A stretch of DNA of 64,000 bases from Pseudobutyrivibrio xylanivorans (GTDB lineage Bacteria; Bacillota; Clostridia; Lachnospirales; Lachnospiraceae). The stretch's first letter is position 1; every line of letters starts with the position of its first letter. The notes beneath the pieces were generated by a model. The model saw only the letters and a program-made list of their open reading frames with translations. It did not search any database and was not told the origin of the DNA. Made by a program: the position numbers and the translations under genes. The DNA lies in assembly GCF_008935055.1 (NCBI RefSeq), contig NZ_CP043028.1, forward strand, positions 261,501-325,500, written 5' to 3'. Positions 1-64,000 of this stretch are shown here, piece after piece.

Positions 1-132
1 CAAGCTCAGCTTTTATAGCAGAGATTATGCTTCCAGTCAGCTTATCAAGATATTTATCTGCCCCTCCTGTGTAGGGGCTATCATTTTTATACAAAGGAGC
101 ACATTCCCAGGGGGCATCTCCTCATTCCAGTT

Positions 133-167
133 AATGGTCCCTGGGGACGAGGTTAGGGACCATTTTT
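133..167 (+). terminator. stem-loop with T-tract, plus-strand terminator-like
   Basis: A 10-bp perfect stem (AATGGTCCCT paired with AGGGACCATT) around a 12-nt loop is followed by a run of T on the plus strand. It would stop plus-strand transcription entering from the left edge. No gene on that strand is visible in the window, so its client is unknown. Confidence 0.5.
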
Positions 168-174
168 CACGCGT

Positions 175-205
175 AAAAAAGACCCGGTACATTGTACCGA
201 GTCTT
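175..205 (-). terminator. intrinsic terminator, minus strand
   Basis: Read on the minus strand this is an AAGAC..GGTAC / GTACC..GTCTT hairpin followed by six T. It lies 165 nt past the DUF4417 stop and 24 nt past the att-like repeat at 229-245. It ends the island operon. It may originally have been the rpsI terminator, displaced by insertion of the island (inference). Confidence 0.65.
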
Positions 206-228
206 CTGAACCCTGCAATAGCAGAAAT

Positions 229-245
229 ATTATCTCTTTGAGAAC
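229..245 (-). repeat. att-like direct repeat, copy C
   Basis: The 17-nt sequence ATTATCTCTTTGAGAAC (plus strand) is identical to 3288-3304 and differs at one base from the 3' end of rpsI at 3441-3457. The core is a near-palindrome (TCTC-TTT-GAGA), as tyrosine-recombinase core sites often are. It marks the outer end of the island, or an internal junction if the island continues left of the window. Confidence 0.6.
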
Positions 246-368
246 GATTATTGAAGTGAATGTGCCTTATTTTAGGCATTTCTACTTCAAGTTGCTGTTT
301 ACCTGCCTCGTACGGTAGAAAACTCAGGACTACTGTATGCGGCTGGTGGCAACTCTCCCATATGACAA

Positions 369-1043
369 TCATTTTTGTTTCATACGGGTAGTCCAATCTG
401 GGTATTGGATGAAACTCGTCTTATCGTAAAGTCCTCCGAATATCTTATCAGGCATAGCGCCATAAACAAGAACAACTTCTGGTTCAAGTTCCTTCAGCAT
501 CTCTTCAAGACCTTCTCTGAAATATCTTTTGGATTCAGCGGATTTGATTTGTCCATATGTTCCGATAGAAACAATGCTATGTTTATCCACTCCCTGAAAT
601 GCCACTTTTTCTCCGAGAAAATCCGATTTATAAGTTCGCTCATCTCCCCATCGAATGTTAGGCACAACATAAAGCCCTTTCTGGCTTAAGTAATACCCAA
701 CTGCTCTGTTCAGATAGATATCAGCGATTTGAACACATAATGGCGCGTCAAGATAAAGTGAACAATCTGGTGTAACTATTCCCGGAAACCTTTTTAAATC
801 GTCAACGTACTCTTCGGTATTTATTAGTATTTCCCGAAAATTGATATCATTTTCATAAAAGCATACAAAATCATTCTTATCTTGGCTCCGCTCTCTGATT
901 GAGAACGGAACCATCCCTTCAGGAATAATTATCTCTTTTGGCGCATCAATATGTGGTATTTCAAACTTTCCATCGAAAAATGCAGTTTCTACCAAAGAAA
1001 CTCTAAAGCCTTCATCTACCAGATTAGTCGCTGTCTTTCCCAT
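369..1043 (-). CDS. DUF4417 domain-containing protein
   Basis: A 224-aa cytoplasmic protein with no signal peptide or membrane segment. It matches the DUF4417 family from memory: a central VVPNIRWGDERT-type segment near residues 127-138, then a VSIGTYGQIKS stretch and a C-terminal VVLVYGAMPD strand. The family has no established biochemical function that I know of and is frequent on phage and integrative elements. Its start overlaps the end of the preceding immunity-like gene by 20 nt, so it looks translationally coupled as third gene of the toxin operon. It could be accessory to the toxin pair or an unrelated passenger. Family assignment is fairly sure, role unknown. Confidence 0.75.
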   Translation of the reverse strand: MGKTATNLVDEGFRVSLVETAFFDGKFEIPHIDAPKEIIIPEGMVPFSIRERSQDKNDFVCFYENDINFREILINTEEYVDDLKRFPGIVTPDCSLYLDAPLCVQIADIYLNRAVGYYLSQKGLYVVPNIRWGDERTYKSDFLGEKVAFQGVDKHSIVSIGTYGQIKSAESKRYFREGLEEMLKELEPEVVLVYGAMPDKIFGGLYDKTSFIQYPDWTTRMKQK

Positions 1044-1386
1044 GTTCTGCCTCCCACCTCAATATTGCTTCTGCCCCTTCTACAGCGCCAGCAATATTGT
1101 ATGTAGCACATTCCTCAGGGAATTTAGTCATTAGTTCCTTGTAGCACTTAACTAATTCAGTATTTGGTTTTTTTTCAACAACCTCCTCCAACACCTCACT
1201 TATCCAGGAATATTCCGAAGCAGTGCATTCATTATTCAAGAAGTCTATTGTCGCTGTAATGTCTTCTGATAGGATATCAGTTAAAAGATTCTGGCATTCC
1301 TCTATTCCGTCTGCCCACTCTCCGCAACTAATATCTTCCACATATTCTCTGCGTTTAATGACTTCTCTAAACTTTTCTATATTCAT
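1024..1386 (-). CDS. candidate immunity protein for the EndoU-type toxin
   Basis: A 120-aa acidic, predicted all-helical protein with no signal peptide. Its start overlaps the stop of the EndoU-type gene by four bases (ATGA), the usual arrangement of polymorphic toxin and cognate immunity genes. The pattern with SEYSWISEVLEEVVEK around residues 57-72 resembles Imm30-type immunity proteins, but I cannot confirm the family without a search. Its expected role is to bind and neutralise the RNase in the cytoplasm; this rests on position and character, not on a recognised active site. Confidence 0.6.
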   Translation of the reverse strand: MNIEKFREVIKRREYVEDISCGEWADGIEECQNLLTDILSEDITATIDFLNNECTASEYSWISEVLEEVVEKKPNTELVKCYKELMTKFPEECATYNIAGAVEGAEAILRWEAEHGKDSD

Positions 1387-1871
1387 TTTTTCTTACCCCC
1401 TTTACCATATGGTTGTTTTGCATCTGGAAAGATGGTTCCTATTTGCCCATGTGTTCGTATAACTCCAACACGAACTCCTTTCCACATTCCAAATACAGCC
1501 ACTCCATCCTTGGTATGTCTATTTCCTTTCAAATTTGCCACATGCTCTCCTGCATGTTTTATGTCCTTGCTAGTCCAGTTCTTTGGAAACCACGATTGTC
1601 CCATAGATTTTGTTTTTGCCTTATTTGTATGGTCCAAAACATGTCCTACTCGTACCCCATTAGGATAGGTCTTCTCAACCTTATATCTAATGCCATACTT
1701 ATCAAGTTCGTTCATGCCCGCTTGTCCGTGTCCCCCACTCTTAAGCCGTATATGATTGCCGTTACGTGGCTTTGTATAGGCACCTTCATTTGAATGAACT
1801 ACTGAGAATTGGCTTGCAGATCCTGCAGCACCGCGAGTATTTAATACCCTTCCCGATTTAGTTGTACCCAT
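1383..1871 (-). CDS. bacterial EndoU-type RNase toxin domain protein
   Basis: A 162-aa basic protein whose residues 70-152 match the bacterial EndoU nuclease domain used by polymorphic toxins: VGHVLDH (75-81), WFPKNW (94-99), a helix with HAGEHV, then VGVIRTHGQIGTIFPD (135-150). EndoU enzymes cleave RNA using histidines and a lysine. The start is supported by AGGAGGG seven bases upstream of the ATG. There is no LXG, WXG or other delivery domain, so this is an orphan toxin tip rather than a full polymorphic toxin. It is followed by its candidate immunity gene with a 4-nt overlap. It could be a solitary toxin-antitoxin type module or a cassette that recombines onto a longer toxin. Confidence 0.75.
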   Translation of the reverse strand: MGTTKSGRVLNTRGAAGSASQFSVVHSNEGAYTKPRNGNHIRLKSGGHGQAGMNELDKYGIRYKVEKTYPNGVRVGHVLDHTNKAKTKSMGQSWFPKNWTSKDIKHAGEHVANLKGNRHTKDGVAVFGMWKGVRVGVIRTHGQIGTIFPDAKQPYGKGGKKK

Positions 1872-2174
1872 AGACGTTCCCTCCTGTCATAATTGACAGA
1901 CAAGGAACTAAAACAATTTCTTTTTTCATTTTTCCTCATCTTTCTGCCAAGAATTATTCTTGACCAAACAATAAAAAGATTTTTAGTTGCATTTTTTATT
2001 GCTCTCTCAGAAAGATTGAAGTAGAATATAATATACCAAATATGAAAGATTCTACTGAGTCTTTCTTTGAGAGAACGTATAGCTGCGCCAACAGTTATGC
2101 GTTTTTTCTTTACCTATGTAAAGCCTCTCATAATTTTGCCTCCTTTCTATGGGTAAAGATAATAGATATCTTAA
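1872..2174. other. 303-nt gap between toxin operon and ImmA gene
   Basis: No convincing protein gene. It holds an imperfect inverted repeat (2002-2027 with 2049-2074, loop 21 nt) and a plus-strand terminator-like hairpin (2076-2107). On the minus strand a strong ribosome binding site (AAGGAGG, near 2134-2140) precedes a five-codon open frame, MRGFT stop, at about 2110-2127. The toxin promoter must be here, but I find no clear -35/-10 pair. Confidence 0.4.
2076..2107 (+). terminator. hairpin plus T6, plus strand
   Basis: CGTATAGCTG pairs with CAGTTATGCG (two G-U pairs) around a 5-6 nt loop and is followed by six T on the plus strand. Together with the inverted repeat just upstream it could end a short plus-strand RNA, antisense to the toxin leader. 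No plus-strand promoter is obvious. Confidence 0.4.
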
Positions 2175-2741
2175 TTAAGCATTTTTATGTTTACCATTGT
2201 TTTTATTATCAGATCTATCCAATTTTCTCCTATTTTTAGCAAAAGCCTGCGAAACATAATATGTCTCAACAATTTCCTTAGGTTTCATTCCCTTACTCTC
2301 ATTGTATGGAATCATAACCTCTGCACATAATGCCTTAGCCTGCCATTCAACACTACAATATGCTGGTATTTCTTTATCCTCAAAACTTCTGTTATAAAGA
2401 GGAGTATATCCTATTTCAAACAAAAACACATGGCAGATTTCGTGACATATAAAACCAAGAAATGCTCCTATCCTTTTCTTATACGCTCCCCAATACACAG
2501 TCGCTTTTATCTCGATTGTGAATCCGCCTCTATCATTAGGAGTACATCTAGCCATTGTTTGAGGCGCCAGTTTATTATCTTCGACGATAACATAATCACA
2601 ACCTTCAAAAACATCACTTACCTTATCAAGCACTTCAAGAACAGGAAAAGGCCCCGTAAGAGGAACATCAAATAATTTCCTAAAATACATTGCAAATCTA
2701 CGTAAATCTTTTCTACTAGTTGGTTTTGTTTCGTAATCCAT
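2175..2741 (-). CDS. ImmA/IrrE family metallo-endopeptidase
   Basis: A 188-aa cytoplasmic zinc peptidase. The zinc-binding HEICH motif is at residues 100-104, and the third ligand is probably E132 in VEWQAKALCAEVMIP, the usual second helix of the family. ImmA-type proteases cleave XRE-family repressors to de-repress mobile elements or stress genes (family knowledge; ImmA of ICEBs1 is the model). The ATG begins immediately after the stop codon of the XRE regulator gene, so the two form one operon and the regulator is the likely substrate. The pair probably controls the island. Confidence 0.88.
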   Translation of the reverse strand: MDYETKPTSRKDLRRFAMYFRKLFDVPLTGPFPVLEVLDKVSDVFEGCDYVIVEDNKLAPQTMARCTPNDRGGFTIEIKATVYWGAYKKRIGAFLGFICHEICHVFLFEIGYTPLYNRSFEDKEIPAYCSVEWQAKALCAEVMIPYNESKGMKPKEIVETYYVSQAFAKNRRKLDRSDNKNNGKHKNA

Positions 2742-3113
2742 TTACTTTGATGTATCCTCCTTCTTGCTCAATAATTCCATGATTTTCATTGCCGTATCAT
2801 CGTCCAAATCATCAAAAGCTCTGGCAAAAGCTAACACAGCTTTTCTCTGCACATTCCCCGCCTTTTTAGAATCAATTCTATATTGCGCCCTTGACTCTTC
2901 AATAGCTTCTTCTAATTCCTCCTTTTCACTTGCTGTAAGGTGATAATGGTCAACAAGTTTGGAAACCCAATCAGCAGGAACATTCTTCTTACCATTTTCC
3001 ACGGCTGAAATAAATGGCAATGAAGCTCCAAGTATTTCAGCCATATCGCCCATTACTTCATGATGCTTGATTCTTAACACACGTACAAATTCACCATATT
3101 TTGTATATGACAT
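2742..3113 (-). CDS. XRE-family helix-turn-helix regulator
   Basis: A 123-aa DNA-binding protein with an N-terminal Cro/C1-type helix-turn-helix (residues about 8-60; turn segment MAEILGASLPFISAVENGKK) and a charged helical C-terminus. GAGCTTG with a near-consensus AAGGAG lies upstream of the ATG. It is directly followed by the ImmA/IrrE protease gene with no gap, so it is likely a cleavable repressor. Its target is probably its own promoter in the 3114-3200 region and other island genes; no operator was identified. Confidence 0.88.
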   Translation of the reverse strand: MSYTKYGEFVRVLRIKHHEVMGDMAEILGASLPFISAVENGKKNVPADWVSKLVDHYHLTASEKEELEEAIEESRAQYRIDSKKAGNVQRKAVLAFARAFDDLDDDTAMKIMELLSKKEDTSK

Positions 3114-3207
3114 AATACAAGCTCCTTTCTTTATACTAAAAATATTATCATTACTTTATCCAATAATCGAGTACATTATTTAACCATAATTAGGTTAATC
3201 TTTCTTC

Positions 3208-3241
3208 AAAAAAACACCCCAGGACGGTTGCCCTGAGGTGT
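3208..3241 (-). terminator. intrinsic terminator, minus strand
   Basis: On the minus strand an ACACC.CAGG / CCTG.GGTGT hairpin is followed by seven T. It insulates the XRE-ImmA operon from transcription coming through rpsI. Confidence 0.65.
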
Positions 3242-3287
3242 AATAAGTCGTATATGATTGTCCAAAGACGTAAAACGTTGTGAAACG

Positions 3288-3304
3288 ATTATCTCTTTGA
3301 GAAC
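3288..3304 (-). repeat. att-like direct repeat, copy B
   Basis: Identical over 17 nt to copy C (229-245); with the next two bases it matches the rpsI end at 18 of 19 positions (CAG-TTCTC.AAGAGATAAT on the minus strand). It lies outside any gene, 153 nt from the rpsI end, as expected for a second att site left by accretion or by a displaced rpsI terminus. Confidence 0.65.
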
Positions 3305-3315
3305 TGTACGAACGT

Positions 3316-3341
3316 AAAAAAAGCCCCAGTGGGGCTTTTTT
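3316..3341. terminator. bidirectional intrinsic terminator
   Basis: AAAAAAGCCCC-AGT-GGGGCTTTTTT, a perfect stem flanked by A-tract and T-tract, so it works on both strands. It lies between att copies A and B. Confidence 0.8.
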
Positions 3342-3350
3342 AGTGAGTAG

Positions 3351-3392
3351 CCTCAAAGCTATGCTTTGAGGTGACCTCGGGAACCGAGGTCA
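3351..3392. other. two adjacent short perfect hairpins
   Basis: CCTCAAAG/CTTTGAGG (3351-3371) and TGACCTCGG/CCGAGGTCA (3372-3392) lie head to tail with no T-tract. They sit between the rpsI terminator and att copy B. They may be recombinase or relaxase recognition structures, or terminator remnants. Confidence 0.5.
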
Positions 3393-3399
3393 TTGGAAC

Positions 3400-3428
3400 A
3401 AAAAATCCCTCTGCATAAGCAGAGGGAT
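3400..3428 (-). terminator. rpsI terminator
   Basis: On the minus strand a 10-bp stem ATCCCTCTGC/GCAGAGGGAT with a 4-nt loop is followed by six T, 13 nt beyond the rpsI stop. It ends the rplM-rpsI operon. Confidence 0.85.
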
Positions 3429-3440
3429 ATATTTGTTCCA

Positions 3441-3457
3441 ATTATCTCTTAGAGAAC
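3441..3457 (-). repeat. att-like repeat, copy A, in the rpsI 3' end
   Basis: The last codons of rpsI (..QFSKR stop) carry the sequence repeated at 3288-3304 and 229-245, with one mismatch. The 3' end of rpsI is a known integration target of tyrosine-recombinase elements in Firmicutes (as I recall for streptococcal ICEs). Confidence 0.65.
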
Positions 3458-3840
3458 TGAGGTGCGCGACGAGCAGCCTTTAAGCCGTACTTCTTACGCT
3501 CCTTCATACGTGGATCTCTTGTGAGGAATCCTGCAGCCTTAAGTGTAGGTCTGTACTCAGCATCTACCTCAAGGAGTGCACGTGAAATACCGTGTCTGAT
3601 AGCACCAGCCTGGCCAGTGTATCCGCCACCCTTAACGTTAACGATAACGTCAAACTTCTCTACAGTACCTGTAGCTACAAGTGGCTGACGAACAACTACC
3701 TTTAAAGTCTCAAGACCAAGGTACTCGTCGATATCTCTCTTATTTATTGTGATCTTGCCTGTTCCAGGTACAAGATATACTCTAGCAACTGAAGACTTTC
3801 TTCTACCAGTTCCGTAATACTTTGTTGTATTCTTAGCCAT
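3442..3840 (-). CDS. rpsI: 30S ribosomal protein S9
   Basis: A 132-aa ribosomal protein of full family length with the S9 signatures: [14 protein letters not shown] at the N-terminus, [19 protein letters not shown] in the middle, and the conserved C-terminus ending RAPQFSKR, which reaches toward the P-site tRNA. It is second gene of the rplM-rpsI operon, 13 nt after rplM, with its own terminator 13 nt downstream. Its 3' end serves as the presumed attachment site of the neighbouring island; the protein itself is intact. Confidence 0.98.
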
Positions 3841-3853
3841 GATCTACCTCCTA

Positions 3854-4282
3854 TTAAAATGTAAGCACTTCTGGCTTCTGTGCCTGCTGCTTGTGATCTG
3901 GTCCAGCGTAAACGAAAAGCTTTGTGTACATCTGACGACCAAGTGGTCCCTTTGGAAGCATGCCCTTAACAGCGTGCTCGATAACTCTGTCAGGGTGTGT
4001 GTTGAGCATCTCACGAAGAGTTGTCTCCTTCATACCACCAACATAGTCTGAGTGATGATAGTAGATCTTCTGATCAAGCTTCTTACCTGTAACCTTAATC
4101 TTCTCTGCATTAACTACGATAACATAGTCACCACAATCAGCGTGTGGAGTGAAGACTGGCTTATTCTTACCTCTTAAAACCTTTGCAACTTCTGCACAAA
4201 GACGACCGAGTGTCTGTCCCTCTGCATCAACTACATACCATTTTCTCTCAAGCTGAGATGGGTTTGGCATATAAGTATTCAT
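3854..4282 (-). CDS. rplM: 50S ribosomal protein L13
   Basis: A 142-aa ribosomal protein, one of the first to assemble on 23S rRNA. Recognisable by [15 protein letters not shown] near the N-terminus, [16 protein letters not shown], and the C-terminal [11 protein letters not shown] and [15 protein letters not shown]. It starts after an AAGGAGG-type site. It is first gene of the operon with rpsI and has a clear promoter at 4415-4443 with a 5' leader of about 125 nt. Confidence 0.98.
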
Positions 4283-4408
4283 TGAGAATTCCTCCTTAAA
4301 TAAATCTTAAAAAAAGCTCCAAGAAAGTGATGTCCGGGCACCGTCTCGGAAAGTTATAGTAAAACTCATTTCCGGGCTAACAGAAATAAGTTACCTTACT
4401 ACATCAGC
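4283..4408 (-). promoter_or_regulatory. 5' leader of rplM, candidate L13 leader RNA
   Basis: About 125 nt between the promoter and rplM contain G/C-rich paired segments, including CCCGGAAA near 4372-4379 and GCCCGGAC near 4334-4341. Firmicutes often have an autoregulatory L13 leader here that binds L13. I infer it from position and folding potential, not from a verified consensus match. Confidence 0.45.
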
Positions 4409-4414
4409 CGTTAT

Positions 4415-4443
4415 AGTATACAATACGAATCCAGTTTCGTCAA
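4415..4443 (-). promoter_or_regulatory. sigma-A promoter of rplM-rpsI
   Basis: Minus strand TTGACG (4438-4443), exactly 17 nt, then TATACT (4415-4420): one mismatch to consensus in each hexamer. Confidence 0.8.
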
Positions 4444-4460
4444 CCACAAAATATAATCCG

Positions 4461-4544
4461 CCAGTTACGGCTACAAGCCTTAGAGTTTCTCCGCTCAGCT
4501 TAGAATGCTTCGCTTGAGAAACCTAAGAGCTTGATGCCTACTGG
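4461..4544 (-). repeat. structured intergenic repeat, copy 1 (after truA)
   Basis: An 84-nt imperfect long hairpin. On the minus strand CCAGT..GGC..CAAGC..CTTAG..TTTCTC pairs with GAGAAA..CTAAG..GCTTG..GCC..ACTGG, and the apex contains AGCGAAGC and GCTGAGCGG. It begins 5 nt after the truA stop. Same family as 8365-8450 and 60554-60636. Confidence 0.75.
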
Positions 4545-4549
4545 CCCAT

Positions 4550-5284
4550 CTATTCGTATTCTATCCCTATCATCGTCAAGCCGTGGGCTGGGGCTGTTGG
4601 GCCGGCGAGCTCACGGTTGCGGCCACGAAGGATTTCAAGCATATACATTGGCTCCATCTCACCTGCACCCACTTTAATAAGGGTTCCAGCAATGATTCGA
4701 ACCATGTTGTAAAGGAAGCCATCGCCAGTGAGGCGAATGTGGATAACATCATCCTCCTTATAAACCTTTGCAGTGTATATGGTACGGACGCGGGATTTAA
4801 CCTGCGCCTTTACCGATGAAAGTGATGTAAAATCGTGCTGGCCGATGAGATACGCAGCAGCCTCGTTCATCTTGTCCACGTCTAAATCGTAATAGTAATG
4901 GAATGTATCCTTACGCTTTGTAGGGTCCGGCATCTTGCGATTCAAAATCTTGTACTCATATGTCTTGCGACATGCCGCATATCTAGGATGAAAATCATCC
5001 TCCACCTGGCATGAGTACTGAACCACTATATCGTCAGGAAGACGCTGATTCAAGGCAAAGCTAATTTTATCCGCTGGCATACGGGATGTAGTATCAAATA
5101 CAGCCACATTTCCAAGGGAATGAACACCTGCGTCTGTTCGGCTTGCCCCAATAATAGAGATAGGCTCTTGCAAAAGATCTGTAAGAGCCTCGTTTAATTT
5201 CTGTTCAATTGTGACACCGTTTGGCTGAATTTGCCAGCCACAGTATCCGCTGCCATCATAGGCAACAACTATCATTACTCGCAT
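4550..5284 (-). CDS. truA: tRNA pseudouridine synthase A
   Basis: A 244-aa cytoplasmic enzyme that makes pseudouridine at positions 38-40 of the tRNA anticodon arm. The catalytic aspartate is in the motif ASRTDAGVHSLGNV (residues about 47-60); YDGSGYCGWQIQPN at the N-terminus and GDGFLYNMVRIIAGTL near the C-terminus are also family hallmarks. Length is normal. It follows ecfT by a single base and is the last gene of an operon with the ECF transporter genes, an arrangement common in Firmicutes. Confidence 0.97.
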   Translation of the reverse strand: MRVMIVVAYDGSGYCGWQIQPNGVTIEQKLNEALTDLLQEPISIIGASRTDAGVHSLGNVAVFDTTSRMPADKISFALNQRLPDDIVVQYSCQVEDDFHPRYAACRKTYEYKILNRKMPDPTKRKDTFHYYYDLDVDKMNEAAAYLIGQHDFTSLSSVKAQVKSRVRTIYTAKVYKEDDVIHIRLTGDGFLYNMVRIIAGTLIKVGAGEMEPMYMLEILRGRNRELAGPTAPAHGLTMIGIEYE

Positions 5285-5285
5285 A

Positions 5286-6086
5286 TTATAAAATTACCTT
5301 TGCTGAATAAAAAACTATCAAATAAATTGCAATACAAATATAAGCTCGCTGGTCCAGACTAGTGTACTTCAGCGGACGCATCTTTGTCCTGCCCTCTCCA
5401 CCATTATAGCATCTTGCCTCCATAGCGAAAGACAAATCGTTTGCTCGTCTGAAAGCTGATACAAAAAGTGGCACTAAAAGTGGCACCATGTTCTTTGCCT
5501 TTTTAATGAGGCCGCCTGACTCAAAGTCTGCTCCTCTTGCCATCTGTGCCTTCATTATTTTGTCTGTTTCCTCAATGAGAATTGGAATGAATCTCAAAGC
5601 GATTGACATCATCATTGAAATCTCATGAACTGGAACATTTATCCTCTTTAAAAAGCCAAGAGACTTTTCAAGACCATCAGTAAGCTGATTTGGTGTAGTG
5701 GTAAGTGTCATGATTGAAGTACCAATAATAAGAAGAATCATTCGACTTGTCATGAGCACCGCATTTTTCAAGCCCACATCAGATATTGTAAAAATCCAAA
5801 ATGAGGCCAGCGTACGACCTGGTGTCAAAAACAGATTAAAGAGTCCTGCAATAATCAAAAGCACAACAATCGAACGTAAGCCCTTTACCATAAATGAAAA
5901 TGGCACATGACTCATCTTTATAATTCCAAAAAGTGTGATTAATACTGCCGCAAACAAAATCACATTATTAGAAGAAAACAGCGTGATTATAAATATAAGC
6001 GTAGCAAACAGCTTCACTCTTGGATCTAGTGAGTGAAGAATTGATTCAGCTGGATAATATTGTCCTAAAGTTATTTCACGCAACAT
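5286..6086 (-). CDS. ecfT: ECF transporter transmembrane subunit EcfT
   Basis: A 266-aa membrane protein with about five to six hydrophobic segments. It carries the two coupling-helix motifs typical of EcfT: AQMARGADFESGG (residues about 183-195) and FAMEARCYNGG (residues about 219-229), which contact the ATPases. It forms the energy-coupling module shared by vitamin and metal S-components. Its start overlaps the end of the fused ATPase gene by 16 nt. No S-component is encoded nearby, as expected for a group II module serving S-components elsewhere. Confidence 0.95.
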   Translation of the reverse strand: MLREITLGQYYPAESILHSLDPRVKLFATLIFIITLFSSNNVILFAAVLITLFGIIKMSHVPFSFMVKGLRSIVVLLIIAGLFNLFLTPGRTLASFWIFTISDVGLKNAVLMTSRMILLIIGTSIMTLTTTPNQLTDGLEKSLGFLKRINVPVHEISMMMSIALRFIPILIEETDKIMKAQMARGADFESGGLIKKAKNMVPLLVPLFVSAFRRANDLSFAMEARCYNGGEGRTKMRPLKYTSLDQRAYICIAIYLIVFYSAKVIL

Positions 6087-7834
6087 AATATTTCTTCCTT
6101 TGCCTCGTCAACAGTTGTAGCATCTGTCCTAATATCAAAACCGGCGGCCTTTAAATCATTCATTACATAGGTAACCTGTGGTGCAGCAAGCCCCATAGCT
6201 TCAAGCTCCTTGTAATGAGAAAAGACTTCCTTAGGAGTGCCATCAAACGCTGGCTTTCCTGCATCCATAACAATGATTCTGTCAACGTAATTTGCCACAT
6301 CCTCCATAGAATGTGATACAAGAATGACTGTATCCCCACGTTTCTTGTGCATATCTGCAATCATACCAAGGATATCATCTCTTCCCTTTGGATCAAGGCC
6401 AGCAGTTGGCTCATCGAGAATGATAACAGCTGGCTTCATTGCAAGAACGCCTGCAATTGCAGCGCGACGCTTCTGACCACCTGAAAGCTCAAATGGAGAT
6501 GCAAGATAGAACTCTTCTGGGAGTCCGACCAGACCAAGAGCTTCGTAAGCACGCTTAATCTGCTCTTTCTCGTCCAAGCCCTGATTCTTTGGGCCAAACT
6601 GGACATCCTTAAAAACAGTAGTTTCGAAAAGCTGATGCTCTGGGTACTGGAAAACCATTCCCACCTGTGTTCGAAGCTCCTTGATATCATAGTCCTTGTC
6701 ATAGATGTCCTGGCCACGATAGTAAATATGACCGTCTGTAGCCTTGATAAGACCATTAAGATGCTGCACAAGTGTAGACTTACCACTACCTGTGTGACCA
6801 ATAATACCGATAAACTCACCTTCCTTAATTGAAAGGCTGATGTCATCAAGGGCAGTAACCTCATAGGCTGTGCCTGGACTATATTTATATGAAACGTGAT
6901 CTAAAATAAGTTCGTTGTTAGCAGTCTTATCAGAATTCTTATCACCCGTAGTATTTGTAAGATGATGAACAGAAGTCTGTACTCTACCAAGCTTTAGAAT
7001 ATTTTCTACAAGCTCTTCTCTGGTAAGGATACACTCAGGGAGTGGAAGTCCTGATTTTCTAAGCTCATGTGCAAGCAGTGTAACCTGTGGCACGTCAAGG
7101 CTGTGAGCCTTCAAAAGCTCCACATCCTTAAAGATTTCACGAGGCTTTCCCTCCATGAAAACCTTACCCTTTTCCATTACGAAAACATAGTCAGAATCTA
7201 CAACCTCTTCCATGTAGTGAGTAATGAGGATAACTGTGATTCCCTTTTCCTTATTCAAAGTGTGAACAGCTTGAAGCACATCCTTTCTTCCATCAGGATC
7301 AAGCATGGCTGTTGGCTCATCTAAAATAATGCACTTTGGCTCCATAGCCATAACGCCAGCAATTGCAACGCGCTGCTTCTGTCCACCAGAAAGCTTGTTA
7401 GGAGAATGACTCTTGTACTTGTACATTCCCACCATCTTGAGAGATTTCTCAACACGCTTGATAATCTCCTCGGTTGGAACACCGATATTCTCAGGGCCGA
7501 AGGCAACATCCTCGTCTACCACTGATGCAATAATTTGATTGTCAGGATTTTGAAAAACCATTCCGGCTGTCTGACGAACTGCAAAGGTATACTCATCATC
7601 TGAAGTATTCATACCGTCCACAATGAGCGTTCCCTCTGAAGGTGTAAGAAGTGCATTGATATGCTTTGCGAAAGTGGATTTGCCAGAACCATTATGTCCC
7701 AAAATAGAAATAAACTGGCCTGGTTCCACATTAAGATTAACATGATCAAGAGCAACCTGGATGCTCTCCACGTTGCCCTCTTCATCACGTCTAATATATT
7801 CATGTACTAATTCTTTTGATTTGATAATCGACAT
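6071..7834 (-). CDS. ecfA: fused ECF transporter ATPase EcfA1-EcfA2
   Basis: A 587-aa cytoplasmic protein with two complete ABC ATPase domains. The first (about 1-280) has Walker A GHNGSGKST (46-54), signature LSGGQKQR and Walker B IILDEPTAMLD. The second (about 315-587) has GHTGSGKST, LSGGQKRR and VIILDEPTAGLD. ECF modules normally use two separate proteins, EcfA1 and EcfA2; here both are one polypeptide joined by a linker around residues 285-312 rich in Thr/Asn. Both sets of catalytic motifs look intact, so this is a functional fusion, not a decayed pair. It is first gene of ecfA-ecfT-truA. Confidence 0.93.
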   Translation of the reverse strand: MSIIKSKELVHEYIRRDEEGNVESIQVALDHVNLNVEPGQFISILGHNGSGKSTFAKHINALLTPSEGTLIVDGMNTSDDEYTFAVRQTAGMVFQNPDNQIIASVVDEDVAFGPENIGVPTEEIIKRVEKSLKMVGMYKYKSHSPNKLSGGQKQRVAIAGVMAMEPKCIILDEPTAMLDPDGRKDVLQAVHTLNKEKGITVILITHYMEEVVDSDYVFVMEKGKVFMEGKPREIFKDVELLKAHSLDVPQVTLLAHELRKSGLPLPECILTREELVENILKLGRVQTSVHHLTNTTGDKNSDKTANNELILDHVSYKYSPGTAYEVTALDDISLSIKEGEFIGIIGHTGSGKSTLVQHLNGLIKATDGHIYYRGQDIYDKDYDIKELRTQVGMVFQYPEHQLFETTVFKDVQFGPKNQGLDEKEQIKRAYEALGLVGLPEEFYLASPFELSGGQKRRAAIAGVLAMKPAVIILDEPTAGLDPKGRDDILGMIADMHKKRGDTVILVSHSMEDVANYVDRIIVMDAGKPAFDGTPKEVFSHYKELEAMGLAAPQVTYVMNDLKAAGFDIRTDATTVDEAKEEILCCVK

Positions 7835-7852
7835 TGGTACCCACTATTCCTT

Positions 7853-8350
7853 TTATTCTTTCCAGTTGAGTCTATGTAAATTACCCTCAGTCTCAAGTCC
7901 GAGGAAATCGTTTTGTCTCAGTGCCTCATACAAAATGATTGCTACCGAGTTTGATAAATTAAGTGAGCGTATATCATGTCCCATTGGAATACGAACGCAA
8001 TTCTCCTCATTGTCTACAAGAATTTCCTCAGGGATTCCTGCTGACTCCTTGCCGAACATTATGTAGCAGTCTGGTTCGTAATTTACCTCTGTATGAGTAC
8101 GCTTGGCCTTTGTGGTGGCCATATAAATCTTTGCATCTGGATTCTTAGCCTTGAAATCATCCCAATCGTCATAACGGAAAACCTCAAGCTTGTCCCAGTA
8201 GTCCATGCCGGCTCGCTTCACGGTTTTGTCTGTGAGAACAAAGCCTAGTGGCTCAATTAAATGCAGCCTAGTTCCGGTAGCGCAGCACGTTCTACCAATG
8301 TTTCCTGTGTTGGCTGGAATTTCAGGCTCATGTAATATAATATTTAACAT
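7853..8350 (-). CDS. trmL: tRNA (cytidine/uridine-34 2'-O)-methyltransferase
   Basis: A 165-aa SPOUT methyltransferase (TrmL/CspR type) that methylates the ribose of the wobble nucleotide in tRNA-Leu. Signatures are ILHEPEIPANTGNIGRTC at the N-terminus and the C-terminal knot segments IPMGHDIRSLNLSNSVAI. Full family length (about 155-170 aa). It lies 18 nt upstream of the ECF ATPase gene and is probably cotranscribed with it. The structured repeat at 8365-8450 is just upstream. Confidence 0.93.
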   Translation of the reverse strand: MLNIILHEPEIPANTGNIGRTCCATGTRLHLIEPLGFVLTDKTVKRAGMDYWDKLEVFRYDDWDDFKAKNPDAKIYMATTKAKRTHTEVNYEPDCYIMFGKESAGIPEEILVDNEENCVRIPMGHDIRSLNLSNSVAIILYEALRQNDFLGLETEGNLHRLNWKE

Positions 8351-8364
8351 TATCTAAAACCTAC

Positions 8365-8450
8365 GTCAGTTACAGCTACAAGCCTAATGAATTCTCCGCT
8401 CAGCATAAAAAGCTTCGCTTAAGAATTATTAGAGCTTGATGCTTACTGAC
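8365..8450 (-). repeat. structured intergenic repeat, copy 2 (after the aminotransferase)
   Basis: An 86-nt long hairpin. Minus strand GTCAGT.AGC..CAAGC.CTAATAATTCT pairs with AGAATTCATTAG.GCTTG..GCT.ACTGAC. CAAGC/GCTTG and the apex AGCGAAGC, GCTGAGCGGAGA are shared with copy 1, while the stem bases differ with pairing kept. It starts 14 nt after the aminotransferase stop. Confidence 0.75.
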
Positions 8451-8464
8451 TTACTCTTTCTAAA

Positions 8465-9637
8465 TTACTTGGCAGATCTAAGCTCGTTTATAAATTCTTC
8501 TATACGATCCATAGCCTTCTTCAACGCCTCCAACGAGTACGCATAAGAAATACGCACATTGCCCTCGCCACTTTCTCCGAAGGCTGTGCCAGGAACAACT
8601 GCTACTTCCTTTTCTTTAAGAAGTCGAGTACAAAATTCCTCTGAAGACATGCCAAATTCAGCGATAGATGGGAAAATGTAGAATGCACCATAAGGCTCAA
8701 AACACTTCACTCCCATTTTCTTGAAGCGATTCAGAAGATAACGACGGCGGTCGTTGTACTCCTCGCGCATATTTGCCACGTCCTCATCACAATCACGAAT
8801 AGCTGTGACTGCTGCGTACTGGCTTGTAGTAGGCGCGCACATTATAGCAAATTGATGGATTTTTGTCATCTGCTGTACAATCACCTGTGGTGCGCAGACG
8901 TATCCGAGTCGCCATCCAGTCATGGCATGGCTCTTTGAAAAGCCATTGATATAAATAGTGCGTTCCTTCATTCCAGGGAAGCTGGCAATGGATACGTGTC
9001 CCTGTCCTGTGTAGGTAAGCTCTCCGTAAATCTCGTCTGTAAGAACGAACAAATCGTACTTCTTAACAAGCTCTACAATAGGCTCTAAATCAGACTTTTC
9101 CATAACAGCACCTGTTGGGTTGTTAGGGAAAGGCATGATTAAAATCTTGGTCTTATCTGTGATAGCAGCCTCTAATTCCTCTGGCTTAAGTCGAAACTCG
9201 TTTTCCTCCTTAAGGTTGATAGCTACTGGCTTTCCACCTGCTAAAATGGTGCATGGCTCATAGGAAACGTAGCTTGGCTGAGGAATAAGAACCTCATCAC
9301 CTGGATCAAGCATTGCACGAAGGGCAACATCAATACCCTCAGAGCCACCTACTGTCATAAGCATTTCTGTAAGTGGATCATAGTTCAAACCATAATGACG
9401 CTTTAAAAAATCAGCTATCTCAACACGAAGCTCCTTCAAACCTGAATTTGAAGTGTAGAAGGTACGGCCTCTCTCAAGAGAATAAATAGCCTCATCTCTT
9501 ACCTTCCAAGGTGTATCGAAATCTGGCTCGCCTACGCCAAGGGAAATAGCATCTGGCATCTCTGCCACAATATCAAAAAACTTTCGGATTCCCGAAGGCT
9601 TTATCTCAGTAATAGTTTTATTCAGAGGGTTTCTCAT
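8465..9637 (-). CDS. PLP-dependent class I/II aminotransferase
   Basis: A 390-aa cytoplasmic enzyme of fold type I. Residues PNNPTGAV (about 171-178) and the PLP-lysine motif NGFSKSHAMTGWRLGY (about 232-247) are present, with R-x-S near the C-terminus (NVRISYAYS). It overlaps by four bases with the Lrp/AsnC regulator gene upstream. The Bacillus subtilis pair yugG-yugH (AlaR-AlaT, alanine transaminase and its regulator) has the same layout, so an alanine or aromatic/aspartate-type transaminase is likely. Substrate not determined from sequence. Confidence 0.9.
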   Translation of the reverse strand: MRNPLNKTITEIKPSGIRKFFDIVAEMPDAISLGVGEPDFDTPWKVRDEAIYSLERGRTFYTSNSGLKELRVEIADFLKRHYGLNYDPLTEMLMTVGGSEGIDVALRAMLDPGDEVLIPQPSYVSYEPCTILAGGKPVAINLKEENEFRLKPEELEAAITDKTKILIMPFPNNPTGAVMEKSDLEPIVELVKKYDLFVLTDEIYGELTYTGQGHVSIASFPGMKERTIYINGFSKSHAMTGWRLGYVCAPQVIVQQMTKIHQFAIMCAPTTSQYAAVTAIRDCDEDVANMREEYNDRRRYLLNRFKKMGVKCFEPYGAFYIFPSIAEFGMSSEEFCTRLLKEKEVAVVPGTAFGESGEGNVRISYAYSLEALKKAMDRIEEFINELRSAK

Positions 9638-10116
9638 AAGCTCACCTTCTCCCTCTCATCAACATGCTTTTCTGCCATGATAATACCGTGGTCCTTGTAC
9701 TTCTTCAATACAAAGTTGGTCTGAGTAGAAAGCACTGAGTCAAGTGGAGAAAGCTTAGCAGAAACAAAGTCTGCAACCTCTCTAAGTGTATGTCCCTCGA
9801 TAGAAACCATGAAATCATAGCTTCCTGAAATAAGATAAACAGCATCAACCTCTGGATAGTTGTAGATGCGCTCAGCAACCTTGTCAAATCCCATTCCTCT
9901 CTGTGGAGTAACGCGAACCTCAATAAGTGCTGAAACCTTTTCTACGCTGGCCTTTTCCCAGTTAATGAGTGTAGGGTAACCGCAGATTACGTGCTCGTTT
10001 TCCATAGCCTCCAGTTCATTCATAACTGTAGCCTGGTCGCAGCCAAGCATCATAGCCAAATCGCTCAAATCTATTTTGCTGTTATGCTCAATATAAGTTA
10101 AAATCTTCTCTCTCAT
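9634..10116 (-). CDS. Lrp/AsnC family transcriptional regulator
   Basis: A 160-aa regulator with an N-terminal winged helix (about 1-55, ILTYIEHNSKIDLSDLAMMLG) and a C-terminal RAM effector-binding domain (about 60-150; AVYLISGSYDFMVSIEG). I use the ATG at 10116, because AAGGGG lies 8 nt before it; an in-frame GTG at 10125 would overlap that site. It overlaps the aminotransferase gene by 4 nt and probably controls it in response to an amino acid. The large inverted repeat at 10138-10281 sits directly upstream. Confidence 0.92.
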   Translation of the reverse strand: MREKILTYIEHNSKIDLSDLAMMLGCDQATVMNELEAMENEHVICGYPTLINWEKASVEKVSALIEVRVTPQRGMGFDKVAERIYNYPEVDAVYLISGSYDFMVSIEGHTLREVADFVSAKLSPLDSVLSTQTNFVLKKYKDHGIIMAEKHVDEREKVSL

Positions 10117-10137
10117 TTTAATCACCCCTTATCCGCT

Positions 10138-10281
10138 ACCCCAAGCATACTATAAATATTATTATTCGCCACGCTTGCGCTCTTATTCGCTCTTTGCCCT
10201 ACATAAGATGCTGCTAAAGCACCATCTAAGTAGGGATGGCTCATCAAGGGCTCATAAATAACATTTATAGTCTGCTTGGGT
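10138..10281. repeat. 144-nt inverted-repeat structure with inner hairpin
   Basis: The outer arms (ACCCCAAGCATACTATAAAT and ATTTATAGTCTGCTTGGGT) pair over about 18 of 20 positions. Inside, CCCTAC.TAAGATG..GC and GC..CATCTAAGTAGGG make a second stem (10198-10235). It fills most of the gap between the AIR-synthase-family gene and the Lrp-type gene. It could be a non-autonomous element or a regulatory RNA; it has no clear target-site duplication. Confidence 0.6.
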
Positions 10282-10314
10282 CAGCTCATCTAATTCTGTT
10301 AGTTACATAATAGT

Positions 10315-11304
10315 TTATTTTCGTTCTACGCTGTATAACGCATCGGTACGTGGTGGCTCAAGGAAGCGCACCTCATCGCCGCTTAAAATGCGACGATCAT
10401 TCGAAGAGTTGGACTTCCCGATAATGGCGGATGCTACCCCCGCTGCACTAAGTTTGCGAACCAATCCATTGCCGTCGTTGGTTGCGATGAGCATTGCACC
10501 TGACGAAATGAGTTCATAAGGATTAATTCCGAAGAACTCGCAAACCTCTATAGTTTCCTGTTTAACAGGGATTGCTTTCAAATCAACATCAAGACCTACG
10601 CCTGAGGCCTCTCCCATTTCCCAAAGCGCCCCGAATATTCCGCCTTCGGTAACATCATGCATAGCAGCTACGCCATGCTCCACTGCGATGCGGCTTTCTG
10701 GAAGAACACTAAGGTACTGGTCAAAGCCCTTAGCCGTATCCACAAGTGACTGTGGCAAACGAGTGAGAAGCTCTGCCTCGTGGTCCTTTGCAATAATAGA
10801 CGTACCCTCAAGACCAATCCACTTTGTGAGCACAATATCCATATTAGGCTTTGCACCGCCTGTGGATACCATCTGACCTTTCTTGACTTTACCAACGGCT
10901 GTAACAGAAATCAAAGGCTGATTAACCGCCTCGGTAACCTCTGTATGTCCGCCGATGACCTGCACATTATAACGTTTGCAAGCTGCATCCACCTGCTCCA
11001 TAATGTGTTTCAGCTTCGCCTCTCTCATGCGAGGTGTAAGGAGCACTGTCAAAAGGATTCCGATTGGCTCTGCACCAGCAGATGCCAAGTCATTAACAGA
11101 AATTGTAACTGCCAGCTCACCTATATCAGAGGCTGTTCCAGTGATAGGATCAGTTGATAAAACCATCTCCTCATCAGGTCCAATCTGAACCGTAGCACAG
11201 TCCTCTCCAATAGAAGGGCCATTGCCAACCTCTGGTCGCTTTACATTAAGTTGTTTGATAACAGAGCGTTTCAGAACGCTCTCTGGTAACTTTCCAATAT
11301 CCAT
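10315..11304 (-). CDS. AIR synthase / HypE-family protein
   Basis: A 329-aa cytoplasmic protein of the PurM-like ATP-binding superfamily (HypE, SelD, ThiL, PurM). Visible features are an N-terminal acidic phosphate-binding segment GEDCATVQIG and LSTDPITG, the dimer-fold VIGGHTEVTEAVNQPLISV (about 116-134), and MHDVTEGGIFGALWEMG (about 215-231). It is closest in style to HypE-like proteins of Clostridia, but no hydrogenase maturation genes are nearby and the C-terminal Cys of HypE is absent (it ends in VERK). So it is probably a stand-alone paralogue of unknown substrate. Confidence 0.8.
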   Translation of the reverse strand: MDIGKLPESVLKRSVIKQLNVKRPEVGNGPSIGEDCATVQIGPDEEMVLSTDPITGTASDIGELAVTISVNDLASAGAEPIGILLTVLLTPRMREAKLKHIMEQVDAACKRYNVQVIGGHTEVTEAVNQPLISVTAVGKVKKGQMVSTGGAKPNMDIVLTKWIGLEGTSIIAKDHEAELLTRLPQSLVDTAKGFDQYLSVLPESRIAVEHGVAAMHDVTEGGIFGALWEMGEASGVGLDVDLKAIPVKQETIEVCEFFGINPYELISSGAMLIATNDGNGLVRKLSAAGVASAIIGKSNSSNDRRILSGDEVRFLEPPRTDALYSVERK

Positions 11305-11322
11305 AATTATGCCCTAAAAATG

Positions 11323-12984
11323 TTAGATTGCAGGCGCATCCTGTGTTCCTTCTGTAGTACCTGCAGGTGCCTCAGTGGCAGGTGCAGTCTCGGTAGCTGG
11401 TGCCTGATTTGTAGTCGAATTATTAGTAGTGGTCTGATTTGTGACCTGATACTTTGGTGTAATTGTAAATGGTGTGGAATTAGCAACACCTGGTGCGTAA
11501 GTCGCTATAGCATTTGCAATTGTAGCTGCATCCTGTGTAGCAACAGCCTGAAGCATAGCGTATGAAAGATTTGCATCCTCCGAAGCTATACCTACAGTAA
11601 CTGTTCTGTTGGATGGATTGTACTTACTGTTATTATATACGTCGCGGCTAACCTCTGTGCCATTTTCGTAAACAACCTTCCAAAGGCGTGCTGTGTATCC
11701 AGTGTGACCACTGACTGTGGTTGTCATCTTGCCAAGTGGTACATTTGGATCTGCAACCCATGTTGTGTTCTGAACATTTACCCCAGTGATTTCAGTCTCA
11801 TAATCAACTGTGTGGCCTGGGTCATCCTCTTCCTTACCATAAATGTTGAAGTATACATTGCTGCCGTCACAATGACCTTCTATATATATAGGATAATTCT
11901 TGTTGTTCTTAATCTGAAAATCCTTACTGCCGGACTCTGAAATCGCCGCATCCATTGATGGCTTTACATATGTAACAATCATTGAATGGGCGCTTCTGGT
12001 AACAACTCCAAGCTCAGCCTCACGAACAGCTCCGTAAAGTGTAGTGGAAACCTGGCAGATACCACCGCCATAAGTCTCAACAGTTGTTCCATTCTCATAA
12101 GAGCCTGCAAGCATGTATCCATTTTCAGCTGTGAATGGTGTGATAGTATTAAGAACTGAAAGCTCATCTCCTGGATAAAGAATAGTTCCATTAATGAAGC
12201 TTACACCATTTGCAACATTATTCTTACGAGCTGATGATGAAGAGCTATAATCTGTTGAGAAAGCTCCAATTAAATCCTTAATCTCTGCCAGCTCCTCCTT
12301 GCTTCCTCTAGGCTCTTTTACCTCTGTAGCAAGCTCAACAGTGGCATCACTGCCATCCCACTGATTCTCAATATAATCCACTAGAAGGGATGCAGATTCC
12401 TCAATCTGAACTACTACACCAGCTGTTCCCTCATGGAAAACAAACTGATCATTCTCACGTGTGAGATAGTCATCGCTTGCCTCATCATTTACCTGAGATG
12501 AAGCTGTATTCAAATATCTGACGATTCCATCATAGTTGGCGCCAAGTGAAAGCGAAAAATCCTTTGTACGGCCTGCCGCCAAATCCTGATTGGCTTTAAA
12601 TCTCTCTGCTATATTGCCATAGGAGCCATAAGTAGCTGCCTGAACAGTGACATAATTATTCTTCGCGCCAATACAAAGGTCACTACCCTTTGCAGAGATA
12701 GTCTGACCATTGGCAGAAAGTGTGAAATTCACATTGTCATATGCCGCAAAATAGGCATCTACAACATCCTGCGCCTCTGTAACTGTCTTTCCTGAGACAT
12801 CTGTACCCGCTATACTGATGCCATTTGGAATAATTCTGTTGTCAGTAACAACCTCTTCCTCTACTGCCTCTGCCTCTTCATTTGCCTGCTCTTCCGCTGC
12901 TGCATCCTCAGCAGCAAATGTAATGGTAGGGGAAGCCAGAGATAAAGCTAAAGAAATTGATAATACTTTATATAGTTTTTTCAT
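11323..12984 (-). CDS. secreted VanW-family protein
   Basis: A 553-aa exported protein: signal peptide (residues 1-24, cut near TFA-A), an acidic linker, a peptidoglycan-binding-4-like region (about 50-230), and the VanW domain (about 255-390) with ILYPGDELSVLN and YGGGICQVSTTLY. The C-terminus is a Thr/Pro/Ala-rich low-complexity tail. VanW-type proteins are widespread in Firmicutes cell envelopes; the molecular role is unclear and vancomycin resistance should not be assumed. No membrane anchor is visible at the C-terminus. It is probably cotranscribed with the 32-aa protein gene upstream. Confidence 0.88.
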   Translation of the reverse strand: MKKLYKVLSISLALSLASPTITFAAEDAAAEEQANEEAEAVEEEVVTDNRIIPNGISIAGTDVSGKTVTEAQDVVDAYFAAYDNVNFTLSANGQTISAKGSDLCIGAKNNYVTVQAATYGSYGNIAERFKANQDLAAGRTKDFSLSLGANYDGIVRYLNTASSQVNDEASDDYLTRENDQFVFHEGTAGVVVQIEESASLLVDYIENQWDGSDATVELATEVKEPRGSKEELAEIKDLIGAFSTDYSSSSSARKNNVANGVSFINGTILYPGDELSVLNTITPFTAENGYMLAGSYENGTTVETYGGGICQVSTTLYGAVREAELGVVTRSAHSMIVTYVKPSMDAAISESGSKDFQIKNNKNYPIYIEGHCDGSNVYFNIYGKEEDDPGHTVDYETEITGVNVQNTTWVADPNVPLGKMTTTVSGHTGYTARLWKVVYENGTEVSRDVYNNSKYNPSNRTVTVGIASEDANLSYAMLQAVATQDAATIANAIATYAPGVANSTPFTITPKYQVTNQTTTNNSTTNQAPATETAPATEAPAGTTEGTQDAPAI

Positions 12985-13009
12985 AACATTAACCTCTAAT
13001 ATGTTACAA

Positions 13010-13108
13010 TTATAGTAGAGCTGCAGCGAAGGTGGTAAATACCATACAAATCACAACTACTACAAGTACTGCACCTGCAATAATCTGATGCTTTTTACTA
13101 CGTTTCAT
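13010..13108 (-). CDS. 32-aa single-pass membrane protein
   Basis: A short open frame: MKRSKKHQ followed by a hydrophobic stretch of about 20 residues (IIAGAVLVVVVICMVFTTF) ending AAALL. A GCGAGG site lies about 7 nt upstream of the ATG and a TAA ends it, 25 nt before the VanW-family gene. A basic start plus one membrane helix is typical of conserved small envelope proteins of Firmicutes. Function not known. Confidence 0.55.
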   Translation of the reverse strand: MKRSKKHQIIAGAVLVVVVICMVFTTFAAALL

Positions 13109-13154
13109 ATTTTTACCTCGCTAATCATTTTCTTTATAGTAAAGGAGAATAACC

Positions 13155-13754
13155 ATGCATTTTGGATTCCCGATTTTACCGTTTTTCCTATTAGCATTAG
13201 TTCTACTTACTATCAGACTTCGAAGCCTTTCCCTCAAAAGGGAACAGCAGGAAGCTGAGTTCTGGGCCAAGGAGCGCCAGGCAAATATAACACCTGCTAA
13301 AGATATATCTAATCTAAGATATATTACCATTCCAATAGAGAAATTTCCATTAAATTTTAGCACTGACGAAAAAGTAATTGAAATTGAAAATGAATTGAAA
13401 GAATTGTCTACCCATAGGCTTTTGAATCTTACGGGAATGACAAATACAGACCTTAAACTCGCCTACGGCATGCCGAATTTCGAGACCATGAGCAGAATTG
13501 GTGATGACTTTGACAGAACCTGCGTACTTCTGAACAAATATGCAGAGGCTCTCATGGAGGCAGAACGCTACGAGGATGTGATTACAGTTCTTGAGTTTGC
13601 AGTTGGTGCAGGCACTGACGTCAGTGAAAGCTACACCATGCTGGCAAAATGCTACCAGTTTACCAATATGGATTCAAAACTGGATTTACTTCGCAATCAG
13701 GTTGCGGAAAGCAATTTATTCTTAAAGGATTCAATCCTACAGAAAATCAGCTAG
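13155..13754 (+). CDS. membrane-anchored TPR-like protein
   Basis: A 199-aa protein and the only clear plus-strand gene. Start supported by AAAGGAG seven bases upstream. An N-terminal membrane helix (residues about 4-20) is followed by a cytoplasmic helical region with tetratricopeptide-like pairs (residues about 125-195: LLNKYAEALMEAERYEDVITVLEFA, then SYTMLAKCYQF). It resembles a conserved hypothetical family of Lachnospiraceae. It converges on the 1094-aa surface-protein gene, sharing the hairpin at 13759-13787. Function unknown; probably scaffolding. Confidence 0.8.
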   Translation: MHFGFPILPFFLLALVLLTIRLRSLSLKREQQEAEFWAKERQANITPAKDISNLRYITIPIEKFPLNFSTDEKVIEIENELKELSTHRLLNLTGMTNTDLKLAYGMPNFETMSRIGDDFDRTCVLLNKYAEALMEAERYEDVITVLEFAVGAGTDVSESYTMLAKCYQFTNMDSKLDLLRNQVAESNLFLKDSILQKIS

Positions 13755-13758
13755 TGAA

Positions 13759-13787
13759 AGAGCCCTGATCATCACGACCAGGGCTCT
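13759..13787. terminator. shared hairpin between convergent genes
   Basis: AGAGCCCTG / CAGGGCTCT, a 9-bp perfect stem with an 11-nt loop, between the ends of the two convergent genes. T-tracts on both sides are weak (three T each). Confidence 0.65.
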
Positions 13788-13801
13788 AATTGTGTTTACT
13801 T

Positions 13802-16800
13802 TTATACTGTCATTTTCTTTGATTCATCTTCATCATCTTTACGACGCTTAAAGAATGCAAACAATCCAATCAATGCTCCTAGAACTGGAATTGTTGTACC
13901 AAACCATTTCTTACCTTCATGTGCCATAGCACCTGACTTAGCAACTTCACCATCTCCTATTGAGGTAATGTTTGACTCTTCTGTTGTATCAACCCCCACA
14001 ACGCTAAGCGGAACCTGAACATCTTCAATCTGCTCAACATCCTGAGCCTGAGGTGCAACTATATTCTGAGTAGTCTGTGTTGCCTGAGTTGAAGCTGTTT
14101 CCTGTGCTTCAGCTTCTGGTGCTGCCACAAGATTTTCTGTAACAACTGCCTGCTCCTGTGTTGCCACTGCCTGAGTTGTAGACTGTGTAGAAGCTGCAGG
14201 TGATGCAGATGTTGCCTGCTGCACAGACTGAGTTGTTGTCTGTGTTGCTGTCTGAGCTGTTGTCAAATCTGCAACCTTCTCAAACTTTTTCTCAGGCTGT
14301 ACAACTGTTTCTCCAGCTGCAATTTCAGCCTTAACAGTTTCAATTACTGTTTCTGTAGCTTCTGCAGATGCCTGCTCAATAACTGGAGTTTCTGCTTCTT
14401 CAGGAGCTGTCCCTTCTATAACTGGAGCAACTACTGCTGGTGCAACCTCAGCAGAAGTCTCAATTATTGGGCTCTCAGTAATATCAGTAGTCTCTGATGC
14501 TTCAGTAGTTTCTGTTATTACAGGTGTTTCTGTCACTTCTGAAGTCTCAGTTGTAGTAGGTGTCTCTGTTGTCTCTGTAACCTCTGTAGCTACAGGTGTT
14601 TCTATCACTTCTGAAGTCTCAGTTGTAGTAGGTGTCTCTGTTGTCTCTGTAACCTCTGTAGCTACAGGTGTTTCTGTCACTTCTGAAGTCTCAGTTGTAG
14701 TAGGTGTCTCTGTTGTCTCTGTAACCTCTGTAGCTACAGGTGTTTCTGTCACTTCTGAAGTCTCAGTTGTAGTAGGTGTCTCTGTTGTCTCTGTAACCTC
14801 TGTAGCTACAGGTGTTTCTGTCACTTCTGAAATCTCAGTTGTAGCAGGTGTTTCTGTCACTTCTGAAATCTCAGTTGTAGCAGGTGTTTCTGTGGTTGTT
14901 GGAGCCTCTGTTGTTTCGGGTGTTTCTGGTGTCTCTGCAGCCTGCTGTGCAGCCATCAGGTCAGCTATAATCTGATTGAGTGACTCAATCTTTGCTGTTG
15001 TCTCTGTAATCTTGGCATCATAGCCACTGATATTTGCATCGATTGTTCCAATCTGAGCTGTCAGATTTGCAGACTTGGTATCAAGCTCCTGTATCTTTGT
15101 CTCATAATTTGAAATGCTCTCGTTAAGATTGTTAATCTTGGTCTGAAGTGTTGCAATCTGACTGTCAAGCCCAGCTATAGTGCTATTTGAAGAATCAATA
15201 GTGCCACTATAATTTGTAATCTTGGTCTGAAGTGTATTGATTGTAGTCTGAAGACCATCAATAGTATCTCCCAAATCACTAATCTGCTGTGTATAATCGG
15301 CAATATTTCCCTCAAGAGTCCCTATCTGAGCCTCATAACCAGCTATAGAATTGTTGAGGTTGGTAATCTGAGTATTGTAACCTGCAACAGTATCTGTCAG
15401 AGGATTAATCTGATCATCAAGCGCATTAATATTTCCCTGAATAGTATCCTTCTGACCATTTAATGTGCCAAGAGTTGTATCATAACCAGATATCTGAGTA
15501 CTAAGGTTGTTAATCTCGCCTGTCAAATCAGATATAGTCTGTGTAAGTGTAGCTATAGCTGTTTCAGCTGCTACACGATCATTTATTGTTGTACTGTACT
15601 GAGTTGATGTAAATATATCTGCACCTTTTTGTGAAGTGGTTGAATCACCAAAGCCTGTTCTGTTTCTATAATAATAGGTATCTCCATTTATAGTGGTGCT
15701 CTTAAATCCTTTTTTCAGTAAGGAATCATAGTATGCCTTATTCTCAGCAGTCTGCTTAACTACTACTGAAGTCTTGTCATCAAGTCCATCAACATGCTGG
15801 AATACAGGTGTTTTTGCCAGAACATTTACGCCACAAATATTATCTAAAATCCTATCTTCATTTCCATTTGCTTCTGTTTTAATGACTGAATTACCATCTG
15901 AATCGCATCCAACATAATCGAAGTATATTTCAGCACCTTCATTTGTTAACGCGTTTACATATCTTATTACCCAATGGCTGTTGAAATAGTCATTTTCATT
16001 CCAATATTTTGTATTCTCAAAAGTGATATCGTTCGCGTCTGCCAGAGTAAGTTCGCCTGTTAAAAGAAGTTCATACTTCATCATGGCAAATGCCAATGGT
16101 CTGCCATAATTCTTATATAAATTTCCAAGCTGAGCATTAGTAGGTTTCGTTCCAAGAGAAGCCTTTTGCTCTAAAAGTGCAGTCTTCATCCCATTAATAT
16201 CAGACTCAAGCTGCGCTAAACCTGCATGGTTATACCCTGCTTCTTCATAGGCTGTCTGGGCATTTGTAAGACTAGTCTCTGCGGTGGTCTTATCTGATTC
16301 TTTGCCAGTTTTTTCATCGACTAATTCCTGTCTCTCACTTGTTGCTGTATCAATCTGGCTTTGAACACCATTTAACTGAGTCTGTGCCTCAGACTTCTGT
16401 GACTCTAAACCATTAAGCTCTGTGTTAGCAGCTGTCAGTGCAGACTCTGCTGTTCCAAGGTTTGCCTCAGCAGTTGCCTTGTCACTCTGAACCTGTGAAA
16501 GCTCTGTCTCAGCCTCTGTCTTAGTCTGCTGTGCTGCAAGTTGTAAAACCTCTGCTGCATTTTTCTCAGACTGAGCCTCTGTCAGTGCAGACTCTGCCTG
16601 TGACTTGCCAGTTTCTGCTGCTGCAAGCTCTGCCTCTGCCACTGCCTTATCTGACTGCAGAGCAGCCAAATCAGACTCTGAATTTCCTTTTTCTGTCACA
16701 GCTTCATTCTTAGCTTCGACTGTCTCTGTTCTTTCCTCAATCACAGAGTTCTGCTCCAAGATAGCCTCTGCTCTGGCTTCTGCTGCATTCCCCTTCGCCT

Positions 16801-17086
16801 CTTCAGCTGCAAGCTTTTCTACTTCAGCATCTGCCTTTGCCTCGATGGCCTCATCTAAAGTATATTCCTGTGAAGCAGCCTGAGCCTCAGTTGTCTGAGC
16901 TACGCTTGCTTCCTGAGTTGTCTCCTGTGTAGTTTCCTGTGTGAGTTCCAAATCAATCTCGTCAGGAAGCTCCATGTTCTCATCATAAGCATAAGCCAAG
17001 CTGGCATCAGCAAGTGCTGATACACCGCCTATTGCTGCACCTGTAATTGCTGCACCCTTTAATAATCCATCAACTTTCTTTCCCAT
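13802..17086 (-). CDS. large coiled-coil surface protein with Thr/Glu repeats (unit A)
   Basis: A 1094-aa exported protein. The N-terminus has an Ala/Gly-rich hydrophobic segment (residues about 10-33, SLAYA). An Ala/Glu coiled coil follows (about 75-300), then a globular domain of about 170 residues with no recognised family (about 300-490). A second, Gln/Ile/Thr-rich coiled coil runs from about 500 to 720 and a VTETPVATEVTETTE-type repeat block from about 735 to 880. After more low-complexity sequence comes a C-terminal membrane helix (FGTTIPVLGALIGLFAFF) and KRRKDDEDE. No LPxTG or (S/N)PxTG motif is present. It lies 18 nt after the SipW-SrtB fusion gene, so it is the fusion's most likely partner or client. 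Probably a stalk-like protein; ligand unknown. Confidence 0.75.
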   Translation of the reverse strand: MGKKVDGLLKGAAITGAAIGGVSALADASLAYAYDENMELPDEIDLELTQETTQETTQEASVAQTTEAQAASQEYTLDEAIEAKADAEVEKLAAEEAKGNAAEARAEAILEQNSVIEERTETVEAKNEAVTEKGNSESDLAALQSDKAVAEAELAAAETGKSQAESALTEAQSEKNAAEVLQLAAQQTKTEAETELSQVQSDKATAEANLGTAESALTAANTELNGLESQKSEAQTQLNGVQSQIDTATSERQELVDEKTGKESDKTTAETSLTNAQTAYEEAGYNHAGLAQLESDINGMKTALLEQKASLGTKPTNAQLGNLYKNYGRPLAFAMMKYELLLTGELTLADANDITFENTKYWNENDYFNSHWVIRYVNALTNEGAEIYFDYVGCDSDGNSVIKTEANGNEDRILDNICGVNVLAKTPVFQHVDGLDDKTSVVVKQTAENKAYYDSLLKKGFKSTTINGDTYYYRNRTGFGDSTTSQKGADIFTSTQYSTTINDRVAAETAIATLTQTISDLTGEINNLSTQISGYDTTLGTLNGQKDTIQGNINALDDQINPLTDTVAGYNTQITNLNNSIAGYEAQIGTLEGNIADYTQQISDLGDTIDGLQTTINTLQTKITNYSGTIDSSNSTIAGLDSQIATLQTKINNLNESISNYETKIQELDTKSANLTAQIGTIDANISGYDAKITETTAKIESLNQIIADLMAAQQAAETPETPETTEAPTTTETPATTEISEVTETPATTEISEVTETPVATEVTETTETPTTTETSEVTETPVATEVTETTETPTTTETSEVTETPVATEVTETTETPTTTETSEVIETPVATEVTETTETPTTTETSEVTETPVITETTEASETTDITESPIIETSAEVAPAVVAPVIEGTAPEEAETPVIEQASAEATETVIETVKAEIAAGETVVQPEKKFEKVADLTTAQTATQTTTQSVQQATSASPAASTQSTTQAVATQEQAVVTENLVAAPEAEAQETASTQATQTTQNIVAPQAQDVEQIEDVQVPLSVVGVDTTEESNITSIGDGEVAKSGAMAHEGKKWFGTTIPVLGALIGLFAFFKRRKDDEDESKKMTV
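14511..14834 (-). repeat. 72-bp tandem repeats, about 4 copies
   Basis: A 72-bp unit coding for 24 residues of Val/Thr/Glu/Pro (VTETPVATEVTETTE..) repeats four times, starting at 14547, 14619, 14691 and 14763, nearly identical at DNA level. Shorter 36-bp versions follow to about 14890. The near identity suggests recent expansion and length variation. Confidence 0.85.
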
Positions 17087-17104
17087 AGCTCGTCTCCTCT
17101 TAAC

Positions 17105-18352
17105 TTACAATCCCTGTGTATCACACAATACTCCGTGCACTGTAAATCTCATTTCTGATGCCGAACAGGTCGACAGTGTAACAACCTGATCAGTTTCTGA
17201 AATCTGCGATGTCCTTTCGCTCTTTACATAGGAATGGGACACCAGCTGATTAATGTAATCCTTATATTCATCATCCGGATAGAATGGCACTGTGTAAACC
17301 CACGAACCTGGCTCAGTGTCAAAATATGAAAAGATTTCATATCTTCGCTTTCCATCCGATGTAATTATCTGGAAATATTTATGTTCCTCATAATAATCGT
17401 CATCTGACTTGTAATACTTTAGCTTTCCAAACATAGAAAGATTTCTCATATTATGTCCATAAATGATGTTGTGGCTGTCAGACCAGTCCGAATAATTGAA
17501 CCCTTCCAGGAAAATGCTGCCAGCTTTGGCATATTCATTATCTATGGTTCTTCTAAGGTACTTTTCGTCATCCCCTGAAAACATAATTGGATAACTGATA
17601 TCAGTGCCTTCCACATATAACCAACCAATGACCTGCGGATTAATCTTTTGAAGTGATGCAATATCAACATCAAGTTCATCGTACCACTGCCCCTCTGCTT
17701 CAGCTGCTGCAACCGTAGTGTAATTAGCCTGTAGATTTTCATATATCTTCTCTGATTTCTGATAACCAGAATATATATAGATAATTCCTCCAATTGAACT
17801 AAAAACTATTAAAAGTCCAAGCGCCAGAATAATCTTTGGATCAATTCCATGTCTTTTTACCGCTCTATTCTCTGAATGCTTTCCTTCTATATTATTATCA
17901 CCTAAGTTTGATAAAAGAAGTCCCACCAAAAGAAGTAATGCTGCACCAATCTTTCCTAATGTTTCTGCGAGGATAGCTGCCACATAACCAAGTACCGGAA
18001 TATGGAAAATCACTTTTCCTATTACATTTGTGTAAGCCACCGGCATGAAGTCCGCGCTTCCATTTGCATCGCCCTTTGTAGTGAAAAGTAGCTGTTCCTT
18101 ATCTATCTCAACTATTCTGTGGGTCACCACACTGGCTCCAGCTTCGTATGCTATTACATCTTTCTCAGATAATTCATTGAAATCTGCTGGTTTTACGTAT
18201 ACAAGTGATCCAACTGAAATTGCCGGTTCCATTGAGCCCGAAATAACATTAAATTCTGAGAATCCCAAAAGCTTCGGTACTGCAAGTGGAATGCAAGCTA
18301 TGATAATCAGTGCAATTATTAAGTTTCCTAAAGGCTTAAGCATCTTTTTCAT
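17105..18352 (-). CDS. fusion of SipW-type signal peptidase I and class B sortase
   Basis: A 415-aa membrane protein joining two processing enzymes. Residues 1-155 are an S26B (SipW/ER-type) signal peptidase: N-terminal helix, SGSMEP with catalytic Ser40, VVTHRI with His78 in place of the usual Lys, KGDANGSAD (93-101), and a second membrane segment (about 118-150). Residues 175-195 form a third helix. Residues about 197-412 are a class B sortase: GWLYVEGTDISYPIM (243-257), YGHNM with His300, STCS with Cys396, and Arg402 in RFTVHGV. All catalytic residues of both enzymes are present. It is first gene of unit A behind a TGCCA box. Likely clients are the TasA-like and (S/N)PxTG proteins of units B-D. 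The ribosome binding site is weak. Confidence 0.92.
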   Translation of the reverse strand: MKKMLKPLGNLIIALIIIACIPLAVPKLLGFSEFNVISGSMEPAISVGSLVYVKPADFNELSEKDVIAYEAGASVVTHRIVEIDKEQLLFTTKGDANGSADFMPVAYTNVIGKVIFHIPVLGYVAAILAETLGKIGAALLLLVGLLLSNLGDNNIEGKHSENRAVKRHGIDPKIILALGLLIVFSSIGGIIYIYSGYQKSEKIYENLQANYTTVAAAEAEGQWYDELDVDIASLQKINPQVIGWLYVEGTDISYPIMFSGDDEKYLRRTIDNEYAKAGSIFLEGFNYSDWSDSHNIIYGHNMRNLSMFGKLKYYKSDDDYYEEHKYFQIITSDGKRRYEIFSYFDTEPGSWVYTVPFYPDDEYKDYINQLVSHSYVKSERTSQISETDQVVTLSTCSASEMRFTVHGVLCDTQGL

Positions 18353-18474
18353 GCTATAATTTTACCACATTAAGCAATATTTTGGAGTCAAAGTGTACAA
18401 ATAGTATGATTTCTTAAAATTATTTCCTCTTCTAACCTAAAAATTATCATGCAATTTATGAAAAGTCTGTGAAC

Positions 18475-18499
18475 TGGCAAATTCTTCCATCATTTGTCA
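18475..18499 (-). promoter_or_regulatory. TGCCA-N15-TGCCA box, unit A
   Basis: Minus strand TGACA then TGCCA with exactly 20 nt start to start, about 125-145 nt upstream of the SipW-SrtB start. The 17 nt after the proximal box (GTTCACAGACTT.TCA) are the same as in unit B. Confidence 0.65.
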
Positions 18500-18520
18500 A
18501 AAACTTCTTAAAAACGACAT

Positions 18521-18563
18521 AAAACTACCCTGCAGGCTTTCTCATTAACCTGCAAGGTAGTTT
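18521..18563 (-). terminator. unit B terminator
   Basis: On the minus strand CTACC.TGCAGG / CCTGCA.GGTAG is followed by TTTT. It lies 31 nt past the stop of the last unit B gene and just before the unit A control region. The A-tract on the other side makes it nearly symmetric. Confidence 0.75.
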
Positions 18564-18593
18564 CCTGTTATTTCTATAAAATATTATTAAGAA

Positions 18594-19625
18594 TTAACTG
18601 TCTTTCTTGTTGTCATCCTTATCCATTGTATATATTCCAGCCAGTGCAATTGTCAGAATAACAATTCCCATAAGAGCTATTATTATAAAGTATGAAACGT
18701 ATCGATGTTTGTCATCAATATCTACTATTGCTTCTGGAACATCTTCGTCAGGAATTGTAAGCTCTTGTCTTCCACTAAGTGGAACCTCTGGCTCAGTAAT
18801 CTCTGTTGCATCACCTTCATCATCTACAGCTTCATCATCTACAGCTTCACCAGTCTGAGCTACCGCTGCTTCCGAATCGGCATCACCTGCCTGAACTCTA
18901 TTATTATTAACTGGAAGATTTTCAACGGTCTGTCTTGGGATCACCTGATAGATAGGCTCCGCAGCACCCTGAACTGTACTATAGTTAACTGTCTCAGAAT
19001 TTCTATAAACAGTTTTTCCAACATTCTTAGTATAGATAAAATCTACAACCTGATTAGCAACCAACGCTTTGATGTGAATGTTATCAGTATTTGAAACATA
19101 GCCATCGATATATCTGTGAGGAACATAAACCTCTTCACCTTCAGCACCGTAATAGGTTGCGTCATCTAAAAGTCTGTTTCCTGACTCATCTATGAATCGA
19201 ACTGTGTAAGGAACAACTTCTCCAACACCATAGGCGATTACATAAGTCTCATCCTGAGTAACTGTAAATGCTGAGCTTGAAACAGTGTCATTGCTTCCGC
19301 TTCTTCTCATTCCCTTTACATAATACTTGGAATAATAAACTTCATTTCCCGCCTCATCTTCTGTAGTAACAGGAGAAATCTCAACCTTTACCTTTGGATC
19401 AAAGATAAATTCATCACCGTAATTCAGTCCGCCAACTGTGATGCAATCTGAATCTGTACCGACGAATTTGGCACCTTCCTCACCTGTTCCTCCGAGGATA
19501 ATTTTGATTGTGTAGGTATAAGGCTGGCTCTCTGCAGCCTTTGCAGCCATAGGAAAAGTAGCCGCTAAACCAAGCACTAAAGTCATCGATAATATTAAGC
19601 CAGTAATCTTATTTATCCTCTTCAT
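18594..19625 (-). CDS. MucBP-like membrane-anchored surface protein (unit B, module part 5)
   Basis: A 343-aa protein: signal peptide (1-30), an extracellular domain, a MucBP-like repeat (VRFIDESGNRLLDDATYYGAEGE.., about 143-190), an acidic linker with VPLSG, and a C-terminal membrane helix (about 310-332). No LPxTG, so anchoring is by the membrane helix. Paralogues occupy the same place in unit C (28609-29742) and unit D (40095-41258). It follows the (S/N)PxTG gene by one base in all three units, so it is translationally coupled. Possibly a base or adhesin subunit of the fibre; mucin binding is only a family association. Confidence 0.75.
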   Translation of the reverse strand: MKRINKITGLILSMTLVLGLAATFPMAAKAAESQPYTYTIKIILGGTGEEGAKFVGTDSDCITVGGLNYGDEFIFDPKVKVEISPVTTEDEAGNEVYYSKYYVKGMRRSGSNDTVSSSAFTVTQDETYVIAYGVGEVVPYTVRFIDESGNRLLDDATYYGAEGEEVYVPHRYIDGYVSNTDNIHIKALVANQVVDFIYTKNVGKTVYRNSETVNYSTVQGAAEPIYQVIPRQTVENLPVNNNRVQAGDADSEAAVAQTGEAVDDEAVDDEGDATEITEPEVPLSGRQELTIPDEDVPEAIVDIDDKHRYVSYFIIIALMGIVILTIALAGIYTMDKDDNKKDS

Positions 19626-19626
19626 A

Positions 19627-20454
19627 TCAGGCTACCTCCTTCCTACCTTTCTTTGAAATAATGAAATACCATCCTATTAGAACCATTCCGACTAATAATC
19701 CAGCTGTGCATCCAACAAGTGGAACAATTGAATCACCTGTCTGTGGGCTTCCACCTGCCAGTGGTGTCGTCGGCTCGTCGATTGCAATTACCTGCTGTCC
19801 ACCAGGTATTGTATAAACTTCATTTCTTGTAACTGTATTGTTTATCACCTTATCCTGAGGTTGCTCTGCTTTTTCAACACCAAACTTCACATCCAGTGTT
19901 GCCAGCTTGTACATGTAAGCATTATCCTGAGAGTTTCCATCAAGATTAATCTGAATTGTTACTGTACCAGCGCCACCATTATTCAGCGTTCCAAGTGGGA
20001 AGAAGGCTTCCTTACCCTCTGCCAGATTACTTTTCACCTGATTAAGACCTTTTACAGTACTTTCACCACCTAAAACATCACTGTCAAAGATGATTGTTTC
20101 CTTTCCATCTACTGTATAGGAAACTTTATAAGAATATGCGCCGCCAGTGGCTGAACTTGCAGAACCATCTGCACTCTTATCCTCCAGTGAATTAATGATA
20201 TCTGTTGAAAGATAAAAGTTTGTAGCATCTGCTGATGTGTTTTTGTATCCAACTGAGTATGTAATCACATCACCAGGCATTACATCTGTAATTGTATTTT
20301 TACTAACATCGTAGGTGGACTCCAACTTGCTGCCATTATAGGTCACGTCCCAGCTTGCACTTTGTGTCTTGGCCTCTGCCGAAATCATTGTGGATGTAAG
20401 TCCTGCTACTGTCAGTGCCAGAGCAAGGACTAAATTTAATATTTTATTTTTCAT
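19627..20454 (-). CDS. SPQTG-anchored surface protein (unit B, module part 4)
   Basis: A 275-aa exported protein: signal peptide (1-28), a beta-rich body (MPGDVITYSVGYKN, VTIQINLDGNSQDNAYM) resembling SipW-associated or gram-positive surface beta-sandwich domains, then PTTPLAGGSPQTGD, a membrane helix and KKGRKEVA. SPQTG fits the (S/N)PxTG motif recognised by class B sortases such as C. difficile SrtB, not the LPxTG of the pilins. Paralogues: 29744-30556 (NPKTG) and 41260-42126 (NPQTG). Likely client of the SipW-SrtB fusion. Confidence 0.8.
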   Translation of the reverse strand: MKNKILNLVLALALTVAGLTSTMISAEAKTQSASWDVTYNGSKLESTYDVSKNTITDVMPGDVITYSVGYKNTSADATNFYLSTDIINSLEDKSADGSASSATGGAYSYKVSYTVDGKETIIFDSDVLGGESTVKGLNQVKSNLAEGKEAFFPLGTLNNGGAGTVTIQINLDGNSQDNAYMYKLATLDVKFGVEKAEQPQDKVINNTVTRNEVYTIPGGQQVIAIDEPTTPLAGGSPQTGDSIVPLVGCTAGLLVGMVLIGWYFIISKKGRKEVA

Positions 20455-20469
20455 CGCTTGCCCCTTCTC

Positions 20470-21201
20470 CTACTCTGTAGGCTTTCCATCAATAGTAATA
20501 ATGTTTCCATCATCCGCTGCTGAGCAGGTTGCCTTAACACCCCAGGCTGCATAGATTGCATCCTCTGAGTTATGGGTCTGAACTGCGTCAGCTGTAAGCT
20601 GAATGTATACCGATTCTCCATTGTAAGTGTATTCATTTACGATGGATGCTTCGGTTTCAGTAGTTGTAACAAATGATGTTACGGAATTGTCTACTGTAAT
20701 TCCTTCCAGGAACTGTGCCTCATTACCACAGGCCAGAGGTGAAGTCATGTAGTAAACTGCTCTTTCAGGAGTTGATTCTGAATCATTCAAATACCAGCCA
20801 TCAGCAATGTCCAATTTTATAAGTGAAGGATCAAGGTTTGTATTCTTCCCGTTTTCATCACTCCAGCTTTTTCTAACAACCACTCTCACATATTCACTAT
20901 AGCCAGTGTCTGCATTGGAGTTATTCACTACCTTCACATCTTCCTCATATCGTTTTCCGATTTTGAAGGAATCGTCCTTCTGAATCTCTGGAAACTGAAG
21001 ACCTTGTGTATCACTCAACGAAACATATTCACCATCTACATTTTCCATCAAATTCACTGAAAAGATTGCTGTTGAAAAATTCACTCTCTCAGCTGCAGTC
21101 TGATAAACCATTGCGGCCCGTGTAGCTGTGGCTGTGCTTGTACCAATCACCAGAATTCCAAGTGCCAAGAGTAACACAGGACTTTTATATAATTTTCTCA
21201 T
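20470..21201 (-). CDS. SipW-type-signal surface protein (unit B, module part 3)
   Basis: A 243-aa exported protein with an N-terminal hydrophobic segment ending ATRAAMVY, followed by a beta-rich body. Conserved blocks across its paralogues at 30581-31300 and 42141-42893 are SYSEYVRVVVRKSW-like, DPSLIKLD, DAVQTHN and AAWGVKA. The N-terminal style (helix, then Ala-rich cut site, then FSTAIFSVNL-like strand) matches TasA/CalY-type proteins processed by SipW peptidases. Probably a fibre subunit or fibre-associated protein. No sorting signal or C-terminal helix. Confidence 0.7.
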   Translation of the reverse strand: MRKLYKSPVLLLALGILVIGTSTATATRAAMVYQTAAERVNFSTAIFSVNLMENVDGEYVSLSDTQGLQFPEIQKDDSFKIGKRYEEDVKVVNNSNADTGYSEYVRVVVRKSWSDENGKNTNLDPSLIKLDIADGWYLNDSESTPERAVYYMTSPLACGNEAQFLEGITVDNSVTSFVTTTETEASIVNEYTYNGESVYIQLTADAVQTHNSEDAIYAAWGVKATCSAADDGNIITIDGKPTE

Positions 21202-21213
21202 ACCTGCTCCTCC

Positions 21214-21744
21214 TTACTGTGCTGGTGTTGTATCTGATTCCTGAACTTCTGTGGCAGGTGCTTCCTGCTGTGTCCTTGAGATCTTTGCATTCCAATCAGC
21301 TGATGGATTTCCCGCTTCGTCATATAAAACCTTGGTTGCTTCCTGAACAATTACTACGTTGAAATCATAATCCGAATTACTTGTGATATGAATCTTCAAC
21401 TCTGTTTCAGTAGCCTCGCCTGGTGAAACCGGTTTGCTGTAGTAATAGAAATCTCCATCTCCTTTACTCCAGCCTTCAGCCAACTGTGGTGTCAATGTGC
21501 AGGTCTCTGGAGCAATCGCCTTCGCTCTGACGAAAATGTCATAATCTCCGGTATTCTTAATGGTAATGCTCTTCGTCATTCCCTCAACCTTTTCATCGAT
21601 TCCAGGTTTGCCATCACCAATCTTCAGATCGAATTTTCCAGAAGTCTCTACGGTGTCTGTGAAGTAAGCTATGGCTGGCCTTACTGCTGAGATGCTAAGG
21701 ACTATTGCGGCTGCAGCAACTAAACTTAATCCAATTCTTTTCAT
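21214..21744 (-). CDS. TasA/CalY-like fibre protein (unit B, module part 2)
   Basis: A 176-aa exported protein. The start is RIGLSLVAAAAIVLSISAVRPAIAYFTDT: a hydrophobic helix ending AIAYFTD, the hallmark of SipW-dependent substrates (TasA, TapA, camelysin). The body has the matching beta-sandwich pattern: KSITIKNTGDYDIFVRAKA (about 63-81), a GDFYYYSKPV strand, NVVIVQEATKVLYDEAG. The tail is Pro/Glu/Thr-rich. Paralogues: 31300-31878 and 42893-43387. Likely subunit of an extracellular fibre matured by the signal-peptidase half of the SipW-SrtB fusion. Confidence 0.78.
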   Translation of the reverse strand: MKRIGLSLVAAAAIVLSISAVRPAIAYFTDTVETSGKFDLKIGDGKPGIDEKVEGMTKSITIKNTGDYDIFVRAKAIAPETCTLTPQLAEGWSKGDGDFYYYSKPVSPGEATETELKIHITSNSDYDFNVVIVQEATKVLYDEAGNPSADWNAKISRTQQEAPATEVQESDTTPAQ

Positions 21745-21763
21745 ACTTAGTTACCTCACTCTC

Positions 21764-22813
21764 TCACTGTGGAATTCTGTTGAACTGCTCAACCTTGTTT
21801 CCATCCTTATCTATCCAAAAGATTGTTCCATCATCCACTACGAAGTTATTCTCTGCTGCGATTCCGCCAATTATCAGCTTATCGTTGTATTTATTTTCGA
21901 ATTCTACAACCTGTGGTTCATCAGCAGATATGATTGCTGTTTTGGTATCGCCACCAACTGTATCGTAGCTTGAACCTGTGTAGGTTTCTGTTACTGTAAC
22001 CTGTGCCTGAGCTGGAAGCTTATCAATTGTTCTTGATCTTGTGCCAGCTGCTGTAAAATCGATGGTATATACATTACTGAAAACAGTCTCATCATCTATC
22101 TTTGCTGTTACTGTATATACGAAGCTCTGTCCCTGAAGTGATGCATTGAAATTATCTAACGTCTTTTTGATTTCAAGACTTCCGTATCTTTCATATGCCT
22201 GAGACTTTAGATTAAATACTGATGTATAATCCCATGCATCTGATTGACCTCTGCCAAACTTGATATAGTCACTTGTTGGTGCACATATAATATATGGTGT
22301 GAACTTGTAGCTATATCTTTCATCCATAGCTTCTCTTGGAATGTAAAGATATATGCCTGCGCCATTTTCAATGTTCTGGCTCACTGATGATTGCTGGTTG
22401 CTCCGATCTAAAGTCATGACCATATCTGGCTCAAGGTCAGTTGCCTTTGTCACTGCCTTTTCAACTATGCTTGTCTTGACCTGCTCAACTGATACCTCTA
22501 CGTCAGAATTATCAATGAGATTATTAAGAATAGTTAAATCAATTCCGGCATCAGCAAATCTTCCATCCAAGCTTGGCTTTCCCACTTCACTTAAGGTTGC
22601 CAGTTTGTATATTTCGATTTCTACTTTACCGGCATATTCGGAAGCGAAAACTGAACCATCCTTCAAATCAACAAGTGCTGTAAGAGTTACCGTCCTGTCA
22701 GTTTCCACTCTAGGAGCTGCCATCAGCTGGTGGGCTGTAAGTATGCTTGCAACCATGGCTGCTGCTAAAAATATTCCAACTATTTTCTTTTTCCAAAAAT
22801 GCTTTTTATTCAC
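21764..22813 (-). CDS. isopeptide-domain-like surface protein (unit B, module part 1)
   Basis: A 349-aa exported protein: signal peptide (about 1-33), a first domain (about 40-210) with VEIEIYKLATLS and GAGIYLYIPREAM strands, and a second Cna-B/DUF7601-like domain (about 212-325; YGSLEIKKTLDNF..FVYTVTAKIDD..VTVTETYTGSSY..VVEFENKYN). The K..E pattern in that domain is what self-made isopeptide bonds use. No sorting signal. Paralogues: 31894-32901 and the C-terminal part of the 921-aa protein of unit D. It heads the five-part module and may link the fibre to the wall or pilus. Confidence 0.7.
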   Translation of the reverse strand: MNKKHFWKKKIVGIFLAAAMVASILTAHQLMAAPRVETDRTVTLTALVDLKDGSVFASEYAGKVEIEIYKLATLSEVGKPSLDGRFADAGIDLTILNNLIDNSDVEVSVEQVKTSIVEKAVTKATDLEPDMVMTLDRSNQQSSVSQNIENGAGIYLYIPREAMDERYSYKFTPYIICAPTSDYIKFGRGQSDAWDYTSVFNLKSQAYERYGSLEIKKTLDNFNASLQGQSFVYTVTAKIDDETVFSNVYTIDFTAAGTRSRTIDKLPAQAQVTVTETYTGSSYDTVGGDTKTAIISADEPQVVEFENKYNDKLIIGGIAAENNFVVDDGTIFWIDKDGNKVEQFNRIPQ

Positions 22814-22921
22814 TGGCGACTCCCTTCCAAGCCACTAGGCCTTTGACTCATTAATCGCTCTGTCTTCATCGTCCAAAGGACTACACTTGTTAAAATGCAT
22901 TCCTTTCAGCTATGAAGTTTT

Positions 22922-22955
22922 AAGGGATTTCCTCCCCGGTGCTTATTGCACCGGG
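22922..22955. other. strong stem-loop after the unit B shaft pilin
   Basis: CCCCGGTGC / GCACCGGGG with a 5-nt loop, extended by AAGGG / CCCTT arms, lies 24 nt past the pilin stop. The T-run is on the plus-strand side, so as a minus-strand terminator it is weak. It more likely attenuates or stabilises, giving more pilin mRNA than downstream module mRNA. Confidence 0.65.
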
Positions 22956-22979
22956 GGATTCCCTTTTATTTAATTTTGC

Positions 22980-24383
22980 TTATTTTGCTGACTTCTTTTT
23001 GTTTGCGTAGAACAAACCTGCTGCTGCACTCATGAAAAGAATTCCAAATACTGTAAATGCTACTGTTCCAGAACCACCTGTGAATGGAAGTGTAATAAGT
23101 GTGGTATCTGACATAATTGCTGTTCCAATCATGAACTTAGCATCTTCTTCGTCAGGATCATCAATCCAACTATCTGAAGTAACTGCTACAGGATTTAAGT
23201 TAAGTGAGTAACCCTGAGGTGCTTCAATTTCTTCGAACCAGTATGTCTTATCCTTATCAAATCCAGATGCGATTGCGATTCCGCCTGCTGTTGTAAGTGG
23301 ATTTACCTTTGCCTCTGCTAATGTTCCCCATCCTGTAAGCTTTCCTTCTGCATCGAGGATTGCGTACTTAGCATTTTCATCTATACCATCTTTGATTACG
23401 AACTTTGCTCCATTAAGAAGCTCTGGCTCTTCGCCTTCTGCTGGAACGTTTGTCTTCATAATCTGAAGCTTAGATGTATAAGACTTAACTGTCTTTCCTG
23501 TTGTGTTGTTTACGTTTACATCGTTTGAAATTGCTGAACCAGTTGCGATTGCTGTGTAAGTAAGTGTTAATGTTGCGTTTGCATACTTGTTATCTCTTGT
23601 TGAATCTGTTGGATCATTGATTACCCAATCAGCTGCCAAATCAATTGTCAAGCTGTTGTTTGAAGGTGCGATGTAATATGTCTTTGAATCATTTCCGATT
23701 GTTGCAACAACCTTTGTCTTGTCTGCATTTTCTCCTGTTTCAAGCTTGTACTCTCCACCTGTAAGGGTATCAGTTACAACGAATGCTGTTGTTGAACCCA
23801 TTGGAGAATAAGGAACTACAACTTCAACTGAGTATGGGATTTCCTTTCCAAGTTCAACGTACTCATCACCTTCGCCGTAGGTCTTGTTGATGGTTGTAGG
23901 AGTCTTCTTAGCCTTTACTACTGCATTCTTAACACCATCTAAGTCATCATTGTAGTTTATAGCTGCAATCATTGGGCTGTAGGTAAATCCTTCTTCAGTA
24001 GCTTTGATTACATATAAACCAGGCTCTGCATTTGTGTAGGTACCTGTAAACTGTTCTGTGACTGATAATGCTTCAAGCTTGTTACCGAACTTTACAACTC
24101 TGTCAGCTTCTGAAGAAGTCTTGTAATCCTCTATCTTTGCCTGTGCTGTATCACCTGCAAATCCTGCAAATAATTCCTCGCTGGCTGCATCTACAAATGA
24201 CCATCCTGTCTTTGTGGTTGTGTCTGCCTTGACTACCTGACGGATATACAATGTTGCATTCTCAGCGCCAGTTACTGTAATTGTACCCTTTGGAACTGTT
24301 CCCTCAGCCGATGCTGTTATGGTCATTCCAAGTGCCATTACAAGTGTAGTGGCCAGTGCTAAAATCCTCTTAAACCCTTTCAT
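22980..24383 (-). CDS. LPFTGG shaft pilin (unit B)
   Basis: A 467-aa major-pilin-type protein: signal peptide (1-26), an N-terminal domain, a fimbrial D2-type isopeptide domain (about 165-300; LGKEIPYSVEVVVPY), a Cna-B-like domain with the E-box YWFEEIEAPQGYSL (about 389-402), then LPFTGG (about 440), membrane helix and KKKSAK. Class C sortases polymerise such subunits through LPxTG and a pilin lysine. It lies 12 nt after the tip adhesin gene. Unit B has no sortase of its own, so the class C enzymes of unit C probably act on it. Confidence 0.88.
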   Translation of the reverse strand: MKGFKRILALATTLVMALGMTITASAEGTVPKGTITVTGAENATLYIRQVVKADTTTKTGWSFVDAASEELFAGFAGDTAQAKIEDYKTSSEADRVVKFGNKLEALSVTEQFTGTYTNAEPGLYVIKATEEGFTYSPMIAAINYNDDLDGVKNAVVKAKKTPTTINKTYGEGDEYVELGKEIPYSVEVVVPYSPMGSTTAFVVTDTLTGGEYKLETGENADKTKVVATIGNDSKTYYIAPSNNSLTIDLAADWVINDPTDSTRDNKYANATLTLTYTAIATGSAISNDVNVNNTTGKTVKSYTSKLQIMKTNVPAEGEEPELLNGAKFVIKDGIDENAKYAILDAEGKLTGWGTLAEAKVNPLTTAGGIAIASGFDKDKTYWFEEIEAPQGYSLNLNPVAVTSDSWIDDPDEEDAKFMIGTAIMSDTTLITLPFTGGSGTVAFTVFGILFMSAAAGLFYANKKKSAK

Positions 24384-24395
24384 ACGCTTACCTCC

Positions 24396-27300
24396 TTAAT
24401 TACGATATTTACAAAACGCTTTGGATTTTTTTCTGTTTCTATAGAAGAGGAATACAGATGTCATCATGAATACCAAACCTAATGCTGTTGTTCTGTAAAT
24501 TCCGTTTCCACCTGTCTCTGGTAGCTCATAAGCATGAGCAAAATTCTTAAAGTAGAACCTGTAGGTGATAACACTTCTATTGATTTCAGGCTCCACAACT
24601 ATCTGTGTCTGCTCAACCCCCTCTGCATTCACTGGTATAACAGTTGGTACATTGTTTACATCAAGCTGTATCTTCCAGGTTTCATCACTCTTGGCAAATC
24701 CCGCAGGTGCTGCCAACTCTGAAAGGATGTAGGTCTTATTTACTGCAATCTCTTGATCAGTACCAAGAGTCCACTCGATAAGTCCTAACTTATCCTCATC
24801 AGATGAGCTGACGCCTGTGTATGAATTATCTGTTCCATCTTCCTTCAGCTCGAATACTGCTGTTGCAAGCTTTCTGCTACCATCTTCGTTTGTTTTGTAG
24901 ATTTCCCAAACGTTCTTGATGTGTACCTGCAGTACTGGATGATTGAAGAATCTTTCTGCTCCTACTTCACCTCTGTAGTCATATACAACCTTTCCTACTG
25001 TGTTCGAACGGAATCCAGCCTTTCCTTCAGAAGTCCAATTTTCTTCATCTACGGATGCATTGTCTGTGTCGGTCTCACCTTCTGCATTGTACCCACTGCT
25101 GATGAATTCTGAATATGCTAAATCAGTTGGAACAATATTCATGAATACAACCTTGTAACCATATTCAGGATTAACCTTGTAATCATCTGGAAAATCAAGA
25201 GTCACTGTCTTGGTTCTCACATCATACTTTGCAGTCAGATGATATGTGGCACCTCCGTCAATCACATCGAAGTATGCTTCTGTTCCTTCTGGATTGTTTG
25301 CATCACCGATGACTCCGTTTTGCTGAGCCGAAACATATGCTGGATTGTTCCAGATATCAACACCATCCACATCAACACTTATGTAGAATTGTGAGCCTGT
25401 TACTGGTTCTGCGTAATCACTAAGTGTATCTGTAATTGTTACATTGCTGGCTCTATTCTTTACTTCTGTTTCATCCTCACTTCCTGAAGGTTTTGAAACA
25501 ATTCTTCCTGCAAGATTTTTGAATAATGCTGCAACCTCAGATGACTTAACTGTTGAAACACTCTTATCGCTTACATTTGAAGCTGCCTCAGAAATACGTT
25601 CCAAAACTTCTCTAGGCTTTAATGCAACACTTGAGCCATCCTCTTCAGTAAACTTGAATGTAGTATCCTTGAAATCTACGCCTATTGTGTAGAAGGAATC
25701 ACAAGTAAGCTGTCTTGCTACTGCTTTTGCTTTGAAATATGCTGTCGGATCAAATCTGCCTCCATATCCCTGACCAGTTCCGTAATTAGTAGGCTCTCCA
25801 TCTGTCAGGAAGATTACGATGGTCTTGTCTGTGCCCTCTCGCTTGGTAGCTGTAATATTCTTTGCTCGTTTAAGTCCTGCTTCGTAATTAGTTGCACCAT
25901 CTGTACTTGTGCTGATGGTAAATCCACTGTTTGATCTCCAAGCCGAATTCACATCATCTCCCGATGCGTTGTAATCAAAGTAAACAACCTTCCAAGATGC
26001 ATCTACATTTCGCTTTGTCTGAATTACATCTCTAAGAGTTTCAACTGCCTCCTTAACATGAACTATTCGTTTAACTCCATTAACCTTATTTCCCATAGAA
26101 CCTGACTTATCGACTACAAGCACGATGTCAACCTTAGTAGGCTCCATTGTATCTACGATTTCCTCGTTGGAAATAACTGTTGTGTAGTCATAAGCAGGAG
26201 GTGAAAATTTCACTCCTAGGTCGTAATTATCATCACCGTTATAACGAATGAACTTTGAAAGCTCCTCTGGTTTCTGATAATCAATCTCTGTGTATGTAAG
26301 AAGATTCTTAAATACTACATGGGTACATTCTGATTCAGTAACAGTTATGTCAACTTTTCGACCTCCTATCGTTCCTGGGTCATACCTATTTATTTCTGTT
26401 CCGTCTACAAAAGTTTTTGTAGTAAAATCTCCCAGTGTATAAGCCTCACCACTAACTCCTTCTTCAATTACCTGATATGCTCCCGCTGGTGTTGAGGTAA
26501 GTGCAAAGTCAGCGCTTTGACCAGTCTTTAATAAAAACTTTCCTTCAGCATCTGTATAACGTCTCTCAGTTCCAACAAAGAATGCTTTTTCTCCGACCGC
26601 TGTTCCATCAGCCTTCAGTAGTTTAAAGATGTACGCTGTATCCGTATCTGTTGCTGCAGTTCCTGTTGCCTTTTTCATGATGCTTAGCGCTGCATCCTTC
26701 TCGTATATGATAGACAAGTACAATCGAGTTGCTTTGCTTTCATCACTTACTAATTCAACTTCATTGCCAACAGTCGTTGACTCTCCTAAGTATCCCCTTA
26801 TCCACTTGTTGCCGTATGAATAACGATATTTAAATCGATCTATTTCCTTGTACTCATCATTAACCTTCAACTCTGCTCTTAAGAATCTGTAGCCATCTTT
26901 TGCTGGAGCGAAGCTGCTATTTTTAATAATCGTTTCTGTTGAAGTCTCACTACTTAATGGGAATGTTATTTCATTTGTAGAGAATTCCTCCATCTCAACA
27001 TTATCTTTAGTATAGTACGAAGTAATAATCTTTATGTATTTTGTATTTATCGTTGACGACCACTTAATTACATAAGTCGAGAAGCTGTTGCTTGTAAATT
27101 CTGCTTTAGTAAGAGCACTGTCATTTTCCAGCTTTAAGCTTGCTCTTCCATCTTCTGTAAGATTCTCAAGCTTGTTCTCTTCCTCATTGAAATGAACCAT
27201 TTCAACTTCAGTTGTACAATCGTCAGGATTTTCCACAACTACAGGTTTAACTGCCTGCTTGTACTCCATCATTACTGTGACATCATCACTTGGTTCAATT

Positions 27301-28265
27301 TCGTTTCCAGTCTCTATTTCAATAAATGAAATATCATATGCTAAGAATCCATATGAGTCATATTCTTCAATGTCTGTCTCATCTACAAGTCTCTGTTCAA
27401 CTGATTCATAGGCTTCCTTTGTCTCCTCGTTCTCTTTCTTGATTGGTGTTACCTTTAGGTCTGCATTTTCTGGAACCGCACCAGATACTGTTACGATTAC
27501 TTCCTCGTCTTCATAAACAAGTACTGGATCTGGAAGTCTTTTCCATTCGCAGTGGATACATACACCGTTCTCATCATACTCACAGGATTCTGTGTACTCT
27601 TCCATGTCACACTCGCTACACTTTACTGTATGAGTGCCATCCTTGTTGGATGTGTATATGAATTCATGTTCAGGTTTCTCTTCTTCCTCTTTCTCTATAA
27701 GATTTCCATCTTCATCAAATTCACCTTCAAGCTCATCTTTTACTATTGCTTCCAGCTCACCAGTCTCTTCATTCATCACATATTCGTATGTTACCTTTAC
27801 TTGGGTACCATAATCTCTCATGATGATTTTGAAATATGTATCTCCCTCTGCTGGCTCTTCAGATTCAGGCTCTTCAGTAAGTTCTGCTTCTTCATCTGTC
27901 GGAGAAATGAGTTCCTTCACTGCATCAATGATTTCATTTATCAACCCTGGCGTTTCTTCTGTCTCATCCTCAGTAGGAACTTCGTCCTCAGGTGAAGTGG
28001 AATCTGTTTCAGTTTCAGTAGTTTCAGTTTCAGTAGTTTGATTATCTACTTTTTCTGTAACTGATTCCTCCGATGCTTCAGCAGCCTCTTCATCAACAGC
28101 TTCAGTGACCTGTTCCTCTGAGGTAGTTGCATTCTCTGTCATCGCTTCTTCCACAGGAATCTCTGCTTCTTCAATCTCAGCAAATGCTGATGCTGACATC
28201 GAAATATATAAAGCTGCCACGATGCTTAATGAGATGATTCTATTGAATAATGACTTTCTTTTCAT
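24396..28265 (-). CDS. LPETGG tip adhesin with von Willebrand A domain (unit B)
   Basis: A 1289-aa surface protein. I place the start at the ATG at 28265: GAGGAAG lies six bases upstream and a signal peptide follows at once (MKRKSLFNRIISLSIV..). An in-frame ATG 22 codons earlier lacks both. Order: signal peptide, Glu/Thr-rich acidic region, a zinc-ribbon-like CSEC..CIHC segment (about 220-250), beta-rich domains, a vWA domain with the metal-site motif VVDKSGSMG (near 720) and LTDGEPT (near 820), a Cna-B-like domain (GVSSSDEDK..), then LPETGG, membrane helix and basic tail. First gene of unit B; expected pilus tip and host- or surface-binding subunit. Confidence 0.87.
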   Translation of the reverse strand: MKRKSLFNRIISLSIVAALYISMSASAFAEIEEAEIPVEEAMTENATTSEEQVTEAVDEEAAEASEESVTEKVDNQTTETETTETETDSTSPEDEVPTEDETEETPGLINEIIDAVKELISPTDEEAELTEEPESEEPAEGDTYFKIIMRDYGTQVKVTYEYVMNEETGELEAIVKDELEGEFDEDGNLIEKEEEEKPEHEFIYTSNKDGTHTVKCSECDMEEYTESCEYDENGVCIHCEWKRLPDPVLVYEDEEVIVTVSGAVPENADLKVTPIKKENEETKEAYESVEQRLVDETDIEEYDSYGFLAYDISFIEIETGNEIEPSDDVTVMMEYKQAVKPVVVENPDDCTTEVEMVHFNEEENKLENLTEDGRASLKLENDSALTKAEFTSNSFSTYVIKWSSTINTKYIKIITSYYTKDNVEMEEFSTNEITFPLSSETSTETIIKNSSFAPAKDGYRFLRAELKVNDEYKEIDRFKYRYSYGNKWIRGYLGESTTVGNEVELVSDESKATRLYLSIIYEKDAALSIMKKATGTAATDTDTAYIFKLLKADGTAVGEKAFFVGTERRYTDAEGKFLLKTGQSADFALTSTPAGAYQVIEEGVSGEAYTLGDFTTKTFVDGTEINRYDPGTIGGRKVDITVTESECTHVVFKNLLTYTEIDYQKPEELSKFIRYNGDDNYDLGVKFSPPAYDYTTVISNEEIVDTMEPTKVDIVLVVDKSGSMGNKVNGVKRIVHVKEAVETLRDVIQTKRNVDASWKVVYFDYNASGDDVNSAWRSNSGFTISTSTDGATNYEAGLKRAKNITATKREGTDKTIVIFLTDGEPTNYGTGQGYGGRFDPTAYFKAKAVARQLTCDSFYTIGVDFKDTTFKFTEEDGSSVALKPREVLERISEAASNVSDKSVSTVKSSEVAALFKNLAGRIVSKPSGSEDETEVKNRASNVTITDTLSDYAEPVTGSQFYISVDVDGVDIWNNPAYVSAQQNGVIGDANNPEGTEAYFDVIDGGATYHLTAKYDVRTKTVTLDFPDDYKVNPEYGYKVVFMNIVPTDLAYSEFISSGYNAEGETDTDNASVDEENWTSEGKAGFRSNTVGKVVYDYRGEVGAERFFNHPVLQVHIKNVWEIYKTNEDGSRKLATAVFELKEDGTDNSYTGVSSSDEDKLGLIEWTLGTDQEIAVNKTYILSELAAPAGFAKSDETWKIQLDVNNVPTVIPVNAEGVEQTQIVVEPEINRSVITYRFYFKNFAHAYELPETGGNGIYRTTALGLVFMMTSVFLFYRNRKKSKAFCKYRN

Positions 28266-28423
28266 ATGATTCTTCCTCACTAAAACCTTGCCACTGATTA
28301 CTAAATTACTCTTCAAAAAACTGTTACTCACAATAACGTTTTCTGTTACAAAATATAACTTTGTTACTCGAAGTAACTTTTGTAGGATGACTATATCAAT
28401 TATTTTGTGACAAGTCTGTGAAC

Positions 28424-28448
28424 TGGCAGCTATTGTCAGATTTTGGCA
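28424..28448 (-). promoter_or_regulatory. TGCCA-N15-TGCCA box, unit B
   Basis: Two exact TGCCA half-sites with 20 nt start to start on the minus strand, about 160-180 nt upstream of the tip adhesin start. Confidence 0.7.
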
Positions 28449-28538
28449 AGAAGTTTTCTTGTTTAATACACAATTTATGAACGTGATGTGAACTCCTCAA
28501 CCTAATAACTTTTACCCCACAGTTCTAAAAATGGGCAC

Positions 28539-28571
28539 AAAAATAGCCTTAGGCTATAACGCCCAAGGCTA
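28539..28571 (-). terminator. unit C terminator
   Basis: On the minus strand TAGCCTT..AAGGCTA with a 14-nt loop is followed by five T, 38 nt past the last unit C stop. Confidence 0.75.
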
Positions 28572-28608
28572 AAATCATCGGTTATAGAAAATTGTATTTC
28601 AATAACGA

Positions 28609-29742
28609 TTATTCATTTTTTAACTTTTCATCCGTTTTCTCTGCATCTGATTTCTGAATCATCACTGGAACCTTTTTCTTATTTTTGGCAATTAGGATAA
28701 ATGTGATAATAATAACCAGAATTGCTATGATTGCAAGGATTATAGCGAGCATGATATTGCGATGAACGGCTTCTTCGCCTGATGCAAACTTTGCTACCTC
28801 TTCCTCGTCAATATCAATGATATCTGTTGGAGTCTCATCATCTGATATTTCAGCGCTATCTGTGTTCTGATTCTCATCTGACTGAGCTGAACCTTCTGCT
28901 GCATCTGAATCAGACTGTTCTGCATCCGCATCTCCACCAGTGCCATTACCTCGAGATCTACGGTTGCTTGCTGTACCAGTCTGATCGTTGTCACCGGTTC
29001 TGTTATCAAGTCTTGAATACTGATACTCGTATACTGGCTGCTCATAAATTGTCTCAGTCTCGTACTCAGTGTCAGTAACTACTATTGTCTCCTTAGTGGA
29101 CTTCTTGTAGTTGAATGTGAAAACTGTGCCCTGCTGCAAACCCTTCGAAGCAGTTCTATAGTAGGCATCAGGATAATATCCATCCACATGCTTTGCTGGC
29201 ACTAGAACCTTCTCGCCAAGAGCAGCAAAATATGTATCCGCTGGCAGTAATGCATTACCATCCTCATCTACGTATCTAACCTCATAAGGGATGGCCTCGC
29301 CAACGCCATAAGCTGCCACATAGCTCTCGTCACCCTTTATTGAAAAGCTTGCCCTAACATCCATGTGCTTTTCACTATCAAGCTTAGCCTGTGTGATAAT
29401 AGCATCACCACCAGATACTCTAAGACCTGCTAGGTAATATTTTGCAGTTCCGGTCTGGGCATTTGGTGATATAGAGATAAGTGAATCTACGTCAATATCA
29501 ATATTCTGACCATATTTCAGACCCTTGATTTCAAGCTGAGTCGAAGCCAACTCAATCTCGTATTTTTCGCATAACTCAGCGACTGCTGCCTCATTGAAAG
29601 AAGCATCGGCATTATTTCCAAGATAAATCTTTATTCTGTATGTGTATTCCGCTGCATTGGCATTTACTGGATTGGCAAATGCAAGCGCAAACACAAATGC
29701 AAAAGAAAGAATAAAGCTCAGTAGCTTTTTTGAATATCTCAT
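28609..29742 (-). CDS. MucBP-like membrane-anchored surface protein (unit C, module part 5)
   Basis: A 377-aa paralogue of the 343-aa protein of unit B. Signal peptide (1-31), domain with YRIKIYLGNNADASF, AYGVGEAIPYEVRYVDEDG then a MucBP-like repeat (LLPADTYFAALGEKVLVPAKHVDGY), an Asp/Ser/Glu-rich linker (about 245-310), a C-terminal membrane helix (about 333-352) and a basic/acidic cytoplasmic tail. No LPxTG. One base after the NPKTG gene. Last gene of unit C. Confidence 0.75.
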   Translation of the reverse strand: MRYSKKLLSFILSFAFVFALAFANPVNANAAEYTYRIKIYLGNNADASFNEAAVAELCEKYEIELASTQLEIKGLKYGQNIDIDVDSLISISPNAQTGTAKYYLAGLRVSGGDAIITQAKLDSEKHMDVRASFSIKGDESYVAAYGVGEAIPYEVRYVDEDGNALLPADTYFAALGEKVLVPAKHVDGYYPDAYYRTASKGLQQGTVFTFNYKKSTKETIVVTDTEYETETIYEQPVYEYQYSRLDNRTGDNDQTGTASNRRSRGNGTGGDADAEQSDSDAAEGSAQSDENQNTDSAEISDDETPTDIIDIDEEEVAKFASGEEAVHRNIMLAIILAIIAILVIIITFILIAKNKKKVPVMIQKSDAEKTDEKLKNE

Positions 29743-29743
29743 A

Positions 29744-30556
29744 CTAGGCTACCTCCTCTTTCTCTTCTTTTGTCATTTTGAAATACATGAATATGAATAA
29801 AAGTCCAATAAATAGTGCGCATCCACATAAAACAAGTGGAAGAACTGAATCACCTGTCTTTGGATTTCCACCAGTAACAGGAACCCCTCCATCTAAAAGG
29901 ACTATTTCGGTCTCTCCAGGAATAAGCTGTGTAAGCTTTTCGATTACCTTCTTGTGTTCCACGAGCTTCTCATTTGAAACAGGCTGAGCTCCGAACTTGA
30001 TTTCAAGAGTTCCTAAGGTATTCATGTATATATTTGACTGTGAGTTTCCGTCTAAAACTACAGTCACAGTAACTGTACCCTTTGCCCCTGAATCAACTGT
30101 TCCAAGAGAAAGATAAGCCTCCTCGCTTTTACTCTTTGAACCATTGACCTGCTCAAGTCCAACCAAAACATCCTCTGCTGAACCAGCGTCTCCGCCAACA
30201 ACCTGACTATCAAAAAGCGGTGTATTGCTAAGTGAGCTTGTAATCTTGTAGGAGTAGGCACCACCTGTAGCTCTTGAGCCCTCCTCCAGAGTCTTCACAA
30301 CGTCAGCACTCATATAGAACTCAGCAGCCTCTTTACTGGCATTCTCGAATTCTACTGAATATGAAATTGTATCGCCAGGCATTGTATTTTCAATAGCTGC
30401 CTTGTCCCTGTCATATGTGGAAGTAATAGAACTTCCTGTATATGTAACAGACCAGTCAACTGTCTGTGTCTCTGCCTTAGCAGTGATTCCTGCCAAACCA
30501 AAGCTTGTAACTGCAACCGTAAGGGCAAGAACCATATTTAAATATAACTTTTTCAT
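29744..30556 (-). CDS. NPKTG-anchored surface protein (unit C, module part 4)
   Basis: A 270-aa exported protein: signal peptide (1-28), a body with TVDWSVTYTGSSITSTYD and MPGDTISYSVEFENAS as in its paralogues, the repeated VTVVLDGNSQSNIYM block, then GNPKTGD, membrane helix and KEEKEEVA. NPKTG is a class B sortase type motif (as in B. anthracis SrtB substrates). Predicted client of the SipW-SrtB fusion rather than of the two class C sortases in its own unit. Confidence 0.8.
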   Translation of the reverse strand: MKKLYLNMVLALTVAVTSFGLAGITAKAETQTVDWSVTYTGSSITSTYDRDKAAIENTMPGDTISYSVEFENASKEAAEFYMSADVVKTLEEGSRATGGAYSYKITSSLSNTPLFDSQVVGGDAGSAEDVLVGLEQVNGSKSKSEEAYLSLGTVDSGAKGTVTVTVVLDGNSQSNIYMNTLGTLEIKFGAQPVSNEKLVEHKKVIEKLTQLIPGETEIVLLDGGVPVTGGNPKTGDSVLPLVLCGCALFIGLLFIFMYFKMTKEEKEEVA

Positions 30557-30580
30557 TTCATAGCTCCTATCAGTCGCAAA

Positions 30581-31300
30581 TTAATTAATTGAAATGATAT
30601 TTCCATTTGAATCAAGGGATGCTTTCACGCCCCAGGCTCCAAGGATTGCCTCAGAAGCATTGTGAGTCTGCACCGCATCAACTCTTAACTCAACAAAGAA
30701 TCGCTTACCATCGTATTTATACTCGTTAACAACTGTTCCTGCCACATCGCCGTCAACAGTCTTCACGTAAGTTACAACCTGATTATCAATTGTGATAGTT
30801 TCAAGAAACTGTGCGCTCTCTCCCTTTTTGAGAGGCTTCGCAAGATAAAATGCCTGTTCCTCAGTAGTTGCATCTGCCTTGTCCTCAAGCCAGCCCTCTG
30901 ATGTGCCAAGCTTTATAAGCGAAGGGTCTAAAACAGTATCCTTTGTGCCTTTCTCATCTGTCCAGCTGCGTCGAACCATCACGCGAACATACTCGGCATA
31001 ATTTCCTGTGGAAGTGTTCACTACCTGAACTTCTTCTGGATAGGTCTTTCCGATTTTGAAGCTTCCTAAATTCATGTCTGAGGCAATTGCTGGAAATGTC
31101 AAAGCCCCTTCTGCAACGCTCTGATACTTATCATCCTGCTTTTCCTGAATATCTACAGCAAGATTTGATGTAGAAAAATCAACCTGCTCCGCTTCATTGG
31201 AATAAGTCATGGCTGCTCGCGTTGCACCAACTGAACTTGCGCCAACAATAATAAGTCCTGCTGCTAAAACAATAAGAGGATTCACAAACTTTTTCTTCAT
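30581..31300 (-). CDS. SipW-type-signal surface protein (unit C, module part 3)
   Basis: A 239-aa paralogue of 20470-21201 and 42141-42893. N-terminal hydrophobic helix ending GATRAAMTYS, strand VDFSTSNLAVDI, conserved blocks YAEYVRVMVRRSW, DPSLIKLG, DAVQTHNASEAILGAWGVKA. Its start overlaps the TasA-like gene end by one base. No sorting signal; probably a secreted fibre component processed by a SipW-type peptidase. Confidence 0.7.
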   Translation of the reverse strand: MKKKFVNPLIVLAAGLIIVGASSVGATRAAMTYSNEAEQVDFSTSNLAVDIQEKQDDKYQSVAEGALTFPAIASDMNLGSFKIGKTYPEEVQVVNTSTGNYAEYVRVMVRRSWTDEKGTKDTVLDPSLIKLGTSEGWLEDKADATTEEQAFYLAKPLKKGESAQFLETITIDNQVVTYVKTVDGDVAGTVVNEYKYDGKRFFVELRVDAVQTHNASEAILGAWGVKASLDSNGNIISIN

Positions 31301-31878
31301 TAGTTGCTTACCTCCTCATTATCTATTTCTTCATCTTCAGTGGACGTTTCCTCCTGAGTCTGTGTATTTCGGAATTTAGCATCATAATCCTCGCGATTCA
31401 TAACCTTGCTATTCCAATCACAGCTTGTATTGCCTTCGGAATCATATATAACTCTGGTAGCTTCTTCAATTATCACCACGTTAAAGCTATCCGCAATTGA
31501 GTTATCCACAACAGAAATCTGGATTTTTAAATCCGGTGTGGACTCTCCAGCAGCCAATACTGGCGCGTAATAGAAATAGCCATCCTTCTCTGACCAGCCA
31601 TTTTCCTTTGCTTTATCAGTAATAGCGGCTGAGAAATTCTTACTGTAAATAGCTTTTACGCGCACAAAAGCATCATAGTTACTCGTATTTGTAACTGATA
31701 CAGTCTTAAGCAAGCCATCAGCAGAATCCTTAGGTGTAAGCTTTGAATCTCCAAGGCTAATCTGAATACTACCTGTAGTCTCGTGTGAATCTGTAAAATA
31801 TGCCATTGCAGGTTTAACAGCAACACCGCCAATAATTAAAAGTGCGGCAGCAACAAGCATATACTTTTTAAATTTCAT
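31300..31878 (-). CDS. TasA/CalY-like fibre protein (unit C, module part 2)
   Basis: A 192-aa exported protein starting KKYMLVAAALLIIGGVAVKP, then AMAYFTDS (the SipW-substrate hallmark), the strand KTVSVTNTSNYDAFVRVKA (about 63-81), DGYFYYAPVL, and FNVVIIEEATRVIYDSEG. Acidic tail. Paralogous to 21214-21744 and 42893-43387. It lies 15 nt after the module part 1 gene. Likely fibre subunit. Confidence 0.78.
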   Translation of the reverse strand: MKFKKYMLVAAALLIIGGVAVKPAMAYFTDSHETTGSIQISLGDSKLTPKDSADGLLKTVSVTNTSNYDAFVRVKAIYSKNFSAAITDKAKENGWSEKDGYFYYAPVLAAGESTPDLKIQISVVDNSIADSFNVVIIEEATRVIYDSEGNTSCDWNSKVMNREDYDAKFRNTQTQEETSTEDEEIDNEEVSN

Positions 31879-31893
31879 ATGAGCTACCTCCTT

Positions 31894-32901
31894 TTAATTT
31901 GCATTGGAGCCTTTCCATTTGAACTCTGTCTCTCCAGACTTCTCGAAGTGGTTCTCAACACTGACTCCACCCACCTCAAGTCTATTATCATAATCATTTA
32001 CAAACTCTACAGAAACTGTGTCATCTGCAATAATTGTCACTCCCTCTTCAGAGGCATTCTCAACAGGAACTGCCACTTCTGTGTAGCTTGCACCAGAATA
32101 TACCTCTGTAACATGGCATACTGTTCCAGCTGGAATATTATCAATAACAATGCTATCTGTTTTTGCACTATCAAAGTTCATAGTGTAAACATTGCTTAAT
32201 ATTGTTTTACCGCTTTCGTCAACGCCCTCAACCTCAAAAACAAAGCTTGCTGTTCCAAGGGATTGATTGAAAGTCTTCAGAGTCTTTGCAATCTCAAGTT
32301 TTCCAAAGCGCTGACTAGCCTTTGACTTCAAAAGAAGCTCCACATTATAGTTCCATGAATCATCGGAATCCGAAACAATATTTCCAGATTCATCAACCTT
32401 CGTTGATTGAATGTAATTGCTTGATGGAACTGAAACTAAATAATATTCAAAGTTGTATTGAGTAGTAGTATCAAACGCAGTCTGAGGAACGCAAAGATAC
32501 ATTGCTCTGTCGATATTATTTGTGACCTGACTTGAATTACTCATATCAAAGGATAAAACCTTTGTTGGAGAGGCTGCATTCTCTTTGCCAAGATTCAACG
32601 CTTCATAAGCATCCTTTGCCAACTCATTTTGAGTTTCCGCTGTGGCATTGTTTAAAGATTTAAGCTGTTCATCTGTCAGAACTCCTGTGGTCTTAAACTG
32701 ACCCGTCGAATCCATATCAGCAACCTTGTAGAAATTAACCTCGATTACTCCCGCGTAACCTGAGATAGGATTCTTAACAGTAACCGTGCACTGTTTATTC
32801 TCGTCAATCTTTCCCGCTGCCTGAGTTCTGTACACGCCAAAGCCTGATACCGCAAGCACTGCCACAAGCACAGCCGCTATGATACTTTTTCTCTTAACCA
32901 C
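31894..32901 (-). CDS. isopeptide-domain-like surface protein (unit C, module part 1)
   Basis: About 335 aa. I favour the GTG at 32901: GAGAGG precedes it, and a signal peptide (VKRKSIIAAVLVAVLAVSG) follows at once. The ATG 12 codons earlier (32937) would overlap the sortase gene by 14 nt. Domain 1 has VIEVNFYKVADMDSTG and AMYLCVPQTAF; domain 2 has FGKLEIAKTLKTF, FVFEVEGVDESGK, VCHVTEVYSGASY and SVEFVNDYDN, the Cna-B/DUF7601-like fold shared with 21764-22813. No sorting signal. Heads the unit C module, directly after the sortases. Confidence 0.7.
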   Translation of the reverse strand: MVKRKSIIAAVLVAVLAVSGFGVYRTQAAGKIDENKQCTVTVKNPISGYAGVIEVNFYKVADMDSTGQFKTTGVLTDEQLKSLNNATAETQNELAKDAYEALNLGKENAASPTKVLSFDMSNSSQVTNNIDRAMYLCVPQTAFDTTTQYNFEYYLVSVPSSNYIQSTKVDESGNIVSDSDDSWNYNVELLLKSKASQRFGKLEIAKTLKTFNQSLGTASFVFEVEGVDESGKTILSNVYTMNFDSAKTDSIVIDNIPAGTVCHVTEVYSGASYTEVAVPVENASEEGVTIIADDTVSVEFVNDYDNRLEVGGVSVENHFEKSGETEFKWKGSNAN

Positions 32902-32923
32902 TAAACCTCTCACATTAAAATCC

Positions 32924-33811
32924 CTAAGCTTTAGCATTCCTTTTCTTAAAAACTAATCTGATAATTGAAATTATGATAATCGCAACAATAAAACCTGCGA
33001 TAGTAAAAATCAAATAGTAATTCTTTACTGTTTCAACAACTGCGTCTGTTCCCTTAGGAACCTCATCCTCACCTAAATACTCAACTCGAGTTCCTCTAAC
33101 AAGCAAACGGTGAGTGTTTACACCATATGGTGTGCAGGTGAACAAGGTCACATAATCTTTTCCAGGCACAACAGACATTGCATTGGAAAGAGAATCAAGA
33201 TCTTCAGCTTCAATCATTGGATAAACCTGATCCACTTCATAAGCCAAAGTCTTATCCAATACATGGATATAGAACTTATCGCCAGCCTTCAACTGATCCA
33301 GGTTAGTAAAAAGTTCCGCTGAAGGAAGGCCTCTATGTCCTACGATGACGGAATGTGTTCCTTCACCACCAATAGGAAGCGCTGTGCCATTCATATGACC
33401 TACAGCAGTCTGAATATATTCATCAAAAGTGCCATGCACAATAGACAGCTTGAGATTAATCTTTGGAATAGAAAGATATCCCATTATGCCATCACCATTT
33501 ACATTTAGCACTGAGTAATATTGCGAGTTCAAAAACTGATCTGTTGGTGTAATTGCATCACCATCAGCACCAGTACCAAAAGCATCGTTGCCAATTTTAT
33601 TTTCGGTAATCTCTGCATTGAAAGCCTCTGCTGCCTTCCACTGCTCAGAATAGTCAGCTTCTGTCATGTTTGAAACCGAAGTCTCATAGTTATTTATAAG
33701 CTGACTTTGGACATAAATATTCCACTCATTAGAGATAGTTGGATACAAAAGAATTCCAACTCCTACCAAAAATAACAGGATTATAAAGCCTTTAATTAGC
33801 CCTTGTTTCAA
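32924..33811 (-). CDS. class C (pilus) sortase 2 (unit C)
   Basis: A 295-aa membrane transpeptidase: N-terminal helix (about 6-26), catalytic domain with VGHRG (His near 147), LFTCTPYGVNTHRLLVRG (Cys and Arg of the TLxTC..R site), and a C-terminal membrane helix plus basic tail, the class C layout. A lid-type region with DPW/DPF was not clearly seen. It polymerises pilins through LPxTG. It is two bases downstream of a second class C sortase, so the pair may divide polymerisation and tip addition or serve both pilus units. Confidence 0.92.
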   Translation of the reverse strand: MKQGLIKGFIILLFLVGVGILLYPTISNEWNIYVQSQLINNYETSVSNMTEADYSEQWKAAEAFNAEITENKIGNDAFGTGADGDAITPTDQFLNSQYYSVLNVNGDGIMGYLSIPKINLKLSIVHGTFDEYIQTAVGHMNGTALPIGGEGTHSVIVGHRGLPSAELFTNLDQLKAGDKFYIHVLDKTLAYEVDQVYPMIEAEDLDSLSNAMSVVPGKDYVTLFTCTPYGVNTHRLLVRGTRVEYLGEDEVPKGTDAVVETVKNYYLIFTIAGFIVAIIIISIIRLVFKKRNAKA

Positions 33812-33813
33812 TG

Positions 33814-34686
33814 TTATGCCCCCTTCTTAGTGATATGTCTATCTATCAGGAACAAAATCAGAATAAACACTGCTACTATAGAAAGCCCTACAATTACCCA
33901 TAACAGATAATTAGTATGCAAGCTAACCATTCCAAAGGTTGGTGTCTTGGCCTCCGCCAAAAGAGTCGGTGTGAACTCAACTCTATGCCCTCTTACCATG
34001 AGACGCTGGGTGTTTACACCATAAGGGGTGCAGGTGATAAGTGTACATAAGTCCTGCCCCTCTTCCACTGCAAGCAGATGAGTATCATCTGGCTCCACAA
34101 CATCAATAGAATCTACCTCATAAGCAAGATATTCATCCATAATGATGATGAAAAAGTCTTCTCCAATCTTCACCCTATCCAAGTCTGTGAAAAGTGTTGC
34201 ACTTGGTAAACCTCTGTGAGCAGAAAGAACTGAGTGAGTGTTAGGACCACCAACTGGAAGAGATGAGCCCTCCAAATGACCTACACCAATCTGAAGCACA
34301 TCCTCATCCGTTGTATGGAAAATCGGAAGCTTCACATTGATGCTTGGAATCTGAATATAACCCATGATTCCATCATTGTTGGCATTGAGGATACTCATGT
34401 AATATTCATCCGTGCCATTGGCCTCTGCCTCAGCAAAGGAGTCTGGCAGAATACTTGGAAGAAGCTCCTCATTGTAGCTATATGCCTTATCAAACTCTTC
34501 AACTGTATTAATTTTTCCCTCTTCAATTGCACTTGAAACTGCATTCTCATAGTTGTTAACCAATGTAGACTGCACGTGATTGTTCCAAGTGTTTGCTGCA
34601 AGAGGATACAGCAGCAAGGACAAGCCAGCTATCATCAAAGCACCAATCGCTATTAACTTATAGTTTCTTTTAAAAAATGCTTTCAT
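33814..34686 (-). CDS. class C (pilus) sortase 1 (unit C)
   Basis: A 290-aa membrane transpeptidase. I choose the ATG at 34686, preceded by GGAGAGG; an earlier in-frame ATG would put that site inside the gene. N-terminal helix (KLIAIGALMIAGLSLLLYP), catalytic His in LSAHRGLP, Cys and Arg in LITCTPYGVNTQRLMVRGHR, C-terminal helix and basic end. Similar in sequence to sortase 2, so probably a tandem duplication. It follows the unit C shaft pilin behind a stem-loop at 34781-34822. Likely acts on LPFTGG/LPQTGG/LPETGG proteins of units B and C. Confidence 0.92.
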   Translation of the reverse strand: MKAFFKRNYKLIAIGALMIAGLSLLLYPLAANTWNNHVQSTLVNNYENAVSSAIEEGKINTVEEFDKAYSYNEELLPSILPDSFAEAEANGTDEYYMSILNANNDGIMGYIQIPSINVKLPIFHTTDEDVLQIGVGHLEGSSLPVGGPNTHSVLSAHRGLPSATLFTDLDRVKIGEDFFIIIMDEYLAYEVDSIDVVEPDDTHLLAVEEGQDLCTLITCTPYGVNTQRLMVRGHRVEFTPTLLAEAKTPTFGMVSLHTNYLLWVIVGLSIVAVFILILFLIDRHITKKGA

Positions 34687-34780
34687 ACCTGACCTCTCCT
34701 TAATGCTGCACAATTAACCACATTAATTACCATAACATATAAATGTGTCCTAAATATTTAGGGAGAGCAAATGATATATA

Positions 34781-34822
34781 GAACTTCCTGTGGGTTTACC
34801 TTAAATAACCCACAAGAAGTTT
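34781..34822. other. strong stem-loop after the unit C shaft pilin
   Basis: ACTTC.TGTGGGTT / AACCCACA.GAAGT with a 10-nt loop, 34 nt past the pilin stop; T-run on the plus-strand side. It is in the same place as the stem-loop after the unit B pilin, so it probably lowers sortase expression relative to pilin. Confidence 0.6.
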
Positions 34823-34855
34823 TTATATCTAAGTTCTTCTAAAACTAAGTGATTA

Positions 34856-36247
34856 TTACTTTACAGCGTTCTTGCGAATTGCTACGAAGTAAAGTGCAGC
34901 TGCAAGAACCATGATAGCAACACCAAGTACTGTGAAGATTGTTGTACCAATACCACCAGTAAATGGGAGCTTGATAAGAGTTGAATCCTCAACAGTTAAT
35001 GTCACATGAACTGATTGAGTAGACTCGCCAATTGTCTTTGTCATTTGTTCATAGTTTTCATTAATTGAGTATCCCTGTGGAGCCTCAGTCTCTGTAAACT
35101 GATATGTTCCCTCGTCAAGACCTGTAACCTTAAGGATACCTTCCTCACCTGTTACAAGCTCTGTGTTTGTGCTAGCTGGATCATATACATATTCCTTCTT
35201 TGTAGAGTCATATGTAAATGTAAGAACCTTATCTTCTACAGCTGGCTCTGTATCAGTTGCAGCCTTACCCTTCTTTGTAAGAGTGAACTTTGCACCTGCA
35301 AGCTTCTTTCCATCTGTACCTGTCTTTGTAAGTGTGATATCACCTTCGAAACCATTTACTGTGATTCTTCCAAGCTCATCACCATCATTTACCTGATATG
35401 TAGCCTCGTTCTTATAAAACTCTGGTGATGTTACTGTAGCTGTATATGTAATCTTAAGAGTTTTTCCAGCATTATCATGCTTGAATTCCTTTGTCTGAGC
35501 ATCATAAACAACCTCTGTTAAATCGAGAGCGTACTTAATAACGCCGTCTGCCTCAGAAACCTTTGTAAACGAATAAGCATGATCTTCATCAGCATAATTT
35601 ACATTTACAGCAACCTGTGTTAAATCAGAAAGGTTTGTAGCATAATCGTAAACAACAAACTTATTTGCAAAATCAGGAATCTGCTTTGTAATCTCGAAGT
35701 TTACTTCCTGACCATTGTGAACAAACTGATCATCAGCTGTCTTTGTAAGGTCATTATCAGTACCCTTTGCTGTCACTGTCTGTGATGCAGCAACGTACTT
35801 ACCCTTGTTATCACGTGTAATTGCAACAGTAACCATTGGGCTGTATGTAGCCTGCTCACTTGTTGCAACGATGTAGTATACACCAGCCTCAAGTTCTGTG
35901 AATGTTACAGCTCCGTTTGAAGCCTTAAGTGTCTTCTCTGCTTTAAGGTTTGCTCCAGCAAATGCAGTCTTAATAGCTGTAACCTGATCAGCTGTCATAG
36001 CTGTCTCTGTTACATTAGTAGCTGTGTTGTCAGCGTAATCGAACTTATAAGAGTTCTTTGCCCAATCCTTAACATCAACCTTGTTGTCCTTAAGTGTTGC
36101 TACTGTGTAAAGATAAACTGTAGCATCGTCCTTCAATCCCTGTATAGTGATTGAAGCTGTGTTCTCTGCGGCAAAAGCTGTAACGCTCATTGCCATCATC
36201 ATTACTGCTGCCAATGCAGTAGCAATAACTTTTTTGAATTTCTTCAT
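34856..36247 (-). CDS. LPFTGG shaft pilin (unit C), nested in-frame start
   Basis: A 463-aa pilin read from the ATG at 36247, with AAGGAG at 36257-36262 nine bases upstream. Signal peptide (MKKFKKVIATALAAVMMMAM), N-terminal domain, D2-type domain (about 165-270; NGQEVNFEITKQIPDF), Cna-B-like domain (about 290-425; GDITLTKTGTDGKKL to FTETEAPQGYSI with its E-box Glu), LPFTGG, membrane helix and short basic tail. Closely related to the unit B shaft pilin. The frame is continuous with the adhesin upstream (no stop between), so it may also be made as the end of a longer product. Confidence 0.85.
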   Translation of the reverse strand: MKKFKKVIATALAAVMMMAMSVTAFAAENTASITIQGLKDDATVYLYTVATLKDNKVDVKDWAKNSYKFDYADNTATNVTETAMTADQVTAIKTAFAGANLKAEKTLKASNGAVTFTELEAGVYYIVATSEQATYSPMVTVAITRDNKGKYVAASQTVTAKGTDNDLTKTADDQFVHNGQEVNFEITKQIPDFANKFVVYDYATNLSDLTQVAVNVNYADEDHAYSFTKVSEADGVIKYALDLTEVVYDAQTKEFKHDNAGKTLKITYTATVTSPEFYKNEATYQVNDGDELGRITVNGFEGDITLTKTGTDGKKLAGAKFTLTKKGKAATDTEPAVEDKVLTFTYDSTKKEYVYDPASTNTELVTGEEGILKVTGLDEGTYQFTETEAPQGYSINENYEQMTKTIGESTQSVHVTLTVEDSTLIKLPFTGGIGTTIFTVLGVAIMVLAAALYFVAIRKNAVK

Positions 36248-39200
36248 TACATTTTTCTCCTTGTATTTATTTATTAATTCTTTATTTAATAACAGCGTCG
36301 CAAGTAGCATTAACAATACTCCGCTGATTGTGAAGAAATGAATTCCACCGCCACCAGTCTGTGGGAGTGTGAAGGTCATCATATTATAGAAATCAACCTT
36401 TTTCTCAAATACAGTAGGATCATTTGTGTTGGCAGCTAGGTTTGTGAAATCCACATATACCCATCTATCTGCTTCATATGAACTCTCATAGTAAACTGCA
36501 TTTGCCATATCATCATCTACAACAATTCTGGTGTTGTAGCTAGATAACTTAAATTTCTGAGATTCTACACCAACCTCACATATTACAAACTTATCTTCAT
36601 AGAGATGTTCGAAAATGGCCGTCTCATCTGCTTTTAAGTAAAAGCTTCCGTCCTGCCCAGTGATGTACTCCGTGTCGCCAATTTTATATGTCTGATTTGC
36701 CATGACATTCCATACATTATCAACAATCTTTTTCATGACAAATTTGTATCTTGCATCTGGATCAGGAACCACATCCGTACCATTAGAAACATGCTTTGTA
36801 ATTCTGAAAGTCTTTTCTGGAACATCAAGCTGATTCTTAATTGCCTTAACATCTGTCCAGCCATCACCAACCTTATTATTCCATGCATCCAATGACAAGT
36901 ACTGAGCTGCATCGTTTAAGGCAATAAGCGAATAAGACTTTCCACCATCTGAATAAGCAGTAACTGTAAGCTTCCAAATAGCTGCCTCAGGTGTCTTGTA
37001 CCCTTCTGGAGCATTTGTTTCCTTCATATAATAAACACGTGAAGAGCTGTTTCCGCCATCTGGAATCACTCCAGCAGCAACGCCCTTAAATGAAATTGTT
37101 CCATTCTGATCTGAAACTGTAACTGCACTCTGACCATTTGCAATCTCTGCAATCTTTGTACAAGCCTCGTCAGTGAAAAGTGTGAACTCTGCTCCTGCTA
37201 AAGCTGCACCCTTTTCATCCTTCTTGAAGTTCTCATAGTCAACAGTTCTTGTCTCGTTCTTAGTGAAGTTGTAGCTAATCTTACAGTTTGATACATTAGC
37301 ACCACGCTCGAAATAAACAACTGTGAGAACGTGCTCCTTCTGGCTTAATTCCTTTACATTATTCTCTGGAAGAATATTGTAAATATTTGTAGTGCCAATG
37401 CCCTTTGCCTCAACACCATTTGAGTTTTTAAAGTAGCAAGAATAATTCTCATCAAGAGACGATGTAAGCATGTGACCCTCTTGGTTGTAATCACCCTGGA
37501 TTAAAACCTCGCCTGTCTTGAAATTAATCTGTCCCTTTACTGCATCATGAATACCACCAATATCAAGCACAAGCTTTCCGTCAATGTAAACATATACATC
37601 GTCGTCACCTGAGAACTTGAATACTGTATCCTTACCATTTGTTGTTCCAGTGTCATTAACACTAAAGTTAATAGGAAGAATCATTCCAAAATGATTGTCA
37701 TCATTTTCAAATGGTCTAAACTGGCTACCACCCATTTTAGGAACGACCTGATTATGATTTGAATCATAAACATACTTAGCCTGGCTACTGTCGATTGTCC
37801 AATAGCCTTCTTTATCCTTTGAGAAAACAACTCCAGTATCATAGTATGCTTTAGAAATATAATCGTAATTTGATTTATTATATTGATAATTCACCACATT
37901 GTTTGGGAACAATGGATGTGATGAATAAGGACCATACTTAGCAAGGTAGAACTGACCGTTGGCAAGTACATTACCTGCAGCTCCCTGATATACATGACCA
38001 TAGTGGCAATGATCACCATCGTTATCTCTTTGTCCACTACCACCTGTAATAAACCAGAAGCCTTCACCAAATACCTTTGTATTATTTACATAATTAATAA
38101 GTGTGGCTCCATTAACAACTGTGGTTGTCCCTGTAAGCTCTGCTGTAACAGGCTCAAGCTCCACAATGATTTTATTGAACTGACCGTTTACAGTTCTAAT
38201 CATCTGTGCTTCAAACTCATAGCTTGTAGCATTGTTACCTGGATTAAATTCAAGTCTTCCCAACTCGTATCCGCGCTCCACAACAATGCTCTTAATATAG
38301 TAATTTTCAGGAGCAACAAAGTTGAACTTAAAGTTTGGATCAGTCTGATATTCACCATTAGGTCCTTTATGGGCAGAACCATTAGAACCATAAATGAAGC
38401 AGTCTTTTATATTATCTGAATAAGGAGCAAACTTTTTGTATGCACCATTAAACTGAACCTGGATTGCAAATCTGTCATTACGTTCAGCATTATCAAAAGG
38501 CGCTATAAAAGCCCAGCTGGCATTGCTGCAATATGCTGCACCATAAGCTGAGTTCTTGTATAATACGTTATTCTCTCCAATACCTTCTAGGGCATAGATA
38601 GAAAAACCTTCAGCTTCGAACTCCAAAGCTTCCTCACAAATGCTAGCATCAATTACTTCTATCGAATCATCATCGTTAATATGTACAATCTCGTCAAAAA
38701 CTTCTGTTGCTGAAGCAATAGAAATATTTACCGCATAGCCTTCATTAGGCTCAACTTCGTATTCAGTTCCATCCTCTGATAAAACAACAAAACGAAGATC
38801 AAAGGCATAATACATGTCAATATTCTCCGGAGTTGTGGCTTCATCTGCAAGCTGCTTCTGATGCTCAGTAAGAGTTACTCTGTCCGCTCTAAACTCTACA
38901 TCCTGATCAAAAGCTCCTGCTGGAACAACGGCTGTGATTTTAAAATCACCTACCTGAACCTCAAAGGTTTTGTCCTCTTCATTTTCCTCTTCAATTAATT
39001 CTTCATAACCACAATAGATACATGTTCTTTTGTTTAAATCTGTTTTAATTTCTGTATCTACTATCTTCTGAGCTACTTCCTCATTCTCAGATAATGAAAC
39101 TTCATCAACTGTATCCTGACAAACAATATTTGTATTATCAGTAGCTTCTATATTTTCAATACCCTCTTCAACAACCTCAGTACTGATTGTATCTTCTGTA

Positions 39201-39862
39201 TTCTCTACAACATCTGTATTGTTTTCTTCTATAGTAGCCTCTTCTACATTAGCTTCTACTATAGTAGTTTCTTCTGTCACTTCCTCATTAGGCATTTCAA
39301 AAACACATGCCTCAATAAATTCTTCACCGCAATCAACGCAGTGCTTTAAGTGTGTGCCATCACCATTACTTGTGTACTTGCAATTAGCATGCGCACACTC
39401 TTCAGTTGTTTCTCCCTCAATCTCTCCTTCAATTATTTCTTCATTATCACCCTCAGTAGAAGACTCCTCAGAGGATTCATCTGATGTCTTTTCTGAATCA
39501 GAATTATTATCCTCTGTATTACTCTTGTCCTGTTCTTTTAAATCGTCATTTAAGAAATCTTCATCATTTTTTGAATCGGCACCTGGCTGTTCTCCCAAAT
39601 TATCAGCCTGTGTCTCTCCTGACAGACCAGCATCGGTCTTTCCTGCCTCCCCTGCAGCATCATCAGAAGAGCTGCCAGCGTCGTCAACAGATGGTTCGTT
39701 TGATTCTATATTCATTTCTCCCTTTTCAATAGCCTCATCTGCGACCGCCGTCATAGCACTTGCATCAGCCTGCTGTGCAAACGCTCCTATCGGCTCAGCA
39801 ACAAATAATGCAACCGCAACAGCGACTGACATTACCCGCTTCAAAACCAGATACCTTTTCAT
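34856..39862 (-). CDS. LPQTGG tip adhesin read in frame into the shaft pilin (unit C)
   Basis: A 1668-codon open frame. Codons 1-1205 are a tip adhesin: signal peptide (1-29), acidic Ser/Glu-rich region, CVDC (175-178) and CIYC (281-284) split by a Thr/Glu stretch, a beta-rich domain, a fibro-slime/PA14-like domain (about 610-880; FKFSGDDDVYVYIDGK, DIGGIHDAVKGQI), Cna-B-like domains, TLPQTGG, membrane helix and a basic end. There is then no stop: codon 1206 is the ATG of the shaft pilin. Losing one base of an A5 run just before it would give TAATG. So this is either a true polyprotein with an internal signal peptide, or one with a recent indel. First gene of unit C. Confidence 0.75.
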   Translation of the reverse strand: MKRYLVLKRVMSVAVAVALFVAEPIGAFAQQADASAMTAVADEAIEKGEMNIESNEPSVDDAGSSSDDAAGEAGKTDAGLSGETQADNLGEQPGADSKNDEDFLNDDLKEQDKSNTEDNNSDSEKTSDESSEESSTEGDNEEIIEGEIEGETTEECAHANCKYTSNGDGTHLKHCVDCGEEFIEACVFEMPNEEVTEETTIVEANVEEATIEENNTDVVENTEDTISTEVVEEGIENIEATDNTNIVCQDTVDEVSLSENEEVAQKIVDTEIKTDLNKRTCIYCGYEELIEEENEEDKTFEVQVGDFKITAVVPAGAFDQDVEFRADRVTLTEHQKQLADEATTPENIDMYYAFDLRFVVLSEDGTEYEVEPNEGYAVNISIASATEVFDEIVHINDDDSIEVIDASICEEALEFEAEGFSIYALEGIGENNVLYKNSAYGAAYCSNASWAFIAPFDNAERNDRFAIQVQFNGAYKKFAPYSDNIKDCFIYGSNGSAHKGPNGEYQTDPNFKFNFVAPENYYIKSIVVERGYELGRLEFNPGNNATSYEFEAQMIRTVNGQFNKIIVELEPVTAELTGTTTVVNGATLINYVNNTKVFGEGFWFITGGSGQRDNDGDHCHYGHVYQGAAGNVLANGQFYLAKYGPYSSHPLFPNNVVNYQYNKSNYDYISKAYYDTGVVFSKDKEGYWTIDSSQAKYVYDSNHNQVVPKMGGSQFRPFENDDNHFGMILPINFSVNDTGTTNGKDTVFKFSGDDDVYVYIDGKLVLDIGGIHDAVKGQINFKTGEVLIQGDYNQEGHMLTSSLDENYSCYFKNSNGVEAKGIGTTNIYNILPENNVKELSQKEHVLTVVYFERGANVSNCKISYNFTKNETRTVDYENFKKDEKGAALAGAEFTLFTDEACTKIAEIANGQSAVTVSDQNGTISFKGVAAGVIPDGGNSSSRVYYMKETNAPEGYKTPEAAIWKLTVTAYSDGGKSYSLIALNDAAQYLSLDAWNNKVGDGWTDVKAIKNQLDVPEKTFRITKHVSNGTDVVPDPDARYKFVMKKIVDNVWNVMANQTYKIGDTEYITGQDGSFYLKADETAIFEHLYEDKFVICEVGVESQKFKLSSYNTRIVVDDDMANAVYYESSYEADRWVYVDFTNLAANTNDPTVFEKKVDFYNMMTFTLPQTGGGGIHFFTISGVLLMLLATLLLNKELINKYKEKNVMKKFKKVIATALAAVMMMAMSVTAFAAENTASITIQGLKDDATVYLYTVATLKDNKVDVKDWAKNSYKFDYADNTATNVTETAMTADQVTAIKTAFAGANLKAEKTLKASNGAVTFTELEAGVYYIVATSEQATYSPMVTVAITRDNKGKYVAASQTVTAKGTDNDLTKTADDQFVHNGQEVNFEITKQIPDFANKFVVYDYATNLSDLTQVAVNVNYADEDHAYSFTKVSEADGVIKYALDLTEVVYDAQTKEFKHDNAGKTLKITYTATVTSPEFYKNEATYQVNDGDELGRITVNGFEGDITLTKTGTDGKKLAGAKFTLTKKGKAATDTEPAVEDKVLTFTYDSTKKEYVYDPASTNTELVTGEEGILKVTGLDEGTYQFTETEAPQGYSINENYEQMTKTIGESTQSVHVTLTVEDSTLIKLPFTGGIGTTIFTVLGVAIMVLAAALYFVAIRKNAVK

Positions 39863-39990
39863 AGAAAATTATTCTCTCCTTAGTTGGTCGATAAATTTGA
39901 ACAAACTGTGTTTAAATTTTGAAAATTGTGTGTTCAAACTATGTCGCCATATGTAATATTACAAACATAATCAAGCATTGAAAAGTGCGT

Positions 39991-40015
39991 TGGCAAGATA
40001 ATCCATTTTTTGGCA
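39991..40015 (-). promoter_or_regulatory. TGCCA-N15-TGCCA box, unit C
   Basis: Two exact TTGCCA half-sites 20 nt apart on the minus strand, about 130-150 nt upstream of the adhesin start and abutting the unit D terminator. Closer to the gene, 39896-39938 form an imperfect palindrome with TTTGAACA/TGTTCAAA ends. Confidence 0.7.
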
Positions 40016-40055
40016 AAAAAATAATCTAGCCCCTTATTGGAACTAGATTATTTTT
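40015..40055. terminator. unit D terminator, bidirectional
   Basis: AATAATCTAG / CTAGATTATT with a 13-nt loop, A-tract and T-tract on both sides. On the minus strand its seven-T tail runs directly into the unit C TGCCA box. Confidence 0.8.
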
Positions 40056-40094
40056 CGTGTATTAAACCACAAATTCTGTATAAATGCCGTAAAA

Positions 40095-41258
40095 TCAACG
40101 TTTTTCGTCATTTTTTGGTGGCAATGCAAATGTAGTTTTTTTCTTCTTATTCACAATATACATTGCAATTGAAAATGCAATTATGCACACCACTAAAATG
40201 ACAATTGTTACGATAACCGTTCTCATTAGATGTTCACTTTCTAATGACTCAGGTACTTCCTCATCAGGAATTGTTGTTGGCTCCTCTCCTGCTAATGGAG
40301 TCTCTTCGTCGCCAATTGTGATTGTATCTCCACCCGACTTTGGTGTTTCATCATCTTCGATCGTTGTAGTATCTCCAGCAAGAGGAGTTTCCTCTTCTTC
40401 GATTGTTACATTCTCGGTAGTATTTGCTGCCACATTTGTAGTTGTTTCTCTTCTATTATTTACCACCTGAGGTCTCTGAGTTGTAGTCGAAGTTAACTGT
40501 GTACCTCCATCTAAATACTCATATTCATAGGTGTATGTTGGCTCACCCTGAACATAAACCGTAGTGGTTTCTTCAATAGTTTCGTATGTAATCGTTGCAG
40601 GTAATTTATTATATGTAAATTTAATAACTGTGTTATCTGCAATTTTTTCGGTCTTTTCAGTGGCATCTGGAGTGTAGTCTATAATGTGTCGCGCAGGTAC
40701 TACTGCCTCCTCGCCTTTTGCACCATACAATGTTTCCTCTGGATAAAGGGTATTTCCCTTTTCATCTAAATACTGAACCTTGTATGAAATTACTGAGCCA
40801 ACACCGTAAGCTGCTACATAGGTTTCATCACCTGTTACATTGATGCTAATAGCTGTTGTGCTATTCGAACCTTCTGGCTTATATAAATCATCTGCTCCGG
40901 CAACTCTAAGTCCCTTTACATAATACTTTGAATTACCATCACCTTTAATCTTTATAAGCTTAGCAGCATCAAACGTGATTTTATCACCGTAATTTAATCC
41001 TGATATAATAAGTTTAAAATCAACTTTTTCTCCAGCCTTGTTGGTTCTTTTTCTAACCTCAGTTTTTATTTCCGGTTCATTTTCCGTTTTGGTGAACTGT
41101 AATGCGCTTTCATCAAAGCTTGCATCCTCATTATCACCAATTACAATATTCACTGTGTAAGTGTATGCCGCATCTGCTGTTACCACATTGCCCCAGGTAA
41201 GTGCAAACACAAATACCATTGATAGGATGCAACCCAAAAATCTTTTCATACCTTTCAT
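40095..41258 (-). CDS. MucBP-like membrane-anchored surface protein (unit D, module part 5)
   Basis: A 387-aa paralogue of 18594-19625 and 28609-29742. Signal peptide (1-31), extracellular domain with YTVNIVIGDNEDASFDE and AYGVGSVISYKVQYLDEKG, a MucBP-like repeat (about 165-215), a Thr-rich linker with ETPLAG twice, DETPKSGG and DEEVPES, a membrane helix (about 352-373) and KKKKTTF tail. One base after the NPQTG gene; last of unit D. The repeated acidic-P-L-A-G motifs are typical of Clostridial surface proteins; no sortase is known to use them. Confidence 0.75.
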   Translation of the reverse strand: MKGMKRFLGCILSMVFVFALTWGNVVTADAAYTYTVNIVIGDNEDASFDESALQFTKTENEPEIKTEVRKRTNKAGEKVDFKLIISGLNYGDKITFDAAKLIKIKGDGNSKYYVKGLRVAGADDLYKPEGSNSTTAISINVTGDETYVAAYGVGSVISYKVQYLDEKGNTLYPEETLYGAKGEEAVVPARHIIDYTPDATEKTEKIADNTVIKFTYNKLPATITYETIEETTTVYVQGEPTYTYEYEYLDGGTQLTSTTTQRPQVVNNRRETTTNVAANTTENVTIEEEETPLAGDTTTIEDDETPKSGGDTITIGDEETPLAGEEPTTIPDEEVPESLESEHLMRTVIVTIVILVVCIIAFSIAMYIVNKKKKTTFALPPKNDEKR

Positions 41259-41259
41259 C

Positions 41260-42126
41260 TTAGGCTACCTCCTTTTTCTTATTTAACATGAGCACTGCGT
41301 AACAACCAATAAGTCCCATTCCAATGATGAACATTACTCCACAAACAACAAGCGGAAGAATTGAATCTCCAGTCTGTGGATTTCCAGCATTATCTCCACC
41401 TGCAAGTGGGACATCCGAATCGTCAATTGAAACAACCTCTGTTCCATTTTCAAGAGTCTTGAGAATCTTCTTTACAATTGATCTCTTTTCAGAAACTGGC
41501 ACATTCTTTGTAATGGCGTTAACCTTTGTGACTTTGTTTGTTTCGGTCTTGCTGTACTTAGCTGACTCAGTAGACTCAGCACCAAACTTGATATTCAAAT
41601 TTGCCTGCGTAGCCATATAGGCATTAGTCTGTGAATTTCCATCCAAGGTGATAGTGATTGTTACCACTCCGCTACCACCTGCTGGGATAGAACCAAGAGA
41701 AAAATAAGCACCTTCGTGTCCGCTTACCTGATTCAGACCAACTACCTCGTCTGCATCACCGCCAACTGTCTCACTATCAAAAAGTGTCTCCTCATTGTTA
41801 ATAATTTTGAAGGAATAAGCGCCTCCCTGTGCACCAGATGTATCCTCAAGTGATTTAACTACATCTGCATTCATATAGAAATCAGTGCTCTCTGTAGTGG
41901 CGTTTATATACTTAACTGAATAAGTAATTGTATCACCAGGCATAGCATTTTTTATTTTTGCTGCGTTACTGTCATAGTTAGACTCGAAAGCTGTTCCATT
42001 ATAAGTTACATTCCAGCTATAGCTAAGTCCATCTGACTCTGCTGCTTTTGATGTTTCCTTTACGCCTGTAAATCCTGCTACCACAAGAGTGAGAGCAAGG
42101 ACTAAATTAAATAAACCCTTTTTCAT
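41260..42126 (-). CDS. NPQTG-anchored surface protein (unit D, module part 4)
   Basis: A 288-aa exported protein. Signal peptide (1-28), SYSWNVTYNGTAFESNYDS, MPGDTITYSVKYINAT, VTITITLDGNSQTNAYM as in its paralogues, a basic Val/Lys-rich segment (about 195-225), VPLAGGDNAGNPQTGD, membrane helix and KKKEVA. NPQTG is a class B sortase type signal. No sortase gene lies in unit D; the SipW-SrtB fusion of unit A is the best candidate enzyme. Confidence 0.8.
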   Translation of the reverse strand: MKKGLFNLVLALTLVVAGFTGVKETSKAAESDGLSYSWNVTYNGTAFESNYDSNAAKIKNAMPGDTITYSVKYINATTESTDFYMNADVVKSLEDTSGAQGGAYSFKIINNEETLFDSETVGGDADEVVGLNQVSGHEGAYFSLGSIPAGGSGVVTITITLDGNSQTNAYMATQANLNIKFGAESTESAKYSKTETNKVTKVNAITKNVPVSEKRSIVKKILKTLENGTEVVSIDDSDVPLAGGDNAGNPQTGDSILPLVVCGVMFIIGMGLIGCYAVLMLNKKKEVA

Positions 42127-42140
42127 ATCCTACTCCCCTC

Positions 42141-42893
42141 CTATAGATTTTCACCATCAATACTGATAAGATTTCCTGACGCGTCAAACTCTGCAAGTAC
42201 ACCCCATGCTCCAAGCATTGCTTCCTCAGCATGATGAGCCTGAACTGCATCAACTCTTACTTGAACCTCGAAGGTCTTTCCTTCATAGCCCTCAATTGTA
42301 ACGCAACCATCTTCAGAAGTTCTGCTATAAGCATTTATTACTCCCTCGCCAAGCGAAACAGAATCAATAAGTGTTACTGCCTGTCCCTTGGTGATAGGCT
42401 TTGTATAATAGAATACAGCGGACTCTTTATTGCCTGCGCTGGTTTGAAGCATTGACCATCCTGACTCCGTATTAAGTGTAATTAATTCAGGATCAGCACC
42501 GGTATCTTTCTTACCATTCTCATCAATCCAACACTTAGTAACAGTGACTCTGACGTACTGTGGAAATTCGCCATCAGAATTATTCACAACTCTTACCTCT
42601 TCAGGGTAATTGTGATTAACCTTAATTTCTTCTTTTCCCTTTGAAACATCATCAAGAGATGTAAAAACTAGTTTACCCGGCTTATCGTTTGTTCCCGCAA
42701 CTGTAACAAAGCTTCCATCCTGCTTTTCCTGTAAATCAACTGTAAACTCTGCAGTCTCGAACTGAACTCCCTGTTCCTGGCTTGATGTAGTCTCAGCCGC
42801 TCTTGTGGCCTGCGTTACACCAATGGCACTTCCTGCCACAAGAATCACTCCTGTTGCAAGTACGAATAAAGGTTTCTTCATTAATCCTTTCAT
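42141..42893 (-). CDS. SipW-type-signal surface protein (unit D, module part 3)
   Basis: A 250-aa paralogue of 20470-21201 and 30581-31300: hydrophobic N-terminus ending TQATRAAE, strand VQFETAEFTVDLQEKQDG, conserved YVRVTVTKCW, DPELITL, DAVQAHHAEEAMLGAWGV. Its start overlaps the TasA-like gene stop by one base, as in unit C. Secreted; no anchor. Confidence 0.7.
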   Translation of the reverse strand: MKGLMKKPLFVLATGVILVAGSAIGVTQATRAAETTSSQEQGVQFETAEFTVDLQEKQDGSFVTVAGTNDKPGKLVFTSLDDVSKGKEEIKVNHNYPEEVRVVNNSDGEFPQYVRVTVTKCWIDENGKKDTGADPELITLNTESGWSMLQTSAGNKESAVFYYTKPITKGQAVTLIDSVSLGEGVINAYSRTSEDGCVTIEGYEGKTFEVQVRVDAVQAHHAEEAMLGAWGVLAEFDASGNLISIDGENL

Positions 42894-43387
42894 TACTGAC
42901 CACCTCCATTCGCTGTGTAAATCTCTTCGTTAACTGACTTCTCATCCCAAGCGGCTGTTCCATCAGCTTTCACCTTTGCAGCTTCCTCGATGACAATTAC
43001 ATTGAATTCCTCACCCTTATCACCATTAGGATCAATTTTGACCTTCATCTGATTGGAGGTTTTCTTTGGCTCGATTATCTGATTGAAATAATAAAAACCA
43101 TCTGCTTTAAGTTCCCAGCCAGTATTTTCAGTTTCATAGGTGAGTGGGTGAGTACTTCCTGCAAACACCTTAACTCTGGCATAAACAGGATAGTCTCCAG
43201 TATTTTCTACCCATATAGTCTTCTCAAATCCATTAACTTTCTCGTGAGGAGTGATTTCATACTTGCCAAATCTCACTGTTCCCTCAGCTGAATGTGTATC
43301 TGTAAAATATGCCATCGCTGGCTTTACAGCAACTGCTCCAAGCATCAGAAGTGCAGCTGCAGTAATAATCAAGGTTTTCTTTTTCAT
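42893..43387 (-). CDS. TasA/CalY-like fibre protein (unit D, module part 2)
   Basis: A 164-aa exported protein: KKKTLIITAAALLMLGAVAV, then AMAYFTDT, FEKTIWVENTGDYPVYARVKV, DGFYYFNQII and FNVIVIEEAAKVKADG. The pattern matches its two paralogues and SipW substrates generally. It overlaps the end of the 921-aa gene and the start of the next gene by one base each, so translation is tightly coupled. Likely fibre subunit. Confidence 0.78.
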   Translation of the reverse strand: MKKKTLIITAAALLMLGAVAVKPAMAYFTDTHSAEGTVRFGKYEITPHEKVNGFEKTIWVENTGDYPVYARVKVFAGSTHPLTYETENTGWELKADGFYYFNQIIEPKKTSNQMKVKIDPNGDKGEEFNVIVIEEAAKVKADGTAAWDEKSVNEEIYTANGGGQ

Positions 43388-46152
43388 TACTGTGCACCCC
43401 CTTCCGTATCCTTAAAGCTCTTGTCCTTATTGAAGACAAACTCAACAGTCGAATCAATCAAGTCTCCAAACTGCTCAACAACCTGATCTACAATTCTACT
43501 GAATACATTTTTCATGCTCGTACCAATGTTTGTTCTGCCATCATAGGTGTTTACAAACTTGACTGTCTTCGTTTCATCAGCATCCACGCTAACCTTCTGC
43601 AAGGTATCGCCAACCGATTTATAGCTTGCGCCCTCATATACTTCCTTTACAGTAACCTCGATTCCCGCAGGTACATCAATCAATAAATCATTCTTTGTTC
43701 CTGCTTCATCAAATTCATAAGAGAATACATACGAATAATCGGTGCTTGCATATCTATAGGATACTTCAAATACGAATGTTGCCTTTCCGAGTGGCTTTAC
43801 GAACTTCAAAAGTGTCTTTATGATATTGAGCTTACCAGTCTTAGGTGGCTCCTCATCTCTATTGAAGTTGTAGCTGATTCTACAATTTGATAAGTTCTTT
43901 CCACGCTCAAAGTAAATAACTGTAAGTTTATGTTCATCATTAGCAAAACCAGAAAGTGTAGTGCCCAGCGTTGTATAAAGGTTCTGGCAATCCATATCCA
44001 TCTTCTTGTAGACAGAACCATCTACTGAAGATGTCATTTGAGTATCGTAATCTCCCTGAATCAGAATATCTCCTGATTGGAAATTAATCTGACCCTTAAT
44101 CGCATCATGGATACCGCCAAGATCAAGTACAAGCTTTCCGTCGACATAAACATAAACATCATCGTCACCAGAGAACCTGAAAATCATATCATTGCCATTA
44201 TCATCCTTACCGGTACTATTAACTGTAAAGGTCATCGGAAGAACCATGGCGTAATGATTGGTTTCACCAAATGGTCTGAACTGTCTCTCTCCTTCTGTAG
44301 GAACAAGCACATTATCTTTGATTTCATATCTGGTACTATCACTATCTATTGTCCAGTAGCCATCCATGTCCTTTCTAAACTGAACACCTACATTTGACTG
44401 ATAATCAGAGATGTAATCATACGCACTCTCATTATCCTTGTAACTCTTATAGGTAGGGATAGGATTCTTCCCGCTTGTATCCTTTAAATTGAAGATACCA
44501 TTTTCAGTGTCATAGGTAGATGAAGCAAGTCCCTGCCAAACCTGATTGTAATAAACGTAGTTACTTGTACCATCGTACTGCTTACCATCTGTAAACAGGA
44601 AGGAATCACCAAATGCTGTCGTATCATTCTCGTAATTGATGAACTGCGCACCATTAACTATTGTAGTTTCCGCATTGTCATCAAACTGAACTGGAATCGG
44701 ATTCAAACAAACAACAACATAATTTGCTGCATAGCTTCCACCCATCTTCTTGAGAGTAAGCTCCACATCAAATGTCCTTGCATAATCAACTGGTGTATAT
44801 TTCCTATTCTCAACTGTTGGAATATTATCTGCACTTAATGGTAATGAGACCTTTCCAAGACCTACATAATTAATGTAATAATTCTCTGGTGCCTCGAAAT
44901 GGAATTTGAATGTATCATCATTCTCTGAACTATAAATGTAGTAGTGCCAATCTGCTGGATTATCGCTTGTATCCGATGGTGCAATATTTGAAAAGTGCTT
45001 TTCCTCAGAATTAACTCTGATAAGCTTAACTGCATATCTATCTGGATCATAGGCCTCCGCAATTGTGCTTACACCTGCAAGATGCTCTTCATCTGTTTCA
45101 GCATAACCGTATGGACTCTTTCCTGAAGAACCCTTTGAACCATAGAGAACACCACCTGATGTAGCCTCTGGCTCTGGTGCGCTAAACAATACAAATGGCG
45201 AGAAGCTAGATGCATCGTATGTAACAACTCCACCTTCAGCTGTGAAGGTTTCCTTTTCAATTGACCCCTCCTCTGGGAAATGTGCAACTGCATCAGGAGT
45301 AAAGCCAAGTGATGTAACCTTGACCTCAACATTCTTCTTTGGCTGGACAACCTCGCCATCAAGAGTAAATGTCATATCAATCGCAACAAGCTCATCCTCA
45401 TCAAATCGCTTAATAGAATATGCTTCCTTAAGAGCCTGCTCCTGAGCCTCAGTCATCTGATATTCAGATGCTGTAAACTCAAAGGTATCCTTCTCAAAGG
45501 TATCAGCTTCAACAAATACAGAAACCTTGTAATCCCCAACAGATTTCTCAAAGGATTTGTCTTCCTGCTTTTGTTCCTCTATCTCATCTGAGTCTTCATC
45601 CTTCTCTTCATCGAGTTCTGCATCATCCTTCTTGGAATAATCTTCATCAGACTCGTCCTTTTCTGAATCTTTCTCTTTAGAATCTTTCTCTTTAGAATCT
45701 TCCACTTTAGAGTCTTCCTCTTTAGAATCTTCCTCTTTAGAGTCAGCCTTCTTAGAGTCTTCCTTTTCTGCATCATCAATAGAAGCATCAGAATCTGTTT
45801 TCTCAGAATCAGCCTCTGCCTTCTCCTTGTTATCTTCTTCAGTTATATTGTCTTTGGAATTTGTATCAGAATCGTTAGAATTACCAGATGTATCGCCATT
45901 CTCCTCAACAACTTCTTTTGACTCCCCCGTTGCAGACTCCCCAGTCTGCCCTGTTGACTCATCTGCAGTGTCAACCTCCTGCTTTGTTTCACCCGACGAA
46001 TTACCTCCCGTATTCTCAGTGGTAGTTTCATCTGGTAAGGCTCCACCATCACCCTCGGCATATACACCAAAAGAGGTTGAGGCGAAAAGGATTAGCGCTA
46101 AAAAAAGCGCTAACATTTTGTGAAGTGTTGGTATCTTTTTAATCATACTCAA
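43387..46152 (-). CDS. hybrid fibro-slime adhesin fused to module part 1 (unit D)
   Basis: A 921-aa exported protein: signal peptide (about 1-32), a highly acidic Asp/Ser/Glu/Lys region (about 40-200) with 5-residue DSKEE-like repeats, a beta domain, and a fibro-slime/PA14-like domain (about 520-760; FRFSGDDDVYVYVDGK, DLGGIHDAIKGQI) close to the unit C adhesin. A C-terminal Cna-B/DUF7601-like domain (about 768-885; GKLNIIKTLLKF..VTVKEVYEGASY..VKFVNTYDG) matches the second domain of the 349-aa proteins. It has no LPxTG or membrane helix. So in unit D adhesin and module part 1 are one protein. First gene of unit D. Confidence 0.8.
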   Translation of the reverse strand: MSMIKKIPTLHKMLALFLALILFASTSFGVYAEGDGGALPDETTTENTGGNSSGETKQEVDTADESTGQTGESATGESKEVVEENGDTSGNSNDSDTNSKDNITEEDNKEKAEADSEKTDSDASIDDAEKEDSKKADSKEEDSKEEDSKVEDSKEKDSKEKDSEKDESDEDYSKKDDAELDEEKDEDSDEIEEQKQEDKSFEKSVGDYKVSVFVEADTFEKDTFEFTASEYQMTEAQEQALKEAYSIKRFDEDELVAIDMTFTLDGEVVQPKKNVEVKVTSLGFTPDAVAHFPEEGSIEKETFTAEGGVVTYDASSFSPFVLFSAPEPEATSGGVLYGSKGSSGKSPYGYAETDEEHLAGVSTIAEAYDPDRYAVKLIRVNSEEKHFSNIAPSDTSDNPADWHYYIYSSENDDTFKFHFEAPENYYINYVGLGKVSLPLSADNIPTVENRKYTPVDYARTFDVELTLKKMGGSYAANYVVVCLNPIPVQFDDNAETTIVNGAQFINYENDTTAFGDSFLFTDGKQYDGTSNYVYYNQVWQGLASSTYDTENGIFNLKDTSGKNPIPTYKSYKDNESAYDYISDYQSNVGVQFRKDMDGYWTIDSDSTRYEIKDNVLVPTEGERQFRPFGETNHYAMVLPMTFTVNSTGKDDNGNDMIFRFSGDDDVYVYVDGKLVLDLGGIHDAIKGQINFQSGDILIQGDYDTQMTSSVDGSVYKKMDMDCQNLYTTLGTTLSGFANDEHKLTVIYFERGKNLSNCRISYNFNRDEEPPKTGKLNIIKTLLKFVKPLGKATFVFEVSYRYASTDYSYVFSYEFDEAGTKNDLLIDVPAGIEVTVKEVYEGASYKSVGDTLQKVSVDADETKTVKFVNTYDGRTNIGTSMKNVFSRIVDQVVEQFGDLIDSTVEFVFNKDKSFKDTEGGAQ

Positions 46153-46260
46153 AAGCTCCCTTACCCTTATAACTATTACTTAATGTGATTATGTACACCA
46201 TGTGGGCATAGTGTAACACAATGTTATACTAAATCACTTGGTCATCAAATTACAGCTTTA

Positions 46261-46285
46261 TGGCATAATTTCCGTATTTTTGGCA
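46261..46285 (-). promoter_or_regulatory. TGCCA-N15-TGCCA box, unit D
   Basis: Two exact TGCCA half-sites 20 nt apart on the minus strand, about 110-130 nt upstream of the 921-aa gene. A palindrome AGTGTAACA-CAA-TGTTATACT (46210-46230) lies between the box and the gene, an operator candidate. Confidence 0.7.
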
Positions 46286-46379
46286 AAAAAGCCCCCTGTT
46301 TGGCCTATAATCGGGGTTGATACTTTCTAACAAACTTGTTAGAAAGGTAACAAAGTCCCGTGAAGCCAAAACAGAGGGC
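46286..46379 (-). terminator. complex terminator of the glycosyltransferase gene
   Basis: On the minus strand GCCCTCTGTTTTGGC pairs with GCCAAACAGGGGGC, followed by six T. Inside it are a CGGG/CCCG pair and a second perfect hairpin, CTTTCTAACA..TGTTAGAAAG (46323-46346). Its T-tail leads straight into the unit D TGCCA box. Confidence 0.75.
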
Positions 46380-46411
46380 ATAAAAATCCAAATATTAAAT
46401 CATGATATAAA

Positions 46412-47428
46412 TTAGTTAAAACCAACAACCTTCTGTGCAATCTTGTACGCAGTGATTGAAATCGCGCGACCACCATGGCCTGGAAGGTTAGTAGTTCCAC
46501 AAAGAATACCATAGCGAAGCTTTCTGTAAAGATAATAATCCTGAGACTTGATGTAAGCCCAAAGATCACGACGCTTCTGCTGGTTTTCTGCAGTACCACT
46601 CTTCATAAGAAGTACTGTTGAGATAACTGTAATCATCTCAAGATAGTTGAACATATATTTTCTAATGTGCCTGTTAGTAATGTTCTTGTAGTCATAGGCC
46701 TCAAGCATAAGCTTGTTTACCTTAATCTGCTGATCAATTCGTGAAATCATAACCTTTTCATTAACTGACTGATCATCACGACCAATGAAGTAACGATAGA
46801 AATCCACATCAAGGTAATACATGTTCTTAACATATGGAAGTGGATAAAATACATAAAGATTATCCACATAGAATGTATGCTTTGGAAGCTCTAGTCCACA
46901 ATCTCTAAGAAGCTTTGTACGATAGATTACCGAATGCATGAGGATGTACTGGCCCTTTCTGAAGTGACCTGTCTCATCCCAGGTAAAATACTGATTTACT
47001 GGAAGGTTTGAATAAGACATTACCTTTTTATGTAAGGCGCCTTCCTTCTCGTAAACGTAGTTTGAAATAAGCATGTCAAGATTCTTGCCATCCTCAACCG
47101 AAGCGCGAAGAGTCTCCAGAATCTTGTCATAAGCCTCTGCATCAACCCAGTCATCAGAATCCACAACCTTGAAGAAAAGACCTGTGGCATTCTTAAGACC
47201 TGTATTTACAGCCTGTCCATGTCCACCATTTTCCTGATGAACAGCCTTGATAATTGTTGGATGCTCGGCTGCAAGTCTATCTGCAATTTCTGCTGTATTA
47301 TCCTTTTGACTACCATCATCAACAATGATGATTTCAACATCCTCGCCACCATGAAGCAAGCTTTCAACACAGTGCTCCATATATGCAGCGGAATTGTAGC
47401 AAGGAACAGCAAAACTCAATAATTTCAT
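46412..47428 (-). CDS. family 2 glycosyltransferase
   Basis: A 338-aa cytoplasmic or membrane-associated enzyme with the GT-A fold. SFAVPCYNSAAYMEHCVESLL at the N-terminus, VEIIIVDDGSQKDNT (about 31-45), NGGHGQAVNTGLKNATG and the metal-binding DSDDWVD (about 95-101) are all present. No membrane helices, so it is the EpsH/WaaE-like soluble type that transfers sugar to a polysaccharide, teichoic acid or glycolipid acceptor; the donor is not predictable. It follows prfA by 47 nt and precedes the pilus region. Confidence 0.9.
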   Translation of the reverse strand: MKLLSFAVPCYNSAAYMEHCVESLLHGGEDVEIIIVDDGSQKDNTAEIADRLAAEHPTIIKAVHQENGGHGQAVNTGLKNATGLFFKVVDSDDWVDAEAYDKILETLRASVEDGKNLDMLISNYVYEKEGALHKKVMSYSNLPVNQYFTWDETGHFRKGQYILMHSVIYRTKLLRDCGLELPKHTFYVDNLYVFYPLPYVKNMYYLDVDFYRYFIGRDDQSVNEKVMISRIDQQIKVNKLMLEAYDYKNITNRHIRKYMFNYLEMITVISTVLLMKSGTAENQQKRRDLWAYIKSQDYYLYRKLRYGILCGTTNLPGHGGRAISITAYKIAQKVVGFN

Positions 47429-47475
47429 AAGTATTGTCCCTCCTAATTCTCCCCTTCAGCCTTTTCCGGTAAGGC

Positions 47476-48549
47476 TTATTTTTCATTCATCTTTGCAAGC
47501 TTAGCTGCCTGATCTGCTGCGATTAACGCATCAAGAATCTCCTGGATATCTCCATCCATAATCTTATCAAGCTTGTAAAGTGTAAGGTTGATACGGTGGT
47601 CTGTAACACGTCCCTGTGGGAAGTTGTAAGTACGAATCTTCTCAGCACGGTCACCTGTACCAATCTGTGAGCGGCGCTCTGCTGCCTCAGCATCCTGCTG
47701 CTTCTGTAACTCTAAATCGTAGAGCTTTGCACGAAGGAGTGCGAAAGCCTTTTCCTTATTCTGAAGCTGTGACTTCTCAGTCTGGCTGTAGATAACAATA
47801 CCAGTTGGGTAGTGAGTAAGTCGAACAGCTGAATCTGTTGTGTTGACACACTGACCACCGTTACCAGAAGCACGCATAACGTCGATACGGATATCCTTCT
47901 CTTCAATCTGGATATCTACTTCCTCTGCCTCAGGCATAACAGCTACTGAACATGTAGATGTCTGGATACGGCCCTGTGATTCTGTCTCTGGTACACGCTG
48001 TACACGGTGTACACCTGACTCATACTTAAGAATAGAATAAGCACCAGTTCCCTTAACCATGAACTCGATGTTCTTCATACCACCGATACCTGTTTCATCG
48101 GCCTCAAGAAGTTCTACCTTCCAACCACGAGACTCTACATAGTGTACATACATACGATAAATCTCTGCTGCGAAAAGAGCTGCCTCTTCACCGCCGGCAC
48201 CTGCACGGATTTCTACGATAACGTTCTTATCATCATTAGGGTCCTTTGGAAGAAGAAGAATCTTAAGCTCCTGCTCAAGGCGCTCAACCTCAGCCTTTGA
48301 CTCGTTAAGCTCTTCCTTTGCAAGCTCCTTCATCTCCTCATCTGTCTCCTCATCAAGGAGAGCAAGAGAATCCTCGATATTCTGCTTGTGAGCTGTATAC
48401 TGCTTATATGCTTCTACGATTGGTGCTAGGTCTGACTGCTCCTTCATAAGAGCTCTAAAACGTGCATTGTCATTTGCAACGTCTGGCTCAGAAAGAAGGT
48501 TCATAACCTCTTCATATCTTAAAACTAAATCTTCTAATCTATCAAACAT
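47476..48549 (-). CDS. prfA: peptide chain release factor 1
   Basis: A 357-aa class I release factor for UAA/UAG. The catalytic GGQ lies in [17 protein letters not shown] (about residue 230). The tripeptide anticodon region differs from RF2 in having a P-x-T type ([11 protein letters not shown]). Length is normal for RF1. It follows prmC, which methylates the GGQ glutamine, by 18 nt, a classic pairing. First part of the conserved rpmE-DUF1385-prmC-prfA operon. Confidence 0.97.
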
Positions 48550-48567
48550 GCTTCAACTACCTCCATG

Positions 48568-49398
48568 TTATATATGTCCTTTAACTACTCTGTCGTTTCC
48601 TGCTAAATCCTTAACGACTTCAACATCTATAAAATCGTTTTCAATGAACAATTTCTCTACATCCTGTCCCTGATCAAATCCGATTTCTACCAAAAGCCAG
48701 CCACCTTCATTGAGATACTCACGGGCGTGAGCTGTAATCTCACGATAGAAGAACAATCCGTCCTCGGTACCATCCAAGGCAAGACGAGGCTCATGATCCT
48801 TAACCTCTGTTTCAAGCTTCTCCACCTCTTCGGTGCGAATATAAGGCGGATTAGAAACAATTGCATTGAATTTGCCGCTGACTGGCTGCCACAAATCGCC
48901 CTGAACAAAGGCAACCTTTGGCCCTACCAGACGATTACCATTTTCACGAGCAACCGCAAGAGCATCCTCAGAAATATCAACACCGATACCCGAGCATCCC
49001 TGACCAAGTGCAGCAAGTGAAATAATAACACATCCGCTGCCTGTACACAAATCCAAAACATGACTTCCGCTTGGGATAACCTTTAAAGCCTCCTCAACCA
49101 GAGTCTCTGTATCCTGTCTAGGTATAAGCACATGCTCATTAACCCAGAAGGTCAGTCCCATAAAATCCTGCTCTCCAGTTATATGCTGAAGTGGAATTCG
49201 ATGGGCTCTCTTCAAAAGCACATCCTTGTATTTATAAAGGGTGAGCTCGTCTATTTCATCGTTCTGCTTCAGGAAATACTGCGCTTTGGAAAGACCGCTG
49301 ACAAAAGACATCAGCAACCATGCGTCAATCCTGGCATCCGCAATATTTTCCGATTCTAGTAAAACAATACCTTTTTCTAAAGCCTGCTTAAATGTCAT
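48568..49398 (-). CDS. prmC: release factor glutamine methyltransferase PrmC
   Basis: A 276-aa SAM-dependent enzyme that methylates the GGQ glutamine of release factors. SAM-binding VLDLCTGSGCVIISLA and the substrate motif NPPYI (in VSNPPYIRTEEV) are present, plus the N-terminal helical domain. I use the ATG at 49398, overlapping the stop of the DUF1385 gene (TGATG) with GAGGG upstream. A TTG three codons earlier would be too close to that site. Confidence 0.96.
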   Translation of the reverse strand: MTFKQALEKGIVLLESENIADARIDAWLLMSFVSGLSKAQYFLKQNDEIDELTLYKYKDVLLKRAHRIPLQHITGEQDFMGLTFWVNEHVLIPRQDTETLVEEALKVIPSGSHVLDLCTGSGCVIISLAALGQGCSGIGVDISEDALAVARENGNRLVGPKVAFVQGDLWQPVSGKFNAIVSNPPYIRTEEVEKLETEVKDHEPRLALDGTEDGLFFYREITAHAREYLNEGGWLLVEIGFDQGQDVEKLFIENDFIDVEVVKDLAGNDRVVKGHI

Positions 49399-50327
49399 CA
49401 GAAACAACCCTCATTTTCTTTTTGGAATTCCTTCCAATCAAAAACTGCCTCTACCGATGCAATGCCAACTTCAATCATATCGTCATCTGGCTCCATAACC
49501 GTCAAACGCTGCAGCCAAAGGCCTGGCTGAGAGATGGCATCAACAAAAGCATTTTCATATCTGCCTGCCAAACGAATGAATTCATAAGAAATACCTGCAA
49601 TCACAGGGATAAGCACTAGTCTGGCAACAAGCTTCAACCATGTATTATCAAAGGTGATAAACATGAAAATGAACACTGAAATAATAAAGACAATAAAGAT
49701 AAAGCTTGTACCACATCTCTTGTGGAATCTGGTAGAAGTTCTAACATTTTCTACTGTAAGTGGCTTTCCTGCCTCAACACAATTGATGCATTTGTGCTCA
49801 GCACCATGGTACATGAACGTACGCTTAATATCTTCCATCCGAGAAATAATCGCTACATATCCAATGAAAATAGCGATTCTGATAATTCCCTCAACAAAAG
49901 CAATCAGTGCCTGTGAATCAACAAAGCGATTAAATGCAAGAGAAAGGAAATATGGCAACGCGAAAAATACGCCAAGTGCAAGAACAAAAGAAAGGAAAAG
50001 GGTTCCGCCCATCTCTGCTTTCTCCTTTTTCTCAAGCTTCTTTAATTCCGCCTCTGAAAGCTTTGATTTATCAACTGCATCCTCCTCATCTTCGAAGAAA
50101 GAAGCTGAATACATCAATGTCTTCAGACCGATTACCAACGACTCAATAAATGAGACCATGCCGCGAATGATTGGAATCTTATGCCAAATATCATTTATAT
50201 CTTTTGTATTTTTGACGTCCACTGTAATTTCATTGTCTGGCTTGCGAACGGCTACAGCATACTGATTGCCGTTGCGCATCATGACGCCTTCCATTACAGC
50301 CTGACCGCCAATACCCGAATACTTCAT
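49398..50327 (-). CDS. DUF1385 family membrane protein
   Basis: A 309-aa integral membrane protein of the YqhQ-like DUF1385 family: GIGGQAVMEGVMMRNG (about 5-20), IPIIRGMVSFIESLVIGLKTL, several membrane helices (about 110-240) and HGAEHKCINCVEAGKPLTVENV with conserved His/Cys. Linked to rpmE and prmC-prfA in many Firmicutes. Function not established; the His/Cys cluster hints at metal binding. Overlaps prmC by one base. Confidence 0.92.
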   Translation of the reverse strand: MKYSGIGGQAVMEGVMMRNGNQYAVAVRKPDNEITVDVKNTKDINDIWHKIPIIRGMVSFIESLVIGLKTLMYSASFFEDEEDAVDKSKLSEAELKKLEKKEKAEMGGTLFLSFVLALGVFFALPYFLSLAFNRFVDSQALIAFVEGIIRIAIFIGYVAIISRMEDIKRTFMYHGAEHKCINCVEAGKPLTVENVRTSTRFHKRCGTSFIFIVFIISVFIFMFITFDNTWLKLVARLVLIPVIAGISYEFIRLAGRYENAFVDAISQPGLWLQRLTVMEPDDDMIEVGIASVEAVFDWKEFQKENEGCF

Positions 50328-50348
50328 TTCTAACCTCTTTAACGTAAT

Positions 50349-50376
50349 AAAGGGCTGAGACGAATCTCAACCCTTA
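50349..50376 (-). terminator. hairpin between rpmE and the DUF1385 gene
   Basis: AAGGG.TGAGA / TCTCA.CCCTT with a 4-nt loop followed by TTTATT on the minus strand, 17 nt past the rpmE stop. Partial terminator, so the downstream genes are probably expressed less than rpmE. Confidence 0.65.
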
Positions 50377-50393
50377 AAAGTCCATACGGATGA

Positions 50394-50600
50394 CTACTTT
50401 GACTCAATACCATACTTCTTATTGAACTTGTCAATACGTCCACGAGCCTGTGTAGCTTTCTGCTGGCCTGTGTAGAATGGATGGCACTTAGAACAAATTT
50501 CTACGTGGATGCTTTCCTTTGTAGAACCTGTTACGAATGTGTTACCGCAGTTGCAAGTAACAGTAGCCTGATAATAATCTGGATGGATACCCTGTCTCAT
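50394..50600 (-). CDS. rpmE: 50S ribosomal protein L31
   Basis: A 68-aa ribosomal protein starting [16 protein letters not shown]. The ATG at 50600 is preferred, since GAGAGG lies 8 nt before it; a GTG three codons earlier is not supported. Cys residues CNCG and CSKC mark the zinc-binding C+ form of L31, so it is the zinc-replete version. It heads the operon with DUF1385, prmC and prfA. Confidence 0.96.
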
Positions 50601-50665
50601 GATTTTCACCTCTCATTTAATAAATGTTTACAATTTCCAACTGTAAATAATGATATTCGGCCATT

Positions 50666-50687
50666 TAAAAATCACCTTCGGTGATGG
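50666..50687 (-). terminator. terminator after the DUF4364 gene
   Basis: Minus strand ATCACC-GAA-GGTGAT followed by TTTTTAAATGG: a short stem with a five-T tail, 113 nt past the DUF4364 stop. Confidence 0.55.
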
Positions 50688-50799
50688 CCTCATCATGTTC
50701 ACGATTTTTCTGCATTTCATTTGAAAAATCATGAAATAAACTGCTAAAAACGCGAGGTCTTCGCATTTCATCCCGATTAACAGCTTCACAAGTATAACA

Positions 50800-51315
50800 T
50801 CAGTTCATAAGTATGTCAAGTATTGAAAAATACACCTCTTCACTACGAACTTTCCAGTTATTACAAAGGGTTTCAGCCTGTTCCTTGCTCTGAACATGGA
50901 AGCTCAAATCGATTGTAGGAACATCGTTCTCTGTGATACGAAGCTGCACCACATAACCGCCTCTATCAGCCTTGAAATAGTTTGCTTTGTAGGAGTTCTC
51001 CTCCTTCATGGCAATAGAGTTAATCTTCAAATATTTGTTAATATCCTTTGAAAGAGCTGGAGTGATTTTCTCCTTGAAGAGCTCCAAGGTCTTTTTACCC
51101 TCTTCCGTGATGGCGTAGGTTGTATTGTTGTGTGTAGTTCTTGAAAGAATCAGTCCAGCATCCTCGTCATCACTGATAGCCTGCTGAGCTGTAAAATAAT
51201 CTGTGAGGTCTCCCTCAAGAAAGAAATCCGTAATCTGACTATTACTAAGAGGAAAACCACTTCGTTGAAGCAATTCTAGTATAGTAATCTTATAAATCAT
51301 GGTTGGTTCTGCCAT
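50800..51315 (-). CDS. DUF4364 family protein
   Basis: A 171-aa cytoplasmic protein. The N-terminal part (about 1-85) has a winged-helix look: IYKITILELLQRSGFPLSNSQITDFF, then ITEEGKKTLELFKEKI. The C-terminal half is an alpha/beta domain. It matches DUF4364, found mainly in Clostridia and Lachnospiraceae; it may be a DNA-binding regulator but no target is known. It lies 46 nt after malic enzyme, probably in the same operon. Confidence 0.85.
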   Translation of the reverse strand: MAEPTMIYKITILELLQRSGFPLSNSQITDFFLEGDLTDYFTAQQAISDDEDAGLILSRTTHNNTTYAITEEGKKTLELFKEKITPALSKDINKYLKINSIAMKEENSYKANYFKADRGGYVVQLRITENDVPTIDLSFHVQSKEQAETLCNNWKVRSEEVYFSILDILMN

Positions 51316-51361
51316 GGTATCCCTCCAAATATCTATAACTAAAAATCAATATCAAAAAACT

Positions 51362-52513
51362 TTAAACCAGAGCCTTAATAGCATTAGCTACTGCAACTGG
51401 CACACGTGGATCAAAGGCCTCTGGCAGGATAAATTCATCGCTAAGCTGATCCTCATCCACAAGATTTGCGATAGTCTCAGCTGCTGCCAGCTTCATCTCC
51501 TCGGTGATTGCTGTGGCACGAGCCTCGAGTGCACCTCTGAAAATACCTGGGAAAGCAACTACGTTGTTGACCTGATTAGGGAAGTCTGAACGTCCTGTAC
51601 CAATGACACGAGCACCAGCAGCCTTTGCCTCGTCAGGCATAATCTCAGGAGTAGGATTTGCCATTGCAAAAAGAATCGAATCTTTTGCCATTGAAGCAAC
51701 CATTTCCTTTGAAACAATTCCAGGTGCTGAAACTCCAACGAAAATATCAGCACCAACAAGTGCATCTGCAAGTGTTCCTGTCTTGTGAGAAAGATTTGTA
51801 ACCTTTGTCATCTCCTTCTGCATCCAATTCAGGTTTGGATAATCAGGACCAATTATGCCCTCGCGGTCACACATTGTAACGTCCTTGAATCCGTAGGTAA
51901 GAAGAAGCTTTGTAATGGCAACTCCAGCTGAACCGGCACCATTTACAACAACCTTGCAATTCTCCTTCTGCTTTCCTACTACCTTAAGAGCATTGATGAT
52001 ACCGGCAAGTACAACAATCGCTGTGCCATGCTGATCATCATGGAAAACTGGAATATCCAGCTCTTTCTTAAGGCGCTCCTCAATTTCGAAGCAACGTGGA
52101 GCTGAAATATCCTCAAGATTGATCCCGCCAAAGGTAGGTGCAATAGCCTTTACAGCTGCAACTATCTCATCTGGATCCTGAGTATTTAAAACGATAGGGA
52201 ATGCATTGACACCACCGAACTCCTTGAACAGTACGCATTTACCTTCCATAACTGGAAGTCCTGCAAGTGGACCGATATTTCCAAGTCCAAGTACTGCCGA
52301 GCCATCAGATACAACAGCCACCGTGTTTGCCTTTAGGGTGTAGTTGTAAGCCTGCTCAGAGTCCTCTGCAATGATACGGCAAGGAGCTGCAACTCCTGGT
52401 GTGTAAGCGATTGAAAGGTCTTCCCTGTTTCGAACAGGAGCCTTCGAGGTTGTCTCGATTTTACCGTTCCATTGCTTGTGTAAAAATACCGCTGTTTCGT
52501 CAATTGATGCCAT
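51362..52513 (-). CDS. NAD(P)-dependent malic enzyme
   Basis: A 383-aa cytoplasmic enzyme (short bacterial type without a phosphotransacetylase domain) converting malate to pyruvate and CO2. YTPGVAAPCR (N-terminal), SDGSAVLGLGNIGPLAG, FHDDQHGTAIVVLAG with the active-site Asp/Lys region, and GAGSAGVAI cofactor loop are present. Coenzyme preference is not clear. It precedes the DUF4364 gene. It may feed pyruvate and reducing power in fermentation. Confidence 0.96.
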   Translation of the reverse strand: MASIDETAVFLHKQWNGKIETTSKAPVRNREDLSIAYTPGVAAPCRIIAEDSEQAYNYTLKANTVAVVSDGSAVLGLGNIGPLAGLPVMEGKCVLFKEFGGVNAFPIVLNTQDPDEIVAAVKAIAPTFGGINLEDISAPRCFEIEERLKKELDIPVFHDDQHGTAIVVLAGIINALKVVGKQKENCKVVVNGAGSAGVAITKLLLTYGFKDVTMCDREGIIGPDYPNLNWMQKEMTKVTNLSHKTGTLADALVGADIFVGVSAPGIVSKEMVASMAKDSILFAMANPTPEIMPDEAKAAGARVIGTGRSDFPNQVNNVVAFPGIFRGALEARATAITEEMKLAAAETIANLVDEDQLSDEFILPEAFDPRVPVAVANAIKALV

Positions 52514-52564
52514 TATTATTCCCTCCTGAATCTAACTTATATGCTAATCACCGAATGCACGAGA

Positions 52565-54079
52565 TTAGATAACTCTCTTTCTGATAACCATATCAATATA
52601 GTCATCATTGCACTTGGTGTGCGCAAACATATTTAAAATAGTCTCAATAGCGTCTTCCTTACGGGCGCTGTTGATTGCTTTACGCATGATTTCCATTGCA
52701 TCAAGCTCTTTTCTCGAAAGGAGAAGATCCTCACGACGAGTACCTGATGCTGTAATATCGATAGCTGGGAATATTCTCTTTTCTGAAAGCTTTCTATCAA
52801 GGATAAGCTCCATGTTACCAGTTCCCTTGAACTCCTCGTAAACAACATCGTCCATCTTTGAACCAGTCTCTACAAGTGCTGTTGCAAGGATTGTAAGGCT
52901 TCCACCCTCACGCATGTTTCTGGCAGCACCGAAGAATTTCTTTGGCATGTGAAGAGCTGCTGGGTCAAGACCACCGGAAAGAGTACGACCAGATGGCTGA
53001 ACTGTAAGGTTGTATGCGCGAGCAAGTCTGGTGATTGAATCAAGAAGAATCATAACATCCTGACCATGCTCAACTAGACGCTTTGCACGTTCGATAACCA
53101 TTTCAGAAACACGACGATGATGCTCTGGGCTCTCATCGAAAGTAGAATATATAACCTCAACATTTTTGCTGTTTCTCATGGTGTCCTTCATATCGGTAAC
53201 TTCCTCAGGACGCTCATCAATAAGCAAAATGATAAGATGCATATCTGGGTGTGAATAATTCACAGAGGTTGCAACCTCTTTTAAAAGTGTGGTCTTACCT
53301 GCCTTAGGCTGGGCAACAATCATACCACGCTGGCCCTTTCCAATAGGGCTAACCAGGTCAACAATACGCATTGCAACCGAACTACGCTGACGTTCAAGAC
53401 GAATTCTCTCATTAGGGAAAATAGGGGTAAGGTCCTCAAAATTAGGACGGCGTGTTGCTGCTGCTGGATCGTAACCATTGATTGTATCAATAATCATAAG
53501 AGCTGCGAACTTATCAGTCGGATTATTGAAACGCTTCTTTCCGATGATAATATCGCCAGTCTTAAGGTTAAATTTCTTGATTTGAGACTGTGAAACATAT
53601 ACATCCTCTGTACCAGGCATGTAGTTGTCACAGCGAATGAATCCGAAGCCATCACTCATAACCTCGATAATGCCGCGCGCTGGAAGAAGACCATCAGTAG
53701 GAATATCCTGAGGAATTGAATCCTTGTGCTCCTCAACTCGTTCTGGACGCTCAGGTCTCTCTGTTCTTTCAACTCTCTCAGAACCTTCTGTCGTGCGTGG
53801 TCTGCGAGGTCTCTCAGGCTTGTCAGACTTTTCTGCCCTAGGAGCTCTAGGTGTCTTTTCAGATTTTTCAACCTTCTCAGCCTTTGCTGGCTTCTCTGCT
53901 GTTTCAGCTTTCTCAGTTTCAGCTTGCTCCGATGCTTTTTCTTTAGCATCGATTTCGTCCTGCGCAAGCATTGCTTCAACGAGATCAGCCTTCTTCATAG
54001 AGGATACGCCTTTTATTCCCCTAGCTTTAGCTAAGTCACGTAGCACTGCAACAGGTAAGCTCTCGTATTTTTCTCTCAT
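52565..54079 (-). CDS. rho: transcription termination factor Rho
   Basis: A 504-aa hexameric RNA helicase. N-terminal Rho_N helix domain (1-45), a charged Lys/Glu/Arg insert (about 50-130; [13 protein letters not shown] repeats), the cold-shock RNA-binding domain (about 140-215; [15 protein letters not shown]), then the RecA-type ATPase with Walker A PKAGKTT (about 258-264), [11 protein letters not shown] and the R-loop/Q-loop region. The Arg-rich insert is a feature of several Clostridia and other groups; it often promotes condensate formation. Promoter at 54173-54201 and a leader of about 85 nt. Confidence 0.97.
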
Positions 54080-54172
54080 AAAATCTCCTTTAAAAATTTT
54101 AAATAAACAAAAATAAACGTCATGGAATTAAAAGTCGAATCGACTAATGAATTATACCTTGATGATATTTGA

Positions 54173-54201
54173 ATTATATACTGTGGGTAAGGCAAACACA
54201 A
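54173..54201 (-). promoter_or_regulatory. promoter of rho
   Basis: Minus strand TTGTGT (54196-54201), 17 nt, TATAAT (54173-54178). A second TATAAT (54151-54156) lies 22 nt downstream without a -35. The -35 overlaps the 3' arm of the preceding terminator. Confidence 0.65.
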
Positions 54202-54242
54202 GGACTTCAAGAATTTTTTTGAAAAATTCTCAAAGTCCTTGT
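54198..54242 (-). terminator. terminator of the pyrophosphatase gene
   Basis: ACAAGGACTTTGAGAATTTTT pairs with AAAAATTCTTGAAGTCCTTGT (a near-perfect 20-bp stem). It is just past the stop codon at 54248. The tail is only weakly T-rich. Confidence 0.65.
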
Positions 54243-54247
54243 AGTAC

Positions 54248-55891
54248 TTACTCTTGAAGTGATTCCATAATTGGTGGAATCAACTGCTTCTTTCTTGAAA
54301 CAACACCTTCAAGCAAGTAGCTATCTGTAGCAACTGGCATTCTGAAGGCATCTGCAATAATCTTGTCAGCTGTATCACCAACAAAGAGAAGCTCTGTACT
54401 CTCGTTGAGGATATCAGTGAGCATTACAAATACTGCATCCAAATCTGAAGAAGCCTGAACTGTCTGCATATATGACTGAATTCCAGACTTGATGCTGTTC
54501 AGCTGGCCCTTAGAAATTGAGCTAACCTGAGCAACACCAAATTTGATATCTCCACTTGTGAAGATTTTGTAATCCTGATGGAAAATCTGATCAGGTGTCT
54601 TGTCCTTGAAGTCACTGCCTGCTTCAAACATTGAAGTAGCAAGCTCTACAACATCAACACCTGCAATATCAGCAAGCATTCTTGCCTTTTCCTCATCTAC
54701 CTTTGTACATGTAGGTGAACGGAACATAAGTGTATCCGAAAGAATTGCCGAACAAAGAACTCCAGCAATATGCTTTGGAATTTCTACTCCACGCTCCTCG
54801 TACATAAGAGCAACGATTGTTGAAGATGAACCAAGAGGCTGATTTCTGAAATAGATAGGAGAAACAGTCTCAAGTGAGCCAAGGCGATGGTGATCGATAA
54901 TCTCAAGCACCTCAGCCTGGTCAATATTATCTACTGCCTGTGACTTTTCATTGTGATCAACAAGGATAATACGCTTCTTCTGCATATTTAAGAGTAAACG
55001 ACGCGAAACCATACCAACGTAATGTCTGTTCTCGTCGAGAATTGGGAAATCTCGATGGCGAACTGTCTTCATGGTATCTCTAACATCATCTACGTAATCA
55101 TCAAGCTCAAAGCTTACGATATCGTCACTTCTCATGAACTGACGAACAGGCATAGCCTGGTGAATAAGACGAGCAACTGTAAATGTATCGTACTCTGTAG
55201 TGATAAGTACACACTGATGCTCCTCCGCCATCTTGATAACCTTTGAATCAACTGACTTTGCGCCGCAAACTACAAGACAGCTTGCACCTGCCTCGATACA
55301 AATAAGCTGACGCTCTGTAATATTTCCAACGATTACAAGGTCATCACGATTGATGTCGTCCTTCAAATCCTCGCGGTTACTTGAAGCGATAACAACTGAA
55401 CCCTTAATGAAGTAGGCATGTGGATTACCTGTAAGAAGTGAACCATTAAGGGTGCTAAGGATATTGCTGTACTGGGTGCGGGCGCGTGAAAGAATGCTAT
55501 TGTCGTAAACATCCATGTAAGAATATGCGATATCTCCGTTTACGATAACACCTTCAAGCTTACCTGTTCTTCCAACAACTGGAAGTGTGACAACGTCACG
55601 CTCAAGCATAAGCTCCCAAGCCTTCTTCAATGAGATGTGTCCATCTACTGGCTCAAGACGACGATATTCGATGTCTGTAAGCTGTGCGCCTACGTCAAGA
55701 ACAGTATCTGGCTCCTGAACGCCAAATCTTTCCAAAACATAACGGGTCTCCTCGTTGAGTTGACCCGCTTTTTTAGGCTCATAAATAGTGTCTTTTGAAA
55801 TTGCATTTTTCAGATATGCGTAAGCAATAGCTGCGCAAACGCTATCTGTATCAGGGTTTTTGTGTCCGATAATATAAACCGTATTCGGCAT
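54248..55891 (-). CDS. ppaC: manganese-dependent inorganic pyrophosphatase with CBS-DRTGG insert
   Basis: A 547-aa family II pyrophosphatase that splits PPi into two phosphates. DHH motifs: YIIGHKNPDTDSVCAA (about 5-20), LVDHNEKSQ and IIDHHRLGSLE (about 331-341). A regulatory insert of about 245 residues (about 70-310) has two CBS-type regions and a DRTGG domain; such enzymes are inhibited or activated by adenine nucleotides (family knowledge). Lies just after a coiled-coil membrane protein gene; own terminator downstream. Confidence 0.95.
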   Translation of the reverse strand: MPNTVYIIGHKNPDTDSVCAAIAYAYLKNAISKDTIYEPKKAGQLNEETRYVLERFGVQEPDTVLDVGAQLTDIEYRRLEPVDGHISLKKAWELMLERDVVTLPVVGRTGKLEGVIVNGDIAYSYMDVYDNSILSRARTQYSNILSTLNGSLLTGNPHAYFIKGSVVIASSNREDLKDDINRDDLVIVGNITERQLICIEAGASCLVVCGAKSVDSKVIKMAEEHQCVLITTEYDTFTVARLIHQAMPVRQFMRSDDIVSFELDDYVDDVRDTMKTVRHRDFPILDENRHYVGMVSRRLLLNMQKKRIILVDHNEKSQAVDNIDQAEVLEIIDHHRLGSLETVSPIYFRNQPLGSSSTIVALMYEERGVEIPKHIAGVLCSAILSDTLMFRSPTCTKVDEEKARMLADIAGVDVVELATSMFEAGSDFKDKTPDQIFHQDYKIFTSGDIKFGVAQVSSISKGQLNSIKSGIQSYMQTVQASSDLDAVFVMLTDILNESTELLFVGDTADKIIADAFRMPVATDSYLLEGVVSRKKQLIPPIMESLQE

Positions 55892-55918
55892 AATCCCTCC
55901 GTAAAAAAATAGTATAAC

Positions 55919-56617
55919 TTAAAATATTCCCAATGAAATCAAGAGTGCTGCTGCACTAACTCCAAGCGAAAATACAATCAGAACAATATTCGCAATAGCA
56001 AGGGACTTAAGAGAGCTGTAATGCTCTAAAGCCTTTACAGCCTGCTCCTCGCTATTGTCATGCTCCTTTAACAAATCCTGAATCAGACGATAAAGATGAA
56101 CTGACTCAGAATGTGTCTTCTCTGAAAGCTCGCTTTGAATGCTATCAAGACCTGCAGAGACATTGCGAAGTGTATCCTGAAGATTTCGATTATGAGTTTC
56201 ATAGGACTCTTGATTATCGTTCACTTGTCCTTTAATGTCAAGCTCAAGTTGATCCATGTTGTTTTTTACAACCTGCATCATTCTGTCAACCTGTGTCTCT
56301 ACATCAGCTACAAGCTCATCTGCCTCTTCCTGCTTTTTATTTAATTCTTCCTGAAGTCTAATGTTAGTCTCTTCCTTTTCCTTAACAAGAGCTTCAAGTT
56401 CAGCAGCCTTAGCTTCCTTGGCAGCAATAAGCTGCTGAAGCTGAGTTGCCTTTGCTCGGAAAGCATCAATCTGCTCTAAAAGCAAATCCTCTCCGTTGTC
56501 GAATTCTACCGCAGTAATATTAACAGTTGGCTTTTCAACTGACTCATCTGCTGGCTTTTCTGTATTAGAAATATCTACATCTTCAAGCTCAATCTGCTCT
56601 ACATTAATATTTTCCAT
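55919..56617 (-). CDS. coiled-coil protein with C-terminal membrane anchor
   Basis: A 232-aa protein, no recognised family. Acidic N-terminus (1-45), a long Glu/Lys/Gln-rich coiled coil (about 50-195), and a hydrophobic C-terminal segment (about 208-231; IANIVLIVFSLGVSAAALLISLGIF). No signal peptide, so a tail-anchored cytoplasmic coiled coil is likely. It lies between glyQS and ppaC, 27 nt before ppaC. Function unknown. Confidence 0.7.
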   Translation of the reverse strand: MENINVEQIELEDVDISNTEKPADESVEKPTVNITAVEFDNGEDLLLEQIDAFRAKATQLQQLIAAKEAKAAELEALVKEKEETNIRLQEELNKKQEEADELVADVETQVDRMMQVVKNNMDQLELDIKGQVNDNQESYETHNRNLQDTLRNVSAGLDSIQSELSEKTHSESVHLYRLIQDLLKEHDNSEEQAVKALEHYSSLKSLAIANIVLIVFSLGVSAAALLISLGIF

Positions 56618-56658
56618 AGCATTCTCTCCTTAGTTGTTTTGAGTAATTAGTCCCCCAA

Positions 56659-58056
56659 TTAGAATGTGAACTTGTCTGCAAAATATGCAACAAGATCAGC
56701 GATTGCAATACGCTCCTGCTCCATAGAATCGCGGTGACGAATTGTAACCATGTGGTCCTCTTCTGAATCAAAATCGTAAGTGATGCAGAATGGTGTTCCG
56801 ATTTCATCCATACGACGGTATCTCTTACCGATTGTTCCTCTGTCGTCGAACTCACAATTGTACTTCTTTGAAAGCTCATCGAATACCTTCTCAGCGCCCT
56901 CATTAAGCTTCTTAGAAAGTGGAAGCACACCAATCTTAACTGGTGCAAGCGCTGGGTGGAAGTGAAGAACTGTACGAACATCACTCTTTCCATCCTTGCC
57001 AACCTCTTCCTCATCGTAAGCTGCACAAAGGAATGCAAGCACTACACGGTCTGCGCCAAGTGATGGCTCAATAACGTATGGTAAATACTTCTCGTTTGTC
57101 TCATCGTCGAAGTATGTAAGATCCTGACCAGAAACATTCTGATGCTGTGTAAGGTCGTAGTCTGTACGGCTAGCGATACCCCAAAGCTCACCCCAACCAA
57201 ATGGGAATAAGAACTCGATATCTGTTGTGCCTGTTGAGTAGAATGAAAGCTCCTCTGGGTCGTGATCACGAAGACGCATCTCATCCTCCTTCATACCAAG
57301 AGAAAGGAGCCAATCACGGCAGAAAGCTCTCCAATACTGGAACCACTCATCCTGTGTACCTGGCTTGCAGAAGAACTCAAGCTCCATCTGCTCAAACTCA
57401 CGTGTACGGAATGTGAAGTTACCAGGAGTAATCTCGTTACGGAATGACTTACCAATCTGACCAATACCAAATGGAACCTTCTTACGTGATGTACGCTGAA
57501 CGTTCTTGAAGTTTACGAAAATACCCTGAGCTGTCTCTGGGCGAAGGTAAACTGTGTTCTTTGCATCCTCAGTAACACCCTGGAAGGTCTTGAACATGAG
57601 GTTAAACTCACGAATATCTGTGAAATTGTGCTTGCCACATGTAGGGCAAGGAACATTATTGCTATCGATGAATTCCTTCATCTCTTCCTTGCTCCAGCCA
57701 TCTACAGATGACTTAAGCTCGATATTATTTTCAGCTGCAAAATCCTCGATAATCTTATCAGCTCTGAAGCGCTCGTGGCACTCCTTACAATCCATAAGTG
57801 GATCAGAGAATGAACCAAGGTGACCTGAAGCAATCCATGTCTGTGGGTTCATAAGGATAGCACAGTCAACACCAACGTTGTACTTGTTCTCCTGAACGAA
57901 CTTCTGCCACCAAGCCTTTTTAACGTTGTTCTTAAGCTCAACGCCAAGGTTACCATAATCCCATGTATTAGCAAGACCACCGTAAATCTCAGAGCCTGCA
58001 TATACAAAGCCTCTTGCTTTTGCAAGAGCAATAATTTTGTCCATTGTCTTTTCCAT
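56659..58056 (-). CDS. glyQS: glycine-tRNA ligase, eukaryote/alpha2 type
   Basis: A 465-aa class IIa aminoacyl-tRNA synthetase that charges tRNA-Gly. Single-chain alpha2 type as found in many Firmicutes and Actinobacteria rather than the alpha2-beta2 type. Motif 1 region, motif 2 [21 protein letters not shown] (about 197-217), motif 3 [14 protein letters not shown] and the C-terminal anticodon-binding domain are all present. No T-box is visible in the 21-nt gap upstream, so it is probably in the operon with the gene before it. Confidence 0.97.
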
Positions 58057-58077
58057 AATTATATTTCCTCTCTATTA

Positions 58078-58881
58078 TTACTTATCAGGTGTGTAAAGGA
58101 TGTAGACAGTATCTGTCACATCTTCATTTCCATCAGCCTGTTTAATACTAACTGTATTTGCATCCACCATCTCTGTTGATGGCTCGGATATATAATAAAT
58201 CTGCCCTGGAACCTTGACTGTCACGTTTTCGTTGACTATTGCAACGTGAAAACCAGGGAAAGTCTCACTGGCGTCAACTGTAGTTCCAATGCCCTTAGTA
58301 TCGTTTTCTGTTATGCAGAACAATTCCTCAAAATCATAACCTGCTGCCGCAGCTTCCTCATAGGTGCCATTGAAGGTCTGATAAGAAGTAAATGCACTGT
58401 AGGCATCTGCATCAACGTATGTTGTCTTAATATATGCTTTATCAGCTGTGACTCTAAATCTGTCAAGAGTGATTGCCTTGCTGCCATAAGTATCATTAAA
58501 GCTTGCAATCAAATCCTTTGTGTATGTCTTAAGATCCGCCTTCGAATAGGTCTCAGCGTCAAAATCTGCAACTTCTTCAAATACAATCTGTCCATCCTTC
58601 TCCACAGTCAGTGTAGATGTGTCAGCCATTGTACCTGAGCCAACAAACATCCCAGCCAGCTTTACAATAAGGAAAACAACAAGTGCAAACAACGCAACAC
58701 AAACTGTGCCAAAGATAATACGATTACGCATCACCTCGCGCTGTCTCCTTTTTCGTCTAGCCTCTTGAAGCTCCCTTGATGCAACTCCCTGACGTGGCCG
58801 CTGATTAACGCTCGAACTTCTTGGTCTTGCGTTATTTCTACTTCGCATGCCTGACGTGCCACCAGGTCTACTCTGTGTCAT
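58078..58881 (-). CDS. conserved membrane-anchored extracellular protein
   Basis: A 267-aa protein. Arg-rich N-terminal tail (1-50), one membrane helix (about 53-78; FGTVCVALFALVVFLIVKL) and an extracellular domain of about 190 residues with alternating strands (LTVEKDGQIVFEEVADFD, TYSKADLKTYTKDLIASF) and Thr-rich C-terminus. Similar proteins occur next to recO in Lachnospiraceae as I recall; function unknown. Its start overlaps recO by four bases. Confidence 0.7.
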   Translation of the reverse strand: MTQSRPGGTSGMRSRNNARPRSSSVNQRPRQGVASRELQEARRKRRQREVMRNRIIFGTVCVALFALVVFLIVKLAGMFVGSGTMADTSTLTVEKDGQIVFEEVADFDAETYSKADLKTYTKDLIASFNDTYGSKAITLDRFRVTADKAYIKTTYVDADAYSAFTSYQTFNGTYEEAAAAGYDFEELFCITENDTKGIGTTVDASETFPGFHVAIVNENVTVKVPGQIYYISEPSTEMVDANTVSIKQADGNEDVTDTVYILYTPDK

Positions 58882-59603
58882 AAAAATTCCTCGCTTTTAT
58901 ATTTGTGCGACCTATAGTTTAATCTATAAGAACACAAAATTCTAGTCAATTCTTCCTCGGTTTCATTATTCAGTACAAAAGTATACAACTTTTCTATTCT
59001 AGATGAAACTATGAATTGCATTGCATAAAGGGTCGAAGTAGAAATATCAGTCCCAGATTCCATCTCAGAGCATTCCCTGCAAAGCATTCCATGTCTTTTA
59101 ATTGAAAATGTGGTCAGGTTCTCCTTTTTGCCACAACACATGCAGGAAAACACATTTGGGTACTCACCGTCAATAACCCAAGTTTTCAAATCATATATAT
59201 TTCTGAGAAGACGATGACTGAATTTTCCAGATTCGAGAGCCTTTAAACTTTGATATAAAAGGGCAAGTCGCTGTCTTTCATCCACTCCCTCTACTGATAG
59301 AAAGTCTGCCACCTCTAAAAAGTAAGAGCCAAGGCAAACCTTATCATAATCCATAACCAAATCCCTGAAATAATTAGTAATATTGGCCTTGGTAATGTGA
59401 TAGGAGCTGCGGCCCTCAAAGGCTTCAAAAGTGCCGAAGCAAAAAGGTGAGCAGGCAGCTACCATAGGATTGTTAGGACGTCTGGCACCTTTGGCGAAGC
59501 CTGTAATTCTGCCAGATTCTTTTGTGAGTATCACAAGACGTCTATCAAATTCTCCAACATCTGAGCAGCTTAAGACAATCCCAGTAAGCGTCACCAGTCC
59601 CAT
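58878..59603 (-). CDS. recO: DNA repair protein RecO
   Basis: A 241-aa protein that helps load RecA on SSB-coated DNA. N-terminal OB-fold (TLTGIVLSCSDVGEFDRRLVILTKESG), a helical middle, and the zinc-binding CMCCGKKENL..CREC cysteines (about 154-190). Starts 3 nt after era, in the common order era-recO. Confidence 0.95.
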   Translation of the reverse strand: MGLVTLTGIVLSCSDVGEFDRRLVILTKESGRITGFAKGARRPNNPMVAACSPFCFGTFEAFEGRSSYHITKANITNYFRDLVMDYDKVCLGSYFLEVADFLSVEGVDERQRLALLYQSLKALESGKFSHRLLRNIYDLKTWVIDGEYPNVFSCMCCGKKENLTTFSIKRHGMLCRECSEMESGTDISTSTLYAMQFIVSSRIEKLYTFVLNNETEEELTRILCSYRLNYRSHKYKSEEFL

Positions 59604-59606
59604 TAA

Positions 59607-60518
59607 TTAAATGTCCTCTTTTTTGTATCCAAAATTCTTCAGCTCGTAGTCGCTGTCTCGCCAATCCTTCTTGACCTTTACAAAAAGCTTAAGATTAACC
59701 TTTGCATCTAAAAGCTTCTCAATCTCATATCTTGAGTTTGTGCCGATTTTCTTAATCATGGCACCGCCCTTACCGATTATGATACCCTTGTGAGAATTCT
59801 TCTCGCAGATGATTGTAGCTTCGATATCCCACATAGCATTCTTGCCTGGGCGTTCCTTCATTGTATCTATTGCAATAGCAATACCGTGTGGCACCTCATC
59901 ATTCAAAGCATGAAGAGATTTCTCACGGATAATTTCTGCTGTAATCTCACGAAGAGTCTGATTTGTAACAGTTTCTTCGTCATAGAAGGCTGGTCCCTCT
60001 GGAAGATGCTTGAAGATTGTTGAAAGAAGATCATCGCAGCCCTCACCGTGAAGCGCAGAAACTGGAACAACCTCGATAAAATCGCACAAATCCTTGAAGG
60101 CAGAAATTGTCTCGCCAACCTTTGCACCGTCTGCCATATCAATTTTGTTGATAACTAATATTACAGGAGCCTCTGCTGTTGATAAAAGCTCAGCAATCTT
60201 CTTATCACCTGCACCCACCTTTGTGTCTGGCTCAATAAGCCAAAGAATAAGGTCAACATCATTGATAGTGCTCTTGGCTGCGGTCATCATATACTCGCCA
60301 AGCTTGTTTTTAGCCTGATGCATACCTGGTGTATCCAGGAAAACAATCTGTCCAACTTCACTATCTGTATAGACAGTCTGGATACGGTTACGGGTCGTCT
60401 GTGGCTTGTTGCTAGTGATAGCAATTTTCTGGCCAATGATGTGGTTCATCAAAGTACTCTTTCCCACATTTGGGCGACCAACTATAGTTACAAATCCCGA
60501 TTTAAAATTATCACTCAT
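59607..60518 (-). CDS. era: GTPase Era
   Basis: A 303-aa GTPase that binds 16S rRNA during 30S assembly. G1 GRPNVGKST (13-21), G3 DTPGMHQ, G4 NKID and a C-terminal KH domain (GIIIGKGGAMIKKIG, about 242-256) are present. First of the era-recO operon; the structured repeat copy 3 lies upstream. Confidence 0.97.
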   Translation of the reverse strand: MSDNFKSGFVTIVGRPNVGKSTLMNHIIGQKIAITSNKPQTTRNRIQTVYTDSEVGQIVFLDTPGMHQAKNKLGEYMMTAAKSTINDVDLILWLIEPDTKVGAGDKKIAELLSTAEAPVILVINKIDMADGAKVGETISAFKDLCDFIEVVPVSALHGEGCDDLLSTIFKHLPEGPAFYDEETVTNQTLREITAEIIREKSLHALNDEVPHGIAIAIDTMKERPGKNAMWDIEATIICEKNSHKGIIIGKGGAMIKKIGTNSRYEIEKLLDAKVNLKLFVKVKKDWRDSDYELKNFGYKKEDI

Positions 60519-60553
60519 TTTTAAATACCTCTAGTCTGGCAGCCACGGAGTCC

Positions 60554-60636
60554 GTCGGTTACGCTTACAAGCCATAGGCATCTTCGCTCAACTAAATGTT
60601 TCGCTTAAGATACCTATGAGCTTGATAGCTACCGAC
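60554..60636 (-). repeat. structured intergenic repeat, copy 3 (after the M16C peptidase)
   Basis: An 83-nt long hairpin: minus strand GTCGGT.AGC..CAAGC.CATAGGTATCTT pairs with AAGATGCCTATG.GCTTG..GC.ACCGAC. The stem differs from copies 1-2 in base identity but keeps pairing and the CAAGC/GCTTG box; the apex has AAGCGAAAC and TTGAGCGAAGA. It lies 43 nt after the peptidase stop. Confidence 0.75.
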
Positions 60637-60678
60637 TCATCAAAATCTCGATACCTACCAGCTCACTTTAAAAAATTA

Positions 60679-63585
60679 TTAATATAAACTTTCAATTACA
60701 TCGAACAATTCGCGATTCGCCTCGATTGCATCCTCATTCCCTACGACGCAGATGTTGCGCTGAGCCATCGCTATATCAATTGGAGTAGCAAGTGCTCGAA
60801 TATCTTCGACTGTTGCATCAAGAACCTGATTACGAATCTTCTGAATATCCTCGTAGGTGATTTCTGACATATAGCAGTTCAAACCGCGCTGCCCACGCTG
60901 AGATGGTGTAAGCGGAGTGTCCATACCACTGATAGTTCCGATTATATATTTCGTCATGTCGCGCTCATCAGCATCAAAGTTTCTAAGATAATCACCAGTC
61001 TCCTCAAAGACCTTGATTGTCTCAGCAAGATTTGGATCTCTGTAGGAAACAAATATAATATCACCCTGTCGGCTTGCAATCATATTGCAGCCATAAGCTC
61101 CACCCTGAACTCTAACCTTAATCCAGAAATAATCGTAGCCTAATATTGTATTCAAAATCTTGTAGGCTCCATTATACTCATGCCCGTCGGCTGTAAAGTC
61201 TCCTGCCATTGCAACATACTGTATTTGAGATGCATCTTTAAATGCTTCCTTTACCTGACGTTTTTCAAAAGGCTGTGGCTCGAATTTGAACTTTTCATCT
61301 GAAAGCTGTGACATAACATCAACTGTAAGACGCTTAGCCTGTTCTAATGCTTCAGCCTTACCTGTCGAAGAAATAATCAAACGATTTTTAGAAAAAACGA
61401 TCTCGCATAATTTATTTAATCGTGAAATAATTTCTTCCTTCTTTGTGTCAAAATCAGCTTCTATTTCAACTAAGAATCTATAGAAGTCAAGTCCGCTTGC
61501 CTTCTCACTGTACAGCGCTCTTTTTGAAAATCCTATACGTGAACGATTTGCCGCAACCTGATTTCCTTTGCTTGCGAGCATGGCTTCTACATGAGATTTC
61601 TCCGCTGTGATAAGCTCACGTAATCGTTTTTCATCAGAGAAATCTGTGTGAAGAATCATCTCAAGAGCCAAATCCTTGGCGGCATCTGCCTCGTCATATA
61701 TAAACTTAGAACGAACCTCATAGGTCATCCTTATCTCGTCATCTTTATCGAGCACTTCGTAGAGCATGATATTGGTTGAGATTCCACCAGTATGAAGATA
61801 CATCTCATTGTTGAAATCAGCATAACTGTAATGCTCTGTGTCCATTAGACCAATGAAACGCTCCAGAAGTGAAGCATATGGAAGCCATTCAAAATTGATA
61901 TCTGAAATATCAAATACCATATTGTAATAGTGAATTCCATTGGTGCTCAGCTTATGGTGAAGGATTGTTGTTCCATTTTCCTTATAAACTTCCAAATCAA
62001 TAGGACGAGCTTCACGAGTCAAATCGTATCTGGAAAGCATTGGAATCTTAGCCAAATCCTCCTTTGGACTTGGAGTTTCCTGATACTCCTTAAGATAAGC
62101 TGTATGCTCCACTATTTCTTTAATCTGTTCAGGAGTCATAGAAGCCTTAAGCTTCGCAAGTCGCTCCTTAAGCTCTAACTCATCAGCAGTTGTCATTCCC
62201 TGCTTTGGTCTTAAAGTGACTATCGACTTATGATTGTTTAACAAGAGATAATCATTGGCAATACGGTCAAAAATTCCATCATTAACTCTTGATTTAATTT
62301 TATCAAGTACCTCAACAGAGTGTAAATGAAGGAATGGTTGATTCCTATCATATAGCCAACTATCAAGCAACTGGAGTCCAATGATAAGTCCCTTTGGTGC
62401 ACTACCAAAATCAAGTTCACGAGCCCTAAACTGCTCACCATTTATTGAAGCATAAAGGGTCTTATGATCAACACCTTTCTCGATTACATCTCGAAGTGTA
62501 TCCTCTATTATCTTAACAAAACGTTCTTTATCCTCTTCATTTGCGCCACGGGCAACAATGCTGAAATACATCTGACGCTGTGACGACTCGAAGGAACACT
62601 CAACATCCTCTGCTATGTCCGCATCAATGAGAGCCTGATAAAGTGGCGCTCCCGGAGCAGAAACTAAAGCGTAATTTAATATATCAAATGCACGGTACAT
62701 ATTAGGATCAAGCACGTCTCCTATGCACACATTATACGAAAGGAAGGTATTGTCCGCTGTATCCTGATCCGCTGCAATTGGATAATCCATTGTAATCTCT
62801 ACCGGCTTATCAAAAGGCTTCTGCATCTGAATTTCAGAATCAACCTCAAGATAATCATAATAGCGAAGATATTTTTTATCGAAATACTCAAGCAACTCAT
62901 CAATATCAGCATTACCATAAACATAAATATAGGAATTGCTTGGATGGTAGTACTTACTATGAAAATCAAGGAAATCCTCGTAGGTAAGATTTGGAATCTC
63001 CTTTGGGTCGCCACCAGACTCTGTAGAATAAGCAGTATCAGGGAAAAGAGAATTCAAAATCTGACGATTAAGCACATCATCTGGTGATGAATATGCACCC
63101 TTCATCTCGTTGTAAACAACACCATTGATAGTCAGGTCGCTTTCCTCATTCTCCATCTCATAGTGCCACCCCTCCTGCTCAAATATCTCGCGATACTTGT
63201 AGATGTTTGGATGGAAAACTGCATCCATATAAACATCTATAAGGTTCATATAGTCTGCATCATTTGTGCTGGCAATAGGATAAACTGTCTTGTCAGGATA
63301 TGTGATTGCATTAAGAAATGTATTCAAACTACCCTTTACAAGTTCAACAAATGGGTCCTTTACCGGATATTTGTCTGATCCACACAACACTGTGTGCTCA
63401 ACAATGTGAGCTACACCTGTGGAATCCTTCGGTGGAGTTCTAAAGCCTATATAAAATACTTTGTTATCATCATCGTTTGAGATAAAACAGACTCTTGCCT
63501 TTGTCTTTTTATGCTCGAAAATAAAGCCAAGAGAATCCAGTCCCTCAAGTTTTTCTTCTTTTAGAAGTTCGTAATTCTTGTTCAT
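60679..63585 (-). CDS. M16C-family metallopeptidase (insulinase/PreP-like)
   Basis: A 968-aa zinc peptidase, full length for the PreP/M16C type. Inverted zinc motif HIVEH (H60, E63, H64), further Glu in the conserved MNLIDVYMDAVF region (near 112-123). The four-domain clam-shell organisation fits the length. No signal peptide, so cytosolic peptide degradation is likely. It overlaps the mscS stop by TAATG. Followed by repeat copy 3. Confidence 0.95.
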   Translation of the reverse strand: MNKNYELLKEEKLEGLDSLGFIFEHKKTKARVCFISNDDDNKVFYIGFRTPPKDSTGVAHIVEHTVLCGSDKYPVKDPFVELVKGSLNTFLNAITYPDKTVYPIASTNDADYMNLIDVYMDAVFHPNIYKYREIFEQEGWHYEMENEESDLTINGVVYNEMKGAYSSPDDVLNRQILNSLFPDTAYSTESGGDPKEIPNLTYEDFLDFHSKYYHPSNSYIYVYGNADIDELLEYFDKKYLRYYDYLEVDSEIQMQKPFDKPVEITMDYPIAADQDTADNTFLSYNVCIGDVLDPNMYRAFDILNYALVSAPGAPLYQALIDADIAEDVECSFESSQRQMYFSIVARGANEEDKERFVKIIEDTLRDVIEKGVDHKTLYASINGEQFRARELDFGSAPKGLIIGLQLLDSWLYDRNQPFLHLHSVEVLDKIKSRVNDGIFDRIANDYLLLNNHKSIVTLRPKQGMTTADELELKERLAKLKASMTPEQIKEIVEHTAYLKEYQETPSPKEDLAKIPMLSRYDLTREARPIDLEVYKENGTTILHHKLSTNGIHYYNMVFDISDINFEWLPYASLLERFIGLMDTEHYSYADFNNEMYLHTGGISTNIMLYEVLDKDDEIRMTYEVRSKFIYDEADAAKDLALEMILHTDFSDEKRLRELITAEKSHVEAMLASKGNQVAANRSRIGFSKRALYSEKASGLDFYRFLVEIEADFDTKKEEIISRLNKLCEIVFSKNRLIISSTGKAEALEQAKRLTVDVMSQLSDEKFKFEPQPFEKRQVKEAFKDASQIQYVAMAGDFTADGHEYNGAYKILNTILGYDYFWIKVRVQGGAYGCNMIASRQGDIIFVSYRDPNLAETIKVFEETGDYLRNFDADERDMTKYIIGTISGMDTPLTPSQRGQRGLNCYMSEITYEDIQKIRNQVLDATVEDIRALATPIDIAMAQRNICVVGNEDAIEANRELFDVIESLY

Positions 63586-64000
63586 TATTTTATGTGGACA
63601 TCCAATTGATTAAAGCAGATTTCCACACCCTCCTCATCAAATCTTTCTTTTATCTGTTCAAGCACATCCCACTTGGTCTGCCAGAAATACTCAGTTTCTA
63701 CCCAAAAACGAAGACCAACATTTACCGAACTGTCAGCAAGCTCTGCCACAAAAACCTTGATAGGCTCATCAGTGATTAGATGATCTTGCTTCTCTGCTAT
63801 CTCAAGCATGATTTTTTTAGCTTTTTTAATATCTGCATCGTAACTGATGCCAACTGTCTCGTTGAACATTCGACGGGTCATTGCCGTATTATTGGTAAGT
63901 GTGGTAGCTGAAAGTGTACCGTTTGGAATCTGCACTGTGCGACCATCTATCATCTTCAAAGTAGTGTAGATAATGTTGATACGCTCAACTGTACCCTCCT
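63585..64000 (-). CDS. mechanosensitive channel MscS family, 5' part outside window
   Basis: Only the C-terminal 138 or so residues are in the window. In frame from the edge: GTVERINIIYTTLKMIDGRTVQIPNG, the typical MscS beta-domain sequence, then alpha/beta C-terminal domain up to VHIK stop. The pore helix TM3 is not in view. Small-conductance channels release solutes at high membrane tension. It overlaps the M16C gene by TAATG. Confidence 0.88.
   Translation of the reverse strand, partial: EGTVERINIIYTTLKMIDGRTVQIPNGTLSATTLTNNTAMTRRMFNETVGISYDADIKKAKKIMLEIAEKQDHLITDEPIKVFVAELADSSVNVGLRFWVETEYFWQTKWDVLEQIKERFDEEGVEICFNQLDVHIK

Follow-up and report, generated by a model that had tools for sequence, protein, structure and literature searches.

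On balance, we favor the view that a five-gene unit present three times at one Pseudobutyrivibrio xylanivorans locus forms a cell-proximal stalk, which would hold a pilus in units B and C and a lone adhesive tip in unit D. Naturally occurring gene fusions point to sortase pili and TasA-type fibres as components of a single structure, both in rumen bacteria and in other Lachnospiraceae. Here, the window is the whole stretch of DNA that was analysed (64,000 nucleotides), and P1 to P5 are the proteins at positions 1 to 5 of the unit.

We found all 15 unit genes as open frames on the minus strand (as are all the features below), with the coordinates that the first-pass annotation had given. Unit D begins with D1 (43387-46152), in which a fibro-slime pilus-tip domain (TIGR02148, 42.3 bits, below the cut-off of 45) is fused to a DUF5979-type domain and an anchorless NxF tail. 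It is followed by D2 (42893-43387), a TasA/BsaA-like AYFTD subunit with a putative SipW-type signal peptide; D3 (42141-42893), an ATRA-type subunit remotely related to D2; D4 (41260-42126), an NPQTGD protein with a sorting-type anchor at its C-terminus; and D5 (40095-41258), a MucBP-like membrane protein. Unit D has neither a backbone pilin nor a sortase of its own and carries the pilus-tip domain directly.

Units B and C lie inside pilus operons of the class C sortase type, in which the tip and the backbone pilin are LPXTG proteins. For unit C, one frame (34856-39862) holds a fibro-slime tip (LPQTG) and a backbone pilin (LPFTG), the latter with a separate start at 36247 preceded by AAGGAG. 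Two class C sortases (33814-34713 and 32924-33811; 44% identity to each other, the second matching NF033745 with 255 bits) precede the base-pilin-like C1 (31894-32937, without a sorting signal), the AYFTD subunit C2 (31300-31878), the ATRA-type subunit C3 (30581-31300), the NPKTGD protein C4 (29744-30556) and the MucBP-like membrane protein C5 (28609-29742). Unit B is preceded by a pilus tip (24396-28331; LPETG, assigned to the von Willebrand A type by eye alone) and a backbone pilin (22980-24383; LPFTG), which scores above the cut-off of the LPXTG anchor model and, with NF033902, 71.7 bits (below the cut-off of 95). There follow the base-pilin-like B1 (21764-22813), the AYFTD subunit B2 (21214-21744), the ATRA-type subunit B3 (20470-21201), the SPQTGD protein B4 (19627-20454) and the MucBP-like membrane protein B5 (18594-19625; MucBP 19.2 bits, below the cut-off of 23). 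Adjoining unit B is the single fusion of a SipW-type signal peptidase to a class B sortase in the locus (17105-18352). A TTGCCA-N15-TGCCA repeat stands upstream of D1 (46261-46286), the C pilus tip (39991-40016), the B pilus tip (28424-28449) and the SipW-sortase B fusion (18475-18500, with one mismatch).

The occurrence of the unit three times in the same order was borne out, with P2 to P5 homologous throughout. By BLASTP among the window proteins, identities between units B, C and D are 36-39% for P2, 36-47% for P3, 42-44% for P4 and 30-37% for P5, and the top match across different positions is at E=0.015. Hence, P2 to P5 are each one family. Homology between B1 and C1 is full-length (33%, E=1e-44), whereas D1 (921 aa) has in common with them the DUF5979-type domain and tail (36-37% over 108 and 151 aa), and a further 616 aa of D1 match the fibro-slime tip of the 34856-39862 frame (35%). 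Hence, a two-domain P1 in all three units, as the first-pass annotation had it, is wrong for D, and its expectation of homology at each position holds for P2 to P5 and for B1/C1 but for D1 only in the last domain and tail. In B, C and D, a single base indeed separates genes 4 and 5, since the last codons of gene 4 (ending EVA, AGGAGGTAGCC) double as the ribosome-binding site for gene 5. At other loci, 29 of 39 pairs have a gap of -4 to +7, with start codons assigned mechanically.

P4 is present in 27 genomes of the genus, this one included, and wider loci were inspected in this genome, in 12 others and in five more that lie outside the following count. Gene order is kept in 23/23 full modules from the 12 other Pseudobutyrivibrio genomes; a single frame joins genes 4 and 5 in one of them, and the count excludes a remnant and four short fusions of pilin and anchor. 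The search in other Lachnospiraceae gave the same order at 11/11 loci from eight other genera, where a P1 (L024) and a P2 (L025) missed by gene calling were confirmed as present, and where the P1 position can hold a protein of 1586 aa (L030) or 983 aa (L033). Hence, the conserved order is not due to chance. Among 120 family genomes, P4 lies within 2.5 kb of 18/20 foreign P3 places and P3 beside 18/21 foreign P4 places. Co-conservation is thus supported, and modules in isolation did not occur. Duplication followed by divergence of paralogous blocks also gained support: the labels B, C and D require just the minimum of two changes in each of four trees (the P4 and P5 trees omit unit B of L119, whose genes 4 and 5 form a single frame). 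The sequences fit a triplication on the Pseudobutyrivibrio stem, with each unit inherited whole.

Judged by sequence and by modelling, P1 looks like a base pilin, with a pilin domain, a linking lysine and a CnaB domain, but no sorting signal. In B1, the pilin domain spans about 29-207 and includes K203, the CnaB-type domain is 210-311 (K217/E276/N307), and the tail begins at about 316. We compared P1 with rules for basal pilins (PMC8244301, from the part of the paper available) and found the pilin N-domain fold and a linking-lysine motif, assigned by position and conservation (K203 in 142/143 sequences, W194 in 142/143 and Y196 in 143/143); the bond itself is predicted. An LPXTG-type C-terminal sorting signal is present in 0/143 sequences. 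Hence, P1 may act as a base pilin, yet we do not class it as one. A PDB search with the P1 sequence gave nothing significant.

Tailed P1 and the module co-occur in 9/9 cases in the family sample, and relatives of the P1 N-domain bear a sorting-type signal in 11 genomes that have no module; G077 and G114, in which the DUF5979 part alone matched, were dropped from this comparison. Three of the 11 are weak matches (G098, G025 and G066; E 1e-5 to 4e-4). Of these relatives, L142 (677 aa) and L143 (708 aa) are backbone- rather than base-pilin-like, a sortase-like part comes after the motif in L138, and VKTGD stands in place of PxTG in L139 and L141. Five genomes fuse the P1 pilin domain to the P4 anchor, and unit D fuses a pilus-tip domain to the last domain and tail of P1.

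These fusions bear on whether the locus makes two appendages that are only co-regulated, a pilus with some other anchor and a TasA/BsaA-like matrix fibre that P2 to P5 would form on their own. Relatives without a class C sortase exist (L035-L041, loci of other families), and the C. perfringens BsaA fibre works alone, without SrtB, in the available part of its report (PMC7395162). We nevertheless consider two appendages unlikely, since P1 is pilin-like yet anchorless, always accompanies the module when tailed, and has parts that are found fused to the P4 anchor and to a pilus tip. A free-standing fibre of the five proteins was rejected as the full account, since P1 is pilin-like and the pilus genes belong with the unit. 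Hence, P1 being pilin-like without a wall anchor, B and C lying in pilus operons and D carrying a tip domain, the module is better read as a sub-assembly than as a complete fibre, and the assembled multiprotein fibre first proposed is supported in part.

The P1 tail was described by a score matrix of 16 positions built from the 143 P1 sequences. The idea that the tail copies a TasA-like donor strand was unsupported, with P2 N-termini averaging -14.96 against -15.13 when shuffled; P3 N-termini gave -13.63 against -14.95. The matrix does not clearly separate adhesin tails from other C-termini, with 12 of the former averaging -11.1 and the latter -14.05 (sd 7.0). A loose pattern, [VILMA]xNx[FYLIVW], which was picked after most tails had been inspected, fits 44/44 tails and 121/502 other frames, and the strict pattern [VI]xNx[FY] fits 26/44 and 33/502. 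The 44 tails comprise 36 of P1 or D1 type and eight from adhesins, after exclusion of a 66-aa fragment and of three short proteins that combine pilin and anchor. In loci of other families, examined later, 3/4 hand-picked adhesins fit the loose pattern (chance 0.046), as do 5/8 of all adhesin-like frames of at least 600 aa judged near P2/P4 (L194, L195, the first of L199, L200 and L201 fit; L198, the second of L199 and L202 do not). The likeness of the adhesin tails to the P1 tail rests on the loose pattern.

AYFTD is invariant in B2, C2 and D2, which score 10.3, 16.6 and 17.9 bits with TIGR04088 (cut-off 19) and 28.8, 25.1 and 29.8 bits with the BsaA family TIGR04090 (curated cut-off 60), all below threshold. 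P3 has no family match and is linked solely by its homology to P2, which is retained without signal peptides (94% probability, 59 columns). TasA is not among the matches of the P2 and P3 profiles in the PDB, appears for the P4 profile at a non-significant E=0.16, and sequence searches of the PDB with P2, P3 and P5 returned nothing significant. The putative TasA-likeness of P2 and P3 derives from their putative SipW-type signal peptides and the sub-cut-off BsaA-family matches. Homology of the P4 head to P2, P3 or P5 was rejected, as removing signal peptides lowered the P4/P5 probability from 98% to 14% and that of P2/P4 from 70% to 1.1%; the mature P4 head has no detectable relation to P2/P3. 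P4 does have PxTG, a hydrophobic stretch and a basic end, as in LPXTG-type anchors, and scores below cut-off with both NF033073 and NF053819. PxTGD occurs in 25/25 P4 rows of the genus (window included) and in 1/11 rows of other genera. Hence, with its proline mostly absent outside the genus, sortase anchoring of P4 may not be general. P2 and P3 have no sorting signal.

The SipW-type part of the fusion protein matches TIGR02228 (archaeal/ER type) with 96.7 bits (cut-off 51.85) and the Bacillus SipW model NF046067 with 94.7 bits, below the cut-off of 190; the class B sortase part matches TIGR03064 with 165.1 bits (cut-off 153.75). Motif residues of both parts are present, SGSM and THR in the peptidase and H300, C396 and R402 in the sortase, which we take to be the SipW-type catalytic motifs and the class B His/Cys/Arg motif. 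This one fusion probably belongs with all three units. Natural split, adjacent and fused states of SipW and sortase B exist; in G013, a supposed fusion resolved into two neighbouring genes separated by an in-frame TAG.

P2 to P5 and the SipW-sortase B protein might instead be assembly factors, a chaperone or scaffold outside the finished appendage. Some streptococcal pili depend on SipA/LepA together with a class B sortase, and a role of this kind has been put forward for SipA/LepA (PMC7900414); likewise, CapP of Bacillus cereus is chaperone-like for CalY/TasA filaments (PMC13082335), in the portions available of both papers. SipA/LepA lack catalytic residues, however, whereas the motif residues are present here, and P4 has the anchor that P1 lacks, an anchor fused to the pilin domain where P2 to P5 are missing; this makes a role confined to assembly quite improbable. 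A stalk polymerised or cross-linked by SipW-sortase B through the P4 PxTGD, giving two covalent segments made by different sortase classes, would accord with the PxTGD of the genus, the fusion of the sortase to SipW and the class B polymerisation of some GAS pili (PMC7900414, available text), but it is very hard to credit with P2 and P3 devoid of sorting signals and the motif degenerate outside the genus.

For the cell-proximal stalk, we envisage that P1 replaces the base pilin of the pilus. Polymerisation would stop once a class C sortase had attached the final backbone pilin to the P1 linking lysine, and the conserved NxF tail of P1 would dock, probably by strand complementation, into a short SipW-processed fibre of P2 and P3. 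In this scheme, pilus and cell wall would be linked by a stalk of P2 to P5 that is TasA-like, depends on SipW and is held together non-covalently. The fibre would terminate on P4, which its C-terminal xTGD signal would keep in the wall or the membrane, with the membrane protein P5 as a putative partner. In unit D, the tip, fused straight onto the P1 hook, would sit on the stalk with no pilus. One SipW-sortase B enzyme could serve B, C and D, cutting the P2 and P3 signal peptides and presumably anchoring the P4 PxTGD.

More tentatively, we suggest a hybrid class of appendage, with a common non-covalent, SipW-dependent stalk for covalent sortase pili and for lone adhesins. The C-terminal hook of CnaB domain and NxF tail would then give Clostridia a second code for surface display, in addition to LPXTG, and the SipW-sortase B fusion would couple signal-peptide cutting to the sorting of stalk parts. 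If so, two fibre-building systems thought separate become joined, and a missing LPXTG does not imply an unanchored surface protein, with the conserved C-terminal hook being searchable. Sortase pili and TasA-type fibres are described as alternatives, with 'sortase-independent' stressed in the available text of one recent paper (PMC13082335), and our literature search found no published description of this combination.

Sortase-dependent pili (SpaCBA/SpaFED, C. perfringens CppA) share with this locus a tip, an LPXTG backbone, class C sortases and a small pilin with a linking lysine and an isopeptide-type CnaB domain in one operon; here, in contrast, the base-pilin equivalent lacks an LPXTG-type signal (0/143) and is followed by four extra genes. 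The TasA-TapA-SipW and CalY systems of Bacillus share a SipW-type peptidase near its likely dedicated substrates and a probable AYFTD-type mature start, and TasA subunits are joined through N-terminal donor strands (PMC9674648, PMC10151520, available parts). Unlike those fibres, the module is joined to a sortase pilus, has two unlike subunits, an xTGD anchor protein and a membrane protein, and matches no TasA sequence in the PDB at E < 0.1. The C. perfringens sipW-bsaABCRSD operon with srtB likewise groups genes for SipW, a BsaA-family protein and sortase B, but SrtB is separate there and dispensable for BsaA polymers, whereas SipW and sortase B are one polypeptide here; the accessible text gives that operon no pilus role (PMC7395162). 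In the streptococcal SipA/LepA loci, one pilus needs both a signal peptidase homologue and a class B sortase, whereas both motif sets are present and fused here, with class C sortases in addition (PMC7900414, text available). The split, adjacent and fused SipW-sortase B states offer a handle on why some pilus systems need a signal peptidase homologue and a class B sortase, and a coupling of signal-peptide cutting to sorting, if real, would also be relevant to what SipA/LepA do in streptococcal pili, a role so far unexplained.

The first-pass annotation had described a five-gene surface-fibre module present three times, and we found all 15 genes of units B, C and D in their places, all on the minus strand. 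Each unit encodes a first protein (P1; base-pilin-like in B and C), an AYFTD TasA/BsaA-like subunit (P2), an ATRA-type subunit (P3), a PxTGD anchor protein (P4) and a MucBP-like membrane protein (P5). Homology at each position, also claimed, held for positions 2-5, which form one family each in an all-against-all BLASTP of the window proteins, but not for position 1, where D1 is a partial homologue. B1 and C1 are homologous over their full lengths; D1 has only the last domain and tail in common with them, and a 616-aa part of it is similar to the C pilus tip (BLASTP). The gap of one base between genes 4 and 5 was seen in all three units, and gene 5 has its ribosome-binding site within the final codons of gene 4. 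TPLAG-, VPLAG- or VPLSG-type words precede the membrane stretch in proteins 4 (19627-20454, 29744-30556 and 41260-42126) and proteins 5 (18594-19625 and 40095-41258); an excerpt on FctB of GAS FCT-3 gives its sorting motif as LPLAGE (PMC7900414).

Transcription runs from unit D through the C pilus tip and backbone, two class C sortases, unit C, the B pilus tip, the B backbone and unit B to a 415-aa signal peptidase/class B sortase fusion (SipW-sortase B; 17105-18352, minus strand). The C tip and backbone share a single open frame of 1668 aa (34856-39862, minus strand) with no internal stop, in which the backbone pilin has a separate start with an AAGGAG ribosome site at 36247; in most genus loci read, by contrast, tip and backbone are separate frames. 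LPXTG-type signals are carried by the pilus tips and backbones, and PxTGD signals by the three proteins 4. A Pfam sortase search found five sortase genes in the whole genome, including the class C pair. Starting 18 bp after SipW-sortase B, a gene at 13802-17086 with 36-nt repeats encodes a coiled-coil surface protein of 1094 aa that has a hydrophobic stretch at its C-terminus.

The module is conserved as a set. Outside Pseudobutyrivibrio, all five genes occur in the same order at 11 loci of eight other genera, which bears out the suggestion of co-conservation; a class C sortase gene adjoins 7 of the 11, and at least 7 have a SipW gene shortly downstream of gene 5. Profiles matched in 17/120 (P3, own genome counted) and 18/120 (P4) Lachnospiraceae genomes. 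In this family sample, P4 lies within 2.5 kb at 18/20 foreign P3 places and P3 is present at 18/21 P4 places; the places lacking a partner are weak matches (E 1e-4 to 9e-4), and for one of them (genome G033) a wider profile shows P4 adjoining. Seven further loci (L035-L041), from six other genera plus a second locus of G028, carry P2-like genes, SipW, P3, P4 and a large adhesin, with P5 in all except L040, and gave no class C sortase match; a locus of G033 is similar, without P5 and with a weak sortase match. In the class sample, 66/391 genomes matched at E 0.001, only seven beyond the family did so at E < 1e-10, and several of ten loci read have P2-like genes and SipW. Within the genus, P4 was found in 27/29 genomes, and a named-genome scan gave 29 loci, every one titled Pseudobutyrivibrio or Butyrivibrio fibrisolvens 16/4.

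Trees of P2, P3, P4 and P5 were built by a quick method, each with 25 or 26 labelled rows from the genus and an outgroup of 10 or 11 rows. In all four, the B/C/D label changes twice, the fewest times possible. A single branch (support 92-99) sets B apart, and likewise D, but not C; in the two trees drawn (P3 and P4), a split with support 100 separates the genus rows from the outgroup. Most simply, entire units would have duplicated on the genus stem, C-like first, and then been passed down as units. One genus locus (L117:1337-1880, G147) holds an apparent remnant D unit, reduced to a truncated P5 and a headless P4 anchor, with TTGCCA sites still nearby.

SipW-sortase B scores above the NCBIfam cut-offs of two families, archaeal/ER-type signal peptidase I and class B sortase, and each half contains its motif residues. 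It is a single frame in 26/29 genus genomes and absent from G135 and G136 (81 and 86% complete); no single-frame fusion occurs in other family genomes among the matches listed. SipW and sortase B are adjacent genes in G057, and in G013 they are adjacent with a TAG between. G130 carries a natural split of the fusion at two different units, both halves intact: SipW (L122:2309-2800) follows a D unit, and sortase B (L121:2463-3239) follows a B unit. PxTGD is found on P4 in 25/25 genus rows vs 1/11 rows of other genera, and at one locus (L028) with sortase B next door the motif is AVQTGD. This distribution is consistent with a tie between PxTGD and the fused enzyme, and the scarcity of PxTGD outside the genus hints at a sortase step that may be peculiar to Pseudobutyrivibrio.

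A direct repeat, TTGCCA-N15-TGCCA, precedes four operons (18475-18500, 28424-28449, 39991-40016 and 46261-46286). Three exact sites occur in the window (0.02 expected), all intergenic and ahead of the D1, C tip and B tip genes, respectively. One mismatch allowed, there are five (1.6 expected), the additional ones lying upstream of SipW-sortase B and inside gene C5. The genome has 11 exact sites vs 0 for the reversed pattern; of the eight beyond the window, three (at L204, L206 and L207) have a surface-protein gene 110-280 bp away, with two of the three facing away from it. The start of the L207 protein resembles that of the 1094-aa coiled-coil protein. Across the 541 kb of window and genus loci, 47 sites fit with one mismatch or none (Markov control, 3 in 166 kb), many upstream of tip genes and some within genes or oriented away. 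The site common to the units and SipW-sortase B supports predicted co-expression of the three units with the one enzyme. Separately, 17 identical bases, AAGTCTGTGAACTGGCA (plus strand), lie upstream of SipW-sortase B (18463-18479) and of the B pilus tip (28412-28428); the window has no third match when up to 3 mismatches are allowed.

Gene fusions bear on the position of the fibre. The N-domain of P1 occurs alone in 11 genomes of the family sample; each of the 11 proteins has a lysine at the corresponding position (read by eye) and a sorting-type signal, which is PxTG in 9. Eight adjoin a class C-type sortase gene, and one other is in frame with such a gene. Profile searches found no P3 or P4 in these genomes. 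In G012 (L138:4243-5556), a base-pilin-like protein with FPQTG continues in frame into a part that looks sortase-like by eye, and this genome matched neither the P3 nor the P4 profile. Five of 29 Pseudobutyrivibrio genomes (G120, G124, G132, G139 and G147) have a C-type cluster in which the N-domain is fused to a P4-type anchor with PKTGD and a membrane stretch; P2-P5 are absent directly downstream of this fusion. Unit D is the converse, with the tip directly on a DUF5979-type domain and tail and no backbone pilin of its own. Mainly because of these arrangements, we place P2, P3 and the P4 head, as a prediction from gene content, between pilus base and wall.

From the observed parts, their homology, order and co-inheritance, the architecture of P1, its missing sorting signal and the fusions, we propose that P2 and P3 would form a short fibre that starts with a strand from the P1 tail and ends with its last N-terminus on P4, and that P5 may help at the membrane. 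Basal pilin chemistry is established in other systems (excerpt of PMC8244301). In TasA, according to excerpts, a donor strand runs from each N-terminus into the next subunit, and TapA has been proposed as the donor of the initial strand (PMC9674648, PMC10151520). Three points count against the mechanism: P2 and P3 gave no TasA match in the PDB, the P1 tail has no likeness to the P2/P3 N-termini, and Clostridium perfringens BsaA polymerises without SrtB (excerpt of PMC7395162). The combination had not been recognised as a described system, and we likewise recognised no such description in the portions of the open-licence literature searched; an excerpt on Butyrivibrio proteoclasticus mentions a cluster resembling a pilus island that includes a signal peptidase (PMC2914790). 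We rate the system as a hybrid of two known kinds.
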